DNA of 64,000 bases from Xylophilus sp. GW821-FHT01B05 (GTDB taxonomy: Bacteria; Pseudomonadota; Gammaproteobacteria; Burkholderiales; Burkholderiaceae_C), in the NCBI GenBank assembly GCA_038961845.1, contig CP152408.1, positions 3,224,001-3,288,000 of the forward strand. Reading direction: 5' to 3'. Each line of letters starts with the position of its first letter. Position 1 is the first letter of the stretch. The notes below the pieces were generated by a model. It had not been told where the DNA came from and did no database searches. It worked only from the letters and a program-made list of their open reading frames with translations. The position numbers and the translations under genes are program-made. This document shows, in pieces, positions 1 through 64,000 of this stretch.

Positions 1-1182
<1,182 letters not shown>

Positions 1183-1227
1183 GTGCAAATGTGTTGTGGG
1201 GGCCGGTCTCGTGCCGGCCGCAGCCGT

Positions 1228-1746
1228 CTATTGTCCCAGTTGCTCTTGCCGAGCACCCACGTCTTCGGCGAAACGCGCAATGAACATGAGGGCTCTGACC
1301 TCGCGCGCGGCACTGGCCGCATCGCCGGCCTCGTCCAGCAAGGCAGCGCAGCGCTGCAGCGCTGCGGCGCGGGCGGCATCGACATCCCGCTCCAGGCGGT
1401 CGACATCCGCCACGCTGGCCGCGTCGTCCAGCGCCTCGCGCCATTCCATCTGCTGCATCAGGAACTCGGTCGGCATCGCGGTGTTGTTCTCGGCCTCGAT
1501 CGGCGCACCGCGCAGCTCGCACAGGTAAGCAGCCCGCTTCAGCGGATCGCGCAGGCGCCGGTAGGCCTCGTTGATGCGCACCGACCACTGCAGCGCCACG
1601 CGCTGCGCGGCGGCACCCTGGGCGGCAAAGCGATCAGGATGCGCTTCGCGCTGCAGCTCTTTCCAACGCGCATCCAGCACGGCACGATCCTGCGCAAAAA
1701 CCGCCGGTACAGCGAACAGTTCGAAATCGGTGTCGTTGAGGTTCAT
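1228..1746 (-). CDS. hscB: Fe-S assembly J-type co-chaperone HscB
   Basis: HscB delivers IscU to HscA and stimulates its ATPase. The 172-residue product has an N-terminal J domain with the diagnostic HPD motif (HPDRF, about residues 36-40) and the helix pattern LDARWKELQREAHPDRF; the C-terminal part is the three-helix IscU-binding domain. Length matches the family (about 170-175). It sits between iscA and hscA on the minus strand, as in other proteobacterial isc operons. The gap to iscA (1747-1884) is repeat-like, GC-rich sequence. Confidence 0.95.
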   Translation of the reverse strand: MNLNDTDFELFAVPAVFAQDRAVLDARWKELQREAHPDRFAAQGAAAQRVALQWSVRINEAYRRLRDPLKRAAYLCELRGAPIEAENNTAMPTEFLMQQMEWREALDDAASVADVDRLERDVDAARAAALQRCAALLDEAGDAASAAREVRALMFIARFAEDVGARQEQLGQ

Positions 1747-1884
1747 GGCAAAAAAATGCCGCCTGCAACAAAGCGGCGGCGTTTATCAGGGAACACCGCG
1801 GAACCGGCTCCGCCGGGCCGCAGGTGTTGCCCCCGGTCGGGGGTTGGCGCAGCGACACGAAGTGCGCGCAGCCTGGGGGCGAGC

Positions 1885-2208
1885 CTAGATTCTGAAGCTC
1901 TCGCCGCAGCCGCAGCGATCCCGTTCGTTCGGGTTGTTGAAGCGAAAGCCTTCGTTCAGGCCTTCGCGCACGAAGTCGAGCTGCGTGCCGTCGATGTAGG
2001 CCAGGCTCTTGGGGTCGATCATGACCTTCACGCCGTGGTCTTCGAACATCACGTCGCCCTCGATCGGGTCGTCCACGTACTCCAGCTTGTAGGCCAGGCC
2101 CGAGCAACCCGTGGTCTTCACGCCCAGCCGCACGCCCAGGCCGCGCCCCCGCTTGGTCAGGTAGCGGTTGACGTGCCGTGCGGCGGCTTCGGTCAGCGTG
2201 ACGGCCAT
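1885..2208 (-). CDS. iscA: A-type Fe-S carrier IscA
   Basis: Small A-type carrier that binds iron or Fe-S clusters and hands them to apo-proteins. The start at 2208 (MAVTLTEAA) is chosen over an upstream in-frame ATG at 2277 because it gives the canonical 107-residue protein and follows the iscU stop by one base. The three cluster ligands are at the expected places: Cys35 in TTGCSG, and Cys99 and Cys101 in RCGCGESF at the C terminus. Fourth gene of the isc operon. Confidence 0.95.
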
Positions 2209-2209
2209 G

Positions 2210-2614
2210 TCAGTGGGCAGCGGCGGCGAGCGCCACGCTCTTCTTCTTGTAGTCTTCGACGGCCGCCTTGATCGCATCCTCGGCCAGGATGGAGCAGTGG
2301 ATCTTCACCGGCGGCAAGGCCAGTTCTTCGGCGATCACGCTGTTCTTGAGCGCAGCCGCTTCGTCCAGCGTCTTGCCCTTGACCCACTCGGTGACGAGCG
2401 AGGAAGAAGCAATGGCCGAGCCGCAGCCGTAGGTCTTGAAGCGCGCGTCTTCGATCACACCGGTTTCGGGGTTGACCTTGATCTGCAGCTTCATCACGTC
2501 GCCGCAGGCTGGCGCGCCGACCATGCCGGTGCCAACGGTGTCGTCACCCTTGTCGAAAGAGCCGACATTGCGGGGGTTTTCGTAGTGGTCGATGACCTTC
2601 TCGGAATAAGCCAT
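2210..2614 (-). CDS. iscU: Fe-S cluster scaffold IscU
   Basis: Scaffold on which IscS-derived sulfur and iron are assembled into [2Fe-2S] clusters. The 134-residue protein starts [18 protein letters not shown], typical of IscU, and has the three conserved cysteines (Cys37 in PACGD, Cys64 in YGCGSA, Cys107 in IHCS). The LPPVK sequence recognised by HscA is at about 100-104. Encoded 45 bp after iscS and one base before iscA; translation is probably coupled with iscA. Confidence 0.97.
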
Positions 2615-2659
2615 GGTGGGTACCTCTTCGATTCTGTATTCAGGAAACCGCGGCGGGGG

Positions 2660-3880
2660 TCAGTGCGCCGCCCACTGGATGGTGCTGATGTCCACGCCGT
2701 CCTGGAACATCTCCCAAAGCGGGCTCAGCTCGCGCAGCTTGGCCACGTTGTGCTTGATGGTGGAGATCGCATAATCGATCTCTTCCTCGGTCGTGAAACG
2801 GCCGATGGTCATGCGCAGGCTGCTGTGGGCCAGCTCGTCGCTGCGGCCCAGGGCGCGCAGCACATAGCTGGGTTCCAGGCTGGCCGACGTGCAGGCCGAG
2901 CCAGACGACACCGCCAGGCCCTTGATACCCATGATCAGCGACTCGCCCTCGACGTAGTTGAAGCTGATGTTCAGGTTTTGCGGCACACGGTGCTCCATGC
3001 TGCCGTTGATGAACACTTGCTCGATGTCCTTGAGCCCGTCGAGCAGGCGTTGCTGCAGCACGCGGGCCTTGGCATTCACTTCGGCCATTTCCAGCTTGAT
3101 GATGCGGAAGGCCTCGCCCATGCCCACGATCTGGTGGGTGGGCAGCGTGCCCGAGCGCATGCCACGCTCATGGCCACCGCCGTGGATTTGGGCTTCCAGC
3201 CGCACGCGCGGCTTGCGGCGCACATACAGCGCGCCCACACCCTTGGGGCCGTAGGTCTTGTGCGCAGTCATGCTCATCAGGTCGATGGGCAGGACCTTCA
3301 TGTCGATGTCCACGCGGCCGGTGGCCTGGGCAGCATCCACATGGAACAGGATGCCCTTCTCACGGCACAGGGCGCCGATGGCGGGGATGTCCTGGATCAC
3401 GCCAATTTCGTTGTTCACGAACAGCACGCTGATCAGGATGGTGTCGGGGCGAATGGCTGCCTTGAGCGCGTCAAAGTTCACCAGGCCGTCTTCCTGGACA
3501 TCCAGGTAGGTGACCTCGAAGCCTTGGCGCTCCAGCTCGCGCATGGTGTCGAGCACGGCCTTGTGCTCGGTCTTGAGCGTGATCAGGTGCTTGCCCTTGG
3601 TCTTGTAGAACTGGGCAGCGCCCTTCAAGGCCAGGTTGATGGATTCGGTGGCACCGCTGGTCCACACGATCTCGCGCGGGTCGGCACCGATCAGGTCGGC
3701 CACGTAGCCACGCGATTTCTCCACGATCTCTTCGGCCTCCCAGCCCCAGGCGTGGCTGCGGGAAGCCGGGTTGCCAAAGTGCTGGCGCAACCAGGGAATC
3801 ATCGCGTCAACGACGCGGTCATCGACCGGCGTGGTGGCGCCGTAGTCGAGGTAGATCGGGAAATGCGGGGTCATGTCCAT
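2660..3880 (-). CDS. iscS: Cysteine desulfurase IscS
   Basis: PLP enzyme that converts cysteine to alanine and passes the sulfur to IscU and other acceptors. The start at 3880 ([20 protein letters not shown]) gives 406 residues, close to the usual 404; in-frame codons further upstream lack homology. Visible landmarks are the PLP lysine in [12 protein letters not shown], the preceding HVDAAQATG, and the mobile active-site cysteine loop [10 protein letters not shown]. The C terminus [21 protein letters not shown] is the typical IscU-contacting tail. Second gene of the isc operon, 90 bp after iscR. Confidence 0.97.
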
Positions 3881-3970
3881 GGCTAACTCTGTCGAATGCT
3901 GGCTATGTGGCTGGCTAAAAACGGGCTCGGCAGCGCAGCCCCCGACAGGGGCATGCACCAGGCCAAGGCC

Positions 3971-4507
3971 TTAGGATTTGGCGAAGACGTTGCCGAGGGC
4001 AAACACCGAATTCGGCGCATTGACGCGAATCGGCTTGACCACGGGAGCGCTGGAAATGGCGCGGCGCACGACCGGCCGGTCTTCGATCTGAACGCCCTTG
4101 GCGATCTGCTCGTCCACCAGCTTTTGCAGGGTGACGGAGTCCAGGAACTCCACCATGCGCTGGTTGAGCGAGGCCCACAGCTCGTGCGTCATGCAACGGC
4201 CGGCTTCACCCAGGCAGTTTTCTTTGCCGCCGCAGTGGGTGGCGTCGATCGGCTCGTCTACCGACACGATGATGTCGGCGACCGTGATGTCGGCCGCCTT
4301 GCGACCGAGCGTGTAACCGCCGCCCGGGCCACGGGTGGATTCGACCAGCTCATGGCGGCGCAGCTTGCCAAACAGCTGCTCCAGGTAGGACAGCGAGATT
4401 TGCTGGCGTTGGCTGATGGCAGCGAGGGTGACTGGACCATTGTTCTGGCGCAGGGCCAGATCAATCATGGCAGTCACGGCAAAACGACCTTTGGTTGTGA
4501 GACGCAT
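3971..4507 (-). CDS. iscR: Fe-S sensing Rrf2 repressor IscR
   Basis: Rrf2-family regulator that carries a [2Fe-2S] cluster and represses the isc operon when clusters are plentiful. The 178-residue protein has an N-terminal winged helix (MRLTTKGRFAVTAMIDLALR), the GPGGGYTLGR wing, and the cluster ligands Cys92, Cys98, Cys105 and His108 in HCGGKENCLGEAGRCMTH. It is the first gene of the operon, and a matching IscR operator lies about 135 bp upstream, so autoregulation is expected. The C terminus is about 15 residues longer than in E. coli. Confidence 0.96.
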   Translation of the reverse strand: MRLTTKGRFAVTAMIDLALRQNNGPVTLAAISQRQQISLSYLEQLFGKLRRHELVESTRGPGGGYTLGRKAADITVADIIVSVDEPIDATHCGGKENCLGEAGRCMTHELWASLNQRMVEFLDSVTLQKLVDEQIAKGVQIEDRPVVRRAISSAPVVKPIRVNAPNSVFALGNVFAKS

Positions 4508-4642
4508 GTCAGCTCCTTGTTGGCTGTTGCTTTTTCAAAACACCCAGGAAACCTGCACTTGCAGGTCTCGACCGGGGTACCGTCTCCGCCCTTACTCTTG
4601 CGCTCCGTCAAGGGAGGCAGGAGCCCTTCATCGCAGGTTTCT

Positions 4643-4667
4643 GTTGTTGAGTATTTCCGTCAAGTAT
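4643..4667 (-). promoter_or_regulatory. IscR type-1 operator of the isc operon
   Basis: On the minus strand the sequence reads ATACTTGAC, seven bases, then CTCAACA. The first half matches the E. coli type-1 IscR half-site (ATASYTGACT-like), while the second half is weaker. It lies in the iscR-uvrB intergenic region about 135 bp upstream of iscR, the expected place for feedback control. The TTGAC could also act as a -35 element; I could not assign a convincing -10. Confidence 0.65.
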
Positions 4668-4722
4668 AGCATAAGACCCGTGGCCCGTGTCGGGATAGCC
4701 TTCCCTTCCCGCCTGCGACCGA

Positions 4723-6828
4723 CTACGAAAGCCCTTCCACGTGGTCGCCGCCAGAGGCCCCGAAGGCCTGCTCCTTCAGGTGCGCCAACTGGTCGCGCAA
4801 ACGTGCCGCTTTCTCGAACTCCAGATTGCGCGCGTGCTCCAGCATCTGCTTTTCCAGCCGCTTGATCTCGCGGGCGATGTCTTTCTCGGACATGTCCTCC
4901 ACCCGCGCCTTTTGTAAAGCGTTTTGCTCCAGCAAGGCCTCGTCACGGCCTGACTTCTCGCTGTAAACCCCGTCGATCAGGTCACGCACCTGTTTCACGA
5001 TGCTGCGCGGGGTAATGCCCTGCTCTTCATTCCAGGCCAGTTGCTTGGCGCGACGGCGTTCGGTCTCGCCAATGGCCCGCTTCATGGATTCAGTGACCCT
5101 ATCTGCATAGAGGATGGCGCGGCCATTGAGGTTCCGTGCTGCGCGGCCAATCGTCTGTATCAAGCTGCGTTCGGAGCGCAGGAAGCCTTCCTTGTCGGCG
5201 TCCAGGATGGCGACAAGGCTGACTTCCGGGATATCCAGGCCTTCGCGCAACAGGTTGATGCCCACCAGCACGTCGAAGGCGCCCAGGCGCAGGTCGCGCA
5301 GGATTTCCACCCGCTCGACGGTGTCGATGTCGCTGTGCAGGTAGCGCACCTTCACGCCGTTGTCGCCCAGATAGTCGGTGAGCTGCTCGGCCATGCGCTT
5401 GGTCAGGGTGGTGATCAGCACGCGCTCGTGCTTGTCGACACGGATGCGGATCTCTTGCAACACGTCGTCGACCTGGTGGGTGGCGGGGCGCACCTCGACC
5501 TGCGGGTCGACCAGGCCGGTGGGGCGCACGACCTGCTCCACCACCTGGCCGGCATGGTCCTGCTCATACTGGGCTGGCGTGGCAGAGACAAACACCACCT
5601 GGCGCATGCGCTCCTCGAATTCCTGCAGACGCAGCGGCCGGTTGTCGAGCGCGGACGGCAGGCGAAAGCCATATTCCACCAGCGTGGTCTTGCGCGCCCG
5701 GTCGCCGTTGTACATGCCGCCGAGCTGGCCGATCATGACGTGGCTCTCGTCAAGGAACATCACCGCATCCTTGGGCAGGTAATCAGTCAAGGTGGCCGGC
5801 GGCTCGCCCTCGGCCGAGCCGGCCAGGTGGCGTGAGTAGTTCTCGATGCCTTTGCAGTGGCCGACTTCGCTGAGCATTTCCAGGTCGAAGCGGGTGCGCT
5901 GCTCCAGCCGCTGGGCCTCGACCAGCTTGCCTTCGGAGACGAAGAATTTCAGTCGCCCAGCCAGTTCCTCTTTGATCGCCTCTACCGCCGCCAGCACCTT
6001 GTCGCGCGGGGTGACGTAGTGGCTCGACGGGTAGATGACAAAGCGCGGGATCTTTTGTCGGATGCGGCCGGTGAGCGGGTCGAACAGCTGCAGCGACTCG
6101 ATTTCGTCGTCGAACAGCTCTATGCGCACCGCCAATTCCGAGTGCTCGGCCGGGAACACGTCGATGGTGTCGCCGCGCACGCGGAAGGTGCCACGCGCGA
6201 AATCCTGCTCATTGCGGGTGTACTGCATGCGGATCAGTTGCGAGATGGCGTCGCGCTGGCTCTGCTTGCCGCCCACCTTCAGGATGAAGCGCATCTGCGT
6301 GTAGTCCTCGGGTGCGCCGATGCCGTAGATGGCGCTGACGGTGGCGACGATGATCACGTCACGCCGCTCCAGCACGCTCTTGGTGGCCGACAGCCGCATC
6401 TGCTCGATGTGCTCGTTGATGGCCGAGTCCTTTTCGATGAAAAGGTCGCGCTGCGGCACATAGGCCTCGGGCTGGTAGTAGTCGTAGTAGCTGACGAAGT
6501 ACTCGACCGCGTTCTTGGGGAAGAACTCGCGGAACTCGCTGTAGAGCTGCGCCGCCAGCGTCTTGTTGGGCGCAAACACGATGGCCGGGCGCCCCAGGCG
6601 GGCGATCACGTTGGCCATGGTGAAGGTCTTGCCCGAGCCGGTCACGCCCAGCAGGGTCTGGAACACCTCGCCGTCTTGCACGCCGGCCACCAATTGGTCA
6701 ATGGCCGCCGGCTGGTCGCCCGCGGGCGGGTACGGCTGGAACAGTTCGAAGGGCGAGTCGGGAAAGCGCACGAAGGTGCCCTCCGGGACGGGAGCGGTGT
6801 CGGGCAGGGCTTCGGCGATATCAGGCAT
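4723..6828 (-). CDS. uvrB: Excinuclease ABC subunit UvrB
   Basis: Damage-verification helicase of nucleotide excision repair; it receives lesions from UvrA and recruits UvrC. The 701-residue protein shows Walker A GVTGSGKT, the DNA-wedging beta-hairpin [12 protein letters not shown], the DESH box, the helicase motif QTIGRAARN, and a C-terminal UVR domain ([22 protein letters not shown]) that contacts UvrC. Length is slightly over the usual 670, mainly from the N-terminal extension. No LexA box was found in the 140 bp divergent region shared with the aminotransferase gene. Confidence 0.97.
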
Positions 6829-6968
6829 GGTGGGGAAACTGTACAGGCAGGGCGAACGGCCCGGGCGTAGGTAAAATTCCAGGTTGGCCCGCAGCCGGCC
6901 GATTCAAGTCAGCCAGCCCGCGGACGCGGAGCAGCAAACCTTTTTCCATCCACAAGGACTTTTCTCTC

Positions 6969-8165
6969 ATGTCTCTCTTCACCGCCGTCGAGATGGCGCC
7001 GCGCGACCCGATCCTGGGCCTCAACGAGCAATTCGCCACAGACACCAACCCCAAGAAGGTCAACCTGGGCGTGGGCGTCTACTTTGACGACAACGGCAAG
7101 CTGCCCCTGCTGCAATGCGTGCAGGAAGCCGAAAAGCGCATGATGGCCACGCCGACGGCGCGCGGCTACCTGCCGATCGACGGCATTGCGGCCTACGACG
7201 CAGCCGTGAAGACCTTGGTGTTTGGTGCCGACAGCGAGCCAGTCACCTCCGGTCGCGTCGCCACCGTCCAGGCCATTGGCGGCACGGGTGGCCTGAAGGT
7301 CGGCGCCGACTTCCTGAAGAAGCTCAACCCCCAGGCCAAGGTGCTGATCAGCGACCCGAGCTGGGAAAACCACCGCGCCCTGTTCATCAGCGCGGGCTTC
7401 GAGGTCGAGAGCTACCCCTACTACGACGCAGCCAAGCGCGGCGTCAACTTCGACGGCATGCTGGCTGCCTTGAATGCAGCGCCCGCCGGCACCGTCGTCG
7501 TGCTGCATGCCTGCTGCCACAACCCGACCGGCTATGACATCACCGCCGCCCAGTGGGACCAGGTGGTTGCCGCCGTCAAGGCCAAGGGCCTGGTGGCCTT
7601 CCTCGACATGGCCTACCAAGGCTTCGGCTACGGCCTGAAGGAAGACGGCGCGGCTGTCGCCAAATTTGTTGACGCTGGCCTGACCTTCTTCGTCTCGACC
7701 TCGTTCTCCAAGAGCTTCAGCCTGTACGGCGAACGTGTCGGCGCCCTGTCGGTGCTGTGCGAAAACAAGGAAGAAGCCGGCCGCGTGCTGTCGCAGCTCA
7801 AGATCGCCATCCGCACCAACTACAGCAACCCGCCCACGCACGGCGGCGCCGTGGTGGCTGCGGTGCTCGGCAACCCCGAGCTGCGCGCCCTGTGGGAGAA
7901 GGAACTGGGCGAGATGCGCGTGCGCATCAAGGCCATGCGCCAGAAGCTGGTCGATGGCCTGAAGGCCGCTGGCGTGCAGCAGGACATGTCCTTCATCGTC
8001 GAGCAGATCGGCATGTTCAGCTATTCGGGCCTGAACAAGGACCAGATGGTGCGCCTGCGCAACGAGTTTGGCGTGTACGGCACCGACACCGGCCGCATGT
8101 GCGTGGCCGCGCTCAACAGCAAGAACGTCGACTACGTCTGCGCCGCCATCGCCAAGGTGATTTAA
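6969..8165 (+). CDS. Aromatic/aspartate amino acid aminotransferase (class I)
   Basis: PLP-dependent class I aminotransferase of the AspC/TyrB type, transferring amino groups between aspartate or aromatic amino acids and 2-oxoglutarate. The 398-residue protein carries the signature HNPTGYD, the tyrosine in FLDMAYQGF, the Schiff-base lysine in STSFSKSFSLYGERVG, and the carboxylate-binding arginine in GRMCVAALN. An AAGGA ribosome site (6954-6958) precedes the ATG and a strong terminator follows, so it appears monocistronic. Substrate preference (TyrB or AspC) cannot be settled by reading. Confidence 0.93.
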   Translation: MSLFTAVEMAPRDPILGLNEQFATDTNPKKVNLGVGVYFDDNGKLPLLQCVQEAEKRMMATPTARGYLPIDGIAAYDAAVKTLVFGADSEPVTSGRVATVQAIGGTGGLKVGADFLKKLNPQAKVLISDPSWENHRALFISAGFEVESYPYYDAAKRGVNFDGMLAALNAAPAGTVVVLHACCHNPTGYDITAAQWDQVVAAVKAKGLVAFLDMAYQGFGYGLKEDGAAVAKFVDAGLTFFVSTSFSKSFSLYGERVGALSVLCENKEEAGRVLSQLKIAIRTNYSNPPTHGGAVVAAVLGNPELRALWEKELGEMRVRIKAMRQKLVDGLKAAGVQQDMSFIVEQIGMFSYSGLNKDQMVRLRNEFGVYGTDTGRMCVAALNSKNVDYVCAAIAKVI

Positions 8166-8198
8166 GTTGGCGTGAAGGCAACACCACGGCCTGATGGA

Positions 8199-8221
8199 AG
8201 CCGCCTCCGGGCGGCTTTTTT
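8199..8221 (+). terminator. Intrinsic terminator after the aminotransferase gene
   Basis: A perfect 7-bp stem (AGCCGCC with GGCGGCT) and a 4-base loop, followed by six T, begins 33 bp after the stop codon. It is a textbook Rho-independent terminator. Confidence 0.9.
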
Positions 8222-8226
8222 ACGAT

Positions 8227-8288
8227 CAAAAATATTGATAAAAAGTGGCTTTAGCCCAATACAGGCCTGGGCTATTAGCTATCATTTT
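8227..8288 (-). repeat. Dispersed palindromic repeat, copy A
   Basis: Reads on the minus strand as ATGATAGCTAATAGCCCAGG, then a GGGCTAAAG arm and a T-rich end. It shares the pattern TAGCTAATAGCCCAGGC ... GGGCT..AGGCA..TTT with copies at 26264, 33400, 45951 and 60281. It is the only copy in this orientation and lies just after the terminator of the aminotransferase gene. Confidence 0.7.
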
Positions 8289-8387
8289 CGATGCAAATGA
8301 AGCATTTGCAAACATCGGTACCGGGTTTGCTCCGCAGACCGGCGTGGGAATTCGTTGTCAAATATTTTGTGCGCCCCCGGTGCTATA

Positions 8388-8398
8388 TTGCACTGCAA
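8388..8398. promoter_or_regulatory. Possible PhaR operator upstream of phaZ
   Basis: The perfect palindrome TTGCACTGCAA has the TGC-N3-GCA form described for the PHB-responsive repressor PhaR. It overlaps a TATATT that could be a -10 element and lies 20 bp before the phaZ start. Assignment rests on motif form and gene context only. Confidence 0.45.
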
Positions 8399-8418
8399 CA
8401 ATTCCACGAAAACACAGC

Positions 8419-9741
8419 ATGCTCTACCAGCTCTACGAGGCCCAGCGCTCCATGATGGAGCCCTTTGCCGACTTCGCCCTTGCCGCCTCCAAGGTGTATA
8501 GCAACCCGCTCATGCCGCTGGGCCAGATGCCCTTTGCGCAGCGCGTCTCTGCCGGCTACGACCTGCTGTACCGGCTGGGCAAGGACTACGAGAAGCCGGT
8601 GTTCGGCATCCAGACCGTGGCGGTGGACGGCGGCGAGGTGGTCATCCACGAGAGCGTGGAGATCGACAAGCCGTTTTGCGAGCTGCGGCGCTTCAAGCGC
8701 TTTACCGACGACTCGGATGTGCTGGCCAGCATCAAGTCCCAGCCCGTGGTGCTGATCGTGGCGCCGCTCTCCGGCCACTACGCCACCTTGCTGCGCGACA
8801 CCGTGCGCACCATGCTGCGCGACCACAAGGTCTACATCACCGACTGGAAAAACGCCCGCCTGGTGCCCTTGTCTGAGGGCGAATTCCACCTCGACGACTA
8901 CGTCAACTACGTGCAGGAATTCATCCGCCACCTGCAGGCCAGCTACGGCAACTGCCACGTGATCAGCGTCTGCCAGCCCACGGTGCCGGTACTGGCGGCC
9001 GTGTCGCTGATGGCCTCGCGCGGCGAGACCACGCCGCTGTCCATGACCATGATGGGCGGCCCGATCGACGCGCGCAAGTCGCCTACCGCCGTCAACAACC
9101 TGGCGATGAACAAGAGCTACGAGTGGTTCGAGAACAATGTCATCTACCGCGTGCCAGGCAACTTCCCCGGTGAAGGCCGGCGCGTGTATCCCGGCTTTCT
9201 GCAGCACACCGGCTTTGTCGCCATGAACCCGGACCGGCACGCCACCAGCCACTACGACTACTTCAAGGACCTGCTCAAGGGCGACGACGCCAGCGCCGAA
9301 GCGCACCGCAAGTTTTATGACGAGTACAACGCCGTGCTCGACATGGACGCGGACTACTACCTCGAGACCATCCGCACCGTGTTCCAGGACTTCCAGTTGG
9401 TGTACGGCACCTGGGACGTGCGCGGTGTGGACGGCAAGGTCGAGCGCGTGCGCCCGCAGGACATCACCGGCTCGGCACTGCTGACGGTCGAAGGCGAGCT
9501 GGACGACATCTCCGGCTCGGGCCAGACCGCCGCCGCACATGACCTGTGCACCGGCATCCCGGCCACCCAGCAGCAGCACCTGGAAGCCAAGGGCGCGGGC
9601 CACTACGGCATCTTCAGCGGGCGCCGCTGGCGCGAGATCGTCTACCCCAAGGTGCGCGACTTCATCCGCACGCACGATGTGCAGGACACGGCCGCCACGC
9701 CAGCCCGCCGGCGGCGCAATGCGGCCGCCAAGGCGGCGTGA
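8419..9741 (+). CDS. phaZ: Intracellular polyhydroxybutyrate depolymerase PhaZ
   Basis: Mobilises stored polyhydroxybutyrate granules in the cytoplasm. The start at 8419 ([16 protein letters not shown]) is chosen because it gives the typical 440-residue product; upstream in-frame codons run through repeat DNA. The protein is of the PhaZa1 type, which uses a cysteine nucleophile: Cys185 lies in the lipase-box-like [33 protein letters not shown] is also typical. The Lys/Arg/Ala-rich C-terminal tail is low complexity. The stop codon overlaps the GTG of rnfB (GTGA), so the genes are translationally coupled. Confidence 0.92.
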
Positions 9742-10388
9742 GCGCACCCGCCCTGCTCGAACCAACCCTGGCTGCCCGCATCGATGCGGCCCTGCCACAG
9801 ACCCAGTGCACCCGCTGCGGCTACCCGGACTGCGCGGGCTATGCGCAGGCCATCGCCGCCGGTGAAGCCGGCATCAACCAATGCCCGCCCGGCGGCGCCG
9901 AAGGCATTGCGCGCCTGGCCCGCATCACCGGCCGCGCGGCATTGCCGCTGGACCCGGTCTTTGGCAGCGAAGGCCCGCGCCAGTTGGCGGTGATCGACGA
10001 GGCCTGGTGCATAGGCTGCACCTTGTGCCTGGACGCCTGCCCGACCGACGCCATCCTGGGCAGCAACAAGCGCATGCACACGGTGATCGATGCGCACTGC
10101 ACGGGCTGCGAGCTGTGCATTCCGGTCTGCCCCGTCGATTGCATATCGCTTGAAGTCGCAACGCCGGGCCGCAGCGGCTGGCAAGCCTGGTCACAGGTGC
10201 AAGCCGAGGTCGCACTGCAGCGCTACCAGCGACATCGCAGCCAGCGCGATACGGCCAAGCAGGACGCCGAAGAGGCCCCTGCTGTCGCCCAAGTGCAGGC
10301 CGCCGACACGCGCAAGCGCTCCGTCGTCGAAGCCGCCCTGGCGCGCGCCCGCGCCGCCTCACAACGCCCACCTGCCACCAAGCCATGA
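9738..10388 (+). CDS. rnfB: RnfB-type iron-sulfur electron carrier
   Basis: Ferredoxin-like protein of the RnfB family. The GTG start at 9738 overlaps the phaZ stop and gives 216 residues beginning with [20 protein letters not shown]. It has a four-cysteine Fe-S domain ([12 protein letters not shown] ... NQCPPGG) and two 4Fe-4S ferredoxin motifs ([12 protein letters not shown] and [12 protein letters not shown]). The N-terminal membrane helix of classical RnfB is absent, and no other rnf gene is nearby, so it is the stand-alone betaproteobacterial form; its partner is unknown. The Ala/Arg-rich C terminus is probably disordered. Its stop overlaps the next start (ATGA). Confidence 0.85.
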
Positions 10389-11023
10389 CACTCGACACCC
10401 TGCTGATCTATAGCGTCGCCTCGCTCGCCCTAGCCGTGATTCCCGGCCCGACCATGCTGCTGGCGCTGTCCAACGGTATCGACGGCGGCATGCGCCGCGC
10501 AAGCTGGGGCATTGCCGGCGCGTCGCTCGGCAGCGTCGTGCTGATCGCAGTCGTTGCGTTGGGGCTGGGCTCGCTGCTGGCCGCATCCGAGTTGCTCTTC
10601 AACGCAATCCGTATTGCGGGCGTTGCCTACCTCGTCTGGCTTGGCATCAAGCTCTGGCGCAGCGAGGCAACCGATCTTGGCAGCGCGCTCGCCAAGTCCG
10701 ACATTGAGGTACGTCCACACGGCCGCGTCGCGCTGCTGCGCAGCCTGATGGTGGCCCTGTCGAACCCCAAGACGGTGCTGTTCTTCGCGGCCTTCCTGCC
10801 GCAGTTCATCGACATCACCCAGCCACAAGGCCCGCAGTACCTGCTGCTGGGCGCGGTCTTCGTCGTGCTCGATACCTGCGTGATGCTGGCCTATGCGGGT
10901 GCCGGCACGCAAGCCGTTCGATTCCTCTCGCAGCGCGGCCTCAGGGCCATGAACCGCGGCTGCGCGGCCGGCATGTGGCTGCTGGCGGCCACGCTCGCGT
11001 TCTGGCGCAGGCCAGGCGCCTGA
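10385..11023 (+). CDS. LysE/RhtB-family amino acid exporter
   Basis: Inner-membrane exporter of the LysE/RhtB superfamily, usually exporting amino acids or their analogues. The 212-residue protein has about six hydrophobic segments and the N-terminal signature [19 protein letters not shown]. The segment [18 protein letters not shown] is also diagnostic. It overlaps the end of rnfB by four bases (ATGA) and so is the last gene of phaZ-rnfB-lysE. The substrate cannot be predicted. Confidence 0.88.
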
Positions 11024-11035
11024 GCTTGCCTAGAC

Positions 11036-12043
11036 TCAATCGACCTTGGCCCCGGAGAACTTCACAACCTCTCCCCACTTCACGATGTCGTCCTTGATGG
11101 CCGTCACGAAGCGCTCTGGCGTGCCGCCCAGCGGGGTGTAGCCCATCTGCTCGATCCTCTCCCTGAAGGCCGGCGAATTCAGTGCGGCGTTGAGCGCGCT
11201 GTTGATGCGCTGCGTCACCTCAGGCGGCGTGCCCTTTGGCGCCAGCAGACCGAACCAGGTCTCCGATACCAGTGCCGGATAGCCCAGCTCCGTTGTCGTC
11301 GGCACGTCGGGCATGGCCACCGAGCGTTTGTCCGACATCACGGCCAGCGCGCGCAGGCGCTTGTCCTTCACGAAGGGCACCACGGCCGCCACGCCCGGGA
11401 ACGCGAGCTGCAAGCGGTCCCCCAGCAGGTCGGTGAAGACCGCGCCGGGAGAGGTGTAGGGCACGTGCACCATGAAGACGCCGAAGGTCTTCTTGTACAG
11501 CTCGCCGGACAGGTGATAGGAGCTGCCGCTTCCGGTCGATCCGAAATTCAGCTTGGCGGGGTTCTTCTTCGCGTACTCCGTCAGTTCCTTCAGATCCCGG
11601 GCCGGAATGGAGGCGTTGACCACGATGACGTTGGGAATCGACCCCACCATCACGACCGGGTCGAAGTCCTTCAGCGGATGGAAGGGCTTGGCGTCGTAGA
11701 GCGTCACGGCCGAGACCACGGTCCCGGTCCAGCTCATCAGCAAGGTGTAGCCATCGGCAGGCGCCTTCGCCGCAAGCGATCCGCCCAGGTTGCCATTCGC
11801 CCCCGGGCGATTCTCGACAATCACGGATTGATTCACCGCCTTGCCAAGCTCATCCGCGATCAGGCGGGCAAGCGGATCGGCACTGCCGCCCGGAGCCGCG
11901 GGGACAATGATGTGAATCGGCTTCGCCGGCCACGGCTGCGCGACCGCAGCCGGCGCAAGGCTGCCAAGCAAGGCCGCAGCCACCAAAACCGGCATGAGCC
12001 GCGAACCGCGGCGGCCGGCAAAGTTCACAAGTGCTGAACGCAT
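11036..12043 (-). CDS. Bug/TctC-family periplasmic solute-binding protein
   Basis: Tripartite tricarboxylate receptor (Bug) family protein, expected to bind a carboxylate in the periplasm. The start at 12043 (MRSALVNFAGRRGSRLMPVL) is preceded by AAGGAG and yields 335 residues with a Sec signal peptide cleaved near AVAQPWPAKP. Family hallmarks are PIHIIVPAAPGGSADPLARLIA, VENRPGANGNLGG and FGSTGSGSSYHLSGELY. It closes the minus-strand CoA-thioester cluster, whose substrate it probably recognises; no TctAB membrane genes are adjacent. Confidence 0.93.
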   Translation of the reverse strand: MRSALVNFAGRRGSRLMPVLVAAALLGSLAPAAVAQPWPAKPIHIIVPAAPGGSADPLARLIADELGKAVNQSVIVENRPGANGNLGGSLAAKAPADGYTLLMSWTGTVVSAVTLYDAKPFHPLKDFDPVVMVGSIPNVIVVNASIPARDLKELTEYAKKNPAKLNFGSTGSGSSYHLSGELYKKTFGVFMVHVPYTSPGAVFTDLLGDRLQLAFPGVAAVVPFVKDKRLRALAVMSDKRSVAMPDVPTTTELGYPALVSETWFGLLAPKGTPPEVTQRINSALNAALNSPAFRERIEQMGYTPLGGTPERFVTAIKDDIVKWGEVVKFSGAKVD

Positions 12044-12102
12044 GGTTGTCTCCTTGTAGTGATTCATGAGGACCTCGATGGGTCCATGTCTGTCGGGAAA
12101 AC

Positions 12103-13275
12103 TCAGTAGGACTTGGGCAGGCCCAGCACGCGCTCGGCGATATGGCTCAGGATCATTTCGCGGCTCACCGGGGCAATGCGCGGGATCATGATTTCGCGCA
12201 TGTAGCGCTCCACATGGAATTCCTTGGAGTAGCCCATGCCGCCGTGCGTGAGCACCGCGCGCTCGCAGGCGCGAAAGCCGGCTTCGGCTGCGAAGTACTT
12301 GGCGGCATTGGCCTCGGCACCGCACTCCTTGCCGTTGTCGTACAGCCATGCGGCCCGCATGGTGAGCAGCTGCGCTGCTTCCAGCTCGACCCAGTTCTCT
12401 GCCAGCGGATGCTGGATGGACTGGTTTTGCCCGATGGGACGATCGAAGACGACACGCTCGCGCGCATAGTCCGCAGCCTTCTTCAGCGCGATGCGGCCGA
12501 TGCCGACGGCCTCCGCCGCCAGCAGCGCCCGCTCGGGATTCATGCCATGCAGGATGTACTTGAAGCCCTGCCCTTCTTCACCGATGCGGTCCTCTACCGG
12601 GATCTCCAGGCCGTCGATGAACAGCTCGTTGGAGTCCACGCACTTGCGCCCCATCTTCTCGATCAGGCGCACGTCAACCTTGCTGCGGTCCAGGTCGGTA
12701 TAGAACAGCGACAAGCCCGAGCCAGGCTTGCCCGGCGGCAGCTCTTCGATGGGCGTGGTGCGCGCCAGCAGCAGGATCTTGTCGGCAACCTGTGCGGTGG
12801 AGATCCACACCTTCTGCCCATGTACGACGTACTTGTCGCCCTGGCGCACGGCACGGGTCTTGAGCCGTGTGGTGTTCAGTCCCGCGTTGGGTTCGGTCAC
12901 GCCGAAGCAGGCCTTGACCTGGCCTTTGGCGATCGGCGGCAGCATGCGGCGTTTCTGCTCGGGCGTGCCGAACACGGCAATCGGCATGAGTCCGAAGATG
13001 TTGATGTGAACGCTGGAGCAACCGCTCAGGCAAGCGCCGGATTCGGCCACGGTCTGCATCATCACGCAGGCCTCTTGCACGCCCAGCCCGGCGCCGCCGT
13101 ATTCCTCAGGGATCGCCAGCCCCAGCCAGCCGGCCTCGGCCATGGCGTCATAGAACGCATGCGGAAACACACCGTCGGTATCGCGCTCGCGCCAATAGCT
13201 TTCGGGGAAGCGTGTGCAGAGATCCTTGACGGCGTCGCGGATCGATTGCTGCTCAGGGGTTTGTTCAAAGTTCAT
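12103..13275 (-). CDS. Acyl-CoA dehydrogenase
   Basis: FAD enzyme introducing the alpha-beta double bond into an acyl-CoA. The 390-residue protein shows the family patterns CFGVTEPNAGLNTTRLKTRA, VVHGQKVWISTAQ, the FAD-contacting region DRPIGQNQSIQHPLAENWVELEAAQLL and the C-terminal THGGMGYSKEFHVERYMREI. The catalytic glutamate is not obvious at the usual late position (MREIMIPRIAPVSREM), so its exact subclass is uncertain. It lies between a crotonase and a Bug receptor gene. Confidence 0.9.
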   Translation of the reverse strand: MNFEQTPEQQSIRDAVKDLCTRFPESYWRERDTDGVFPHAFYDAMAEAGWLGLAIPEEYGGAGLGVQEACVMMQTVAESGACLSGCSSVHINIFGLMPIAVFGTPEQKRRMLPPIAKGQVKACFGVTEPNAGLNTTRLKTRAVRQGDKYVVHGQKVWISTAQVADKILLLARTTPIEELPPGKPGSGLSLFYTDLDRSKVDVRLIEKMGRKCVDSNELFIDGLEIPVEDRIGEEGQGFKYILHGMNPERALLAAEAVGIGRIALKKAADYARERVVFDRPIGQNQSIQHPLAENWVELEAAQLLTMRAAWLYDNGKECGAEANAAKYFAAEAGFRACERAVLTHGGMGYSKEFHVERYMREIMIPRIAPVSREMILSHIAERVLGLPKSY

Positions 13276-13308
13276 GGTCGGGGTTGCTGCAGGCGTGGTT
13301 CGCGTGGT

Positions 13309-14076
13309 TCATTTGCCGGTCCAACGAGGCGCCCGCTTCTCTGCGAAGGCCCTCGGGCCTTCCTGCGCGTCGTCGCTCAGGTAGACGCTTTCGAAAAGGT
13401 GCTGCGCCGCGCGCAGCCCTGCGGACCGCCCCATCTCCGACGACAGGTAGACCAGCTCGCGTGCGGCCTTGACGGTCAGCGGTGCGTTGGCGGCGATGCT
13501 GCGGGCCATGTCGAGGGCGCGCTCGCGTAGTTGCGGCAGCGGAACGACGTCGTTCACGAAACCCAGCGCCATGGCGCGTTGCGCTGACATCGGTTGCGCC
13601 GTGAGCAGCAGCTCCATCACCACGCGTTGCGGCAGCATGTGCACCAGCGGCGCGGCCCAAGGCATGCCCCGGCCCACCTTCGCCTCCGTGATGCCGAACT
13701 TCGCGTGGTCTGCGGCAATGCACAGGTCGCACATCTGTGCAAACAGCCAGCCCCCTGCATACGCCACGCCATTGACCGCGGCGATCATGGGCTTGCTCAC
13801 ATGCTCGACATCGCCAAGCACCGGCAGCATGTCGCGCGGCGGCACCCGCAGCCCTGTAGCGGCGGCCTCCTTCAGGTCCATGCCCGCGCAGAACGCTTGG
13901 TCCCCGCTGCCGGTGAGGATGCCCACGCGCACCGCGTCGTCCTGCTCCAGCGCGCGCCAGGCCTTTCGCAGGCCGTCGATGACCCCGCGATTGATGGCAT
14001 TGCGCTGCGCCGGCCGGTTGAGGGTGATGATGGCGATGCAGCCCTCGACGACTTCATAGCTGACTTCGTCGTTCAT
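13309..14076 (-). CDS. Enoyl-CoA hydratase/isomerase (crotonase family)
   Basis: Crotonase-fold protein of 255 residues, expected to hydrate or isomerise an enoyl-CoA. Recognisable are ITLNRPAQRNAINRGV near the N terminus, the oxyanion-hole stretch AVNGVAYAGGW, and FGITEAKVGRGMPWAAP. It overlaps the upstream CoA-transferase gene by four bases (ATGA), so the two are translated together. The C terminus ends FAEKRAPRWTGK, as in short-chain hydratases. Confidence 0.9.
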   Translation of the reverse strand: MNDEVSYEVVEGCIAIITLNRPAQRNAINRGVIDGLRKAWRALEQDDAVRVGILTGSGDQAFCAGMDLKEAAATGLRVPPRDMLPVLGDVEHVSKPMIAAVNGVAYAGGWLFAQMCDLCIAADHAKFGITEAKVGRGMPWAAPLVHMLPQRVVMELLLTAQPMSAQRAMALGFVNDVVPLPQLRERALDMARSIAANAPLTVKAARELVYLSSEMGRSAGLRAAQHLFESVYLSDDAQEGPRAFAEKRAPRWTGK

Positions 14077-15347
14077 GATGCGTCCCTCAAAAACGCGTGC
14101 GCATCTCGCAGCAGAGACTCTCGGTGCTCAGGCGCCGCAATCGCCACCATCGCCCGCACGCGCTCACGCAGGCCCAGCCCGCGCAGCCGCGCGATGCCAT
14201 GCTCGGTGGCGATGACGTCAACGTCGCTGCGCGCGGTGGTCACCGGGCCTGACAGGCGGCTGACGATCTTGCTGTCACCGGTCTTACCGGTAGCGGCAAG
14301 CGCCACGATGGAAACCCCGCCTTCGGACTGCACCGCAGCACGGACAAAGTCCACCTGCCCGCCCACCGCACCGATGTAGTCCGCGCCGATCGCCTCTGCG
14401 TTCACCTGCCCGGTAAGGTCTACCTCGAGCGCGGAGTTGACCGATACCAGGTTCTTCACGCGCGACAAGGTAGACAGGTGGTGCGTATAGCTCGTCGGGC
14501 ACAGGCGCAGTTGCGGGTTGCGGTGCGCAAAGCGATACAGCCGCTGGGTGCCAAACAGCACACCCGAAATGCTTACGCCCTCGTCCAGGCCCTTGTGGGC
14601 GTTGGTCACAACGCCTCGCTCCATCAGGTCGACCAGCGAATCCCCCACCATGCCGGAATGCACGCCCAGGTCGCGCCGGTCAACCAGCAGCGAGACGATG
14701 GCCTCTGGCACGGCGCCAATGCCCATCTGCAGGGTTGCGCGGTCGGGGATGAGGTCTGCCACATGGGCGGCAATGCTGCGTTCGAGCGCGCCAAATTTCG
14801 CAGCCGGCAGCTCCAGCGGTGCCCTGTCGGTGTGCACCGCAACGGTGATCTCGCTGGCCCTCAGCGGCGCGTCGCACGGCGTCCACGGCACCTGACTGCT
14901 GACCTCGGCAATGACAACCCGGGCGCGCGAGATGGCCGTGCGCAGGTAGTCGTTGACCAGCCCGAAGCTGTGCTCTCCCTGTTCGTTGGGTGGGCTCACC
15001 ATCAGCATGACCACGTCGCTGCGGATGCTGCCCTGGCGGATCAGGTCTGCCACCGCCGAGATGTGGCACGGCACCGGGTCCAGCACGCCAGCGCTCGACA
15101 ACTTGCGCAGTGTGCCGATGCCGCCGATGCCCTTGAAGCGCAGGTGATCGGCATGCTCGGGCTGGAACGTCGTAGAGAAGCCCGAACCGAAGAAGATGCC
15201 CGCGCCGCTGAACGCCGCGCGCTGCGCGACCAACTGCTCCGTCAGGCTCAAGGGCTCGCCGGTGCCCTGCCCGAACACGATGCCGTCGCCGGGGCGGATG
15301 TAAGCGGCCAGGTCGATGCTGGCCGGTGTTTCGGTGTGCTGCGCCAT
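14073..15347 (-). CDS. Acetyl-CoA hydrolase/transferase-family CoA-transferase
   Basis: Family I CoA-transferase of 424 residues, related to 4-hydroxybutyrate CoA-transferase and acetyl-CoA hydrolase; it would activate an acid by exchange with another acyl-CoA. The GAVGGQVDFVRAA stretch is the conserved GxGGQxDF region, followed by the C-terminal TEHGIARLRGLGLRERVRAM. It is the first gene after a 338-bp repeat-bearing gap and overlaps the crotonase gene. Substrate not predictable. Confidence 0.88.
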   Translation of the reverse strand: MAQHTETPASIDLAAYIRPGDGIVFGQGTGEPLSLTEQLVAQRAAFSGAGIFFGSGFSTTFQPEHADHLRFKGIGGIGTLRKLSSAGVLDPVPCHISAVADLIRQGSIRSDVVMLMVSPPNEQGEHSFGLVNDYLRTAISRARVVIAEVSSQVPWTPCDAPLRASEITVAVHTDRAPLELPAAKFGALERSIAAHVADLIPDRATLQMGIGAVPEAIVSLLVDRRDLGVHSGMVGDSLVDLMERGVVTNAHKGLDEGVSISGVLFGTQRLYRFAHRNPQLRLCPTSYTHHLSTLSRVKNLVSVNSALEVDLTGQVNAEAIGADYIGAVGGQVDFVRAAVQSEGGVSIVALAATGKTGDSKIVSRLSGPVTTARSDVDVIATEHGIARLRGLGLRERVRAMVAIAAPEHRESLLRDAHAFLRDAS

Positions 15348-15685
15348 GTCAGTTTTTCACAGTTCCCGCGCGTGATGCGCTGTGCGTGAGCCCTTTTGTG
15401 CGTTTGGTGAGCGTGCACAAGACACCGGGTACTCCCCTTCGCGAATGTCCCCCGCCTGCGGCTCCTCCTTTATTTCGCTGCGGGAAGCACCCGATGCCCT
15501 GCGCACGTGGGCACGCTGTTGATGTGCGACCGATCAACAACCGCGGCGCATGACGATCACGTCGATGGGGGGCCTTGCGCAGCGAAATAGAGGGGGAGGC
15601 CGCAGGCCGGAGGACATTCGCTTCGCTGCGCACCCCGTCGGCGTGATCGCGCACCACGCTACAAACAGAAGGGCTGGAGTTCATC
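15348..15685. other. Gene-free interval with a large inverted repeat
   Basis: A 338-bp interval between the CitE-like gene and the downstream CoA-transferase gene, both on the minus strand. No convincing coding sequence was seen on either strand. Its content is dominated by the inverted repeat described separately. It may separate two transcription units within the cluster. Confidence 0.7.
15441..15621. repeat. Inverted repeat with about 41-bp arms
   Basis: The left arm (15441-15481, beginning GCGAATGTCCCCCGCCTGCG) is the reverse complement of the right arm (15579-15621) apart from a few differences and short indels; the spacer is about 97 bp. Similar GCGAAATAAAGGAGGAGC elements are familiar from Comamonadaceae intergenic regions. 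It could form a long hairpin in RNA or be a small non-autonomous mobile element. Confidence 0.75.
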
Positions 15686-16546
15686 TCAAACATCCTGCGG
15701 CGTAGCAAGCACAGCGAGCGAGCGCTTCAGCAGCGGCCCATCGACCATCCGCCCCTCGAAGTCGATGGTGCCGATGCCGCGCGCAGTGGCCTCTTCATAG
15801 GCCTGCACCAGGCGCGCGGCATAGGCGCGCTCCTCCGGGGTGGGCGAGAAGGCCTCGTTGGCGAGCTTCACCTGGGCCGGCGCGACGCAGATCTTTCCCT
15901 GGTAGCCCAGGTCGCAACCCTTAGCGGCGTCCTGCCGAAACAGCGCGTCGTCACGAATGTCCAGCACCGCCTGGTCGATGGCCACGCGTTGCGCGGCGCG
16001 TGCCGCCATCACCACCCACGAGCGCGCCGTAGCGACCTCTTCGCCGCCCGGCGTGCGCCGGCCACCGATATCCGCCGCGAAATCCTCGGCGCCGAAATAG
16101 ACCGCGCCCAGGTGCGGCGTGTCGTCGCAGATCTTCACCGCGTTCAACACCCCGCGCACCGACTCGATGCCGCCGATGATGGTGCGCGGTCGCGCGCGCG
16201 GCGCCTGCGCGTCGCGCTGCCTGATCCAGTGGGCCACCGGAAACGCCTGCTCGGGGGATTCAAGCTTGGGAATCACGACGGCGTCGATGTCACAGGCGAA
16301 GGCGGCTTCCAGGTCGGCCAGGTAGTGCGGTGAATCCGGCACGTTGACACGGATGGCAAGCATGGTTTGCAGCCCTGCCTCGCGCACCTGGCGGACCGTC
16401 TCGCCCAGCATCTGCCGCGCCTTGGCCTTCTCCAGCTCGGGCGTGCCGTCCTCCAGGTCGATGACGCAGCAATCGGCGCGAAAGCGCTGGAACTTCACGA
16501 CAAGTTCAGGCCGGTTGGCCGGGGCGAAGAAGAGCGAACGGATCAT
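15686..16546 (-). CDS. HpcH/HpaI aldolase, CitE-like acyl-CoA lyase
   Basis: Metal-dependent aldolase of the citrate lyase beta-subunit-like family, which cleaves malyl-, citramalyl- or related 3-hydroxyacyl-CoA thioesters. The 286-residue product begins MIRSLFFAPANRPELVVKFQ, with CVIDLEDGTPELEKAKAR and the metal-binding glutamate/aspartate regions IGGIESVRGVLNA and VYFGAEDFAADIGG; GYQGKICVAPAQV is the typical C-terminal motif. Directly after a family III CoA-transferase, so a CoA-thioester substrate is likely. Confidence 0.88.
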   Translation of the reverse strand: MIRSLFFAPANRPELVVKFQRFRADCCVIDLEDGTPELEKAKARQMLGETVRQVREAGLQTMLAIRVNVPDSPHYLADLEAAFACDIDAVVIPKLESPEQAFPVAHWIRQRDAQAPRARPRTIIGGIESVRGVLNAVKICDDTPHLGAVYFGAEDFAADIGGRRTPGGEEVATARSWVVMAARAAQRVAIDQAVLDIRDDALFRQDAAKGCDLGYQGKICVAPAQVKLANEAFSPTPEERAYAARLVQAYEEATARGIGTIDFEGRMVDGPLLKRSLAVLATPQDV

Positions 16547-16576
16547 GGGAGCGGGGTCTCCAGGGTGGACAAGCGG

Positions 16577-17794
16577 CTACGCAGCCAGGGGCGGGTGTGG
16601 CAATGCCTGGGCGGCGCTACCCGCGGCCAACATCGCATCGATTTCTTCGGCGGCGTAGCCGGCCTGCTGCAGGATTTCGCGGGTGTGCTCACCCTGGCGC
16701 GGCGCCGCTCTTGCCACATCGGGCGTGCTGTTCTGCCAGCTCATCGGCATGCGCATCGAGCGGATCGGGCCCTCGCTTGGGTGCTCGACGATCGAGAAGA
16801 AACCGGTCGCCTTCAGGTGCGGGTCTTGCAGGATGCTTTCGAGGTCGTGCATGGGCATGAAGGGCACGTCTGCGCGGTCGAGGATGTCCACCCACTCGGC
16901 GGTCGAGCGCTCTTCAAAGATCGTGCCGAGCGTGCCGTACACGAAGTCGATGTGGCGGGAGCGGCCCGCATAAGAGGCAAAGCGCTCGTCCTCCAGCAAG
17001 GCATCGCGGCCGACCGCACGCAGGAAGCTGCCCCACTGCTTGTCGTTGTAGACCAGCGCGCAGATATAGCCATCGCGTGTGCGGTACGGGCGGCGCTCGG
17101 GCGACAGCTGGCGCGCGTAACCGCCCGCGTCAAGTGCAGGCTCGTAGGTGAGCCCGCCCAGGTGGTCGCCCAGCACGAAGGCGACCATGGTCTCGAACAT
17201 CGGGACGTCGACGCGGTCGCCCCGGCCGGTGCGCTCGCGCGCCAGCAGGCTCGCGAGGATGCCGCCCACTGCGGTCTGGCCGACGATGCGGTCTGCCAGC
17301 GCTGTGGGCACGTAGCGCGGAATGCCGCCAGAGGCGCGCGCGATCAGCGCGGGCAATGTCGCGCCGCCCTGGATCAGGTCGTCGTAGGCCGGCCGGGCCG
17401 CATAGGGGCCATCCTGGCCGAAGCCGAAGAGCCCGGCATAGACGATGCGTGGGTTGATCGATGCGACTTCTTCATAGCCCAGCCCCAGGCGGGCCATGGC
17501 CTGGGGCCGGACGTTGTACATGAGCACGTCGGCATCGGCGATCAGGCGCTGCAGCGCGGCCAGGCCGCCGGCCTGCTTCAGGTCCAGCACGATGCTGCGC
17601 TTGTTGCGGTTGGCGTTGAGAAAGACCGGGCCCATGCCCTCATTGCGCAGCGGACCGATCTGGCGCACCAGATCGCCTGAGGGCGCTTCGACCTTGATCA
17701 CGTCGGCGCCCATGTCGCCCAGTGCCTGCGAGGCAAAAGGCCCCATCAGCACAGACGTCATGTCCAGCACCTTGATTCCGGCAAGTGGTCCCAT
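16577..17794 (-). CDS. CaiB/BaiF family III CoA-transferase
   Basis: Family III CoA-transferase of 405 residues, which moves CoA between carboxylic acids through an aspartyl-CoA anhydride. Signature stretches are GIKVLDMTSVLMGPFASQALGDMGADVIKVE, NKRSIVLDLKQ and YAGLFGFGQDGPYAARPAYDDLIQGG, where the Asp after AY is the expected catalytic residue. First gene of the minus-strand cluster, divergent from the IclR gene with a palindromic operator in between. Confidence 0.92.
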   Translation of the reverse strand: MGPLAGIKVLDMTSVLMGPFASQALGDMGADVIKVEAPSGDLVRQIGPLRNEGMGPVFLNANRNKRSIVLDLKQAGGLAALQRLIADADVLMYNVRPQAMARLGLGYEEVASINPRIVYAGLFGFGQDGPYAARPAYDDLIQGGATLPALIARASGGIPRYVPTALADRIVGQTAVGGILASLLARERTGRGDRVDVPMFETMVAFVLGDHLGGLTYEPALDAGGYARQLSPERRPYRTRDGYICALVYNDKQWGSFLRAVGRDALLEDERFASYAGRSRHIDFVYGTLGTIFEERSTAEWVDILDRADVPFMPMHDLESILQDPHLKATGFFSIVEHPSEGPIRSMRMPMSWQNSTPDVARAAPRQGEHTREILQQAGYAAEEIDAMLAAGSAAQALPHPPLAA

Positions 17795-17836
17795 GGTCTC
17801 CTGTCGCGGCCGCCGCTGTCGTGGCGGCCGTCTTTA

Positions 17837-17877
17837 TCATTCATGTTTGTGAACAAATCATACATATACATGAATGA
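17837..17877. promoter_or_regulatory. Candidate IclR operator
   Basis: Perfect 10-bp inverted arms TCATTCATGT (17837-17846) and ACATGAATGA (17868-17877) flank a 21-bp AT-rich centre, midway between the divergent CoA-transferase and IclR-family genes. Position and symmetry suit an IclR site controlling both; the binding itself is inferred. Confidence 0.55.
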
Positions 17878-17913
17878 AAGCACAATACCAACCGGGCGCA
17901 CCCCTCGGGTAAA

Positions 17914-18702
17914 GTGGCGCGTCCCCGGTTTTCAACCCGCTCGTTCCTGCCTCGAAAGCGCCCTCCCCAAGTGATAGTCAAGCAAGCCGCCAACGTCCTG
18001 GACCTGATCGAGTTCTTTGCGGCCCACCGTCGCCCAGCCACGCTGGCCGACATCGCAAAGCATTTCGACTGGCCGCGCTCCAGCACCTTCAACCTGCTGG
18101 GCACGCTGGCCGCGCGCGGCTTTCTCTACGAGCCGCGTGCGCGCGGCGGTTACTACCCGGCACCGATGTGGGCGGCACTGATCCGCGAGATCGAATCAGC
18201 GCAGCCGATCCCGGCTGAATTCCATGGCCTGCTGGAGACACTGGCCAGCGAGACCGGCGAGACCGCGGTGCTGGCGGCCGCCAGCGGCTCGCACGCCCTC
18301 TTCCTGGATGCGGTGGAGTCGCCGCATGCCGTGCGCTACACCGCACAGCCGGGCAAGCTGGTGCCGCTCCATGTCACCGCCACCGGCCGCGCACTGCTGT
18401 CGCAGATGACGCCCGAAGACCGCGCCGCCATCCTGCGCAAGGCGGTGTTCAAGCGCTACACGCCCACCACGCTGATGACCGCCCAGGCGGTCGAGGAAGC
18501 GGTAGAGGCCTCGCGCGGGCTTGGGTGGTTCGAGGGGCGCGGCGAGTACACGCTCGACCTCGGTGGCATCGCCGTGCCGCTCAGCCTGGCCAACCGGCAG
18601 TTCGCGGTGCTGGTGGCGGGGCCACTGACGAGGATCGAGCACCGGATCGCGGAGTTCGTGGACATCGTTCAGGCAGCCATCAGCCGACAGTTGTCGAAGT
18701 GA
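17914..18702 (+). CDS. IclR-family transcriptional regulator
   Basis: Regulator with an N-terminal winged helix (ANVLDLIEFFAAHRRPATLADIAKHFDWPRSSTFNLLGTLAARGFLY) and a C-terminal effector-binding domain containing GLLETLASETGETAVLAAA and LHVTATGRALLSQM. The annotated start is GTG at 17914 (262 residues); a second GTG at 17971 would remove 19 non-conserved residues and may be the true start. Divergent from the CoA-transferase gene, so a local regulator of the CoA-thioester cluster. Confidence 0.9.
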   Translation: MARPRFSTRSFLPRKRPPQVIVKQAANVLDLIEFFAAHRRPATLADIAKHFDWPRSSTFNLLGTLAARGFLYEPRARGGYYPAPMWAALIREIESAQPIPAEFHGLLETLASETGETAVLAAASGSHALFLDAVESPHAVRYTAQPGKLVPLHVTATGRALLSQMTPEDRAAILRKAVFKRYTPTTLMTAQAVEEAVEASRGLGWFEGRGEYTLDLGGIAVPLSLANRQFAVLVAGPLTRIEHRIAEFVDIVQAAISRQLSK

Positions 18703-18767
18703 GCACCGCTTCGGGCGCGCTCACCTACGAGGGCAGGCTGATCGACCAGTCCGCGATTGATCATTGA

Positions 18768-19643
18768 TCACGCCACGAAGCCATACAGGCGCCGCGGGTT
18801 GTGAACAAGGACGGCCTCGCGGCGCTGCGGATCGGGCACCCAATCGGCCAGCAGATCAAGCAGGTCACCCGTGTTCGGCATGACGCCGCGAAAGCTCACG
18901 TGGGGCCAGTCCGAACCCCAGACGCAGCGCTCGGGTGCGGCCTCGGCGAGCGCGCTGGCGAACGGGATGGTGTCCGCGTAGGGCGCCGGTGCGCGCGAGA
19001 GCCGGAACCCGCCAGACAGCTTCACCCACGCACCGTCGCGTACCAGTTGCACCAAGGTGCGCGCGGCCTCCTCCATCCCCTCGCCCGCATGGACATAACC
19101 CATGTGATCAAAGACGGCCGGCACGCGCAGCCTGGCGATTCTTGGGGCGAGTGGCCCCAGTTGGCCAGGCTCAACCAGAAACTGCAGGTGCCAGCCAAGC
19201 TCCGCGCACAAGGCGTCATAGCGCTCGAGATCGGCCACGCCCACACCGCCACCGGTGGTGGTGTTCAAGCGCAAGCCGACGACCCCCAACGCCTTCAGGC
19301 GCGCCAGCTCGGCCTCGGGCAGGTCCGGCCTGACCACGGCGATGCCGCGCAGACGCTCAGGGTGGGCTTGCAGGGTCTGCAGCATCAAGCTGTTGTCAGT
19401 GCCGTGCACGCTCACCTGGACCAGCACGCCACGGGCCATGCCGGTGGCATCCAGCATCCGCAGGTAGGCGCTCGCGGGCGCTGGCTGTGGCGTATAGCTG
19501 CGTGCCTCTATGTAGGTGTCACCGATGACATGCGCATGCGCGTCCACGGCACCTTCGGGCAGCTTGTAGCGGCGCGGCGGCCGCGGCTGGGCGTCGGGCG
19601 CTGGATCGATTTCAAGGCGACTGTTTGCGTGCGATGCAATCAT
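18768..19643 (-). CDS. Amidohydrolase-2 family hydrolase (LigI-like)
   Basis: TIM-barrel metal hydrolase of 291 residues related to 2-pyrone-4,6-dicarboxylate lactonase. The start at 19643 (MIASHANSRLEIDPAP) follows the upstream Bug gene stop by ten bases. Visible are the metal-site AVDAHAHVIGD, the barrel strand LRGIAVVRPDLP, VFDHMGYVHAGEG and the C-terminal aspartate region CVWGSDWPHVSF. The likely role is hydrolysis of a cyclic or lactone substrate imported with the adjacent Bug protein. Last gene of a cupin-Bug-amidohydrolase operon. Confidence 0.85.
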   Translation of the reverse strand: MIASHANSRLEIDPAPDAQPRPPRRYKLPEGAVDAHAHVIGDTYIEARSYTPQPAPASAYLRMLDATGMARGVLVQVSVHGTDNSLMLQTLQAHPERLRGIAVVRPDLPEAELARLKALGVVGLRLNTTTGGGVGVADLERYDALCAELGWHLQFLVEPGQLGPLAPRIARLRVPAVFDHMGYVHAGEGMEEAARTLVQLVRDGAWVKLSGGFRLSRAPAPYADTIPFASALAEAAPERCVWGSDWPHVSFRGVMPNTGDLLDLLADWVPDPQRREAVLVHNPRRLYGFVA

Positions 19644-19653
19644 GGACGCCCGC

Positions 19654-20619
19654 CTAGCCTGCCTTGACGCGCCCGCTGGCCACCATCTGCTGCATGAAGT
19701 CGTTCTCTGCGCGCATCGTGCGTTCGTAGGCCTCGCCCGTGCCCCAGAAGACAGAAGACCCCATCTTCTGCATGCCGGCCTGGAAGCGGGCCTCCTGCAC
19801 CGCCGCACTCGCGGCCGCCTGGAACGCGGTGACCACCGCATCCGGCGTGCCGCTGGGCGCGGCAATGCCCAGGTAGGTGGTCACGTCGAAGGGCTCCTTG
19901 CCCAGCGTCGAGACGGAAGGCACGCCCGCCAATTGCTCCAGCGGCGCACCAAACACAGCCAGCGGAACCAGGTCGCCGGATTCGATATAGGGCCTGGAGG
20001 TGGATATCTGGTCGGCGGCCAGCTCGATCTGGCCCGCGAGCATGTCCTGCAGCATCGGGCCGGAGCCCTTGTACGCGATGCCGTTGAAGCTCACGCCCGC
20101 CACCATCTCCAGGTCCAGCATGGCCAGATGGTTGGGCGTACCCAGGCCGCTATAGCCCATGGCCACCGCAGACGCGCCCGCCTTGGCGGCCTGCACCACC
20201 TCGGCCAGCGACTTGAACCGACTGCCCTTCTTCACCACCAGCACCAGCGGCGTCTTGCTGACCAGGCACACCGGCCGGATGTTGGTCAAGGTATAGCCAA
20301 CCTTCACCAGGTGCGGCGTGACCGAGAACACGCTGGGCGCCGAGAACAGCAAGGTGTGGCCATCGGGCCGCGACCCGACCAGGTGCATCGCGCCAATCGC
20401 ACCGCCACCACCCGCCTTGTTGTCCACGATGACCGACTGCCCCACCGCCTTGGACAGCGCATCAGCGAAGAGGCGCGCGGTCAGGTCGGCGTTGCCGCCG
20501 GCCGCATACGGCACCACCAGCGTGAGCGCCCGCGAGGGAAAGGCCTGCGCGAAGCTCAGCCCAGACACGGGCGCAGCCAGCGCTGCGCCGGCCGCCTGCA
20601 ATAACGTGCGTCGGTCCAT
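19654..20619 (-). CDS. Bug/TctC-family periplasmic solute-binding protein
   Basis: Second Bug receptor of the window, 321 residues, with a twin-arginine-like start (MDRRTLLQAAGAALAAPVSGLSFAQA) and family patterns LTLVVPYAAGGNADLTARLFADAL, VDNKAGGGGAIGAM and YKGSGPMLQDMLAGQIELAADQI. It lies between the cupin and amidohydrolase genes and presumably binds their substrate in the periplasm. Confidence 0.92.
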   Translation of the reverse strand: MDRRTLLQAAGAALAAPVSGLSFAQAFPSRALTLVVPYAAGGNADLTARLFADALSKAVGQSVIVDNKAGGGGAIGAMHLVGSRPDGHTLLFSAPSVFSVTPHLVKVGYTLTNIRPVCLVSKTPLVLVVKKGSRFKSLAEVVQAAKAGASAVAMGYSGLGTPNHLAMLDLEMVAGVSFNGIAYKGSGPMLQDMLAGQIELAADQISTSRPYIESGDLVPLAVFGAPLEQLAGVPSVSTLGKEPFDVTTYLGIAAPSGTPDAVVTAFQAAASAAVQEARFQAGMQKMGSSVFWGTGEAYERTMRAENDFMQQMVASGRVKAG

Positions 20620-20621
20620 GC

Positions 20622-21161
20622 TCAGTCTCCTTGGGTGATCGTGTCGGCATCGGCGGCGAAGAAAGCACCCGCCTTGAACACCGTGGGTTGTGCCGCAACG
20701 CCATTGGCTTTGGCATCACCAGCCGCGTACTGGCCGCCCGGGTCCTTGCGGCTCTGCAGCGCCTCCCGCGGGATCGAGAACCTGGGGTCCAGGTCGGACG
20801 AGTCCTTGACCGCCCCGCCGCCCACCCGGAACATCACCAGATTGCCGCCGCCCTCCTCCGCGTGGAAGCGGTAGCGCGTGCCGCGCGGCACCATCACCCC
20901 TTCAAACGCCCGCACGGACGAGGTGCTGCCGTCACCAAAGGTGAACACCGCCTGCCCCTGGAGCACAAGGAACACGTGGTCCTCGATGTCATGGCTGTGC
21001 AGCGCGTTCTCGCCGCCTGACGAATAGACCTTGGAGTGCGCCCACAGCATCGGCGCCAGGCCCAGCAGCTCCATGGTGGCGCCGCCTTCCAGCAGCGGCA
21101 GGTTGCGCATGGAGAAGACCAGCTTTGAGGCCACCGAGGCGGCATCGGCAAGAGTTGTCAC
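20622..21161 (-). CDS. Cupin-domain protein
   Basis: Single-cupin protein of 179 residues; the GTG at 21161, preceded by AAAGGA, is preferred to an in-frame ATG at 21206 that lies before this ribosome site. The cupin motif HSHDIEDHVFLVLQGQAVFTFGDG supplies metal-binding His and Glu residues, and VPRGTRYRFHAEEGGGNLVMFRV is the second cupin motif. Function unknown: ring-cleaving dioxygenase, isomerase or sugar-binding cupins are possible. First gene of the minus-strand arm of the GntR-controlled cluster. Confidence 0.8.
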   Translation of the reverse strand: MTTLADAASVASKLVFSMRNLPLLEGGATMELLGLAPMLWAHSKVYSSGGENALHSHDIEDHVFLVLQGQAVFTFGDGSTSSVRAFEGVMVPRGTRYRFHAEEGGGNLVMFRVGGGAVKDSSDLDPRFSIPREALQSRKDPGGQYAAGDAKANGVAAQPTVFKAGAFFAADADTITQGD

Positions 21162-21213
21162 AGGGGAATCCTTTCGTCTGGACCACGGGACACGTCTGTG
21201 CGTCATGGTTTAT

Positions 21214-21243
21214 TTGTACGGACAATCAAATTTATACGAACAA
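21214..21243. promoter_or_regulatory. Tandem GntR operators upstream of the cupin gene
   Basis: TTGTACGGACAA (21214-21225) is followed 18 bp on by the related TTATACGAACAA (21232-21243), just upstream of the cupin start. The same palindrome occurs at 21376 and, as a partial site, at 25392 next to the GntR gene. I infer that they are sites for that repressor. Confidence 0.6.
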
Positions 21244-21346
21244 GCACGTGACTCAAGCCGGGTTAACACCTAAAACATCGCACGATTCCACTCTGTTTTC
21301 AGCGGAATAAATGCGATTTCCACAGAAGTCAGCCAAGTGCCTGCAG

Positions 21347-21387
21347 TTGACAAATGCGCGGAATGGTTTTTATAGTTGTACGTACAT
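21347..21387 (+). promoter_or_regulatory. Sigma-70 promoter with overlapping GntR operator
   Basis: TTGACA (21347-21352), an 18-bp spacer and TATAGT (21371-21376) form a strong promoter for the acyl-CoA dehydrogenase operon. The palindrome TTGTACGTACAT (21376-21387) starts within the -10 element and would cover the transcription start, a classic repression geometry. Confidence 0.75.
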
Positions 21388-21400
21388 TTTAGGAAACAAC

Positions 21401-22579
21401 ATGGACGTACGACGCAAACCCCACACCATTTCAGCCGAGGACGAGGCCGAGTTCATCGCCGCCATCGACCGCTGGATCGAACGCTCGCTCAAGCCGGAAG
21501 TGGTCCGCGACTTCGATCACGCCGACCGCTACCCCGCGCAGATCGTGGAAGAGATGAAGGCCCTCGGGCTGTTTGGCGCCACGGTTGGCACCGAGTACGG
21601 CGGCCTTGGCTTGCCCGCCAGTACCTACGCCAAGATCGTGATGCGGATCTCTTCCGTATGGATGGCCGTGACCGGCATCTTCAACTCGCACCTGATGCTG
21701 GCGCTGGCGATAGAGAAGTTCGGCACCGAAGACCAGAAGGACGAATGGCTGCCAAGGCTCGCCTCCGGCGAGGTGCGCGGCGGCCTGGCCCTGACCGAGC
21801 CGGACGCCGGCACCGACCTGCAGGGCATCCGCATGACGGCGCGCCGCGAGGGCGGGCACTATGTCATCAACGGCGCCAAGACCTGGATCACCAACGCAGT
21901 GGAAGGCTCCTGCTTTGCGCTGCTGGTCAAGACAGACCCGGAGGCGCAGCCGCGCCACAAGGGCATGAGCCTGTTCATCGCGCCCAAGGGGCCGGGCTTC
22001 TCCAGCGGCCGCAAGCTGGAGAAGCTGGGCTACAAGAGCATCGACTCCGGCGAGCTGATCGCCGACGGCTACGTGCTGGGCGCAGAACACCTGATAGGCG
22101 GTGTCGAAGGCCAGGGCTTCTACCAGGCAACCGGCGGGCTGGAGCTGGGCCGCATCAACGTGGCCTCGCGCGGCGTGGGCATTGCCGAAGGCGCGCTGCG
22201 CCTGGCAACCCAGTACGCGCAGATTCGCAAGACCTTCGGCAAGCCGATTGCCGAGCACCAAGCGATCGCGCTGAAGCTCGGGGAAATGGCCACGCGCGCT
22301 CGCGCCGCGAGGCTGCTCACGCTGGACGCCGCGGCGATCTTCGACCGCGGCGAGCGCTGCGACATGGAGGCCGGCATGGCCAAGTACTTCGCCTCGGAGG
22401 CGGCACTGGAGAACAGCACCGAGTCGATGCGCATCCACGGCGCCTACGGCTACTCCAAGGAGTACGACATCGAGCGCCTGTACCGCGATGCGCCGCTCAC
22501 CTGCATCGGCGAAGGCACCAACGAGATGCAACGCATCATCATCGCCAAGCAGTGGGTCAAGAGGAACCCCGCCGCATGA
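21401..22579 (+). CDS. Acyl-CoA dehydrogenase
   Basis: FAD-dependent acyl-CoA dehydrogenase of 392 residues. The ATG at 21401 (MDVRRKPHTISAEDEAEF) has AGGAAA upstream and lies after the promoter, unlike the in-frame ATG at 21311. Signatures: GGLALTEPDAGTDLQGIRMTA, YVINGAKTWITNA, RKTFGKPIAEHQAIALKLGEMA, and the C-terminal IHGAYGYSKEYDIERLYRDA followed by GEGTNEMQRIIIAKQ, the usual flavin and substrate regions. First gene of an operon in which each stop overlaps the next start. Confidence 0.95.
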   Translation: MDVRRKPHTISAEDEAEFIAAIDRWIERSLKPEVVRDFDHADRYPAQIVEEMKALGLFGATVGTEYGGLGLPASTYAKIVMRISSVWMAVTGIFNSHLMLALAIEKFGTEDQKDEWLPRLASGEVRGGLALTEPDAGTDLQGIRMTARREGGHYVINGAKTWITNAVEGSCFALLVKTDPEAQPRHKGMSLFIAPKGPGFSSGRKLEKLGYKSIDSGELIADGYVLGAEHLIGGVEGQGFYQATGGLELGRINVASRGVGIAEGALRLATQYAQIRKTFGKPIAEHQAIALKLGEMATRARAARLLTLDAAAIFDRGERCDMEAGMAKYFASEAALENSTESMRIHGAYGYSKEYDIERLYRDAPLTCIGEGTNEMQRIIIAKQWVKRNPAA

Positions 22580-23775
22580 GCGCGGCCCGCGACGGCGCAA
22601 GCCGGCCGGCGCACCTGCCGCTGCAGGGCGTGAAGGTGATTGCGGTGGAGCAGTTTGGCGCCGGCCCGTACGGCACCATGTTCCTCGCCCACCTGGGTGC
22701 GGAGGTGATCAAGATCGAGAACCCCGCGCAGCGCGGCGACCCGTCGCGCCACAGCGGGCCCTACTTTCTTGGCCAGGACGACAGCGAGTACTTCCAGGGC
22801 TGGAACCTGAACAAGCGCAGCGTCACGCTGGACCTGAAGTCGCCCGAGGGCCGCGCCGCGTTCGAGGAACTGGCGCGCGGTGCCGACGTAGTGCTGAACA
22901 ACCTGCGCGGCGACCAGCCCGCCAAGCTGCGGCTCGACTACGCAGCCTTGTCGGAGCTGAACCCGTCGCTGGTCTGCGTGCACATCTCGGCCTACGGCCG
23001 CGACACCAGCCGCGCCGCCTGGCCCGGCTACGACTACCTGATGCAGGCCGAGAGCGGCCTCATGCACCTGACGGGCGAGCCCGACACGCCGCCCGCGCGC
23101 ATCGGGGCGCCCTCCATCGTGGACCACATGACCGGCGTGACGTCCATCATCGGGCTGCTGGCCGCGCTGCTGCGCGCACGCGAGACCGGCCAGGGCTGCG
23201 ATGTGGACACCTGCCTGTACGACGTCGCCCTGCACCAGTTGGGCTATGCGGCCACCTGGTACCTCAACGAAGGCCATGTGTCACAGCGCCAGGAGCGCAG
23301 CGCGCACTACTCCATCGCCCCGGTCCAGACCTTTCCCACCGCCGACGGCTGGATCTTCATCATGTGCATGACGCAGAAGTTCTGGGAAGCGCTGCTGATG
23401 GCTATCGGCCGCCCGGACCTGCGCGATGCGCCGCTGTTCCAGACCATGGAGTCGCGCAACAAGCACCGCGTGGCCCTGAGTGAAGTGCTGGACGCCGAGT
23501 TCCGCCGCCACCCAACCAGCCACTGGCTCGCCCGGCTCGAAGGCGTGCTGCCGGTTGCGCCGGTGCGCGGCCTGGCCGAGGCACTGGAGAGCGACTTCTT
23601 CCACGAAAGCGGCATGCTGGCAGAGGTGGACCATCCGGCCAAGCCTGGCCTGCGCGTACTCGCCAACCCGTTGAAATTCGACGGGCAACGCCCGGCGTTG
23701 CGGCCCTGCGCCGCGCTGGGCGCCGACACGGAACGCGTTCTTGCAATGCTGGCCGTAGAAGGAGGCACGCCATGA
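22576..23775 (+). CDS. CaiB/BaiF family III CoA-transferase
   Basis: Family III CoA-transferase of 399 residues starting at the ATG that overlaps the previous stop (ATGA). VIAVEQFGAGPYGTMFLAHLGAEVIKIE, NKRSVTLDLKSPEG and the predicted catalytic aspartate in WPGYDYLMQAESGLMHLTG are conserved. It is followed by a second, distinct CaiB protein; the pair may form a heteromeric enzyme or act on two different acids. Confidence 0.92.
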   Translation: MSAARDGASRPAHLPLQGVKVIAVEQFGAGPYGTMFLAHLGAEVIKIENPAQRGDPSRHSGPYFLGQDDSEYFQGWNLNKRSVTLDLKSPEGRAAFEELARGADVVLNNLRGDQPAKLRLDYAALSELNPSLVCVHISAYGRDTSRAAWPGYDYLMQAESGLMHLTGEPDTPPARIGAPSIVDHMTGVTSIIGLLAALLRARETGQGCDVDTCLYDVALHQLGYAATWYLNEGHVSQRQERSAHYSIAPVQTFPTADGWIFIMCMTQKFWEALLMAIGRPDLRDAPLFQTMESRNKHRVALSEVLDAEFRRHPTSHWLARLEGVLPVAPVRGLAEALESDFFHESGMLAEVDHPAKPGLRVLANPLKFDGQRPALRPCAALGADTERVLAMLAVEGGTP

Positions 23776-24887
23776 AGCTGGCGGGCATTCGCGTCATCGA
23801 TCTGTCCAACTTCCTGCCGGGCCCCTACCTCACGCTCGGCCTGGCCGATCACGGGGCGGAAGTGATCAAGATCGAGCAGCCGGGCGAAGGCGATCCGGGC
23901 CGGCACATCGGCCTGGCCGACGGGCCGCACACGGTCTTCTTCCGCAACCTCAACCGCGGCAAGAAGAGCATCGTGCTCGACCTGAAGCAGGACGCAGACC
24001 GCAGCGCCCTGCTGGCGCTGGCCGACAGCGCCGACGTCTTCGTCGAGTCGTTCCGCCCCGGCGTTGCCAAGCGCCTGGGCGTCGACTACGCAGCCGTGTC
24101 CGGGCGCAACCCCGGCATCGTCTATTGCTCGATCAGCGCTTTCGGGCAAGACGGCCCCTACCGCGACCGGCCGGCGCACGACCTGGCGGTAGAGGCGCTT
24201 TCAGGGACCTTGAGCCTGACCCTGGGCGACGACGGCCATCCGGCCATCCCGGGCATTCCCGTGGCCGATCTGCTCAGCGGGTTGCAGGGCCTCAATGGCG
24301 TGCTGATGGCCTTGCTGCGGCGCCAGGCCACGGGCCGGGGCGACTACATCGACATCGCCATGCTGGACTGCATGGTGGCGGCGCTGCCCAACGTGACAGG
24401 CCCGACCTTCGCAGAGGGCCGCCAGCCGCAGCCCAAGCTCGAACGCACCACGGGCGGCAGCGCCTTCTACCGGCTCTACCGCACCAGCGACGGCGCGCGC
24501 ATTGCGCTGGCCGGCCAGGAACCCAAGTTCATCCACGCGCTGCTCAATGCCCTGGGCCGCCCCGAGCTTGCGGCGCTGTGCCTGCGCGGCCCGGGCGCGC
24601 ACCAGCAGCCGGTGATGGACTTCCTCGCGCACAGCTTTCTGCAAGCCACGCGCGCGCAGTGGGAAGAGCGGCTGGCCGGACTCGATGTCTGCTTTGGCGC
24701 CGTCAACACCCTGCCCGAGGCCTTGCAGGACCCGCAGGTGGCGGCGCGGCGCATGGTGGCTCGCGACGGCGACGGGCGGCCGCACATCGCCAGCCCCGTC
24801 CGCTTCCTCCACGAGCCCGCGGCGCCCTGCCTCGACTCGCCTCTTCTCGATCAACACCACGCGCTTCTGAAGGAAATCAACCCATGA
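23772..24887 (+). CDS. CaiB/BaiF family III CoA-transferase
   Basis: Second CaiB-type CoA-transferase of the operon, 371 residues, beginning MKLAGIRVIDLSNFLPGPYLTLGLADHGAEVIKIEQ. It has GKKSIVLDLKQD, and ISAFGQDGPYRDRPAHDLAVEALSG with Asp at the catalytic position. Its start overlaps the preceding stop (ATGA), and its stop overlaps the MaoC start. Related in pattern to the first CoA-transferase but clearly divergent. Confidence 0.92.
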   Translation: MKLAGIRVIDLSNFLPGPYLTLGLADHGAEVIKIEQPGEGDPGRHIGLADGPHTVFFRNLNRGKKSIVLDLKQDADRSALLALADSADVFVESFRPGVAKRLGVDYAAVSGRNPGIVYCSISAFGQDGPYRDRPAHDLAVEALSGTLSLTLGDDGHPAIPGIPVADLLSGLQGLNGVLMALLRRQATGRGDYIDIAMLDCMVAALPNVTGPTFAEGRQPQPKLERTTGGSAFYRLYRTSDGARIALAGQEPKFIHALLNALGRPELAALCLRGPGAHQQPVMDFLAHSFLQATRAQWEERLAGLDVCFGAVNTLPEALQDPQVAARRMVARDGDGRPHIASPVRFLHEPAAPCLDSPLLDQHHALLKEINP

Positions 24888-25390
24888 CCCGCACCGTCGT
24901 AGAAATCGCTCCCGGCCGCTTCCGGGAGAGCTTCGGGCGCTACTTCGAGGACTTCGAGATCGGCCACGTGTACGAGCACCGGCCCGGCCGCACCATCACT
25001 GAGAACGACAACATCACGTTCACGCTGATGACCATGAACACGCACCCCCTGCACTTCGACAACGCCTACGCGGCGCGCTCCGAGTTCGGCCAGGCGCTGG
25101 TGAACAGTTGCCTGACCCTGTCCATCGTGGTGGGCATGAGCGTGAGCGATGTGAGCCAGAAGGCCATCGGCAACCTGGGCTGGAACGACATCAAGCTGGT
25201 GAGCCCGGTGTTCTGCGGCGACACCCTGTACGCCGAATCCACCGTGCTGGCCAAGCGGGAATCAGCCAGCCGCCCGACCCAGGGCATCGTGACCGTCAAG
25301 ACATCGGGCAAGAAGGCCGATGGCACCGAGGTGATCCGTTTCGAGCGCACCGTGCTGGTCCCCAAGCGGGGACACGGCATCGAAGACTGA
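24884..25390 (+). CDS. MaoC-family enoyl-CoA hydratase
   Basis: Hot-dog-fold hydratase of 168 residues that adds water to an enoyl-CoA. Visible are YFEDFEIGHVYEHRPGRTITENDNITFTLMTMNTHPLHFD, which contains the catalytic Asp/His region of MaoC hydratases, and a conserved C-terminal strand. Pattern and context (CoA-transferases and acyl-CoA dehydrogenase) resemble mesaconyl- or itaconyl-CoA hydratases, but this is a suggestion only. ATGA overlap with the preceding gene. Confidence 0.85.
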   Translation: MTRTVVEIAPGRFRESFGRYFEDFEIGHVYEHRPGRTITENDNITFTLMTMNTHPLHFDNAYAARSEFGQALVNSCLTLSIVVGMSVSDVSQKAIGNLGWNDIKLVSPVFCGDTLYAESTVLAKRESASRPTQGIVTVKTSGKKADGTEVIRFERTVLVPKRGHGIED

Positions 25391-25391
25391 C

Positions 25392-25403
25392 GGGTCCGTA
25401 CAA
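25392..25403. promoter_or_regulatory. Partial GntR operator at the regulator gene
   Basis: GGGTCCGTACAA retains the inner and right half of the palindrome TTGTCCGTACAA. It is one base after the MaoC stop and 24 bp before the GntR start. It suggests autoregulation, more weakly than the two sites at 21214 and 21376. Confidence 0.4.
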
Positions 25404-25427
25404 ATCGCGTGAGGCAAAATTGCCTTC

Positions 25428-26246
25428 ATGCCCAAAACTGCGAAGAATGCCAAGGCCCCTGCGCCGCCAGCCAAGCGGCCTGCGGCGCGCGCGCGCGTGC
25501 TGCCGGCGCTTGCGGCAGCGTCTGGCGAGCCCTTGTACCGACAAGTCGTCCAGTCGCTTCGCAGCGACATCGTCAAGGGCGTGTTCCCGGTGGGCTCGCA
25601 ACTGCCAACGGAAGGCGAACTGGTCGAGCGCTTCGCCGTCAGCCGGCACACCGTGCGCGAGGCGCTGCGCCAGCTGCGCACCGACGGCCTGGTGGCCTCA
25701 CGCCAGGGCTCTGGCACCACCGTGATGCCGCCACAGCCCAGCACGCCTTTCAACGTGCACCGCGTGACATCGATCGACGAGCTGATCGCCTACGCCACCG
25801 AAAGCCGCTACGAGGTGGACCACACCGACCTCGTGCACAGCGAAGACGTGGCCGACGATGACCTCGAACTGCCGGCAAAGCGGCGCTGGTTGCGGCTGCA
25901 GGGTTACCGCCTGAGCGACGAGCCCGGCGCCGCGCCCATTTGCTGGACCGAGGTGTTCGTCGCCGCCGAGTACGCCGGCGTGGAGCGCATGATGGGCCGC
26001 CAGCGCGGGCCCGTCTGGCGGCTCATCGAGGACATGTATGGAGAGCGCCTGGTCGAGGTCGAGCAGATGCTGCGGGTGCGCGGCGTCTCCGCCGAACTTG
26101 CCCAAGGCCTTCAGATTGAAGCCGGCTCCAGCGTGGTGGAGGTGCGCCGCACCTACAAGACCACCTCAGGCAAGGTGGCCGAGGTCGCCGTGAACCTGTA
26201 CCCGGCCGACAAGTTCCGCTTCAACATGAAGCTGCGGCGCGCCTGA
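25428..26246 (+). CDS. GntR-family (HutC/UTRA) repressor
   Basis: HutC-type GntR regulator of 272 residues. After a basic Lys/Ala/Pro-rich N-terminal tail comes the winged helix (LYRQVVQSLRSDIVKGVFPVGSQLPTEGELVERFAVSRHTVREALRQL) and then a UTRA effector domain (VHRVTSIDELIAYATESR ... VVEVRRTYKTTSG). Encoded at the end of the operon it probably controls; the palindrome near both divergent promoters and its own start supports that. Confidence 0.9.
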   Translation: MPKTAKNAKAPAPPAKRPAARARVLPALAAASGEPLYRQVVQSLRSDIVKGVFPVGSQLPTEGELVERFAVSRHTVREALRQLRTDGLVASRQGSGTTVMPPQPSTPFNVHRVTSIDELIAYATESRYEVDHTDLVHSEDVADDDLELPAKRRWLRLQGYRLSDEPGAAPICWTEVFVAAEYAGVERMMGRQRGPVWRLIEDMYGERLVEVEQMLRVRGVSAELAQGLQIEAGSSVVEVRRTYKTTSGKVAEVAVNLYPADKFRFNMKLRRA

Positions 26247-26263
26247 GTTGAAGCAAAGCACGC

Positions 26264-26330
26264 AACTATCAAATAGATAGCTATAAGCCCAGGCCACACC
26301 TTGGCAAAAGGCATATTTCATCAAAATATG
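26264..26330 (+). repeat. Dispersed palindromic repeat, copy B
   Basis: Contains AAATAGATAGCTATAAGCCC, CTTGGCAAAAGGCATATTTC and an ATATG end. Lies in the 99-bp gap between the convergent GntR and chemoreceptor genes, where its stem could terminate transcription from both sides. Confidence 0.75.
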
Positions 26331-26345
26331 CAGGCCAAACACGTT

Positions 26346-27851
26346 CTAAGCCGCCAACCGTTTGTAGACGCCGCAGCCGGCAAACAAGCCCTTGCCGATC
26401 TGCGTGACGAAGGACATCTTCGTCTGCACCTTGCCCGTCACCGGGTGGGTGATGTCGTACTCGACCCAGCCCGGGCCTGACTGGGCTTGCTGCACGATGG
26501 CGTCCAGCAGGCCCTGGCCGTCGATGCCGGGGATGTCTTGCACCTGCGTGCCGACCTTGGCCGGGTTGCCGCCAAAGGCGCGGTAAGCGCCTTGCGCATC
26601 GAGCACGAACACATACATGTCGCGGTCGTGGAAGGGCTGGGCCGGGTCGGTGATGGACTGCAGCCAGGCCGTGGGCGTAGGCTGCGTGCGGCATGCGTCC
26701 TGTGCGCGCCGCACCAAGGCCACGGCCTCTTCGGCCGTGCCTTGCTGCAACTGGAAGGCCTGGACGGCAGAGGCCAGCGTGGAGGCGCGCAGCTCCAGCT
26801 TGTGCGCCTGGGCCACGGCCTGCTCGACCATGCGCGCGTTGTGCTGGGTGAGCTGGTCGAGCTGCTGCACGGCGGTGGTGATCTCGGTCAGGCCGGCGCT
26901 TTGCTCTGCGCTGGCCAGCGATATCTCGGCCATGCTTTGCGCCACCGCGTGCATGCCGGGCGCGATGCCGGCCACGCGCTCGCCGGCCGAGCGGATCAGG
27001 CCGGCGCTGGCCTCGACCTGCGCGGTTGATGCGCCTATCAGCTGCCGGATCTCGCGCGCCGACGCGGCCGAGCGCTGGGCCAGGTGGCGCACTTCGGCCG
27101 CGACCACGGCAAAGCCGCGCCCTTCCTCGCCCGCGCGTGCGGCCTCTACCGCCGCGTTCAGCGCCAGGATGTTGGTCTGGAAGGCCAGGTCGTCGATCAC
27201 GCCCACGATCTCGCCCATGCGCCGCGCGTCTTGCCGGATCGCCTCGACCGAGGCCACGGCTTGCGCCATGGTGGTGGCGCCGGCGTCTGCCGCGTCGCGC
27301 ACGCCAGCGGCCTGGCCGTCAGAGCGCTGCGCGGTCTGCGCGTTCTGTGTCACGGTGGCAGACAGCTGCTCGACGCTGGCGGCGGTTTGCTCCAGATTGG
27401 CGGCCTGCTGCTCGGTGCGTTCGGCCAGGGCGCGGTTGCCCTCGGCCAGTTGGCTGCCGGCATGCGCCACCAGCGCGGCATTGCTGCGGATGTCGGCCAC
27501 CATGGACGACAGCGTGAGCACCATGCGCCCCAGCATGCGGGACAGCTCGCCCAACTCATCCGGCCCTTGCTGCTGCAACTGCACCCGCAGGTTGCCGTCG
27601 GCCGCCTGGCGCATGGCCTGGGTCAGCGCCGCCAGGTCGGCCGCCATGCTGCGGTAGAGCGCCAGCACGCCGTAGGCGATCAGGGCCGCGCCCAGCGCCG
27701 GTACCCACCAACGGCCGCCGCCTTGCGACCCGGCGTGGAAGGATGCGGCCAGCGCCAGCAGCGCGGTGCCGGCCAGCAGCGCCAGTTTGCCCGGCAGCCG
27801 CAGGCGGCGCAGCAGCCACAGGGCGGGCCGGAAGGGATCGAATGCATGCAC
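26346..27851 (-). CDS. Methyl-accepting chemotaxis protein with C-terminal sensor-like domain
   Basis: Chemoreceptor of 501 residues. Two hydrophobic segments near residues 22-40 and 48-66 are separated by only a few residues, so there is almost no periplasmic domain. A HAMP-like region ([23 protein letters not shown]) and the signalling helix [23 protein letters not shown] follow. After the signalling domain, about residues 390-501, comes [39 protein letters not shown] and then [16 protein letters not shown], which resembles a Cache domain. This puts the sensor in the cytoplasm at the C terminus. Confidence 0.88.
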
Positions 27852-27944
27852 GGCACGACCTCCTCGTTTGCAAATGAGATGGCCTCCATCTTCAATGCAT
27901 CCGTGCCCGCAGAACCGGCCCGGCCCGGCTGTTTGCCCTAGGTA

Positions 27945-28946
27945 TTACCCGGGTACGGCCACGGCAGAAAGCGCTTGTGCATCCGATGCGGGACGCCGCC
28001 GCGCAAAGCGCACCACCGTCACGCCCTTGCGCGCCTGCCGGGTCGAGGGCATGACCAGCACGCAGTCGTCATAGGGCGTGACCACCGGCCCTTCGTTGAA
28101 GCCGATCACCGTGCCCTGCTTGGGGATGGTCTCCAGGCCGGTGAAGGCTTCGGTGAAGCTGAAATGTTCGCTGTGCGCGACCACGCCGCCCGTCACCTCC
28201 AGCACCCATTGCGCGGCCGGCGCGGGCTGGCGCCAGCCCGGCAGGGCCTGGTCGCACTCGCCCGCATCCCAGCAACCGGAGGCTTCGAGAAAGCGCGCGC
28301 ACTGGTCCTGCGCCACGACCCGGCTGGCCGGATCGCCATGGAAGCCGCATTCGATCAGCAGCGAGCGCACGCCGGAGGCCTCTGGCGCAGCGAAGCGGCC
28401 GAAGTCGCGCATGCGCACGCCATCCTTGTGGCCGGCATCGACCACGATGTGCTCGGGCGCGCCCATGTGCACCGCCAGCGCCACGTTGGCCGCAGACAAA
28501 CCAGCCAGCGACAGCGGCAGGCCTGGCTCGTGCATGGAATGCAGGTCCAACAGCCAGTCGGCCTGCTCGACAAAGGGCGCCAGCTCTGCCGCGCGGCGCC
28601 GCTCCTGGGTGGAGGCATCGGCCAGGCGCTCGGGCAGCCACTGGCGGTTCATGTCTTCATCGACAAAGCGCGAGGCGTCGTGGTGGGCCGCATCGAAGCG
28701 GTCAAAGGCGGCCAGGTTGCAAAAGGCCAGCGTGAGGCTGCCACGGCGCGGCCGCAGCCCGGCCTCCAGCAGGCCCTTCAAGGCCCAGGCGCCGCACAGC
28801 TCGTTGCCGTGCACCAGCGCGGTCACCAGCACCTTGCGGCCCGGCAGGCCGGAGTCGAAACGCCAGACACCTTCAACGCCGCAGTTGCCGGCGCGCCAGG
28901 CAGAGATATCAGGGACGGGCAGGGAAAAGGCGGACACGTCATTCAT
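27945..28946 (-). CDS. Succinylglutamate desuccinylase/aspartoacylase-family hydrolase
   Basis: Zinc-dependent M14-type deacylase of 333 residues (start MNDVSAFSLPVPDIS at 28946, overlapping the Bug stop). VTALVHGNELCGAWAL gives the zinc His and Glu, and LLDLHSMHEPGLPLSL the third ligand region; RSLLIECGFHG carries the likely catalytic Glu. Such enzymes remove acyl groups from N-acyl amino acids. Encoded directly after a Bug receptor with ATGAATGA overlap, suggesting that the receptor binds its substrate. Confidence 0.83.
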   Translation of the reverse strand: MNDVSAFSLPVPDISAWRAGNCGVEGVWRFDSGLPGRKVLVTALVHGNELCGAWALKGLLEAGLRPRRGSLTLAFCNLAAFDRFDAAHHDASRFVDEDMNRQWLPERLADASTQERRRAAELAPFVEQADWLLDLHSMHEPGLPLSLAGLSAANVALAVHMGAPEHIVVDAGHKDGVRMRDFGRFAAPEASGVRSLLIECGFHGDPASRVVAQDQCARFLEASGCWDAGECDQALPGWRQPAPAAQWVLEVTGGVVAHSEHFSFTEAFTGLETIPKQGTVIGFNEGPVVTPYDDCVLVMPSTRQARKGVTVVRFARRRPASDAQALSAVAVPG

Positions 28947-29919
28947 CCTTGATGTCGGCAAATTGCACGATGCTTTTGTACTTGGCTGTCTCCGCGACCA
29001 GGAAGGCCTGCAGGTCGGGCTGCGCGTTTTGCACGACGGAGCCGGCGGCTTCCATCTTCTTGCGGAACTCGGCCGACTTCAGGGATTCGGCCAGTGCCGT
29101 CTTCAGGCGCGTGGCCACGCCTTCGGGCAGGTTCGCGGGCGCCAGCAGCATGAACCAGACGTTGACGTCCACGCCCTTCAGCGCCGGGGTTTCGGCCAGG
29201 GCCGGGATGTCGGGCGTGACCGGCGAGCGCTGGACCTCGGTCGTGCCGATGGCCACCACCTTGCCGCTGCGGATCTGCGGCAGTGCGCTGGACAGCACAT
29301 AGACACCGATATCCAGCGTGCCGCCCAGCAGATCGGTGGTGAGCGGCCCGGTGCCGCGATAGGGAATGTGCGTCATGAAAATGCCGGCCTGCTGCTTGAC
29401 CATTTCACCGGCCACGTGCAGCGAGGTGCCCACGCCTGAGCTGCCATAGGTCACGCGCCCGGGCTTGCTCTTGGCAATGCGGACCAGGTCGGCGGTGTTC
29501 TTGATGCCGCTGGCCTCCGACGCCACCAGGATCAGCGGCTGCGTGGCCACCAGCCCGATCGGCGTGAAATCCTTCTGCGTGTAGTGGACCGACTTCTTCA
29601 CCAACGCATTGATGGCGACCTCGTTGTTGGCACCCAGCAGCAGCGTGTAGCCGTCTGGTGCCGCCTTGGCCACCTTCTGCGCACCGATGGAGCCGCCGGC
29701 ACCGCCGGCGTTCTCAATAATCACCGGCTGGCCCAGGCGCGGCGCCAGCTCTTGCGCCAGGGTGCGCGCCACCATATCGGTGCTGCCGCCGGGCGGGTAG
29801 CCGACCACCAGCGTGACCGTGCGCTGCGGGTAACTGGCGGCTTGCGCCAAAGCCGGTGCGGCGCTCACCAGCAAACAGGCGCTGAAGACGGCGTGGCAGG
29901 CCCAGGAGATTGTTTTCAT
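28939..29919 (-). CDS. Bug/TctC-family periplasmic solute-binding protein
   Basis: Third Bug receptor, 326 residues, with a Sec signal peptide (MKTISWACHAVFSACLLVSA, cleaved near AQAASYPQ). Family motifs are VTLVVGYPPGGSTDMVARTLAQEL, IENAGGAGGSIGAQ and YGSSGVGTSLHVAGEMV. It is the first gene of a two-gene operon with the aspartoacylase-like hydrolase, which suggests an N-acyl amino acid or similar ligand. Confidence 0.93.
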   Translation of the reverse strand: MKTISWACHAVFSACLLVSAAPALAQAASYPQRTVTLVVGYPPGGSTDMVARTLAQELAPRLGQPVIIENAGGAGGSIGAQKVAKAAPDGYTLLLGANNEVAINALVKKSVHYTQKDFTPIGLVATQPLILVASEASGIKNTADLVRIAKSKPGRVTYGSSGVGTSLHVAGEMVKQQAGIFMTHIPYRGTGPLTTDLLGGTLDIGVYVLSSALPQIRSGKVVAIGTTEVQRSPVTPDIPALAETPALKGVDVNVWFMLLAPANLPEGVATRLKTALAESLKSAEFRKKMEAAGSVVQNAQPDLQAFLVAETAKYKSIVQFADIKDE

Positions 29920-30075
29920 CGCGATACCTCGTGAAGTGGTGCCGGCATTCTGGGAGTTGGGCGCCCCGTGCCTGGTGCTGAAATGGCACGGGCTTGTGCT
30001 ATTTCACCGTATGCGTCAGACCAGCCCAACGAGATAGCCGTGCTCAAACGCTGGAAGTTCAGCTGAGGGCATGGC

Positions 30076-31017
30076 TCATTTCAGGTGAGGCGGCATCCAC
30101 GGTGGTCCATTGCGAAATGCGTTCTCCATGAACCTCAAGAACGCAGCTGTCTTGTGGGGCGTGAACTTGATAGACGGTCGAACGATATAGATTGCTGACT
30201 TCGTATCGAACGTCCATCCGCGAATGATTCGCACGAGCCGACCCGCTGCGATGTCCTTGGCCACCAGCCAGTTACTTGAGCCGAGTATTCCCATACCGCT
30301 GCGGGCGGCATCGAGAAGGGCTTCACCTTCATTGCTGACGAAGGCGCTCTTGACACTGACCGTCTCCCTCGTTTCTCCGCGCATGAGATGCCAAGCGGGA
30401 TAGCTGTTCAAGCCCGTATGCCCGAGACAGCTGTGCTTGCTGAGTTCTGACGGATGCCGGGGCTCACCGGCTCTTGCGAGGTACGCCGGAGAGGCACTCA
30501 GAATCCGGCTTTGGTCGCACAGTCGACTGGCCACTAGCCGGCTGTCTTCCAGCGTCCCGGCACGAACACACACATCGAATCCACCCGCAATGACGTCCAC
30601 ATAGGTTTCTGAATACTCGGCGTGGACCGTCAAGCCGGGGTGTTTGCTCGCGAAATCGACCATGAGTGGGCTCAGCCACATGCGGCCCAAAGCGCCAGGA
30701 AGCGACACGCGCAGTATCCCGGTCGCGTTCATTGAGTGTTGAGTCGCCTCCTGCTCTGCCACCTCAAGTACGTGCGCTGCGAACTTGACGCGCTCCAGGA
30801 AGGCATTGCCTGCCTCCGTCAGCCTCACCCGGCGGGTAGACCGTTCGATAAGCCTCACCCCGAGCCTGGCCTCGAGAGAGGCCATGCGCTTGGACATGAC
30901 GGACGGATGACGAGACAGGCGGTCTGCAGCCTCTGTGAAGGAGCCCGTCTCAGCGATGGCCACGAATGCTGCGAATTCGTCGGAATGTTGCGCCTCAAAA
31001 ATGGATGGGGCCGTCAC
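30076..31017 (-). CDS. LysR-family transcriptional regulator
   Basis: LysR regulator of 313 residues with a GTG start at 31017. The N-terminal winged helix (FAAFVAIAETGSFTEAADRLSRHPSVMSKRMASLEARLGVRLIERSTRRVRLTEAG) is complete; the rest is the periplasmic-binding-protein-like effector domain. Divergent from the PhzF-RidA-SDR genes, which it probably controls. Base composition looks somewhat less GC-rich than in flanking genes. Confidence 0.92.
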   Translation of the reverse strand: MTAPSIFEAQHSDEFAAFVAIAETGSFTEAADRLSRHPSVMSKRMASLEARLGVRLIERSTRRVRLTEAGNAFLERVKFAAHVLEVAEQEATQHSMNATGILRVSLPGALGRMWLSPLMVDFASKHPGLTVHAEYSETYVDVIAGGFDVCVRAGTLEDSRLVASRLCDQSRILSASPAYLARAGEPRHPSELSKHSCLGHTGLNSYPAWHLMRGETRETVSVKSAFVSNEGEALLDAARSGMGILGSSNWLVAKDIAAGRLVRIIRGWTFDTKSAIYIVRPSIKFTPHKTAAFLRFMENAFRNGPPWMPPHLK

Positions 31018-31189
31018 AAGTCTGCCTGTGGATGATGGTTTCCGATTTTAGAGTGTGGCACCCAAGATGCTCCTTGATGCATCAATGTGATGTGCTGTGT
31101 GCAGCAATAAAACGGCGTGCCTGGTTAGAGTTAAGGCCAAGGGCAACGCTTCCTCGCCGGCCCTCAACTGCACGCAACACACGGCTCAA

Positions 31190-32068
31190 ATGAACAAGCA
31201 TTTCAAGGTGATCGACGTTTTTACGGATGTTCCATTCAAAGGGAATCCAGTTGCCGTTGTCTTTGATGCCGATGGCTTGAGCGGCGACCAAATGCAGGGC
31301 ATCGCGAACTGGACAAACCTTTCAGAGACGACGTTCGTGATGCGCCCCACCAGTCCTGAGGCCGACTACAAGGTTCGAATCTTTTCACCCACGGTGGAAC
31401 TTCCTTTTGCGGGTCATCCGACCATTGGGGTTGCACATGCCGTTCTCGAAACCGGAATCTGCTCAGCGCGCAATGGGCAATTGGTGCAGGAGTGCGGTGT
31501 TGGCCTGGTGAAGCTGAAGGTCAACGAAACCGACCCGATTGGCCGCAGCATCTTTTTTGACCTTCCGGCCGCCGCCTTCAATACTCTCGGTGACCAAGAT
31601 TTCGAGGCAGTGACGGACATCCTCGGAATCCCGCGCTCCAGCATCCTTCACGCTGAATGGGTGAGTGTTGGCCCAAGCTTCATCGTTGTGCAGTTGCCAA
31701 CGGCCGACCAGACGCTTCAACTGCAGCCCAAGCTGGATATGTTGTGGGAGTTCAGCAAGGCCATGGGCATCGTCGGCTTCGTCGTGTTTGGTCTCCACAC
31801 CGACCGCCCTGACGCAACCATCGAATCGCGGGCGTTCTTTCCCATTCTGGGTATCAATGAGGACCCCGTCTGCGGCAGCGGAAACGGCGCCATCGCTGCA
31901 TTCATTCACAAGACCGGCCAAACGGAGACCTTTGGGCGTTCGTACGTCAGCACCCAAGGCGTCATGGTGGGACGCGCTGGTCGCATCTCCGTAAACATCG
32001 GCACCGATGGGGCAGTGCAAATCGGCGGCCAATCCATGACCTGCCTGGACGGCACCATCAACACCTGA
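31190..32068 (+). CDS. PhzF-family isomerase/epimerase-like protein
   Basis: PhzF-fold protein of 292 residues, start MNKHFKVIDVFTDVPFKGNPVAVVFDADGL. It has the catalytic glutamate region WTNLSETTFV and the second-lobe motif DPVCGSGNGAIAAF. Members include trans-2,3-dihydro-3-hydroxyanthranilate isomerase, but most are of unknown function. Followed 14 bp later by ridA; with ridA and an SDR gene it may form a small amine- or imine-handling pathway. Confidence 0.88.
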   Translation: MNKHFKVIDVFTDVPFKGNPVAVVFDADGLSGDQMQGIANWTNLSETTFVMRPTSPEADYKVRIFSPTVELPFAGHPTIGVAHAVLETGICSARNGQLVQECGVGLVKLKVNETDPIGRSIFFDLPAAAFNTLGDQDFEAVTDILGIPRSSILHAEWVSVGPSFIVVQLPTADQTLQLQPKLDMLWEFSKAMGIVGFVVFGLHTDRPDATIESRAFFPILGINEDPVCGSGNGAIAAFIHKTGQTETFGRSYVSTQGVMVGRAGRISVNIGTDGAVQIGGQSMTCLDGTINT

Positions 32069-32082
32069 ACGGAAACACGATC

Positions 32083-32469
32083 ATGAAAACAATCATCACC
32101 ACGGAACAAGCTCCAAAGGCTCTGGGCGCCTACTCCCAGGGCGTCGTCACCGGCGACTTTGTCTACACCTCTGGTCAGATTGGCATCGCCCCTCAGTCGA
32201 TGAAGCTTGTTGAGGGTGTGGAAGCGCAAATTCGCCAAACGCTCACGAACTTGAAGGCCATCGTCGAAGCGGGCGGCGGAAGTCTTGCCGACGTCATCAA
32301 GCTGAGTGTCTTCCTCATCGAAAAGGACTCTTGGGCGCTCGTCAACAAGGTGATGGGTGAGTTCTTCACTGCACCGTTTCCAGCGCGCACGGCATTGGGC
32401 GTGGCCTGGCTCCCCCTTGGAGCAGAGGTAGAAATCGAGGCCATCGTACGTTTGGCGTCCAACGCTTGA
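32083..32469 (+). CDS. RidA-family enamine/imine deaminase
   Basis: YjgF/RidA family protein of 128 residues that hydrolyses reactive enamines and imines left by PLP enzymes. Typical segments are KALGAYSQGVVTGDFVYTSGQIG, IRQTLTNLKAIVEAGG and FPARTALGVAWLPLGAEVEIEAIV, with Arg in PARTALG the expected carboxylate-binding residue. Forms an operon with the PhzF and SDR genes. Confidence 0.92.
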   Translation: MKTIITTEQAPKALGAYSQGVVTGDFVYTSGQIGIAPQSMKLVEGVEAQIRQTLTNLKAIVEAGGGSLADVIKLSVFLIEKDSWALVNKVMGEFFTAPFPARTALGVAWLPLGAEVEIEAIVRLASNA

Positions 32470-32523
32470 ATCGCCTTTTTCAACATCTGAAGATTGCGGC
32501 CTAACGGCTGCTGGAGAAGATTC

Positions 32524-33306
32524 ATGAACATCCGTCTCGATGGCCGCGTAGCCCTTATCACTGGCGGCAGCAGCGGATTGGGCTTCGCCATGGCCCAGGA
32601 ATTTCTCACCAACGGAGCCAAGGTCGCCATCGTCGCGCGAGGCGCAGAGGCACTGACGGTCGCGGTGGAGCAACTCGATGCGTGCTCGCAAGGCAACGTT
32701 GTTGGCTTTGTGGCCGATGTGGCAACCGCAGAAGGCACCCAGCATGCATTTGATGCAACCGTGAAAGCATTCGGTCAGGTCGACGTCCTGGTCAACAACG
32801 CGGGAAAGGCCCAGACGGGCTCGTTCGAAGAGGCGTCGGACGAGATCTGGCAGGCGGACATCGACCTCAAACTGTTCGCAGCCATCCGGCTGTCCAGGCT
32901 GGCATTGCCAGGTATGAAGCAGCGGAAGTGGGGACGCATCATCAACGTTCTCAATACGCAGGCCAAGGCACCGAAGGCAAATAGCGCACCGACCTCCGTC
33001 ACCCGTGCGGCAGGCATGGCGCTTACCAAGGTGCTTGCAAACGAAGGTGCGCCGTACAACGTGCTGGTGAACTCACTACTTGTCGGCCTGATTGAGAGCG
33101 ACCAGTGGAAGCGCCTCTACGACAAGAGTGCCAAGGACAAGCGCTATTCCGAGTTTCTTCAAGACTTGGGTGGCGCGGTTCCGCTGGGCCGAATTGGCAA
33201 GGCAGAGGAGTTCGCCAGCCTGGCAGCGTTCTTGGCATCCGAGGCCGGTGGCTTCGTCACCGGGACAGCCATCAATGTCGATGGCGGTCAAAGCCCCGTC
33301 GTTTGA
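32524..33306 (+). CDS. Short-chain dehydrogenase/reductase-like protein lacking the catalytic Tyr/Lys
   Basis: SDR-fold protein of 260 residues, start MNIRLDGRVALITGGSSGLG. The cofactor-binding TGGSSGLG, NNAG (91-94) and C-terminal FVTGTAINVDGGQS are intact. At the place of the catalytic Ser and YxxxK the protein has NVLNTQAKAP and TSVTRAAG, so Tyr is replaced by Thr157 and Lys by Arg161. It may bind NAD(P) without ordinary SDR catalysis, or use a different mechanism. Last gene of the PhzF-RidA-SDR operon. Confidence 0.85.
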   Translation: MNIRLDGRVALITGGSSGLGFAMAQEFLTNGAKVAIVARGAEALTVAVEQLDACSQGNVVGFVADVATAEGTQHAFDATVKAFGQVDVLVNNAGKAQTGSFEEASDEIWQADIDLKLFAAIRLSRLALPGMKQRKWGRIINVLNTQAKAPKANSAPTSVTRAAGMALTKVLANEGAPYNVLVNSLLVGLIESDQWKRLYDKSAKDKRYSEFLQDLGGAVPLGRIGKAEEFASLAAFLASEAGGFVTGTAINVDGGQSPVV

Positions 33307-33399
33307 GCATGACTGAAGACATAGCCCTGAAGGTCGAGCTGCACATAGCGACATGCATTTCACCGCGACATGCCTCCTTTGGGTTGGTAGCACGCCAAT

Positions 33400-33466
33400 A
33401 CTACAAAATAGATAGCTAATAGCCCAGGCCACAACTGGGCTAGAGGCATGTTTGACCAATATTTTC
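33400..33466 (+). repeat. Dispersed palindromic repeat, copy C
   Basis: Reads AAATAGATAGCTAATAGCCC, then AACTGGGCTAGAGGCATGTT and a TTTTC end. The GCCCAG/CTGGGC arms can pair. Lies between the convergent SDR and LysR genes. Confidence 0.8.
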
Positions 33467-33488
33467 AGAGGCAGCGAGCAAAACCTGC

Positions 33489-34379
33489 TCAGCCCGCCAA
33501 CGCCCGCCACACGGCCTCTGCCGCCACGCTCAGGCGGCGCTTGGGGCGGTACAGGCGCACCTCGAAGTGGATCTCCATCTGCTTGCCGCCGGCCACGGCA
33601 AACTGCCCGCTCTGGCAGGCGCCGTGCCCCAGGGACCAGGGCAGCCAGGCCACGCCCAGCCCGCGGTCCACGTACTCGTATTGCGCGTCGGCCGAATCGC
33701 ATTCCAGCCGGCGCTGCAGTTGCGGCGCGGCCGGGTGGTTGGCCAGGTGGTCTTCCAGCAGGCGCCCCATGGCCAGCGTGGTGGGGTAGGCCAGAAAAGG
33801 CGTCGGCCCGGCATCAGACAGCTGGAACAAGGGCCGCCCCTGCACGTCGGCGCGCGACATGGGCACCAGGCGGTCGGTGGCCACCGTGACGTGCACAAAG
33901 CGCCGGGCGTCGAGCTTCACCGCCAGCACGCTGTGGTGGTAGATCAGCGCGAAGTCGACCTCGCCCTGCTCCAGCATGGCGGCGGCGTTGGCCAGGTTGT
34001 TGGTCTTGATGCACAGCTCTGCCCCTTGCAGCGCCGGCTGCAGCCGCGCCAGCCAGTCTGGCAACAGGGTGCGCGCCAGCGTGCGGCCGGTGGTCAGGGT
34101 GACCGTGCCGGCCTGCTGGCCGGCGGCCACATGCAGGGTTTCGCGCACGCCTTGCAGGCCGCGCAGCGTGGCCTCGGCGGATTCCAGCAGGGCCTCGCCG
34201 GCGGCGGTGAGGCGGATGGGCGTGCCGCTGCGCTCGATCAGCGGCGTGCCGGCCCAGGCCTCCAATGCCTTGATGCGCCGGCCAAAGGCGGGATGGGTGA
34301 CATGGCGCAGCTCCGCGGCGCGGGTGAAGCTGCGCGTGTGCGCCAGCTCCAAAAAATCCTCAAGCCACTTGAGCTGCAC
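33489..34379 (-). CDS. LysR-family transcriptional regulator
   Basis: LysR regulator of 296 residues with the N-terminal helix-turn-helix MQLKWLEDFLELAHTRSFTRAAELRHVTHPAFGRRIKALEAW and an effector domain from about residue 90. It starts six bases after the upstream VOC gene ends, in the same direction, so it could be transcribed with the propionate operon or from its own promoter. Target unknown. Confidence 0.9.
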   Translation of the reverse strand: MQLKWLEDFLELAHTRSFTRAAELRHVTHPAFGRRIKALEAWAGTPLIERSGTPIRLTAAGEALLESAEATLRGLQGVRETLHVAAGQQAGTVTLTTGRTLARTLLPDWLARLQPALQGAELCIKTNNLANAAAMLEQGEVDFALIYHHSVLAVKLDARRFVHVTVATDRLVPMSRADVQGRPLFQLSDAGPTPFLAYPTTLAMGRLLEDHLANHPAAPQLQRRLECDSADAQYEYVDRGLGVAWLPWSLGHGACQSGQFAVAGGKQMEIHFEVRLYRPKRRLSVAAEAVWRALAG

Positions 34380-34385
34380 GCCGCG

Positions 34386-34870
<485 letters not shown>

Positions 34871-34874
<4 letters not shown>

Positions 34875-35893
34875 GCTTCGGTCACCGCCGTGTGACGCTG
34901 GTTCAGGCCCAGCTTGCGCAGCAGTTGCACGTCGGCTTCCACATCGGGGTTGCCGGTGACCAGCAGCTTGTCGCCGTAGAAGATGGAGTTGGCGCCGGCC
35001 ATGAAGCACAGCGCCTGCACGGCCTCGCCCATTTGCTGGCGGCCGGCGGACAGGCGCACGCGCGCCTTGGGCATGGTGATGCGCGCCACGGCGATCACGC
35101 GCACAAAGTCGAACGGGTCGATCGGATCGCTGTCGGCCAGCGGCGTGCCGGGCACGCGCACCAGGCTGTTGATCGGCACGGATTCCGGATAGGGCTGCAG
35201 GTTGGCCAGTTGCGCGATCAGGCCGGCGCGGTGCACCGGCGCCTCGCCCATGCCGACGATGCCGCCGCAGCACACGCTGATGCCGGCGCTGCGCACATGC
35301 TGCAGGGTGTCGAGCCGGTCCTGGTAGGCGCGCGTGCTGACCACGTCGGTGTAGTACTCGGGCGCGGTGTCCAGGTTGTGGTTGTAGTAGTCCAGGCCCG
35401 CATCGCGCAGCGCCAGCGCCTGGTGCGATTCGAGCATGCCCAGCGTGGCGCAGGTCTGCATGCCCAGGCCTTTGACGGCGCCGATCAACGCCGCCACCTT
35501 CTCGATGTCGCGGTCCTTGGGCGCGCGCCAGGCGGCGCCCATGCAGAAGCGGGTGGCGCCGGCGTCTTTGGCGGCCTGGGCGGCGCGGACTACCTCGTCG
35601 ACCTCCATCAGCTTTTGCGCCTTGACGCCGGTGTCGAACTCGGACGACTGCGGGCAGTAGCCGCAGTTCTCCGGGCAGCCGCCGGTCTTGACCGACAGCA
35701 GCGTGGCCAGCTCGATATCGCCCGCGGGCCAGTGCTGGCGGTGCACCGTCTGCGCCTGGAACACCAGATCCAGCAGCGGTTTATCCAGCAGCGCCTGCAC
35801 CGCCTCGACCGGCCAGGGGCCGGCGGGGGCCACCAGCTTGGGCGGCCGGTGCAGGGTTACGGCCTGCACGTCTTGAAGATCCACTGCACTCAT
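34871..35893 (-). CDS. bioB: Biotin synthase BioB
   Basis: Radical SAM enzyme that inserts sulfur into dethiobiotin. The 340-residue protein has the [4Fe-4S] CxxxCxxC motif in [43 protein letters not shown] and the C-terminal [13 protein letters not shown]. The start overlaps the pccA stop by one base (TAATG), so it is coupled to the biotin-dependent carboxylase; co-production of enzyme and cofactor is a sensible reading. Confidence 0.97.
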
Positions 35894-37944
35894 TACGCAA
35901 ACTCCATGATGACTTGGTCGACAGACAGCGATTCTCCCTTGCCTGCGACCACCTTGCCCACCACACCGTCCTGGGTGGCAAACAGGATGTTCTCCATCTT
36001 CATGGCCTCGATCACGGCCAGCTTCTCGCCGGCCTGCACCTTCTGGCCGGGCTGCACCGCCACGTCCACCAGCAAGCCGGGCATGGGCGAGAGCAGGAAC
36101 TTGCTCAGGTCTGGCGGCGCCTTGTAGGGCATCAGCTGGTGCAGGCGCGCGCCCAGCGGCGACAGCACCATGGCCTCGATCTGGGTGCCGTTGTGCTGGA
36201 TGCGCATGGCCAGCGGGTTCTTTTGCGTGCCGCGCTCGATCTGCGCAACAAAAGGCTTGTCGTTGCAGATGCCCTGCACCCGCAGTTGGCCCATGCCGGC
36301 GCCGCTATCTATCTTGTAGCTAAAAGCCCCCGCCTGCACTACGCTAGCGCCTGTTTTTCCATGAAAGTCGGTTACCGACACCGGCGTGTAGACGTTCTTG
36401 CCCTCGGCCCCCAGCGTGACCACCACGAACTGCTCACCGATCTTCACGCCGTGCCCCGCCAGTTGCCCGCTGATGCCCGAGGCGCGCGCGCGGCTGCGGC
36501 GGTGCATGTAGGCGGCCAGGGCCACCAGAAAGTCGGGGTCGTCGTGCACCACGTCCTCGGCACGGAAGCCGTGGGCGTAGTGCTCGGCGATGAAGCCGGT
36601 GTTGAAGTCACCCGCTGCAAATTTGGGGTGCGCCAGCAGCGCGGCCTGGAACGGGATGTTGCTGCTGATGCCCCGGATCACAAAGCCATTGAGCGCCTCG
36701 CGCATCTTGGCGATGGCGTGCGCGCGGTCGGTGCCGTGCACGATGAGCTTGGCGATCATCGAGTCGTAGTACATCGGGATCTCGCCGCCTTCGTACACGC
36801 CGGTGTCCACCCGCGTGCCGTGCCAGTGCTGGGTGTCGGCCGCAAACATGGTCTGCTCTGGCGGCTGGAAGCGCACCAGCCGGCCGGTGCTGGGCAAGAA
36901 GCTGCGGAACGGGTCTTCGGCATTGATGCGGCACTCAATGGCCCAGCCATCGCGCTTGACCTGTGCCTGCGTCAAGGGCAGCGGCTCGCCGGCGGCGACG
37001 CGGATCATCAGCTCCACCAGGTCCAGCCCGGTAATGCATTCGGTCACCGGGTGCTCTACCTGCAGGCGCGTGTTCATCTCCAGAAAGTAAAAGCTCTGGT
37101 CCTTGCCCACCACGAACTCGACCGTGCCCGCGCTCTGGTACTTCACCGCCTTGGCCAGCGCCACCGCCTGCTCGCCCATGGCACGGCGCGTGGCGTCGCT
37201 GATGAAGGGCGAAGGCGCCTCTTCGATCACCTTCTGGTGCCGGCGCTGGATGGAGCATTCGCGCTCGTTCAGGTAGATCACATTGCCGTGCGAGTCGCCC
37301 AGCAGTTGAATCTCGATATGGCGCGGCTCTTCGACAAACTTCTCGATGAACACGCGGTCGTCGCCAAAGCTGTTGCGCGCCTCATTGCGGCAACTGGTGA
37401 AGCCCTCGAAGGCTTCCTTGTCGTTGAAGGCCACGCGCAAGCCCTTGCCACCGCCGCCCGCGCTGGCCTTGATCATCACCGGGTAGCCGATGCCCTTGGC
37501 GATTTCCACCGCCTTCTCAGCGGTTTCAATCGCGTCGTTGACACCAGGAATGCAATTGACGCCTGCAGCGCCGGCCAGCTTCTTGGACTCGATCTTGTCG
37601 CCCATGGCGGCAATCGAATAGTGCTTGGGGCCGATGAAGACGATGCCCTCTTCTTCCACCCGTTTGGCAAAGCCCGCGTTCTCGCTCAGAAAACCATAGC
37701 CTGGGTGCACCGCCTCAGCGCCGGTCTGCTTGCAGGCCGCAATGATCTTGTCGGCCTGCAGGTAGCTGTCGCGGCTGGGGGCGGCGCCGATGTGCACGGC
37801 CTCGTCGGCCAGCTCTACATGGCGGGCGTCGCGGTCGGCGTCGGAATAAACGGCGACCGTGGCAATGCCCATCTTCTTGGCCGTGAGGATGACGCGGCAG
37901 GCGATTTCGCCCCGATTTGCGATCAGAATTTTCTTGAACATCAT
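35893..37944 (-). CDS. pccA: Propionyl-CoA carboxylase alpha subunit (biotin carboxylase + BCCP)
   Basis: 683-residue subunit that carboxylates biotin with ATP and bicarbonate. It has [14 protein letters not shown], the ATP-grasp glycine loop [23 protein letters not shown] lysine region ([11 protein letters not shown]), and the C-terminal biotinyl domain with [10 protein letters not shown], where the Lys is biotinylated. [21 protein letters not shown] is typical of propionyl/methylcrotonyl carboxylases. Residues about 526-547 are encoded by a copy of a dispersed palindromic repeat. The partner pccB lies upstream, separated by inserted genes; bioB follows. Confidence 0.95.
36305..36367 (+). 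repeat. Dispersed palindromic repeat, copy D, inside pccA
   Basis: Plus strand reads TTGTAGCTAAAAGCCCCCGC, then CACTACGCTAGCGCCTGTTT and TCCATGAAA. It aligns over about 55 bp with copy C (TAGCTAATAGCCC ... CTGGGCTAGAGGCATGTTT). It lies in frame in pccA and encodes roughly [18 protein letters not shown] in the linker or BT domain before the biotinyl domain. Confidence 0.65.
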
Positions 37945-38004
37945 GAAGCTCTCATTGGTTGTCGACGAGGAGCAGCGTGCGCTGCTCGCGAAGATAAAAG
38001 TTCA

Positions 38005-39171
38005 TCAAAAGCGCCGAGGTGCATCCTGATTGGCTTGCCGGGCCTGGATGCTGCCGTGAAAGCCCGCGGCTTCCTTTTTTTGCAACGCCACATCGCTCTC
38101 GGTATCCGCATCCGCCCCTTTGGCCACTGCATCGATGACACCGCGCACCACGATGCCGACCAAGGCTCTTTCGTCGTCAACACTGGCCGCCAAGGCGACG
38201 ACCACATGCCACGCCGGGAACACAAAGATGCGCTGCCCCTTGAAACCACTGGCATAGAAATAGGGCGTGCCTGCAAACTTGGCATCACCGATCCACCAGT
38301 GCAGGCCATAGCTCTTGTTGGGCCCGGGCTGGGTCGCCTCTTGCACGTAACTGGCGTCGAAGATTCTCTTGCCGTTCCACTCGCCCTGCTGCACGTAGAG
38401 CTGCCCCAGCTTCAGCATGTCCATCGGCCGAACGCGCAAGCCCCAGCCACCGGGATAGCGGCCCGTGCGGTCCTTGAACATCCAGTCGTAGTTGCTCATT
38501 TGCAAAGGCTCGAACAGCGTGGCCTTGCCAAAGCTCAGCAGGTCATCGCCCGCCACGGCAGCGATGACCGCGCCCGTCATCGACACATCGGCATCCGAAT
38601 AGTTGAAGCGCGTGCCCGGCGGTGCAGCGAATGACGGCGAAAGCGCGTAAGCCAGGCGGTCATTCAAAGGGTCGTAGATGGGGTGGCAGCAAGGGTCGTG
38701 CTGGTAGTTCAAGCCCGAGCTCATCTGCATCACGTTCTTCAACGTAATCTGCCTTGCCTTGACCCAATCGCTATCGTTGATGCGGGAGGGTTGAGGCACC
38801 AGGTCTGCGATGGGTATGTCCACCGACTTGAGCTTCTCTTGGTACAGCAAGGCCCCGACCAGGGTGGAGGAGAACGACTTGGTGACCGACCACATCGAAT
38901 GGTTGTATTGGCGACTCAGCCCGTCTTTGTAGCGCTCGAGCGAGAGCTTGCAGTCGCGCAGCACCAGCAAGGCCCGCACTTCCAGTTTGGAGTCGTCCAA
39001 TGCATCGAGCATGCTGCCCAGGCGCGTGGAAGACAAGGCGACCTGGCTGGGCGGCGCGCTCGTAAAGTCTTTGCCAACCGGCGCATCGCAAGCGCCATCT
39101 GCCGCTTGCGCCGCAGAGGCAAACACCAGCAAGACCAGCGCCCAACCGGCCATAAGCATTTTGCTTTTCAT
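38005..39171 (-). CDS. Secreted serine hydrolase, beta-lactamase family
   Basis: Class C beta-lactamase-like hydrolase of 388 residues; start at 39171 (MKSKMLMAGWALVLLVFASAAQA, a Sec signal peptide). The nucleophile motif SVTKSF (SxxK) and tyrosine NYSDAD (YxN-like) are present, followed by GLHWWIGD and ASGFKGQRIFVFP. The last 40 residues are charged and low complexity. It interrupts the pccB-pccA order and is preceded by a chimeric carboxylase scar, so it is probably a late insertion. Substrate unknown. Confidence 0.85.
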   Translation of the reverse strand: MKSKMLMAGWALVLLVFASAAQAADGACDAPVGKDFTSAPPSQVALSSTRLGSMLDALDDSKLEVRALLVLRDCKLSLERYKDGLSRQYNHSMWSVTKSFSSTLVGALLYQEKLKSVDIPIADLVPQPSRINDSDWVKARQITLKNVMQMSSGLNYQHDPCCHPIYDPLNDRLAYALSPSFAAPPGTRFNYSDADVSMTGAVIAAVAGDDLLSFGKATLFEPLQMSNYDWMFKDRTGRYPGGWGLRVRPMDMLKLGQLYVQQGEWNGKRIFDASYVQEATQPGPNKSYGLHWWIGDAKFAGTPYFYASGFKGQRIFVFPAWHVVVALAASVDDERALVGIVVRGVIDAVAKGADADTESDVALQKKEAAGFHGSIQARQANQDAPRRF

Positions 39172-39178
39172 GGCGTTT

Positions 39179-39244
39179 TTACAGGGGAATGTTCCCGTGC
39201 TCGGCGATTTCGCCACGGTTGGCGATCAGGATTTTGGTGAACAT
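39179..39244 (-). pseudogene. Chimeric 21-codon scar: pccA start joined to pccB end
   Basis: From the ATG at 39244 the minus strand reads [14 protein letters not shown], the biotin-carboxylase N terminus, directly followed by EHGNIPL and a stop. That ending matches the PccB C terminus (RKHGNIPL, stop at 39608). The gene interior is missing. It is best explained by a duplicated carboxylase region that lost everything between pccA's start and pccB's end. It lies between the serine hydrolase and small membrane protein genes. It is unlikely to make a functional product. Confidence 0.8.
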
Positions 39245-39274
39245 ATTTTGTCTTCTGTGTGTGGGCTCACCGCC

Positions 39275-39559
39275 TCAGCGCTTGACCATTTCCCAATACC
39301 GGTAAGACCAGTAGATGGCGACCAGCACTAGCGGTGCGCCGATGCTGAGCCAGAAAGGGAGACCGAAACCGAAGAGCAGGATGAGTGCGCCTGCCGTGGC
39401 AATCGCCAGCGACACCGGCACCTGCCACCACTCGAAATGGGCCACGTCCGCTGCGTCCTCCTGCCAGGAACGCGCCGGCCGCTTCCTGGCTTCACGAACC
39501 TTTCGGAGCAGCACGACGTCCAGGATGAAACCCACGATACCCACGACGAAATCAAACAT
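39275..39559 (-). CDS. Small membrane protein of unknown function
   Basis: 94-residue protein with an N-terminal hydrophobic segment (MFDFVVGIVGFILDVVLL), a basic/acidic loop (RKVREARKRPARSWQED) and two further membrane segments (VPVSLAIATAGALILLFGF and PFWLSIGAPLVLVAIYW). I do not recognise the family. Located between pccB and the pccA/pccB scar on the same strand, so probably co-transcribed. Confidence 0.65.
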   Translation of the reverse strand: MFDFVVGIVGFILDVVLLRKVREARKRPARSWQEDAADVAHFEWWQVPVSLAIATAGALILLFGFGLPFWLSIGAPLVLVAIYWSYRYWEMVKR

Positions 39560-39607
39560 GTCGGCTCCGCTCGAATGGCCTGCGCTTGTCCGTGTGCCCG
39601 CGCCCGC

Positions 39608-41140
<1,533 letters not shown>

Positions 41141-41178
41141 GAGGAAGGTTCTCCGTTGTGGCGTTGCGGCGGCGCTAC

Positions 41179-42669
41179 TTAATCAATAGCACCATGCCCA
41201 GGTGCAGCCTGGGCTGCGAGTAGATTTCTTGCTGCAGTGGAGGCTGCCAGTGTGCCGGCGCGCACCTCGGCCGTGAGTTGTGGCAGCAGCTCACGCACCT
41301 GCGGGTGTTGGCGAAACGCCTGCTTCAGCCCGGCGTCTATGCGCTCCCACATCCAGGCCAGTGCCTGCTGCTGGCGCCGGTAGGCCAGCCGGCCGCTGGC
41401 CGCCTGCTGGCTGCGGAATTCGGTCACTGTGTCCCAGAACGTATCCACGCCCTGCCCCAGCAGCGCGCTCAGTTGCTGCACGCGCGGCTGCCAGGCAGCG
41501 CCCAGGCCCGCGCCCTCATGGCCGCCGTGCATGCCCAGCAAGCGCAATGAGGAGGTGATCTGCGCCTGCGCGCGCATTGCGGCATTGGCGTCGATGTCGG
41601 CCTTGTTGATGACGACCAGATCGGCGATCTCCATCACGCCCTTCTTGATCGCCTGCAGGTCGTCGCCGGCATTGGGCAGTTGCATCAGCACGAACATGTC
41701 GGTCATGCCAGCCACCGCGATCTCGCTCTGGCCCACGCCCACGGTCTCGACGATCACCACGTCATAGCCCGCCGCTTCGCAGACCAGCATGGCCTCGCGC
41801 GTTTTCTCGGCCACGCCGCCCAGCGTGCCGGACGATGGGCTGGGCCGGATGTAGGCCTGCTCGTGCACCGACAGCCGCTCCATGCGCGTCTTGTCGCCCA
41901 GGATGGAGCCGCCCGAAACGGTGGAAGACGGATCGATGGTGAGCACCGCCACGCGGTGGCCCAGCGCGATCAGGTGCAGGCCCAGCGCCTCGATGAAGGT
42001 CGATTTGCCCACGCCCGGTACACCGCTGATGCCGAGGCGAAAGGCCCGGCCGGTATGCGGCAGCAGTGCGGTCAGCAGCTCGTCGGCCTGCGCACGGTGG
42101 TCGACGCGGGTGGATTCGAGCAGGGTGATGGCTTTGGCGATGGCGCGGCGTTGGGGGAGCGTGGGGGCGTGGAGGATGCCTTCGACAAGCTCAGGCCGAA
42201 CGGTGGGGGTAGATGGTGGGGGTGTGGGGCCTTCGACGGGCTCAGGCCGAACGGGGAGTCGGGTTGATGGTGAATGTGCTGGGCCTTCGATGGGCTCAGG
42301 CCGAACGGGGGTGGGCTGACTGAACAAAGCCTGCTCCTCCCCCAACCGTTCGGGCTGAGCTTGTCGAAGCCGGGTAGCCCCGTCTACAACCTTCCCGGAA
42401 CGCGCCAGTTGCTGAACAGCATCCCAATCCCCCCGCACCAACGCCTCCTTCTTCGCCCGCGACCATCCCTTGATCTGCTGCTCAAACGCAATCGCGCCCT
42501 CGCGCGTTTCGAACTCGCCCTGCCACAGCAGTTCGACCGGCTTGCGCATGGCGATGTAGCCGGTATCGCTTACCGCGTGCTGCTGCATGCGTGCGTCAAT
42601 GTCATCGGTATGGCCCGCGTAGTACGAGCCATCCGCGCAGCGCAACAAGTAGACGTAGAAGGGTTTCAT
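41179..42669 (-). CDS. GIY-YIG domain fused to MeaB-type methylmalonyl-CoA mutase GTPase
   Basis: Single 496-codon frame starting at 42669 ([21 protein letters not shown]). Residues 1-90 form a GIY-YIG nuclease-like domain (YVYLLRC, YYAGHT). Residues about 95-165 are a linker with [16 protein letters not shown] and VRPELVEG, each encoded by a dispersed DNA repeat. Residues 170-496 are MeaB/ArgK, the G3E GTPase protecting methylmalonyl-CoA mutase: Walker [28 protein letters not shown] and [17 protein letters not shown]. No ATG or GTG lies in the linker, so a separate MeaB start is not apparent. The last ~13 residues may derive from another repeat. Confidence 0.85.
41181..41230 (+). repeat. Possible degenerate palindromic repeat, copy G, at the meaB 3' end
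   Basis: AATCAATAGCACCATGCCCAGG, a GCCTGGGCT arm and a T-rich end resemble copy E (TAGCTAATAGCCCAGGC ... GCCTGGGCT..CAGG). It would supply the last residues of the MeaB fusion (about [12 protein letters not shown]) and its stop codon. The match is looser than for the other copies. Confidence 0.4.
42179..42370. repeat. Four copies of the [16 protein letters not shown] dispersed repeat
   Basis: Copies of about 25 bp, CCTTCGACAAGCTCAGGCCG plus AACGG, lie at 42179-42203, 42230-42255 and 42284-42308; an inverted copy lies at 42346-42370. Further copies are at 42687-42711 and 49930-49999. In the gene's reading frame the direct copies encode [12 protein letters not shown] octapeptides and the inverted copy encodes LRQAQPERL. 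Confidence 0.85.
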
Positions 42670-42686
42670 GAACAGATGACAACGCG

Positions 42687-42711
42687 GCTTCGACAGGCTC
42701 CGCCCGAACGG
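42687..42711 (+). repeat. [12 protein letters not shown] dispersed repeat, isolated copy
   Basis: GGCTTCGACAGGCTCCGCCC followed by GAACGG, in the 52-bp gap between the mutase stop and the GIY-YIG::MeaB start. It is the same repeat family as the linker copies, so the whole 42.2-42.7 kb stretch appears to have been a repeat insertion site. Confidence 0.8.
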
Positions 42712-42721
42712 CAAAAGGCTA

Positions 42722-44899
42722 TCAGACCGCCACGGCCTTGCGGATCTGCTCCAGCACATCCTTTGCACTGGCCGGGATCGGCGTGCCCGGCCCGTAGATG
42801 CCCTTGACGCCGGCCTCATACAAGAAGTCGTAGTCCTGCCGCGGGATCACGCCGCCGACAAACACGATGATGTCGTCCGCGCCCTGCGCCTTGAGCGATT
42901 CGATGATGGCTGGCACCAGCGTCTTGTGGCCGGCCGCCAGCGTGCTGACGCCCACCGCGTGCACATCGTTCTCGATGGCCTGGCGCGCGCATTCTTCGGC
43001 GGTCTGGAACAGCGGGCCCATGTCCACGTCAAAGCCCAGGTCGGCGAAGGCGGTGGCCACCACCTTGGCGCCGCGGTCGTGGCCGTCCTGGCCGAGCTTG
43101 GCGATCATCACGCGCGGGCGGCGGCCTTCGGCCTCGGCGAAGGCGTTGATCTCTTCCTTGAGTTTGTCCCAGCCTTCGGCCGAGTCGTAGGCGGCGGCGT
43201 AGACGCCGGTGACCTTCTGCGTGTCGGCGCGGTGGCGGCCAAAGACCTTTTCCAGCGCGTCAGACACCTCGCCCACCGTGGCGCGCAGGCGCACGGCCTC
43301 TATGCACAAGGCCAGCAGGTTGCCCTGGCCGGACTCGGCCGCCGCCGTGAGCGCATCCAGCGCGGCCTGCACCTTGGTGCTGTCGCGCTTGTCGCGTATG
43401 GCCTTGAGCCGCGCGATCTGGCCGTCGCGCACCTTCACGTTGTCGATGGACAGGCTGTCGATGGCGTCTTCGGTCTTGAGCTTGTATTTGTTGACGCCCA
43501 CGATCACGTCCTTGCCCGAGTCGATGCGCGCCTGCTTCTCGGCTGCGGCGGCCTCGATCTTGAGCTTGGCCCAGCCGCTGTCGACCGCCTTGGTCATGCC
43601 GCCCATGGCCTCGACCTCTTCGATGATGGTCCAGGCGGCGTCGGCCATGTCCTGGGTGAGCTTTTCCATCATGTAGCTGCCGGCCCAGGGGTCGATCACG
43701 CTGGTGATGTGGGTCTCTTCCTGGATGATGAGCTGGGTATTGCGGGCAATGCGCGCGCTGAACTCGGTCGGCAGCGCAATGGCTTCGTCCAGCGCATTGG
43801 TGTGCAGGCTCTGCGTGCCGCCAAACACCGCGGCCATGGCCTCGATGGTGGTGCGCACCACGTTGTTGTACGGGTCTTGCTCGGTCAGGCTCCAGCCGCT
43901 GGTCTGGCAGTGCGTGCGCAGCATCAGGCTTTTGGGGTTCTTGGGGTTGAACTCTTTCATGATGCGGCACCACAGCAGGCGCGCGGCGCGCATCTTGGCC
44001 ACTTCCAGGTAGAAGTTCATGCCGATGGCCCAGAAGAAGCTCAGGCGCCCGGCAAAGCCATCCACATCCAGGCCCTTGGCCAGCGCGGTCTTCACGTATT
44101 CCTTGCCATCGGCCAGGGTGAAGGCCAGCTCCAGCGCCTGGTTGGCGCCGGCCTCTTGCATGTGGTAGCCGCTGATGCTGATCGAGTTGAACTTGGGCAT
44201 GCGCTGCGCCGTGTACTCGATGATGTCGCCGATGATGCGGATGCTGGGCTCGGGCGGGTAGATGTAGGTGTTGCGGACCATGAACTCCTTCAGGATGTCG
44301 TTCTGGATGGTTCCGCTCAGTTGGTCTTGCGCCACGCCCTGCTCTTCTGCCGCCACCACGTAGCCCGCCAGCACCGGCAGCACGGCGCCGTTCATGGTCA
44401 TGGACACGCTGACCTTGTCCAGCGGGATCTGGTCAAACAGGATCTTCATGTCCTCCACGCTGTCGATCGCCACGCCGGCCTTGCCGACGTCACCGGTCAC
44501 GCGCGGGTGGTCGCTGTCGTAGCCGCGGTGGGTGGCCAGGTCAAACGCCACCGACACGCCCTGCCCGCCCGCGGCCAGGGCCTTGCGGTAGAAGGCGTTG
44601 GATTCTTCTGCGGTCGAGAAGCCCGCGTACTGGCGGATGGTCCAGGGCCGCACCGCGTACATGGTGGCCTGCGGGCCGCGCAGAAAGGGCTCGAAGCCCG
44701 GCAGCGTGTCGGCGTAGGGCAAATCCTTTACGTCGGCCGCCGTGTACAGCGGCTTGACGGTGATGCCGTCGGGCGTGACCCAGTTCAGCGCCGCCACGTC
44801 GCCGCCAGGGGCGGATTTGGCCGCAGCCTTCTGCCAGGCCTCAAGGCTGGCGCGGGCAAATTCCGGCTTGGAGGAAGGGGCGGTGTTGTCCTGGCTCAT
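42722..44899 (-). CDS. scpA: Methylmalonyl-CoA mutase
   Basis: Adenosylcobalamin enzyme that converts (R)-methylmalonyl-CoA to succinyl-CoA. A single 725-residue chain with the substrate-binding barrel ([70 protein letters not shown]) and a C-terminal cobalamin domain with [22 protein letters not shown], whose DxHxxG His binds cobalt. First gene of the propionyl-CoA operon; the GIY-YIG::MeaB gene follows after 52 bp. No cobalamin riboswitch was recognised. Confidence 0.97.
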
Positions 44900-44962
44900 G
44901 GCGCTTTTCAGTCTGCTGGCTCGTGATTGACATGCGCCAGTCGGTCCGGTTGGCGCGCCCTA

Positions 44963-45233
44963 AGAGCCTGTTTGCGATCTCTATGGGGTCGCGCAAGAGT
45001 CTTTGCGGGATGGGATGCAAGGCGCGGTGCGCAGCCAATAGCTCGGCTATTGGCAAGCGCCGCAACGCAGCAGACCGCCCGCAAAGACTCTTGCCCGAAG
45101 GGTTGGAGTGAAATCGGGCGATTGAGCGCCCCATCTGCTTGCATGGGCATGAGCCCATGCGGCGCAGACTGGGCCACTCACTCATCCCGATTGCACTCCA
45201 ACGCGATCCCCATACAGATCGCAAACAGGCTCT
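44963..45233. mobile_element. MITE-like palindromic element in the mutase/GntR divergent region
   Basis: A 271-bp segment with near-perfect inverted ends of about 31 bp (AGAGCCTGTTTGCGATCTCT at the left). It contains three nested palindromes: 44993-45009 with 45078-45094 around the hairpin GCCAATAG/CTATTGGC; 45103-45118 with 45186-45201 around GCATGGGC/GCCCATGC (45141-45160). It has no coding capacity. CTA flanks both ends and might be a target duplication. It accounts for most of the 409-bp gap. Confidence 0.75.
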
Positions 45234-45308
45234 AGCATTCATCTCGGCGGGCAGTGTAGCCCATCCGTAATTATTGATTCTGAATTTTTAACGCCTAGAA
45301 TCCGGCCC

Positions 45309-45944
45309 ATGTCTGCCCTGTCCCTTGCGCCCCGCCCGCTCTACGAAGAAGTTGCCGAACTGCTGCGGCAGCGCATCTTCCAGCGCGAGCTGGCGCCGGG
45401 CAGCTGGATCGACGAGATGAAGCTGGCCGAGGAATACGGCATCAGCCGCACCCCTCTGCGCGAGGCGCTGAAGGTGCTGGCGGCAGAAGGCCTGGTGACC
45501 ATGAAGGTGCGGCGCGGCGCCTATGTCACCGAGGTGTCGGACAAGGACCTGGCCGACGTCTACCACCTGCTGGGCCTGCTGGAGAGCGACGCCGCCGGCG
45601 TGGTTGCCGCCCGCGCCACGCCCGAGCAGGTGCGCGCGCTGCAAGCCCTGCACGACGAGCTGGAGGCCGCCATAGCAGACCGCGAGCAGTTCTTTGCCTT
45701 GAACGAGCGCTTCCACATGCAATTGCTGGCCTTTGCCGACAACCGCTGGCGCGACCAGATGGTGGCCGACCTGCGCAAGGTGATGAAGCTCAACCGCCAT
45801 AACTCGCTGCTGAAGTCCGGCCGCCTGCAGGAGTCGCTGCAAGAGCACCGCGCCCTGATGGCCGCGATTGCCGCAGGCGATGCGGGTGCCGCCACGCAGC
45901 GCATGCAGCAGCACTTTTTGAACGGGCTGGAAGCTGCGGCCTGA
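45309..45944 (+). CDS. FadR/FCD-type GntR transcriptional regulator
   Basis: GntR regulator of 211 residues. The winged helix (LYEEVAELLRQRIFQRELAPGSWIDEMKLAEEYGISRTPLREALKVLAAEGLV) precedes an all-helical FCD effector domain (LADVYHLLGLLESDAAGVVAARA ... RFHMQLLAFADNRW). Divergent from the methylmalonyl-CoA mutase operon with the palindromic element between, so a plausible propionate-pathway regulator. Confidence 0.9.
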   Translation: MSALSLAPRPLYEEVAELLRQRIFQRELAPGSWIDEMKLAEEYGISRTPLREALKVLAAEGLVTMKVRRGAYVTEVSDKDLADVYHLLGLLESDAAGVVAARATPEQVRALQALHDELEAAIADREQFFALNERFHMQLLAFADNRWRDQMVADLRKVMKLNRHNSLLKSGRLQESLQEHRALMAAIAAGDAGAATQRMQQHFLNGLEAAA

Positions 45945-45950
45945 TTGTTC

Positions 45951-46016
45951 GCTACGTTATTCATAGCTAATAGCCCAGGCCCCGCCTGGGCTTCAGGCAC
46001 TTTTCCTCAAAATTCC
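45951..46016 (+). repeat. Dispersed palindromic repeat, copy E
   Basis: TTCATAGCTAATAGCCCAGG, CCC, GCCTGGGCTTCAGGCACTTT. The stem GCCCAGGC/GCCTGGGC (45973-45980 and 45984-45991) is perfect and is followed by a T-rich run. It sits exactly between the convergent GntR and MlrC-like genes and could terminate both. Confidence 0.85.
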
Positions 46017-46017
46017 C

Positions 46018-47472
46018 TCAACCTGCGATTACATCAAGCGGCCACTTGGGGCGCCGCAGCTTGCGATACGGCAGGGTGCTGATATCCAGCGTCACGACGC
46101 CGGGCGCGCCGGCATAGATCACGTGCTGCGCCAGCCTGGAGTACGAGGCATAGAAGTGCTGCGATGACTTCACCACGACCATCTTCTTGTGTGCCAGCTC
46201 GCAGCCCAACTGCGTGAACAGGTCGGTGCCCATGGCCTGGTTGCGCAGCGTGATCAGCACGATCTCGATGCCGTGGGCCTCGACCAGCGCGCAATCGCCC
46301 ATGGGCGTGGGCGTGCCAGACAGGCCGCTCATCACCAGGCCGTGCTTCAGCGCCTTTACCGTGCATTCCAGGTCAAGCGGATCGCCCGAGAGCGGGCTGA
46401 TCTTGCCGCCGATGCGCATGGGCAGCCTGGCGCCCACGCCGGCATCGAAGGCGATGCGCACCGCAACCGGGTCCCACATCGGGCCCAGGGCTGCGTTGCC
46501 AATGCCGCGCTCGATCATGCGGCGCAGGATGAAGGTAGCGTCACCCGCCGCACCGCCGCCCGGGTTGTCGGCGCCATCGGCCAGCACCACCAGGCCGCCG
46601 TCGAAGGCCAGTGCCTGATCCAGCGCGGCGTCGATGCCGGGGTAATGGACCGTGAGGCCATCGCGCATGGCGATCAGCTCGTCGGCCAACTGGCGCGCCA
46701 GCGCATCGGCCTGCGCCTGATCACCATCGGTGTAGACCAGCAGCTTGGTGCCCATCTCGGGCACATCGCCCCATGAGAAGCCGTGCGCAATCGAGATCGA
46801 CAGCACGCCGCTCTGGCCTTCAAGCGACTGGATACGGTCCACAAAGCCGCGCGCCGGTTCGCGCGAGGTGTGGACGGTGACGATCATCTCGCAATCGACC
46901 ATGGCAGACACCGGCTTGACCCGGCCTTCGACCATGGCGGCGCACAGGTCGACCAGTTCAAGGCCGCGCTCCAGCACATCGGTGTGCGGGTACTCCTTGA
47001 AGGCAATCATCAAGTCGGCATGGGCCACCATGGCCGGCGTCAGGTGGCAGTGCGGATCAAGCTCCACGCCCACCACCACGCCCGGGCCGACGATCTTGCG
47101 CACGCGCGCCAGCAGGTCGCCTTCGCAGTCGTCATAGCCGTCGGCCACCATCGCGCCGTGCAGGCCGAGCAGCACCATATCCACGGGCAGCACCGCGCGC
47201 AGGTCGGCCAGCAGCTCTTCGCGCAGCGTCTCGTAGGCATGGCGCGTGGTCGTGCCGCCGGGCTGCGCGCCGGCCACCAGGCCCTCGCACAATTGCCAGC
47301 CGCGCTCGGCACCGCGCAGGCGCGCGGCCCACAGCGGGCCGGCATAGAGGCTCATCTGGTCGGGATGCTGGCCCGCCGGGTAGTAGCCAAAGTCCTTGAA
47401 AGAAGCCAGGCCCGTTGGCATCGGCGCGAAGGTGTTGGTTTCTACCGCGAGGGTGGCGCTGAAGACTCTCAT
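46018..47472 (-). CDS. M81-family metallopeptidase (MlrC-like)
   Basis: 484-residue protein of the microcystinase C family, which in sphingomonads cleaves the products of microcystin linearisation. It starts MRVFSATLAVETNTFAPMP and has the likely zinc site Asp139, His141 and His163 in VGVELDPHCHLTPAM and FKEYPHTD; VLADGADNPGGGAAGDATFILR is the conserved second-half motif. No signal peptide, so cytoplasmic. It is the last gene of the TonB/ECF locus, four bases after tonB, and is closely related to the N-terminal part of the fusion gene at 50023. Confidence 0.9.
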   Translation of the reverse strand: MRVFSATLAVETNTFAPMPTGLASFKDFGYYPAGQHPDQMSLYAGPLWAARLRGAERGWQLCEGLVAGAQPGGTTTRHAYETLREELLADLRAVLPVDMVLLGLHGAMVADGYDDCEGDLLARVRKIVGPGVVVGVELDPHCHLTPAMVAHADLMIAFKEYPHTDVLERGLELVDLCAAMVEGRVKPVSAMVDCEMIVTVHTSREPARGFVDRIQSLEGQSGVLSISIAHGFSWGDVPEMGTKLLVYTDGDQAQADALARQLADELIAMRDGLTVHYPGIDAALDQALAFDGGLVVLADGADNPGGGAAGDATFILRRMIERGIGNAALGPMWDPVAVRIAFDAGVGARLPMRIGGKISPLSGDPLDLECTVKALKHGLVMSGLSGTPTPMGDCALVEAHGIEIVLITLRNQAMGTDLFTQLGCELAHKKMVVVKSSQHFYASYSRLAQHVIYAGAPGVVTLDISTLPYRKLRRPKWPLDVIAG

Positions 47473-47476
47473 GTGG

Positions 47477-48139
47477 CTAGTCGAACTTGAAGATGAATTC
47501 CTGCGTGGCCAGGATCTCGGCGTCGCCCGTGGTCTGGCATTCGTAGCGCATCATCGCCGCGCGCACCGCCGCGTGGTAGACGCGCGGCCCCGACACAAAG
47601 CGCACATCGGTCACATGGTTGCCCTTGATGCGCACCTCGGCCACGACGACACCGCTGATGCCTTCGTTCAGTGCCTTGCGCGGCATCTCGGGCCTGACCT
47701 GCTTCGGGCAGGCCACCGCGATGTCGGTGGAGGCCGATCGCTGCGGCGCTGGTGGCGCGGGTGGTGCGGGCGGCGCCGGTGGTGCAGCAGGCGGCGGCGC
47801 CACGGGCTCGACGCTTTGCACGGCAGTAATGGCGGGTGCCGTGCTCACGGGTGGTGTCACCGCCGGCGGCGGCACATAGGCCGGTCGCGGTGGTGGCGGG
47901 GCCTTTGGCACCTCTTGCCGGACGATCTTCTTGGGCGGCAGCGGTGGGGGTGGCGGCGGCGGAGGCAGCTTGACCTCGGTGATGATGGTGGCGTCCATAG
48001 GCTTCTTGATCAGCTCTATCGTCTGGCGCGCCAGACCGGACACCAGCGCGTATCCAAGCAAGAGGTGAAACAACACCATCAGGCCGATGCCGACCGGACC
48101 GAAGCGGGTTTTGGGATCGAAGTCTTTGGATCGGCTCAT
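47477..48139 (-). CDS. tonB: TonB-like energy transducer
   Basis: 220-residue TonB protein: a single N-terminal membrane anchor (PVGIGLMVLFHLLLGYALVSGLA), a proline-rich periplasm-spanning segment (PPPPPPPPLPP, then APPAPPAPPAPPAP) and a C-terminal TonB domain (RPEMPRKALNEGISGVVVAEVRIKG ... AAVRAAMMRYEC). The start overlaps the exbD stop (ATGA). Transmits proton-motive-force energy to the locus-encoded receptor. Confidence 0.93.
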   Translation of the reverse strand: MSRSKDFDPKTRFGPVGIGLMVLFHLLLGYALVSGLARQTIELIKKPMDATIITEVKLPPPPPPPPLPPKKIVRQEVPKAPPPPRPAYVPPPAVTPPVSTAPAITAVQSVEPVAPPPAAPPAPPAPPAPPAPQRSASTDIAVACPKQVRPEMPRKALNEGISGVVVAEVRIKGNHVTDVRFVSGPRVYHAAVRAAMMRYECQTTGDAEILATQEFIFKFD

Positions 48140-48570
48140 GGAATGAATTGCTCCGAACCGACGATGCCCAGCTTGGTCAGGCCCACGCGTTGCGCCGCGG
48201 CCATCACGCCGGCCACGACCTTGTATTGGGCGTGCTTGTCGGGGCGCAGATGCACCTCGGGCTGCACGGCTTGCGCCGCGACCTGCTCGAAGCGCCGCTC
48301 GACCTCCGGCAGATCGGCGATGGCGTCGCCGTTCCACAGAATGGTGCTGCGCCCATCGACGTCGATGCGCAACACCTCGGGCTTGATGTCGCTCGGCGGC
48401 GGGTTGCCGTTGGGCATGTTCAGGTTGACCGCGTGCAACTGGATCGGAATGGTGATGATCAGCATGATCAGCAGCACCAGCATCACGTCGATCAACGGCG
48501 TGGTGTTGATGTCCATCATGGGCTCATCGGAAGGCGTGCCGCTGCGGCGCCCTTGCTTTTGTTTTCGCAT
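48136..48570 (-). CDS. exbD: ExbD-family proton channel subunit (second copy)
   Basis: 144-residue ExbD with one membrane helix near the N terminus and the conserved aspartate in INTTPLIDVMLVLLIMLIIT; the rest is periplasmic (AQAVQPEVHLRPDKHAQYKVVAGVMAAAQRVGL). Lies 12 bp after the first exbD and overlaps tonB. Two ExbD paralogues in one locus may form a heteromeric channel. Confidence 0.93.
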   Translation of the reverse strand: MRKQKQGRRSGTPSDEPMMDINTTPLIDVMLVLLIMLIITIPIQLHAVNLNMPNGNPPPSDIKPEVLRIDVDGRSTILWNGDAIADLPEVERRFEQVAAQAVQPEVHLRPDKHAQYKVVAGVMAAAQRVGLTKLGIVGSEQFIP

Positions 48571-48582
48571 GGCTGTGTCTTC

Positions 48583-49011
48583 TCAGTTGCGCGCGGGTGG
48601 CTCGGTGATGAAGCCCACCTTGACGATGCCGGCGGCCTGGCACGCATAGATGATCTTGCCCACCGGCTCGTAGTCAGACTGCCAGTCGCCGCGGATGTGC
48701 ACCTCGGGTTGCGGGGTCTGCGCGGCCACCTTCTTCAGCTTGTCGGCCAGGCCTTCCACGTCGCGCACGGGGGTGTCGTACCAGTAGATCCGCCCTGCCG
48801 CATCCACCGACAGCACGACGGTCTCCGGCTTGCTTTCGCGCACCTCGTTGCGCTCCTTCGGCACCTGCACCGGAACCGAATAGTTAACGACCGGAATGGT
48901 GATGAGGAAGATGATCAGCAGCACCAACATCACGTCCACCAGCGGCGTGGTGTTGATGGCGGCGATGGCCTGGTCCTCGTCACCACCAGCCGATGGAATG
49001 TTCATTGCCAT
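48583..49011 (-). CDS. exbD: ExbD-family proton channel subunit (first copy)
   Basis: 142-residue ExbD with the helix INTTPLVDVMLVLLIIFLIT containing the channel aspartate and a periplasmic domain (TPQPEVHIRGDWQSDYEPVGKIIYACQAAGIVKVGF). It is related to, but clearly different from, the adjacent second ExbD. Encoded 34 bp after exbB. Confidence 0.93.
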   Translation of the reverse strand: MAMNIPSAGGDEDQAIAAINTTPLVDVMLVLLIIFLITIPVVNYSVPVQVPKERNEVRESKPETVVLSVDAAGRIYWYDTPVRDVEGLADKLKKVAAQTPQPEVHIRGDWQSDYEPVGKIIYACQAAGIVKVGFITEPPARN

Positions 49012-49045
49012 GGTGCGCCTTGGGTGGTGTGCAGTGGCAAGGGTG

Positions 49046-49882
49046 TCAGGCCGGAGCGCTACCGGCCAGGATCACGGAGTGCAGCTCGCCGCTGAACTCA
49101 CGCACGTCGTCCATCACGGTGATATTGCGGCGCAGCAGCCAGTTGTAGCCCAGCACGGCGGGCACGGCGACGGCCAGGCCGATGGCGGTCATGATCAGCG
49201 CCTCGCCCACCGGGCCGGCCACCTTGTCGATCGATGCCTGCCCGGCCACGCCAATGGCGGTGAGCGCGTGGTAGATGCCCCAGACGGTGCCAAACAAGCC
49301 CACGAACGGCGAGGTGGAGCCCACCGTTGCCAGCAAGGACATGCCGTTGCTCAGGCGCCGCTGCACGCGCTCTGTGGCGCGGTGGATGCACAGGTCCACG
49401 AAGTCGGCAAAGTCCACCTTGCCGCGCAGGCCGTCGTGCTTCTTGGTGGCATGCACACCGGCATCGGCGATGAAGCGGAACGGGCTGCCTTCGGCAAGCT
49501 TCTCGGTGCCGGCCTGCACGCTGCTGGCGTTCCAGAACGCGTCATCTACCTGCTTGGCCTGCCGGCCCATGCGGGTCTGCTCAAACAGCTTGATGACGAT
49601 CACATACCAACTGGCCATCGACATGATCACCAGAATGGCCAGCACGGCCTTGGTCACGGCATCGCTCTGCGCCCAAAGCGCGCCCAGACCATAGGGGCTG
49701 TCGACCTTGGCGCTTGCCGCCGGTGCCAGCGCAGCGGCGGCAGGCGCCACAGTGCTCGCGGCGTCCGTCGTCGACGCAGCTTCGGTTTGGGCCTGGACCG
49801 CGGGCGCTGCGCCCACAAGACAGAAGGCCAGGATCAATGCAGAGGCCGGCGCCAGCAGTCTTGCGATAAGCGTTTTCATCAT
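49046..49882 (-). CDS. exbB: ExbB/TolQ-family proton channel protein
   Basis: 278-residue ExbB. The start at 49882 (second ATG is adjacent) has GGAGAA upstream. An N-terminal signal-like stretch (MMKTLIARLLAPASALILAFCLVGAAPAVQAQ) and an Ala-rich periplasmic segment come before the MotA/ExbB core with three membrane helices (VLAILVIMSMASWYVIVIKL; GSTSPFVGLFGTVWGIYHAL; TAIGLAVAVPAVLGYNWLL). Heads an exbB-exbD-exbD-tonB-M81 group inside the larger locus, so energy transduction appears dedicated to this receptor. Confidence 0.93.
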   Translation of the reverse strand: MMKTLIARLLAPASALILAFCLVGAAPAVQAQTEAASTTDAASTVAPAAAALAPAASAKVDSPYGLGALWAQSDAVTKAVLAILVIMSMASWYVIVIKLFEQTRMGRQAKQVDDAFWNASSVQAGTEKLAEGSPFRFIADAGVHATKKHDGLRGKVDFADFVDLCIHRATERVQRRLSNGMSLLATVGSTSPFVGLFGTVWGIYHALTAIGVAGQASIDKVAGPVGEALIMTAIGLAVAVPAVLGYNWLLRRNITVMDDVREFSGELHSVILAGSAPA

Positions 49883-49929
49883 GGGGTTCTCCGGGAAAAA
49901 GGAAAGAGAAATCAAGGTAACTACTCACC

Positions 49930-49999
49930 CCGTTCGCCCTGAGCCTGTCGAAGGGCTTGGCGATGCGTGGCAGGCTTCGACAAGCTCAGCCCGAACGGT
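49930..49999. repeat. Inverted pair of the [12 protein letters not shown] repeat
   Basis: Two copies in opposite orientation, CGTTCGCCCTGAGCCTGTCG (49930-) and CTTCGACAAGCTCAGCCCGA (49974-), separated by about 20 bp. They can form a long hairpin in the 140-bp gap between the fusion gene and exbB, and may act as a transcription attenuator. Confidence 0.8.
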
Positions 50000-50022
50000 G
50001 TAGAGACCTGAGTAGTTACGAA

Positions 50023-52404
50023 TCAAGCGCCTTCGAGCTGGGCCATCACCTGGTCGACCTCTTCGGCCACGCGGCTCACGAAGGGCGGCAACAGCACCAG
50101 GGTCATGTGCTCGGCGCCTTCGACCACGTTCAGGCGGCCTCGCGTCGACAGCGCCGCATGCGCCTGCTGGTACTCGGGCCAGCGCTGCTGCACCGCGGCA
50201 GCGCCCTCGGTGCCAGGCGGCAGCTTCTGCAGCACCCCTGCCCACAGCACCGACAGCGGACGCGCCCCCAGATCGGGTGACGCACCGGCCTGCCGGGCCA
50301 CGTCTGGAAGGCTCACCAGCTCCTTCTTCATCGTGTCGAGGGCTTGCGGCGTGTAGGTCGCGGCCAGTTGCTGCAAGACATGGGGCATGTCGGCAAAGAT
50401 GGCCTGCACCGGCGCAAATTCCGGCGGCGGTGGGCCGCCAGCCTGGAACCTGGCGCGCTTGTCGCGCTCTGCGGCAAGCGGCGCCTCTGGCAACGCGTGG
50501 AACAGCTCGAACTGGTCCGGGTGGCTGGCGTCAAGCATGACGAGCCCCACCACTTGCTCTGGATACAGAGCGGTATAGACGCGGTTCAGCAAACCACCGA
50601 GCGAATGGCCGATCAGCACGATCGGGCCGCTCACGCCGGCGGCGGCCAGCAGCGCATGCAGGTCGCGCGCGTTGCGCTGCCCATCGAAGGGCGCATCGTC
50701 GGCATCGCTCCAGCCCATGCCCGCGCGGTCATAGCTGATCACCGGGTACTTGGCCGCCAGCGCTTTCTGCAGGCGTGCATAGAGCGGCGAGGCGCAGCCA
50801 CCGCCGGCTTCGATCACAAGCGTGGGCTGCGTGGCGCTGGCCGGCGCGGGGCCGCTGCGCTGCAGGTGCATCTTGCGGCCGCCCACGGTATAGAGCTCGC
50901 CGGGCGCGGGCATGTGCCAGGCGTGCGCTGCCGGCTTGCTGCCGCGCTGCGGCTGTTCCACGCGCGGCCAGTAGTCAAGGTCGCGCACGCGGTAGGGCAG
51001 CGCGGCGAAGTCGTTGCTGAGCGCACCCGGCGTGGAAACATAGAACACCGCCTTGGCGATGGGCGCGAACTGCGCGTGGAAGTGCTGCGCAGACTTGACC
51101 ACGATCAGCTTCTTGGCCGCCAGATCAATGCCCAGGCCGGTGAACATGTCGGTCGACATGACCTGGCTGCGCTTGCTGATGAGCACGATGCCCAGGCCGT
51201 TGGCGGCCTGCACCCACACGCTGCGCCCCAGGACCGTGCGCGTGCCAGGTGTAAGGCCGGCTTGCGTGTAGTCGTCGTGCACGGCTTTGACCGTTACGCG
51301 CAGGTCAACCGGGTCGCCCGAGGCCTCTCCGCATTTGCCGCCCAGGCGCAGGTCGAAGCTGGCGCCAACACCTGCGTCATGGCACAGGTGGATCGCGCCC
51401 AGGTCCCAGAAGGCACCCATGGCCACGTTGGCGATGTTCTGCTCCAGCACGGCACGCAGGATGAAGGTGGCATCGCTGGTGGCGCCGCCGCCGGCGTTGT
51501 CTGACATGTCGGCCAGCACCACGGGGCCGCCCTCCACTGCCAGCGCCTTGCGCAAGGCCTCGTCTACCGACAGCGCGCCTGCGCCGATCTGGTGGCGCAG
51601 GTTCCAGAATTCCTGGCCCAGTTCATCCGCGAGTTTCGCGGCCAGCGCCGGATTGTTGTCCGTCACCACCCACAGCTTGGCACCCGCCTCAGGCACATCG
51701 GCCCATGGGAAGCCATGGCCCAACGATACCGACAGCACGCCCGGCAGTTGCTCGCACTCCTGCATGCGGCGCACAAAGCCGGCCATGGGCTCGCGCGTGG
51801 TGTGCCAGAGGCCGACCATACGGCAATCGTGCACGGCCGTGGTGGGCCGCACGCGGCCTTCTGCGGCGTCGATCACGATGCGGGTCAGCTCGCGCAGGCG
51901 CAGCGCCACGTCGGTGTGGGGGTACTCCTTGTAGCCCACGATCACGTCCGACTGGCTCAGCATCTGCTGCGTGAAGTGGCAATGCAGGTCCAGCTCGACA
52001 CCGATCGGCACCTTGGGCCCGACGATGGCGCGCACGCGCGAGATCAGGTCGCCCTCGCAATCGTCGTAGCCGTCGGCGACCATGGCGCCGTGCAGCACCA
52101 GGATCACGCCATCCACCGGGCCGGCCCGGGTCAGATCGGCAAGGATCTCGTCGCGCAGGTTTTCATACACCGCGCGCACGGTGCGGCCCAGCGGCTGCGC
52201 AAAGGCCAGCAGGCTCTCGACCATGTCGTGGCCTTCGGCTGCCAGCAGCCTGCGCAGCTCTATCGCGAACATGCCATAGCCGTCTGCATCACGCGTGCTG
52301 GAGTCACCGTGGAACACGCCGTATTCGTTGAAACTGCCCCAGCCGGTGGGGGCCGACACGAAGGTGTTGGTTTCCGTGGCAAGAAGGGTGGTGAAGAACT
52401 TCAT
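50023..52404 (-). CDS. M81 metallopeptidase (MlrC-like) fused to an alpha/beta hydrolase
   Basis: 793-residue two-domain protein. Residues 1-485 are an MlrC-like M81 domain: ATETNTFVSAP, Asp139/His141 in VGVELDLHCHFT-type context (GVELDLHCHFTQQM), His163 in YKEYPHTD, and DNAGGGATSDATFILR. Residues about 505-793 are an alpha/beta hydrolase with the nucleophile Ser601 in LIGHSLGGLLNRVY and a late His in VVEGAEHMTLVLLPP. The frame is continuous, with no sign of an internal start. No signal peptide. The start overlaps the serine-hydrolase stop (ATGA). The fused hydrolase may act on an ester or amide product of the M81 step. Confidence 0.88.
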   Translation of the reverse strand: MKFFTTLLATETNTFVSAPTGWGSFNEYGVFHGDSSTRDADGYGMFAIELRRLLAAEGHDMVESLLAFAQPLGRTVRAVYENLRDEILADLTRAGPVDGVILVLHGAMVADGYDDCEGDLISRVRAIVGPKVPIGVELDLHCHFTQQMLSQSDVIVGYKEYPHTDVALRLRELTRIVIDAAEGRVRPTTAVHDCRMVGLWHTTREPMAGFVRRMQECEQLPGVLSVSLGHGFPWADVPEAGAKLWVVTDNNPALAAKLADELGQEFWNLRHQIGAGALSVDEALRKALAVEGGPVVLADMSDNAGGGATSDATFILRAVLEQNIANVAMGAFWDLGAIHLCHDAGVGASFDLRLGGKCGEASGDPVDLRVTVKAVHDDYTQAGLTPGTRTVLGRSVWVQAANGLGIVLISKRSQVMSTDMFTGLGIDLAAKKLIVVKSAQHFHAQFAPIAKAVFYVSTPGALSNDFAALPYRVRDLDYWPRVEQPQRGSKPAAHAWHMPAPGELYTVGGRKMHLQRSGPAPASATQPTLVIEAGGGCASPLYARLQKALAAKYPVISYDRAGMGWSDADDAPFDGQRNARDLHALLAAAGVSGPIVLIGHSLGGLLNRVYTALYPEQVVGLVMLDASHPDQFELFHALPEAPLAAERDKRARFQAGGPPPPEFAPVQAIFADMPHVLQQLAATYTPQALDTMKKELVSLPDVARQAGASPDLGARPLSVLWAGVLQKLPPGTEGAAAVQQRWPEYQQAHAALSTRGRLNVVEGAEHMTLVLLPPFVSRVAEEVDQVMAQLEGA

Positions 52405-54077
52405 GCGCTGGCCTCTTGGCGAACAAGGTGGATGCGGCGGGTGCGCAAGGTGTCCAGGCGCAGGCCCACGACCTGGCCCGCATTGCGCTCGACGTTGAGG
52501 ATCGATCTGCCCAGTTGGGCCAGCACCGGGTCGGTCGAGGTAAGCACCATGACGTCGTCCGAGAGGATCTTCAGTGCTGCGGCCTGGTGGCCGTAGCGGC
52601 CCTGCACGGTCAACAGCAAGTTGCCGTCTACCAGCTCCATCTGCGCGCTGGCGTCAAGGTCTGCGCTGCGATAGCTGCCGCACAGCTGCGTTGCCAGCGA
52701 GGCGGCGTCGGGCGGCACATCGGGCAGCAGCTCGAAGCGGCGCGGGTTCCCGCCCTCGCGCAGGGTAAAGGCGTGGGGCGCTTTCTCTGCATCCACCACA
52801 TCGGACACATCGATTTCCAGGTCATTGGTGGGCAGGTCCTGCAGGCCCAGCCACAAGCGGCTTTCGTCCTCGTGCATGACCAGGTTGGCAGAACCCTGCC
52901 AGGACATGGCCAGCTTGCCGCCGACGTCGGCAAAGCTGACCACGCTGCCGGTGGTCGGTGCGTGGTAGCGCTGGCCAAGCAGCGCAGGGTACGCCGCAGC
53001 TTTTGGACGCTCGTCCTGGGGTTCGGGCAGCTTGTCGGCCAGCAGCAGCTCGACCAGCTTGATCGACAGCGCGCTTGGCGATACCGGCGCCCCGTTCGCC
53101 ATGATGATGATGTCCAGGCCATGGCCAGGCACGGTGAGCATCTGCGACGATGCGCCAAGCACGGCGCCCGCGTGGTGGATGATTTCCACCCCGCGGTAGG
53201 GATGCCGGGCCTGCCCGCAGCCATAGCTCACCGTGGCGCCAGAAGACAGCGTGGTCGGTGCCGACAACAGCGCCCAGGTCTCGGCGCTGCCCACGGCTCT
53301 TTCGCTGCTGCGCAGGTGTTCGAGCCAGCGCAGCATGTCGTCCACCGTCGAGATCAGCGAGCCGCCGCCGTCGAGTTCGCAGGGGTAGAGGCCACGCTTC
53401 CATCCGCCGCCAAGCGCCGGCATGTAGAGGCCGGCAAGGCGGGCGTGTACCTCCAGATCGGTGTCTACCGATTCGGTGTCGGGCATGCCCAAGGGGCCGA
53501 ATACGCGCGCCTTCAGGAAGGCGTTGAAGCTCTGCCCGCTGACGCGCTCGATGATCTTCGCCAGCAGGTGGTAGCCGCCATTGCTGTAGACCATCTGCGT
53601 GCCGGGCTCGAAGTTCAGCTCGCTCTGGCGGGCCATCGCCGGCAGCCCCGGCCCCGCCGCATGAAAGGTCAGCCCGTGCGCGATGGCCCACAGCTCGTCA
53701 TGGCCACGCCAGCCACTGGTGTGGGTCATCAACTGACGTAGCGTGGGGCCGTTGGCGCTCAGCTGCGGCAGCTCGGGCAGGTGCTTTTGCGCCATGTCGT
53801 CGATGTCGAGCAGGCCGTCCTCGGCCAGCAACAGCACGGCAAATGCCGTGAACTGCTTGCTGGTCGAAGCGATGCGCATGCGGGTGGTTGGCGTAAGGGC
53901 CACGCCCAGCTCCAGGCTGGCCATGCCAAAGGCACGGCGATACAGCAGCTTGCCGTTTTGCGCGACGCCGATCACCAGACCGGGCGCATCGCTGCGGTTG
54001 AGGGGCGCCAGCAAGGCATCGATCGCGGCAAGTCCGGCCGGCACCTGGGCAACCGGGGTGGGAGTGGATTCAGACAT
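52401..54077 (-). CDS. D-aminopeptidase/MlrB-like serine hydrolase
   Basis: 558-residue penicillin-recognising hydrolase without signal peptide. Active-site motifs: SxxK in IASTSKQF (Ser71, Lys74), YxN in MVYSNGGY and a His-x-Gly in IIHHAGAVLG. Beyond the catalytic domain (about 360 residues) it has two C-terminal beta-rich regions, the layout known from Ochrobactrum D-aminopeptidase. MlrB of microcystin degraders belongs to the same superfamily. Follows the MFS transporter gene and overlaps the M81 fusion gene, so a cytoplasmic peptidase is likely. Confidence 0.85.
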   Translation of the reverse strand: MSESTPTPVAQVPAGLAAIDALLAPLNRSDAPGLVIGVAQNGKLLYRRAFGMASLELGVALTPTTRMRIASTSKQFTAFAVLLLAEDGLLDIDDMAQKHLPELPQLSANGPTLRQLMTHTSGWRGHDELWAIAHGLTFHAAGPGLPAMARQSELNFEPGTQMVYSNGGYHLLAKIIERVSGQSFNAFLKARVFGPLGMPDTESVDTDLEVHARLAGLYMPALGGGWKRGLYPCELDGGGSLISTVDDMLRWLEHLRSSERAVGSAETWALLSAPTTLSSGATVSYGCGQARHPYRGVEIIHHAGAVLGASSQMLTVPGHGLDIIIMANGAPVSPSALSIKLVELLLADKLPEPQDERPKAAAYPALLGQRYHAPTTGSVVSFADVGGKLAMSWQGSANLVMHEDESRLWLGLQDLPTNDLEIDVSDVVDAEKAPHAFTLREGGNPRRFELLPDVPPDAASLATQLCGSYRSADLDASAQMELVDGNLLLTVQGRYGHQAAALKILSDDVMVLTSTDPVLAQLGRSILNVERNAGQVVGLRLDTLRTRRIHLVRQEASA

Positions 54078-54119
54078 GGAAAGCTCGGGTTGTTGGGACA
54101 GGGAAGAACATCGAAGGCA

Positions 54120-55514
54120 TCAGGAAGAGGTCTGTGCCGCGCGCATCAGGCGCACAAATGCGCCTTCGGACAAACGCAGCATCAGCGCCCCCAGGACGCC
54201 GCCGATCAGCGTCGTGGCGACGACGGCGGTGGCCAAGCCGTTGGGCACGGACTTGAGGCTGTCGGACAGCACACCGACCGTGAGCGGGCCCAGCACGCCG
54301 AAAGGCAGGCTGGCCATGGTGAGCAAGGCGATGGTCCGGCTGCGCAGGTGCGCCGGGGCCGCGTCCTGCAGCACGTTGGGCAGCAGCACCGCGCCGCTAA
54401 TGAGGGGCACGACCAGCAAGGCCAGCAGCATGAAGACGTCGGTCGACGAACGCATGAACAGCATCAGGACCGACAACAGCGCAGCCGCGAGATTGCCCAG
54501 CATGATGATGCGCAGTGCGGCCGCAGGCCCCATGCGGCGCTGCATGAAGCGCATCACGCCGACACCCACCGCGCCGCCGACCAGCGTGCCGGTGAGGAAG
54601 GCCAGGCCGATGCCTCGCCCCACCTCTGCCGGTGTCGCGCCAAACTCGCGCGCCGCGACGATCGGCAGCCAGCTGCCGATCGAGCTCAGCCCGACCGAGC
54701 CCAGGCCAAAGCCGGTCACCAGGCAGGCAAAGGTGCGCCAATGCGCGCGCAGGTGCTCACGGAAGGTGATGGCGTTGTCGGGGGTGACGGCATCGAAGCC
54801 CTCTGCCGCTGGCGTCCCTGCCTTGCCCCGGCCTTTGGTTCGACGGATCGACAGCACCAGCAAGGCCACGGGCGCGCCCAGCGCGGCCATGACGAAGAAG
54901 GTCAGCCGCCATGCCTCGTATGCCTGCATGGACACGGGCAGCAGGTGCCGTATGTGGTCGGTCAGGTTCACGACGCTGCCGCCCGCCAGCGCGCCCAGGG
55001 CACCGCCGAAAATGATGGACAGCGCAAACACCGCGTTGGCCAACACCCGCTGCGCCCGTGGGAACAGGTCGGGGATCATGCTGTTGGTGATGGGCGTGAG
55101 ACCGGCCTCGCCCACTCCCAGGCCAATGGAGGCGATGAACAACACGCCATAGCCCTCTGCCGTGCCGCGCAGGCCGGTCGCGGCGCTCCACAGCACCACG
55201 CAGGCGGCCAGCACCACGCGGCGGTCGTAGCGGTCGCTGAGCCAGCCCAGCGGCAGCGTGGCGATGCCGGTGAACAGCACCAGGCCCGCGCCCTGCAGCA
55301 AACCCAGCTGGGTGTCGGACAAGGTGAGCGAGTGCCGCATCGGCTCGGTCAGCAGCGTGAGCACGACCTTGTCGACCGCGCCCAACACCGTTGCGACGAC
55401 CAGCACGGCCAGCGCGTACCAGGCGCTGAGCGGTGCTTTCTGGGTTGCTGCAAGCGGTCCGGCATGTGGTGCCTCCATCGTCAACGGCACCGAACCCGGA
55501 GTAATGCTCGACAT
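54120..55514 (-). CDS. MFS transporter
   Basis: Major facilitator of 464 residues with about twelve membrane segments and the loop motif GWLSDRYDRRVVLAACV (motif A). The pattern with GLGVGEAGLTPITNSMIPDLFP resembles the spinster/anion-symporter type. Lies two bases after the TonB receptor stop and before the serine-hydrolase gene; it probably moves the imported compound across the inner membrane, the role MlrD plays in microcystin degraders. Confidence 0.9.
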   Translation of the reverse strand: MSSITPGSVPLTMEAPHAGPLAATQKAPLSAWYALAVLVVATVLGAVDKVVLTLLTEPMRHSLTLSDTQLGLLQGAGLVLFTGIATLPLGWLSDRYDRRVVLAACVVLWSAATGLRGTAEGYGVLFIASIGLGVGEAGLTPITNSMIPDLFPRAQRVLANAVFALSIIFGGALGALAGGSVVNLTDHIRHLLPVSMQAYEAWRLTFFVMAALGAPVALLVLSIRRTKGRGKAGTPAAEGFDAVTPDNAITFREHLRAHWRTFACLVTGFGLGSVGLSSIGSWLPIVAAREFGATPAEVGRGIGLAFLTGTLVGGAVGVGVMRFMQRRMGPAAALRIIMLGNLAAALLSVLMLFMRSSTDVFMLLALLVVPLISGAVLLPNVLQDAAPAHLRSRTIALLTMASLPFGVLGPLTVGVLSDSLKSVPNGLATAVVATTLIGGVLGALMLRLSEGAFVRLMRAAQTSS

Positions 55515-55516
55515 GG

Positions 55517-58021
55517 TCAGAACGGCACGGTCATGGCCACGCCGATGGTGCGCGGCGGGGCCACCGCGACCAGCGCCTGGTTCGGGACAAGGCCCGCCTC
55601 GGCAGACAGGATGCCCCGCCTGTCGGCCAGATTACGGACGTAGGCAGAGACATTGAAGCGCTTGAAATCAATGCCGGCCTGCAGATCGATCTGCGTGAAG
55701 GCCGCCAGCTTGATGCTGGGCGCCACGGTGCTGCCGGGATAGCCCGCATCGCGCTTGCCGGTGTAGCGCGCGCTGATGCCAACGTAGGCGTCGTGATCGG
55801 CAAGCTTGAAGTTGCGTGTCACCCCGGCCGCAGCCGAGAAGCGCGGCGTCGTCGGCAAGCGCGCGCCGGCCTTGGCCTGGAGTCCTGCAGCGTCGGTGGT
55901 CAGGCGTGCATCGATCAGGGACACGGAGGTGTGGGCGCGCCAATCGCGGTTGGGCAGCCAGTTGAGCATCAGCTCGCTGCCACGGATGCGGGCATCGCCT
56001 GCGTTGGTGTAGAAGCCGAAGCCGCCATCGCGGATCGGCTGCTGGATGTTGCTCCACTCGATGTCGTAGACGGTGGCTTCCACAGACAAGGTCCGGTCCA
56101 GCAGGTCGGCCTTGTAGCCCAGCTCATAGCTCCACAGCGAATCCGACTCGAACATCGGTTTCACGACGTCCCGGTTGGTGTTGGGCTTGAGCCCGTTGGG
56201 CCCGCCCGGCCGGTAGCCGCTCGCCGCGCGGAAGTACACATTGCTGATGTTCGTGAGGGCGTACTTGACGGTAGCAAGGTAGGTGGTCGGGCTCTCGGCC
56301 GAGGTTCCGCCACCTGTTGAGGGCACAGGGCCCACCAACAGGCCAGAAGATGCGTCGGTGTAGGACTGCTTGTTGTGTGCCACGCGCACGCCACCGGTGA
56401 AGGACAAGGCGGGCGTTGCGTGCCAGGTGACGTCACCGTAGGCCGCCGTCTCGCGGTAGCGGCTGGGCTTGGCCGACATCAGCAGGTTGATGTCGGGAAG
56501 CCCGCCGCTCAGGTTCGCATCGATCCGGCCATCCGTGCTGCCGCGCTCGCGGTTCAGGTAGAGGCCGGCAAGCCATTCGATCGAGGAGCCCGAGCGCGAG
56601 GTCAGGCGAAACTCCTGGCTGACCCGGTGCTGGTCCACGTTGCTGATCAGCGGGACCGAGGTGGCCGGCAGGCCCGCGCCCCTCACCACGGGCAGGTAGA
56701 CGCTGCTGATGTCTGCGGAGTTGCGGATCTTCACGTCCTGCGACGAGGTGATCGAGTTCAGGCGGGCCCAGCCAAAGTCGTATTCCACATCCATGCCCAG
56801 CAAGGTCGTGCGGTTGCTGTAGGGCTCGCTCGTGTACAGCTGCCGCGCCCGGGCCCCATTGATCGAGCGGCCGGTCGCGATATCCATGTCTTCAAAGCCC
56901 AGACCCTGGCGACGCACCTCTTGGGTTGTGGCCGTCAGGCGAACGGTCAGGTCTCTGGTGGGCGTCACCATCAAGGAGATCCGGCCGCCTTCGGTACGGC
57001 CGCGGTCGATGTTGTTGCCCGCGGCTGGGCCGACGGCGTCATAGCTGCCACCCACGCGGTCGCTGAAGGCGGCGATGCGCACGGCAGCCACATCCTCCTT
57101 GATCGGCACGTTGAGCACGGTGCTTACCGTGTTGCCAGGGCCACCGCCCTCGGTCCATGAGGTACCGAACTTCACCGAGCCCGAGAACTCGCTCGAATCA
57201 GGCTGATTGGTCACGTACTTGAGCACGCCCCCCATGGCACCCGCGCCATACAGCGTGCCCTGCGGGCCGCGCAGGACCTCGATGTGGTGCAGGTCGAGCA
57301 TGCCCATGTCCAGCGGGCTGAAGCCGCCAAGCGCATAGGCCGAGCTCATGCCCGTTGCCACGTCGTCGATGTACACCCCCACGGTGGCGATGGTCTGCGA
57401 AGGGCCGGTGGTCAGCCCACGCATGCTGAGCGAGCCACCCACGGTGCCGCTGCTGGTGAGGGTCACGCCTGGTTGGTCGGCAATGTAGTCGGCCAGGTTC
57501 TTGGCGCCTTCGCGCTCCAGCTTCTCGCTCGGCAGCACGTTGACCTGCATCGGCACCTCACGCACCGGCTCGCGGCGGCGGGTGGCCGTGACGGTGACGC
57601 TGTCGAGCGCCTGGGGGCGCTCTTCGGCCGGTGGCGTCGCCGCATGGACAGCCGGCGCAGCGGCATAGATCACGATCGCACCATCGTCGCCGCGGCGCGT
57701 GAGCAGCGGGGTTCCTTCAAGCAGGCGCGACAGCGCCTCTTGCGGCGAGAGCGCACCCTTCACGCCTCGCGTGGCCACGCCACTGACATCGTCAACCTTG
57801 TAGAGCAACTGCACGCCACCCTGGGCGGCATAGGCATCGAGTGCGGTCTTCAGGTCGCCGCCGCCGACATCGAAGCCTTGTTGCGCCGGGCTTTGCGCCT
57901 GGGCCTGCATGGACAGCCCTCCCATCAGCGCCCACGTACCTCCCACGACCCAAGGGCGGATGGCCATCCATTTGCGCTTATTCACGGACAGCAGACGGGG
58001 GCTTGGCACGACTCGATTCAT
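55517..58021 (-). CDS. TonB-dependent receptor with N-terminal STN signalling domain
   Basis: 834-residue outer-membrane receptor, start MNRVVPSPRLLSVNKRKW at 58021 (GGAAGA upstream). After the signal peptide (cleaved near AQAQSPAQ) comes an STN domain (FDVGGGDLKTALDAYAAQGGVQLLYKVDDVSG), which relays ligand binding to FecR, then the TonB-box-like DSVTVTATRR, the plug (LRGPQGTLYGAGAMGGVLKYVT) and a 22-strand barrel ending in Phe. Its own ECF-type promoter lies just upstream, after fecR. Ligand unknown. Confidence 0.93.
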   Translation of the reverse strand: MNRVVPSPRLLSVNKRKWMAIRPWVVGGTWALMGGLSMQAQAQSPAQQGFDVGGGDLKTALDAYAAQGGVQLLYKVDDVSGVATRGVKGALSPQEALSRLLEGTPLLTRRGDDGAIVIYAAAPAVHAATPPAEERPQALDSVTVTATRRREPVREVPMQVNVLPSEKLEREGAKNLADYIADQPGVTLTSSGTVGGSLSMRGLTTGPSQTIATVGVYIDDVATGMSSAYALGGFSPLDMGMLDLHHIEVLRGPQGTLYGAGAMGGVLKYVTNQPDSSEFSGSVKFGTSWTEGGGPGNTVSTVLNVPIKEDVAAVRIAAFSDRVGGSYDAVGPAAGNNIDRGRTEGGRISLMVTPTRDLTVRLTATTQEVRRQGLGFEDMDIATGRSINGARARQLYTSEPYSNRTTLLGMDVEYDFGWARLNSITSSQDVKIRNSADISSVYLPVVRGAGLPATSVPLISNVDQHRVSQEFRLTSRSGSSIEWLAGLYLNRERGSTDGRIDANLSGGLPDINLLMSAKPSRYRETAAYGDVTWHATPALSFTGGVRVAHNKQSYTDASSGLLVGPVPSTGGGTSAESPTTYLATVKYALTNISNVYFRAASGYRPGGPNGLKPNTNRDVVKPMFESDSLWSYELGYKADLLDRTLSVEATVYDIEWSNIQQPIRDGGFGFYTNAGDARIRGSELMLNWLPNRDWRAHTSVSLIDARLTTDAAGLQAKAGARLPTTPRFSAAAGVTRNFKLADHDAYVGISARYTGKRDAGYPGSTVAPSIKLAAFTQIDLQAGIDFKRFNVSAYVRNLADRRGILSAEAGLVPNQALVAVAPPRTIGVAMTVPF

Positions 58022-58058
58022 GATGATCTTCCAGCGTGGTATTTGTTTGGGTACCCAC

Positions 58059-58088
58059 TGAGACGAATGCCCCGTCACATTCCGGTAA
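58059..58088 (-). promoter_or_regulatory. ECF-type promoter of the TonB receptor gene
   Basis: On the minus strand TTACCGGAA (58088-58080), 13 bases, then TCGTCTCA (58066-58059), 38 bp upstream of the start codon. The same two boxes with the same 13-base spacing occur upstream of the sigma gene and the STN protein gene. Confidence 0.75.
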
Positions 58089-58092
58089 TAAG

Positions 58093-59091
58093 TTAGTTGG
58101 AAATCCTTATTTCTTTGCCGTTCTCTTGAACCGCAAGGCCAAACCCCTGTTTGAGCAAGGCCACGAAGCCGCTCATGTTGCTGGCGTCGAAGCTGCCACC
58201 AATGCGGATACGCGCAATGGCCGGGTCGGCAATCACCAACTGCCTGGTGTTGTAGCGGTTGAACTGGGCCGCCGCATCGCCCAAGGTCATCTGGTCGAAC
58301 ACCAGCCGGCCCTGGCGCCAGCTCAGCTCGTCGTCGATCTGCTTCTGCGCCTTCGACAGCACCAGCAAGTTGCCGGCACTGGCCACCGCCGCCTGGTTGC
58401 GCGTGAGCACGGTGGGCTCACCGCCTTTGCTGCTCTTGTCGCCCTGCGCTGACGCAATCTGTACGCGCCCTTCTTCCACCGTCACGTTCACCTGATCGCC
58501 CTGGCGCCGAACCAGAAAGCGCGTGCCCAGCACGGTGATGCGGCGGTCGCCGGCCATCACGACGAAGGGGTGCTGCTTGTCGTGTGCAATATCAAAGAAG
58601 GCCTCGCCGTCTTCGAGCCACACCTTGCGCTCACTCTTGTTCACCGAGGTGCGTACGTGCGTTGCAGTGTTGAGCGTGAGCACCGAGCCATCCGGCAGCG
58701 CGACCGATTGGCGGGCACCTACGGCGGTGGCGTAGTGCTCGCCCTGCAAACCCTGCGTGTACTGCCAGCCCAGCCAGCCGCAACCGGCGGCCGCGAGCAG
58801 TACGCCAGCAGCAATGCGTTGCATGGAGAAACGCGGCAGCCGTGGCGCGGGTGCTGCCTGCGGTACGGGCTCGGCTGCTGGTGGTGCCGCCTGCGCCGGT
58901 GGTGCCCGCAGGGCGCTCAGCCGGTCGCTGCGCTGCCAGACGCTGGAGAGCCGCAGCCAGGCCACGCGGTGCGCGATCGATTCGGCGATCCAGGCGTCCA
59001 GGGCCTGCTGGTCGGTGTCGGTCCATGCGCCGCTGTCGCGGCGTGCCAGCCAGTCGGCGGCAATGGATTCAATGTGTTGGGCTTCCGTCAT
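58093..59091 (-). CDS. fecR: FecR-family anti-sigma/signal transducer
   Basis: 332-residue membrane regulator. The N-terminal cytoplasmic region (IESIAADWLARRDSGAWTDTDQQALDAWIAES) binds the sigma factor; one membrane helix (RIAAGVLLAAAGCGWLGWQY, about 91-111) leads to a periplasmic FecR domain (TAVGARQSVALPDGSVLTLNTATHV) and a C-terminal STN-like part (LGDAAAQFNRYNTRQLVIAD). It should relay the receptor's STN signal. Its start overlaps the sigma gene stop (ATGA). Confidence 0.92.
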   Translation of the reverse strand: MTEAQHIESIAADWLARRDSGAWTDTDQQALDAWIAESIAHRVAWLRLSSVWQRSDRLSALRAPPAQAAPPAAEPVPQAAPAPRLPRFSMQRIAAGVLLAAAGCGWLGWQYTQGLQGEHYATAVGARQSVALPDGSVLTLNTATHVRTSVNKSERKVWLEDGEAFFDIAHDKQHPFVVMAGDRRITVLGTRFLVRRQGDQVNVTVEEGRVQIASAQGDKSSKGGEPTVLTRNQAAVASAGNLLVLSKAQKQIDDELSWRQGRLVFDQMTLGDAAAQFNRYNTRQLVIADPAIARIRIGGSFDASNMSGFVALLKQGFGLAVQENGKEIRISN

Positions 59092-59660
59092 GTCGAGAGT
59101 CTCTTGTCATTCTGTGCCCGACCGAAGGCCTTGGTGTCGAGCTGCACGCCGCTGGAGAGCAGCGCGTCAGCCAGAGCCCGCACGCCTCGCGACACCTGCC
59201 GCTCGACTGTGTCTTCGGTGATGCCCAGTTGCGTGGCCACCTCGCGCTGCGAGAGGCCGTCGATCTTGCGCATCTCCACGACGCGGCGGCACTTGGAGGG
59301 CAAGGCGTCGAGCGCCGTCTGCAGCAGCCGCAGCTCGCCACGGCCCGCAGCGTGGCGCTCGGGCGTGAGTTCGTCGGCCGAAAAATCGAGCGCATCGAGG
59401 TCGGCAATGATCTCGATGGAGACGATCTGCGCCCGTCGCGCACGGTCGATCAACAGGTTGCGTGCCGTGGTGAAGACAAAGGGCTTCACCAGATCGGGCA
59501 CGCCTTTGGCGGCTGACTCATAAATGCGTATGTAGACGTCCTGGCGCAGGTCGGGTATTTCAGCGTCGTCGCGCCAGTTGCGGCGAAGAAAACGCGTAAG
59601 CGCGGCCTCCATCGGCAGCACCTCCCTCACGAACCAGTTGTCCAAGTCACTGAGAACCAA
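59088..59660 (-). CDS. ECF sigma factor, FecI type
   Basis: 190-residue sigma-70 family factor. The TTG at 59660 is chosen: AGGAG (59668-59672) lies seven bases upstream and the mapped promoter boxes at 59729-59758 exclude the in-frame ATG at 59777, which would lie upstream of the -35. Region 2 (FLRRNWRDDAEIPDLRQDVYIRIYESA; FVFTTARNLLIDRARR) and region 4 (LQTALDALPSKCRRVVEMRKIDGLSQREVATQLGITEDTVERQVSRGVRAL) are complete. Probably activates the three matching promoters at this locus. Confidence 0.9.
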   Translation of the reverse strand: MVLSDLDNWFVREVLPMEAALTRFLRRNWRDDAEIPDLRQDVYIRIYESAAKGVPDLVKPFVFTTARNLLIDRARRAQIVSIEIIADLDALDFSADELTPERHAAGRGELRLLQTALDALPSKCRRVVEMRKIDGLSQREVATQLGITEDTVERQVSRGVRALADALLSSGVQLDTKAFGRAQNDKRLST

Positions 59661-59728
59661 AGAAGCGCTCCTGGGGGGCCTAGCAAAAGGCCGGTGGATC
59701 ACAGCTCGCCGGGATTGGCGACAGACAT

Positions 59729-59758
59729 AGAGACGAATGGCCGAAAGATTTCCGGTAA
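59729..59758 (-). promoter_or_regulatory. ECF-type promoter of the sigma factor gene
   Basis: Minus strand TTACCGGAA (59758-59750), 13 bases, TCGTCTCT (59736-59729), about 70 bp before the TTG start. It matches the receptor and STN promoters, which suggests positive autoregulation. Confidence 0.75.
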
Positions 59759-59780
59759 CACCGCACGAAAACCGCACGAA

Positions 59781-59801
59781 ATTTCAGGGGTGCACTGAAA
59801 T
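59781..59801. promoter_or_regulatory. Palindrome between the divergent ECF promoters
   Basis: ATTTCAG-GGGTGCA-CTGAAAT, with 7-bp perfect arms, lies between the two divergent TTACCGGAA boxes and next to a tandem ACCGCACGAAA repeat. A candidate operator for a second regulator; there is no direct evidence of binding. Confidence 0.4.
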
Positions 59802-59813
59802 GAGGCGCGGCCA

Positions 59814-59843
59814 TTACCGGAAAGCTCGGCCGCGCTCGTCTCA
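59814..59843 (+). promoter_or_regulatory. ECF-type promoter of the free STN protein gene
   Basis: TTACCGGAA (59814-59822), 13 bases, TCGTCTCA (59836-59843), 42 bp upstream of the STN gene. Identical boxes and spacing to the receptor promoter. Confidence 0.75.
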
Positions 59844-59885
59844 TAGGGGTAACAAGAAACCCCATTTCGCAGGAAACACCCCTAC

Positions 59886-60266
59886 ATGAATCGAATTGGG
59901 AGGCAGAGCCCGATCCGCCACCTCGCAGCAAGCCGGCGCATCGCCATCGCAGCCGCCTGCGCACTCATGGCGAGCCTGTCATACGCCTCTACCCGGGAGT
60001 TCGACGTGCGCAGCGGCGAGCTCAGGCCCGCACTCGACGCCTACATCGCGCAGTCAGGCGTGCAACTCATCTACAAGATAGAAGACGTCAAGGACCTGTC
60101 AACGCGAGGCGTCAAAGGAAAAATCGCCCCTGAGGCAGCCCTGGACCGGTTGTTGGACGGTACTCGCCTGCACATCCGCCGCGGACCGGATGGCGCCATC
60201 GTGCTTATCGCGCCGCCCACCACAAGCGCCACCAACGCACCGGCCGCCGCAGACAGGAAACCCTGA
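59886..60266 (+). CDS. Stand-alone secreted STN-domain protein
   Basis: 126-residue protein consisting of a signal peptide (RRIAIAAACALMASLSYAS) and one STN domain: FDVRSGELRPALDAYIAQSGVQLIYKIEDVKDLSTRGVKGKI, followed by LDRLLDGTRLHIRRGPDGAIVLIAPP and a short Ala/Thr/Pro tail. It closely parallels the receptor's own STN segment but has no barrel. AGGAAA precedes the ATG. Divergent from the sigma gene and with the same promoter type, so it should be made when the system is on. Function unknown; a soluble competitor or cofactor for FecR signalling is one idea. Confidence 0.85.
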   Translation: MNRIGRQSPIRHLAASRRIAIAAACALMASLSYASTREFDVRSGELRPALDAYIAQSGVQLIYKIEDVKDLSTRGVKGKIAPEAALDRLLDGTRLHIRRGPDGAIVLIAPPTTSATNAPAAADRKP

Positions 60267-60280
60267 TCTGCGCATGCAGC

Positions 60281-60348
60281 AACTATAAAAATAGTAGCTA
60301 CTTACCCTAGTCCCGCCTGGGTTTCGGGCACTTTTCTTCAAAATTTCC
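60281..60348 (+). repeat. Dispersed palindromic repeat, copy F
   Basis: AACTATAAAAATAGTAGCTA, then CCGCCTGGGTTTCGGGCACT and TTTCTTCAAAA. A diverged copy of the family, between the convergent STN and dusA genes. Confidence 0.75.
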
Positions 60349-60355
60349 GTAGGTT

Positions 60356-61363
<1,008 letters not shown>

Positions 61364-61365
61364 AC

Positions 61366-61890
61366 ACTTGGAAGCCCTCGTGTGCACTCCAATTTCACGT
61401 TTGGCGGCCTGATCGATCTGCAGGTCATCGACATGAAGAAGTGCTGCGGCCCCTCGGCGCTCCAAGGCCTTCACCCTCGATGCGCTGAAGACGAAGCGGG
61501 GCAAGCTGAAGCCGAAGGACTTCGCGCGCGACGGCTCATCCAGTTCGGCCAGGACCGCGGCAAGGAAGGCGCCGGTCCCGTCACCATCAGCATGGGCATC
61601 GGCTACATCAAGCTGGTAGTTTCTCACGCGGCGGCCGTTCACGGATTCGCGTTCAGGTAGAGCCCATTGATCTGGCCCGCACCGCGCTCAAGCGCCTGAG
61701 CCTGGCCGGCAAGGGTTTGGAGCGAAGCGCCGCCCTACCCTCGGCGAACTGCAAGCGCTTGCCGATTACCTCACCAGCAATCCGCGGCAGATCATCCCCT
61801 TGGGCGAATCATGTGTTTTGCACTCGCCACAGCGATGCGCCAGGACGGGATCTGCCGCATCCGGTGGGATGCTTTAGCGGGTCACTTTTG
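61366..61890 (+). pseudogene. Decayed tyrosine recombinase (integrase) gene
   Basis: Plus-strand fragments in shifting frames together resemble a site-specific integrase: IDLQVIDMK, RSKAFTLDALKTKRGKLKPKDFARD, ARRLIQFGQDRGKEGAGP followed by IGYIKLVVSHAAAVHGF, EPIDLARTALKRLSLAGKG, RRPTLGELQALADYLTSNPR, and MCFALATAMRQDGICRIRW, the region around the first catalytic Arg of the recombinase. At least four frame changes and stops separate them, and the C-terminal catalytic part is missing. It fills the 545-bp space between dusA and the next gene. Confidence 0.75.
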
Positions 61891-61908
61891 GATGAAAATC
61901 AACTTTGA

Positions 61909-62715
61909 TCAGTACCTCGCCCGCCGTGCGATGAACTCCAGGATCAGCCGGTTCACCTCCTCCGGTTTCTCAAAGTAGGCGGAATGCCCAGCCTGCGCCA
62001 CGACGGCAAGCTCGCTCTCGCTTACGCGTTCCGCCACTTCACGCATCACGGAAACAGGAACGATCGGGTCTTCACTGCCGACCAGCAGCAGTGTTGGGCA
62101 GCGCACGTCAGCAAGCGCGTCCATCGGAATGAGCCGTCCCGGCTGCATGAGCGCGCCCAGTGCTGAGCCCCATTCCGCCGCGTCGAGCTTATAGGCGCTC
62201 TGATTGAAATGATTGATCTGCGCGTACAGCATCGCCTTGGCGGGGTGGTGCTCAAGGAACCACTTGCCGAGTGAGCGTTGTTCGATCGTGACCGCGCGGT
62301 GCGTGATCTGCCGTCGTGAAATCGCGTCGAGCAATGCAGGGTGATCGAGCGCCAGCGATGTGTCGCACGCGATGAAAGCAGCGATGCGCGAGGGATTGGT
62401 CAGGGCCAGCTTGATGCCGATCATCCCGCCCAGTGACTGCCCGACCAGCGTGACGCGGTCGATCTTCTCGCGATCGAGGATGGCAAGGACATCGTCTACG
62501 AAGTTCTCCAGCGAAAACTCCTGCAGCGGCGCGACAGAGCGCCCGAAGCAGCGGATGTCCATCGTCAGGCACGTGTGACGCTGCGTGAACGCGGGCAACT
62601 GCTGCCACCACGTCGCCGCGTTGGAGCCAGCCCCATGGCAGAAAAGAACAGGCTCGCTACCCTCCCCATGGCGCTCGTAGTAGATAGCGCGGCCATGGCT
62701 TTGCACGAAAGGCAT
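61909..62715 (-). CDS. Alpha/beta hydrolase
   Basis: 268-residue alpha/beta hydrolase with LFCHGAGSNAATWWQQL (oxyanion region), the nucleophile elbow LVGQSLGGMIGIKLA and a late QAGHSAYFEKPEEVNRLILEFI carrying the catalytic His; Asp in VGSEDPIVPVSV is the likely acid. It resembles 3-oxoadipate enol-lactonase-like enzymes, but the substrate is unknown. Follows the Bug receptor gene by 11 bp in the same direction. Confidence 0.88.
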   Translation of the reverse strand: MPFVQSHGRAIYYERHGEGSEPVLFCHGAGSNAATWWQQLPAFTQRHTCLTMDIRCFGRSVAPLQEFSLENFVDDVLAILDREKIDRVTLVGQSLGGMIGIKLALTNPSRIAAFIACDTSLALDHPALLDAISRRQITHRAVTIEQRSLGKWFLEHHPAKAMLYAQINHFNQSAYKLDAAEWGSALGALMQPGRLIPMDALADVRCPTLLLVGSEDPIVPVSVMREVAERVSESELAVVAQAGHSAYFEKPEEVNRLILEFIARRARY

Positions 62716-62726
62716 AGGAGAAGACC

Positions 62727-63701
62727 TCAGTTGGCTTTGAGATTCATGCTGCGTACCAGTTGGCCCCAGCGCTCGGTATCGCTGCGCACCATCTGCGCGT
62801 ATTGGTCTGGCGTTCCTGGCAGCGGCATCAGGCCCTCCGTCTCCAACAACTTGAGCAACGCAGGCTCACTCAAGGCGGCATTGATCGCAGCGTTGACCTT
62901 GCGAACCACGGCCGAGGAGGTGGCCTTGGGCGCGGATAACCCGACCCAGGAGGCCACAGTGAGCTGCTTGTAGCCCAGTTCTGCAAAGGTGGGAACCTCC
63001 GGCGCCGTGGCCATGCGTTGGGCACTGGAGACGGCCAAGACATGGAGTTTTCCGCTTTGCACATAAGGCAGCGCGACGCTTGGCGGGATCACGATCACCG
63101 ACACGACGCCTGCGAGCACGTCCTGCAGAGCGGGCGCACCGCCCTTGTACGGCACATGCGTTAACTGCACACCGGCAGCACGCTGCAACAGTTCCATCAC
63201 GAGGTGCCCGGTGCTGCCCGCGCCGGAGCTTGCGTAGTTGATCTTTCCCGGCTCCCGCTTGGCCTGCTGTACCAGGTCCTGGAAGGTGCTCATCCCCGCA
63301 TCGCTGCGCGCCACCAGCCACTGAGGGCTTTCGCCAACTGCACCCACGTGCACGAAGTCCTTGGCGATGTCGAAGGGCACGTTTTCGTAGATGCCTTGCG
63401 CGATCGTGTTGAGCATCCCGGTCATGGTCAGCGTATAGCCGTCGGGCGCTGCGCTTGCGCCAGCCTGGGTGCCGACGATGTTGCCTGCACTCGGCCGGTT
63501 CTCAACTACCACGGGTTGCTTGAGTGTCTTCGCCATGTACTGTCCCAGGGGCCGAGCGACGCGGTCGTACGGCCCCCCAGCCGGCGCGGGGACGATGATG
63601 CGAATCGGACGCGCGGGCCAGTCCGTGCTTTGTGAGTGGGCGGCGGAGGTCGCCAGTATGCCGGCCGCAAGGGCGGCCGCGATGCGCAAAAGGGAATTCA
63701 T
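62727..63701 (-). CDS. Bug/TctC-family periplasmic solute-binding protein
   Basis: Fourth Bug receptor, 324 residues. The start at 63701 (MNSLLRIAAALAAGILATSAAHS) has AAGGAG upstream; the signal peptide is probably cleaved after AHS. Family motifs are IRIIVPAPAGGPYDRVARPLG, VENRPSAGNIVGTQAG and YASSGAGSTGHLVMELLQ. In a two-gene operon with the alpha/beta hydrolase and divergent from a LysR gene. Confidence 0.93.
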   Translation of the reverse strand: MNSLLRIAAALAAGILATSAAHSQSTDWPARPIRIIVPAPAGGPYDRVARPLGQYMAKTLKQPVVVENRPSAGNIVGTQAGASAAPDGYTLTMTGMLNTIAQGIYENVPFDIAKDFVHVGAVGESPQWLVARSDAGMSTFQDLVQQAKREPGKINYASSGAGSTGHLVMELLQRAAGVQLTHVPYKGGAPALQDVLAGVVSVIVIPPSVALPYVQSGKLHVLAVSSAQRMATAPEVPTFAELGYKQLTVASWVGLSAPKATSSAVVRKVNAAINAALSEPALLKLLETEGLMPLPGTPDQYAQMVRSDTERWGQLVRSMNLKAN

Positions 63702-63790
63702 GCTTGTCTCCTTGTTTTCCGCATCTTCGTCCGCGCACCCATCGCTAGCCAATTAAATCTGAGCGGTATCCATTAGACTTTCCGATACCT

Positions 63791-64000
63791 ATGCCGCATA
63801 GTGCTACCGCCCTTCTGAATCGGCTGCTCGCCCGTGGCAAGTTCCGCCACGCGCAGGTGATCTTGGTCCTGACAGAACTCGGCAGTGTGCAGCGCACTGC
63901 CGATGCAATCGGCATGACGCAGTCTTCGGTGTCTCAGACACTGGCCTATCTGGAGGAGTTGCTCGAAGTGCGCCTGTTCGAGCGTCACGCGCGCGGCGTG
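63791..64000 (+). CDS. LysR-family regulator (3' end outside the window)
   Basis: The first 70 codons from the ATG at 63791 read MPHSATALLNRLLARGKFRH and then a LysR helix-turn-helix (LTELGSVQRTADAIGMTQSSVSQTLAYLEELLEVRLFERHARGV). The gene continues past the right edge. Divergent from the Bug-hydrolase operon, so probably its regulator. Confidence 0.85.
   Translation, partial: MPHSATALLNRLLARGKFRHAQVILVLTELGSVQRTADAIGMTQSSVSQTLAYLEELLEVRLFERHARGV

Follow-up and report, generated by a model that had tools for sequence, protein, structure and literature searches.

The locus at 46018..60266 of the window, a 64,000-nucleotide stretch of Xylophilus sp. GW821-FHT01B05 DNA, is probably a substrate-induced unit for the import and breakdown of foreign D-amino-acid-containing peptides. 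The argument draws on four computed features: gene content, the uniqueness of a promoter-like motif in the organism's own genome, co-conservation, and linkage to D-amino-acid genes in relatives.

Gene content and organization of the locus

Profile searches of the locus proteins bore out the gene list, positions and order of the original prediction. On the minus strand, 46018-59777 reads ECF sigma factor, FecR, STN receptor, MFS transporter, S12 hydrolase, M81::alpha/beta-hydrolase fusion, ExbB, ExbD, ExbD, TonB-like protein and M81, and a divergent plus-strand STN gene completes the locus (46018..60266). The end coordinate 60266 belongs to this STN-only gene, which the prediction did not mention. 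The features are as follows.

46018..47472, minus strand: second M81 (MlrC-like) metallopeptidase, unfused (PF07364 (M81) 312.6 bits, MlrC_C 188 bits)
47477..48139, minus strand: TonB-like protein, atypical C-terminus (N-terminal match to the annotated TonB of L092)
48136..48570, minus strand: ExbD 2 (ExbD 86.3 bits)
48583..49011, minus strand: ExbD 1 (ExbD 103.2 bits)
49046..49915, minus strand: ExbB (MotA_ExbB 105.2 bits; probable start ATG 49882)
49917..50019, minus strand: REP-like hairpin between fusion and exbB (103 nt, -54.7 kcal/mol, z -5.24)
50023..52404, minus strand: M81 (MlrC-like)::alpha/beta-hydrolase fusion (PF07364 (M81) 290.7 bits, MlrC_C 177.8 bits, Abhydrolase_1 50.7 bits)
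52401..54077, minus strand: S12 serine hydrolase, D-aminopeptidase-like (Beta-lactamase 224 bits)
54120..55514, minus strand: MFS transporter, predicted inner-membrane importer (MFS_1 129 bits)
55517..58078, minus strand: STN-containing TonB-dependent receptor (transducer; barrel 114.7 bits, plug 72.3 bits, STN 27.8 bits)
58061..58086, minus strand: promoter-like motif upstream of the receptor gene (exact match)
58093..59091, minus strand: FecR-type anti-sigma regulator (FecR 80.5 bits, DUF4880 36.1 bits; overlaps ECF by 4 nt)
59088..59777, minus strand: ECF sigma factor (Sigma70_r4_2 56.9 bits; TIGR02937 over cut-off; longest ORF, true start uncertain)
59731..59756, minus strand: promoter-like motif upstream of the sigma gene (exact match, inside the longest ECF ORF)
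59816..59841, plus strand: promoter-like motif ACCGGAA-N10-CNNTCGTCT upstream of the stand-alone STN gene (exact match)
59886..60266, plus strand: stand-alone STN-domain protein, 126 aa (Pfam STN 28.6 bits vs cut-off 28.4), divergent from the sigma gene

The statement that most genes are joined by overlapping stop and start codons proved too strong: 4-nt overlaps occur at three of the ten junctions (ECF/FecR, S12/fusion and ExbD/TonB). Four further junctions are spaced by 2-14 nt when the longest ORFs are considered, the FecR-receptor junction among them becoming wider with a receptor start at ATG 58021. The fusion-exbB junction measures 107 nt up to the longest ORF and 140 nt up to the first ATG. 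As the core 24-mer of the hairpin found there has 22 exact copies genome-wide, a single transcript for the locus is not certain. At the position of this hairpin, 7/7 Variovorax loci carry a D-hydroxyaspartate-dehydratase-like gene.

The STN score of the receptor (27.8 bits) is slightly below the cut-off of 28.4, and its best NCBIfam subfamily is the TonB-siderophore one, below cut-off; the nearest NCBIfam of the MFS transporter, TIGR00893, is also below cut-off. The TonB-like protein owes its name to its gene place, its N-terminal anchor, a proline-rich linker and the resemblance of its N-terminus (51% over 61 aa) to a protein annotated as TonB in a similar locus of Variovorax; its C-terminus has no convincing match in Pfam or PDB.

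A private promoter-like motif and a stand-alone STN protein

The gene set of cell-surface signalling (ECF, FecR and STN-bearing receptor) is entirely present. The motif ACCGGAA-N10-CNNTCGTCT has three exact sites in the 5.83-Mb genome, all at this locus and located before the ECF, receptor and STN genes, while the reversed control has one. We infer from this distribution that the motif is a promoter dependent on this ECF and that the sigma gene would be autoregulated through its own upstream copy. Since that copy lies inside the longest ECF ORF, translation of the sigma factor probably starts further downstream; homology sets in at residue 29-40 in four of five ECF-type Variovorax loci, at residue 7 in the fifth and at residue 1 in G004. 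Similarly, the site at 58061..58086 places the probable receptor start at ATG 58021, and in three of the five ECF-type relatives from Variovorax the alignment sets in at residue 19-20.

Across 15 ECF-bearing loci, the strict form of the motif is found upstream of 6/6 STN, 6/15 receptor, 5/15 ECF and 2/20 S12 genes, and of none of the 84 unlabelled genes. Outside the six closest relatives, it precedes none of the nine receptor and none of the nine ECF genes of the other ECF-bearing loci, and the genomes G004, G002 and G005 have no more matches than the reversed control. The stand-alone STN gene is present in all six close ECF-type relatives (five Variovorax loci and G004) and not found in the remaining nine ECF-bearing loci. 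Its product shares 50% identity over 103 aa with the STN region of the receptor, and its N-terminus resembles a signal peptide by eye.

Hydrolases related to the mlr proteins

A profile of the S12 protein built with 18 relatives has D-aminopeptidase 1ei5 as top PDB match over nearly the entire length (residues 8-517, 2e-45). The residues S71-x-x-K74, Y164-x-N166 and H302-x-G304, which we take to be serine-hydrolase motifs, are invariant in 18/18 aligned sequences. The score against D-aminopeptidase NF009622 is 158.3 bits, under the curated cut-off of 443 and the top one among the families listed. Full-length 1EI5-type homology together with the motifs predicts a D-aminopeptidase-like enzyme. 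No hydrophobic stretch or evident signal peptide was seen by eye at its N-terminus.

The fusion has MlrC 7ylq as top PDB match (1.1e-88), and its M81::alpha/beta-hydrolase architecture recurs in 47 of the best 120 homologues listed. In the hydrolase domain, G599, H600, S601, G603 and G604 of the GHSLGG nucleophile motif are invariant in 25 aligned sequences. Apart from the fusion and the second M81 protein, no M81 match was found in the organism's own genome. The zinc ligands of MlrC, given in the consulted portion of PMC9982164 as E39, D167, H169 and H191 (the last printed as H196 in one place), are identical in both proteins in our alignment, and N41, D341 and S392 are retained. In turn, E70 is replaced by G in the fusion and by L in the second M81 (the alignment being loose around this residue), Q468 by H and R492 by D. 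Against the MlrC family NF041767, the second M81 and the fusion score 408.6 and 323.9 bits, both far under the curated cut-off of 999. With these scores and the replacement of the substrate/catalytic residues E70, Q468 and R492, an assignment of either protein as a true MlrC was rejected. The analogy initially drawn with MlrB, MlrC and MlrD consequently holds for the type of function but not for family membership, while the claimed absence of MlrA agrees with our scan, in which no locus protein belongs to a CAAX-type ring-opening protease family.

The Xylophilus locus shares an S12-type hydrolase, an M81 enzyme and a permease with the mlr cluster of sphingomonads (MlrA, MlrB, MlrC and MlrD; microcystin), and has beyond these a receptor with its energy set, control by a sigma factor and the fusion of one M81. 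In the accessible part of PMC12474180 on the mlr cluster, a paper in which the term 'TonB' occurs 0 times, MlrB is listed as periplasmic, possibly unlike our S12 protein, in which no signal peptide was evident by eye, and MlrD is given as a dipeptide/tripeptide permease; some related loci carry a POT-family transporter.

A co-conserved core linked to D-amino-acid genes

A family scan of 399 genomes, in which the two or three best candidates per genome were scored, matched 16 genomes with the fusion (E<=1e-170), 16 with S12 (E<=1e-90) and 20 with the receptor (E<=1e-110); M81 and S12 share 15 genomes, as do M81 and receptor. The 18 M81-seeded family loci include S12 in 18/18, receptor in 17/18 and MFS in 15/18. 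Within the stretches fetched, ECF/FecR is found in 9/18 and ExbB/TonB is missing from 16/18. Seven loci reached through the receptor or S12 instead of M81 (G089, G121-C17, G227, G296, G308, G643 and G661) hold DAO in seven, S12 in six and M81 in five cases. In a Mantel test on 20 hand-picked loci, the distance matrices of receptor, MFS, S12 and M81 correlate with r of 0.91-0.95, shared species history included, and those of ECF/FecR with this core at 0.51-0.75. The expected co-conservation of receptor, hydrolases and ECF thus stands for the core, which travels together with matching distance matrices, but ECF/FecR forms a looser layer. On a plasmid of V. paradoxus, a set with divergent sequences again gathers receptor, epimerase, S12, MFS, M81, aminotransferase, RidA, FAD oxidoreductase and TonB-ExbB-ExbD-ExbD. 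The fusion is patchy, being present in two of seven genomes of the window organism's genus, its own included.

The guess of a D-amino-acid-containing substrate gains support from related loci. Among the 18 M81-seeded loci, DgcA occurs in 9 and a DAO-type oxidase in 11. DgcA matches of at least 300 bits are found at 20 places in 11/17 module genomes, 15 of them lying no more than about 12 kb from a module gene, and in 0/17 non-module genomes (best 122.7 bits); relatives of the DgcA type match in 12/14 control genomes, over cut-off in one. All three DgcA representatives exceed the equivalog cut-off, L-Ala-D/L-Glu epimerase being the second-best family of these proteins, and the one DgcN representative is below its own (440 of 480 bits). 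DgcN-DgcA is a D-glutamate catabolic pair, as described second-hand in the portion of PMC12363236 consulted. The DAO-family representative matches N-methyl-L-tryptophan oxidase best in NCBIfam, below cut-off, and members of this family are not all D-specific. In the fusion-exbB gap, 7/7 Variovorax loci carry a PLP-enzyme gene, with a broken reading frame in L038; the enzyme of L036 has D-threo-3-hydroxyaspartate dehydratase as top PDB match (9.5e-86), and the score against the D-hydroxyaspartate aldolase family is far under cut-off (118 of 690 bits). Some loci also have an M55 D-aminopeptidase, an S9 peptidase, an amidase or a POT peptide transporter. As none of the D-amino-acid end-processing genes of relatives is found at the Xylophilus locus or at that of its nearest relative G004, the D-residue argument comes from relatives; the DgcN-DgcA pair is absent from the Xylophilus locus and genome, where the best DgcA match reaches only 46 bits.

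Discussion

Taken together, these data lead us to infer promoter function, transport direction, substrate, cleavage sites, cellular location and the role of the free STN protein. A peptide would bind the STN-type receptor at the cell surface, and the receptor would signal via FecR to free the ECF sigma factor, which may then fire three private promoters, for sigma-FecR, the receptor operon and the stand-alone STN gene. The dedicated ExbB/D/D/TonB-like set would energize passage over the outer membrane, and the MFS transporter would move the peptide over the inner membrane. Once the peptide is in the cytoplasm, both M81 enzymes and the D-aminopeptidase-like S12 are predicted to cleave amide bonds beside D-residues, while the fused alpha/beta-hydrolase domain probably acts on an ester or lactone, or on another amide bond. 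The freed D-amino acids would be fed into the metabolism of relatives by DgcN/DgcA, DAO-type oxidases or the D-hydroxyaspartate-dehydratase-like enzyme. Finally, the likeliest role of the stand-alone STN protein is to bind FecR and dampen the response. In the available part of PMC11637429, a free signalling domain of the Fox system, when overproduced, blocks activation and anti-sigma proteolysis.

The FecI-FecR-FecA and FoxI-FoxR-FoxA systems likewise combine ECF, FecR and STN receptor; unlike them, the Xylophilus locus, with its shared promoter-like motif, has peptide hydrolases instead of iron genes and adds a stand-alone STN gene preceded by this motif, and a Fur box was not found. Lasso-peptide isopeptidase loci consist of receptor, FecR, ECF and one S9-type isopeptidase, acting on a ribosomal peptide from the same cell. 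They similarly place a surface-signalled receptor beside a dedicated peptide hydrolase, which is S12/M81 in Xylophilus. The rhizobial M81 locus of Ensifer canadensis pT173c likewise joins M81 to D-peptide genes (a D,D-dipeptide ABC transporter and an M55 D-aminopeptidase) and an FAD oxidoreductase; its import is of the ABC kind, and the stretch shown contains neither a TonB receptor nor sigma control.

Regarding the substrate, a lactone-closed lipopeptide from rhizosphere neighbours such as fluorescent pseudomonads is conceivable, if rather doubtful. The fused hydrolase would open the ester, and M81 and S12 would cut at D-Glu and other D-residues. The invariant GHSLGG motif, the D-Glu and D-hydroxy-amino-acid enzymes of relatives and the composition of viscosin-type lipopeptides all count towards it, but alpha/beta-hydrolases are too varied for predicting the bond cut. 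This reading names a particular substrate within the D-peptide explanation and does not oppose it.

We consider it unlikely that a ferric peptide siderophore of other organisms (for instance, one with D-hydroxyaspartate) is taken in through the receptor and destroyed by the hydrolases to free iron. The FecI/FecR-type control, the sub-cut-off siderophore affinity of the receptor, the hydroxyaspartate-dehydratase-like gene of the Variovorax loci and the hydroxyaspartate lipopeptide siderophores found in Variovorax (consulted portion of PMC10999976) would fit. The siderophore option of the original prediction is nevertheless weakened: the best Fur-like boxes in seven promoter regions reach 9-11/19, as do 46-286 of 300 shuffles (with no positive control for the genus), the Xylophilus locus proteins scanned include neither a ferric reductase nor an iron ABC transporter, and the DgcN/DgcA and DAO genes of relatives indicate carbon/nitrogen use. 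Moreover, a condensation domain over cut-off is found in 0/8 genomes (own and seven relatives; sub-cut-off match in 3/8) and in 3/14 control genomes, so a siderophore would not be the cell's own product. This search for NRPS makers supports a foreign peptide as substrate.

That the unit recycles or scavenges the stem peptides of peptidoglycan (D-Glu, D-Ala), its D-Glu genes then acting on debris of the cell wall, is improbable. The D-Glu enzymes of relatives, the epimerase affinity of their DgcA-like proteins and the D-aminopeptidase-like S12 agree with it; yet peptides of this size pass through porins and would not require a TonB receptor of their own, the Xylophilus locus proteins scanned include neither a muramidase nor a MurNAc gene product, and the hydroxyaspartate-dehydratase-like gene and fused alpha/beta-hydrolase are left unexplained. 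That a TonB signalling operon simply lies beside unrelated hydrolases is very improbable: the dispersed hairpin breaks the fusion-exbB junction, half of the related loci lack ECF/FecR in the stretches fetched, and neither a TonB receptor nor an S12-type gene was found in five annotated M81 neighbourhoods elsewhere, but S12, M81 and receptor co-occur whichever gene the loci were found with, and again in the divergent plasmid copy.

Within the preferred reading of a unit for foreign D-amino-acid-containing peptides, we tentatively raise a wider role. Roseateles (Paucibacter) toxinivorans is an mlr-negative microcystin degrader, the genes of its route being undescribed as far as the literature was searched. 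As it carries three clear module loci and a fourth, weak one, the module is a candidate for the mlr-independent pathway. The receptor-MFS/POT-S12-M81 module and the D-Glu enzymes might be what such Burkholderiales use to take up and degrade cyanobacterial peptides, microcystins among them, the Xylophilus unit being related, tuned to another D-acidic peptide and equipped, in its clade, with a free STN as sigma-driven feedback brake; the MlrC residues E70, Q468 and R492 are not conserved in the Xylophilus M81 proteins.

To conclude, the locus looks like a type in which a scarce peptide is sensed at the cell surface, imported, and its mirror-image amino acids dismantled.

Gene content and conservation of the locus

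The locus (46018..60266) lies in a window that covers positions 3,224,001-3,288,000 of the single-contig 5.83-Mb genome of Xylophilus sp. GW821-FHT01B05. On checking, the gene order given in the original prediction was correct, from the ECF/FecR/STN-receptor layer through the MFS transporter, the S12 hydrolase, the M81::alpha/beta-hydrolase fusion and the ExbB-ExbD-ExbD-TonB-like set to the second M81 gene. To this list we add a divergent gene for a 126-aa STN-only protein, which is 50% identical to the STN region of the receptor. No M81 genes were found in the genome besides the two of the locus. The features added within the locus are:

59886..60266, + strand, stand-alone STN gene (free STN)
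49917-50019, between fusion and exbB, dispersed REP-like hairpin; its 24-mer core occurs 22 times, without mismatch, across the genome

At the position of the hairpin, Variovorax loci carry a D-hydroxyaspartate-dehydratase-like gene. Just beyond both ends of the locus stand two 54-bp repeats in the same orientation (45964-46017 and 60295-60348; 44/54 bases identical), which could be a dispersed repeat or an insertion trace. Neither Pfam nor a sequence search of the PDB gave a convincing match for the C-terminal domain of the TonB-like protein (47477-48139). A methylmalonyl-CoA mutase and a divergent GntR/FCD regulator are encoded just downstream of the locus (42722-45944).

The locus is a real, conserved, surface-signalled unit. 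Scanning named genomes with the fusion protein returned seven loci, all from Variovorax (six genomes), with genes in fetched stretches predicted by an in-house codon-usage script and not by a standard gene finder. Five of them read STN-ECF-FecR-receptor-MFS-S12-fusion-PLP enzyme-ExbB-ExbD-ExbD-TonB. Since the other two have no ECF/FecR/STN layer and their receptor match begins past the STN domain, the signalling parts vary together. In Variovorax sp. UMC13 the two module types coexist, one having this layer and the other lacking it (L039, L040).

The distribution is patchy, with the fusion in 2/7 genomes of the window's genus. Among 399 genomes of the family, with two to three candidates scored per genome, the fusion query (E<=1e-170) was matched in 16, S12 (E<=1e-90) in 16 and the receptor (E<=1e-110) in 20; M81 and S12 share 15 genomes, as do M81 and the receptor. 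The 18 loci found through M81 (own genome excluded) hold S12 in 18/18, the receptor in 17/18, MFS in 15/18, ECF and FecR in 9/18, and ExbB and TonB in 2/18. Seven loci found via the receptor or S12 instead of M81 have a DAO-type oxidase in 7/7, S12 in 6/7, M81 in 5/7 and a POT transporter in 4/7, the two M81-less ones being on contigs 33.0 and 30.8 kb long. When 300 genomes sampled from the order were scanned, the receptor matched in two in addition to the own genome; both of these loci are among the seven and carry M81, S12 and DAO. Distance correlations, calculated with species history left in, reach 0.91-0.95 among receptor, MFS, S12 and M81 (20 loci of our choosing), and 0.51-0.75 between ECF/FecR and this core (15 loci, species history likewise left in).

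In a sister arrangement (L102, L104, L105, L106, L107), the receptor is accompanied by an XRE-cupin regulator and a DAO-type oxidase in 5/5 loci; four of them, L106 being the exception, also have a POT peptide transporter. The five stretches gave no match to ECF/FecR or to the window-type MFS.

A promoter-like motif before the signalling genes

A motif, ACCGGAA-N10-CNNTCGTCT, was found by eye upstream of the sigma, receptor and STN genes. The window contains four matches at <=2 mismatches, three of them exact, where 0.34 is expected. Without its last base, the motif occurs exactly three times genome-wide (reversed control, one), each time as an exact match, all at the locus and standing before precisely these three genes. 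Three same-genus genomes gave 2, 1 and 0 matches against 2, 2 and 1 for reversed controls, and both matches in one of them (G004) fall inside its copy of the locus. Across 15 ECF-bearing loci, a strict form of the motif precedes 6/6 STN, 6/15 receptor and 5/15 ECF genes, compared with 2/20 S12 and 0/84 unlabelled genes. Receptor and ECF matches are confined to the six nearest relatives, of which the five Variovorax loci retain all three sites and G004 retains the STN and receptor sites. The nine other ECF-bearing loci show no strict motif before either receptor or ECF. We infer that the motif is the promoter of this ECF.

Enzymes of the module and M81 genes elsewhere

In a profile search, the best solved match of the S12 protein is the D-aminopeptidase 1ei5 over nearly its whole length; searched as a single protein, it ranks 1ei5 second to a PBP-related beta-lactamase, and its score is far below the NCBIfam D-aminopeptidase cut-off. 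The M81 part of the fusion best matches MlrC (7ylq). Aligned to MlrC, both window M81 proteins agree with it at the four zinc ligands and at N41, D341 and S392, and lack E70, Q468 and R492 (roles as stated in excerpts of PMC9982164). As these three residues are not kept, we do not file the proteins as microcystinases; membership in microcystin degradation by resemblance of names is rejected on scores and residues. The M81::hydrolase fusion itself occurs in 47 of the best 120 of 7425 homologues.

Elsewhere, one M81 gene adjoins a D-threonine-aldolase-family enzyme and another an M55 D-aminopeptidase and a D,D-dipeptide transporter. A Variovorax paradoxus plasmid carries a divergent set (M81 44%, S12 34%), which also joins receptor, epimerase, MFS, FAD oxidoreductase, RidA and TonB-ExbB-ExbD-ExbD. 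In five annotated M81 neighbourhoods, neither a TonB receptor nor an S12-type gene is present, and recurrent neighbours of M81 genes are ABC or TRAP transporters and amidohydrolases, so that M81 is a wider family. Cupriavidus metallidurans CH34 (L033 10911-20680) encodes a relative of the second M81 protein (81% identical). Genes for an amidohydrolase and an oligopeptide ABC transporter lie next to it, and a DAO-type gene lies upstream. On a Burkholderia stagnalis plasmid (L034), receptor, TonB-ExbB-ExbD-ExbD, peptide ABC transporter and TldD/PmbA-type genes stand together; M81 is absent from the annotated stretch.

D-amino-acid genes in related loci

Clustering of the predicted genes around related loci revealed recurrent extra families. 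In 18 loci, DgcA (N-acetyl-D-Glu racemase) is found in 9, DgcN in 6, a DAO-type oxidase in 11 and an amidase in 4. DgcA exceeded the equivalog cut-off in 3/3 proteins tested, and the one DgcN tested reached 440 bits (cut-off 480). Across 34 genomes, the DgcA model gave 20 matches of at least 300 bits, located in 11/17 module genomes and 0/17 comparison genomes (best match there, 122.7 bits); it passed its cut-off in 9/34 genomes and in 1/14 control genomes. Fifteen of the 20 strong matches have a module gene at a distance of no more than about 12 kb; of the other five, one (L098) neighbours genes with weak similarity to S12 and the receptor, and four are on contigs outside the set examined.

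The PLP enzyme gene follows the fusion in 7/7 Variovorax loci and also adjoins the fusion of another genome (G152); in L038 its reading frame breaks. The best solved relative of the L036 enzyme is D-threo-3-hydroxyaspartate dehydratase (9.5e-86), followed by D-serine dehydratase (2.9e-55) and D-threonine aldolase (1.7e-27), and it attains only 118 of 690 bits with NCBIfam D-hydroxyaspartate aldolase. This gene is absent from the window locus and from G004; beyond the locus, the own genome holds only a 43% dehydratase homologue and DgcA-type matches of <=46 bits. We infer that the unit most likely serves the use of D-amino-acid peptides.

Module loci in Roseateles toxinivorans

Among the homologues, one of the fusion and one of M81 bear the name Roseateles toxinivorans (genome G067, contigs C3 and C2), the current name in taxonomy of Paucibacter toxinivorans. 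In this environmental species, contigs C2, C3 and C9 carry the loci, of which three are clear module loci and the fourth is L098:

L079: receptor, MFS, S12, fusion, DgcA, DgcN, divergent ECF-FecR pair (29-34% to the window's)
L080: three S12 genes, M81, DgcA, receptor, MFS, ECF, FecR, DAO
L097: ECF, FecR, receptor, MFS, S12, M81, S9 peptidase, DgcA
L098: DgcA, DgcN, MFS, M32 peptidase; weak S12 and receptor matches only

The Glu of the Adda-Glu bond in microcystin is the D-form. This bond is the one cut by MlrC (PMC12474180), and the D-Glu genes co-located in the R. toxinivorans loci would agree with a substrate having it. Microcystin degraders that test negative for mlr are common, mlrA having shown in just 28% of 24 isolates (PMC5127115); the same study scores the species as mlr-negative by PCR. 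A P. toxinivorans study proposes an undescribed hydrolase and calls for omics (PMC8068134). Against a microcystin link, the M81 proteins of L079, L080 and L097 likewise lack E70, Q468 and R492, and the module also occurs in soil genera, where cyanotoxins are no obvious food. The module is put forward as a candidate gene set for the mlr-independent breakdown of cyanotoxins. No account of it was found in the literature listings searched, which largely lie outside subscription journals.

Discussion

Along the lines of established cell-surface signalling, binding of the substrate to the receptor would release FecR, let the sigma factor fire and be followed by import. Fur control is disfavoured, no Fur-like box having been found above shuffled sequence in seven promoter regions, and a siderophore made by the cell's own NRPS is rejected for want of condensation domains over cut-off. 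Because neither the own genome nor seven relatives have an NRPS condensation domain over cut-off, a substrate foreign to the cell is favoured; this bears on NRPS makers alone, and a ribosomal peptide of the cell itself is an alternative.

In the Fox system, according to excerpts of PMC11637429, overproduction of the receptor signalling domain blocks activation and anti-sigma proteolysis. By analogy, a free STN driven by the sigma factor would be a natural brake, a possible role to which an activating one is the alternative. The 49 homologues found for the STN protein are without exception close, with identities of 56% or more; wherever a genus is named, it is Variovorax or Xylophilus. No stand-alone STN protein was found in the titles and abstract openings of the listed papers on cell-surface signalling.

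To conclude, the locus naturally encodes a free STN domain, whose part in cell-surface signalling can be put to the test. Besides, the R. toxinivorans loci provide named, deletable candidate genes in a species that serves as mlr-negative reference, and the loci offer a hypothesis for the function of M81 enzymes other than MlrC.
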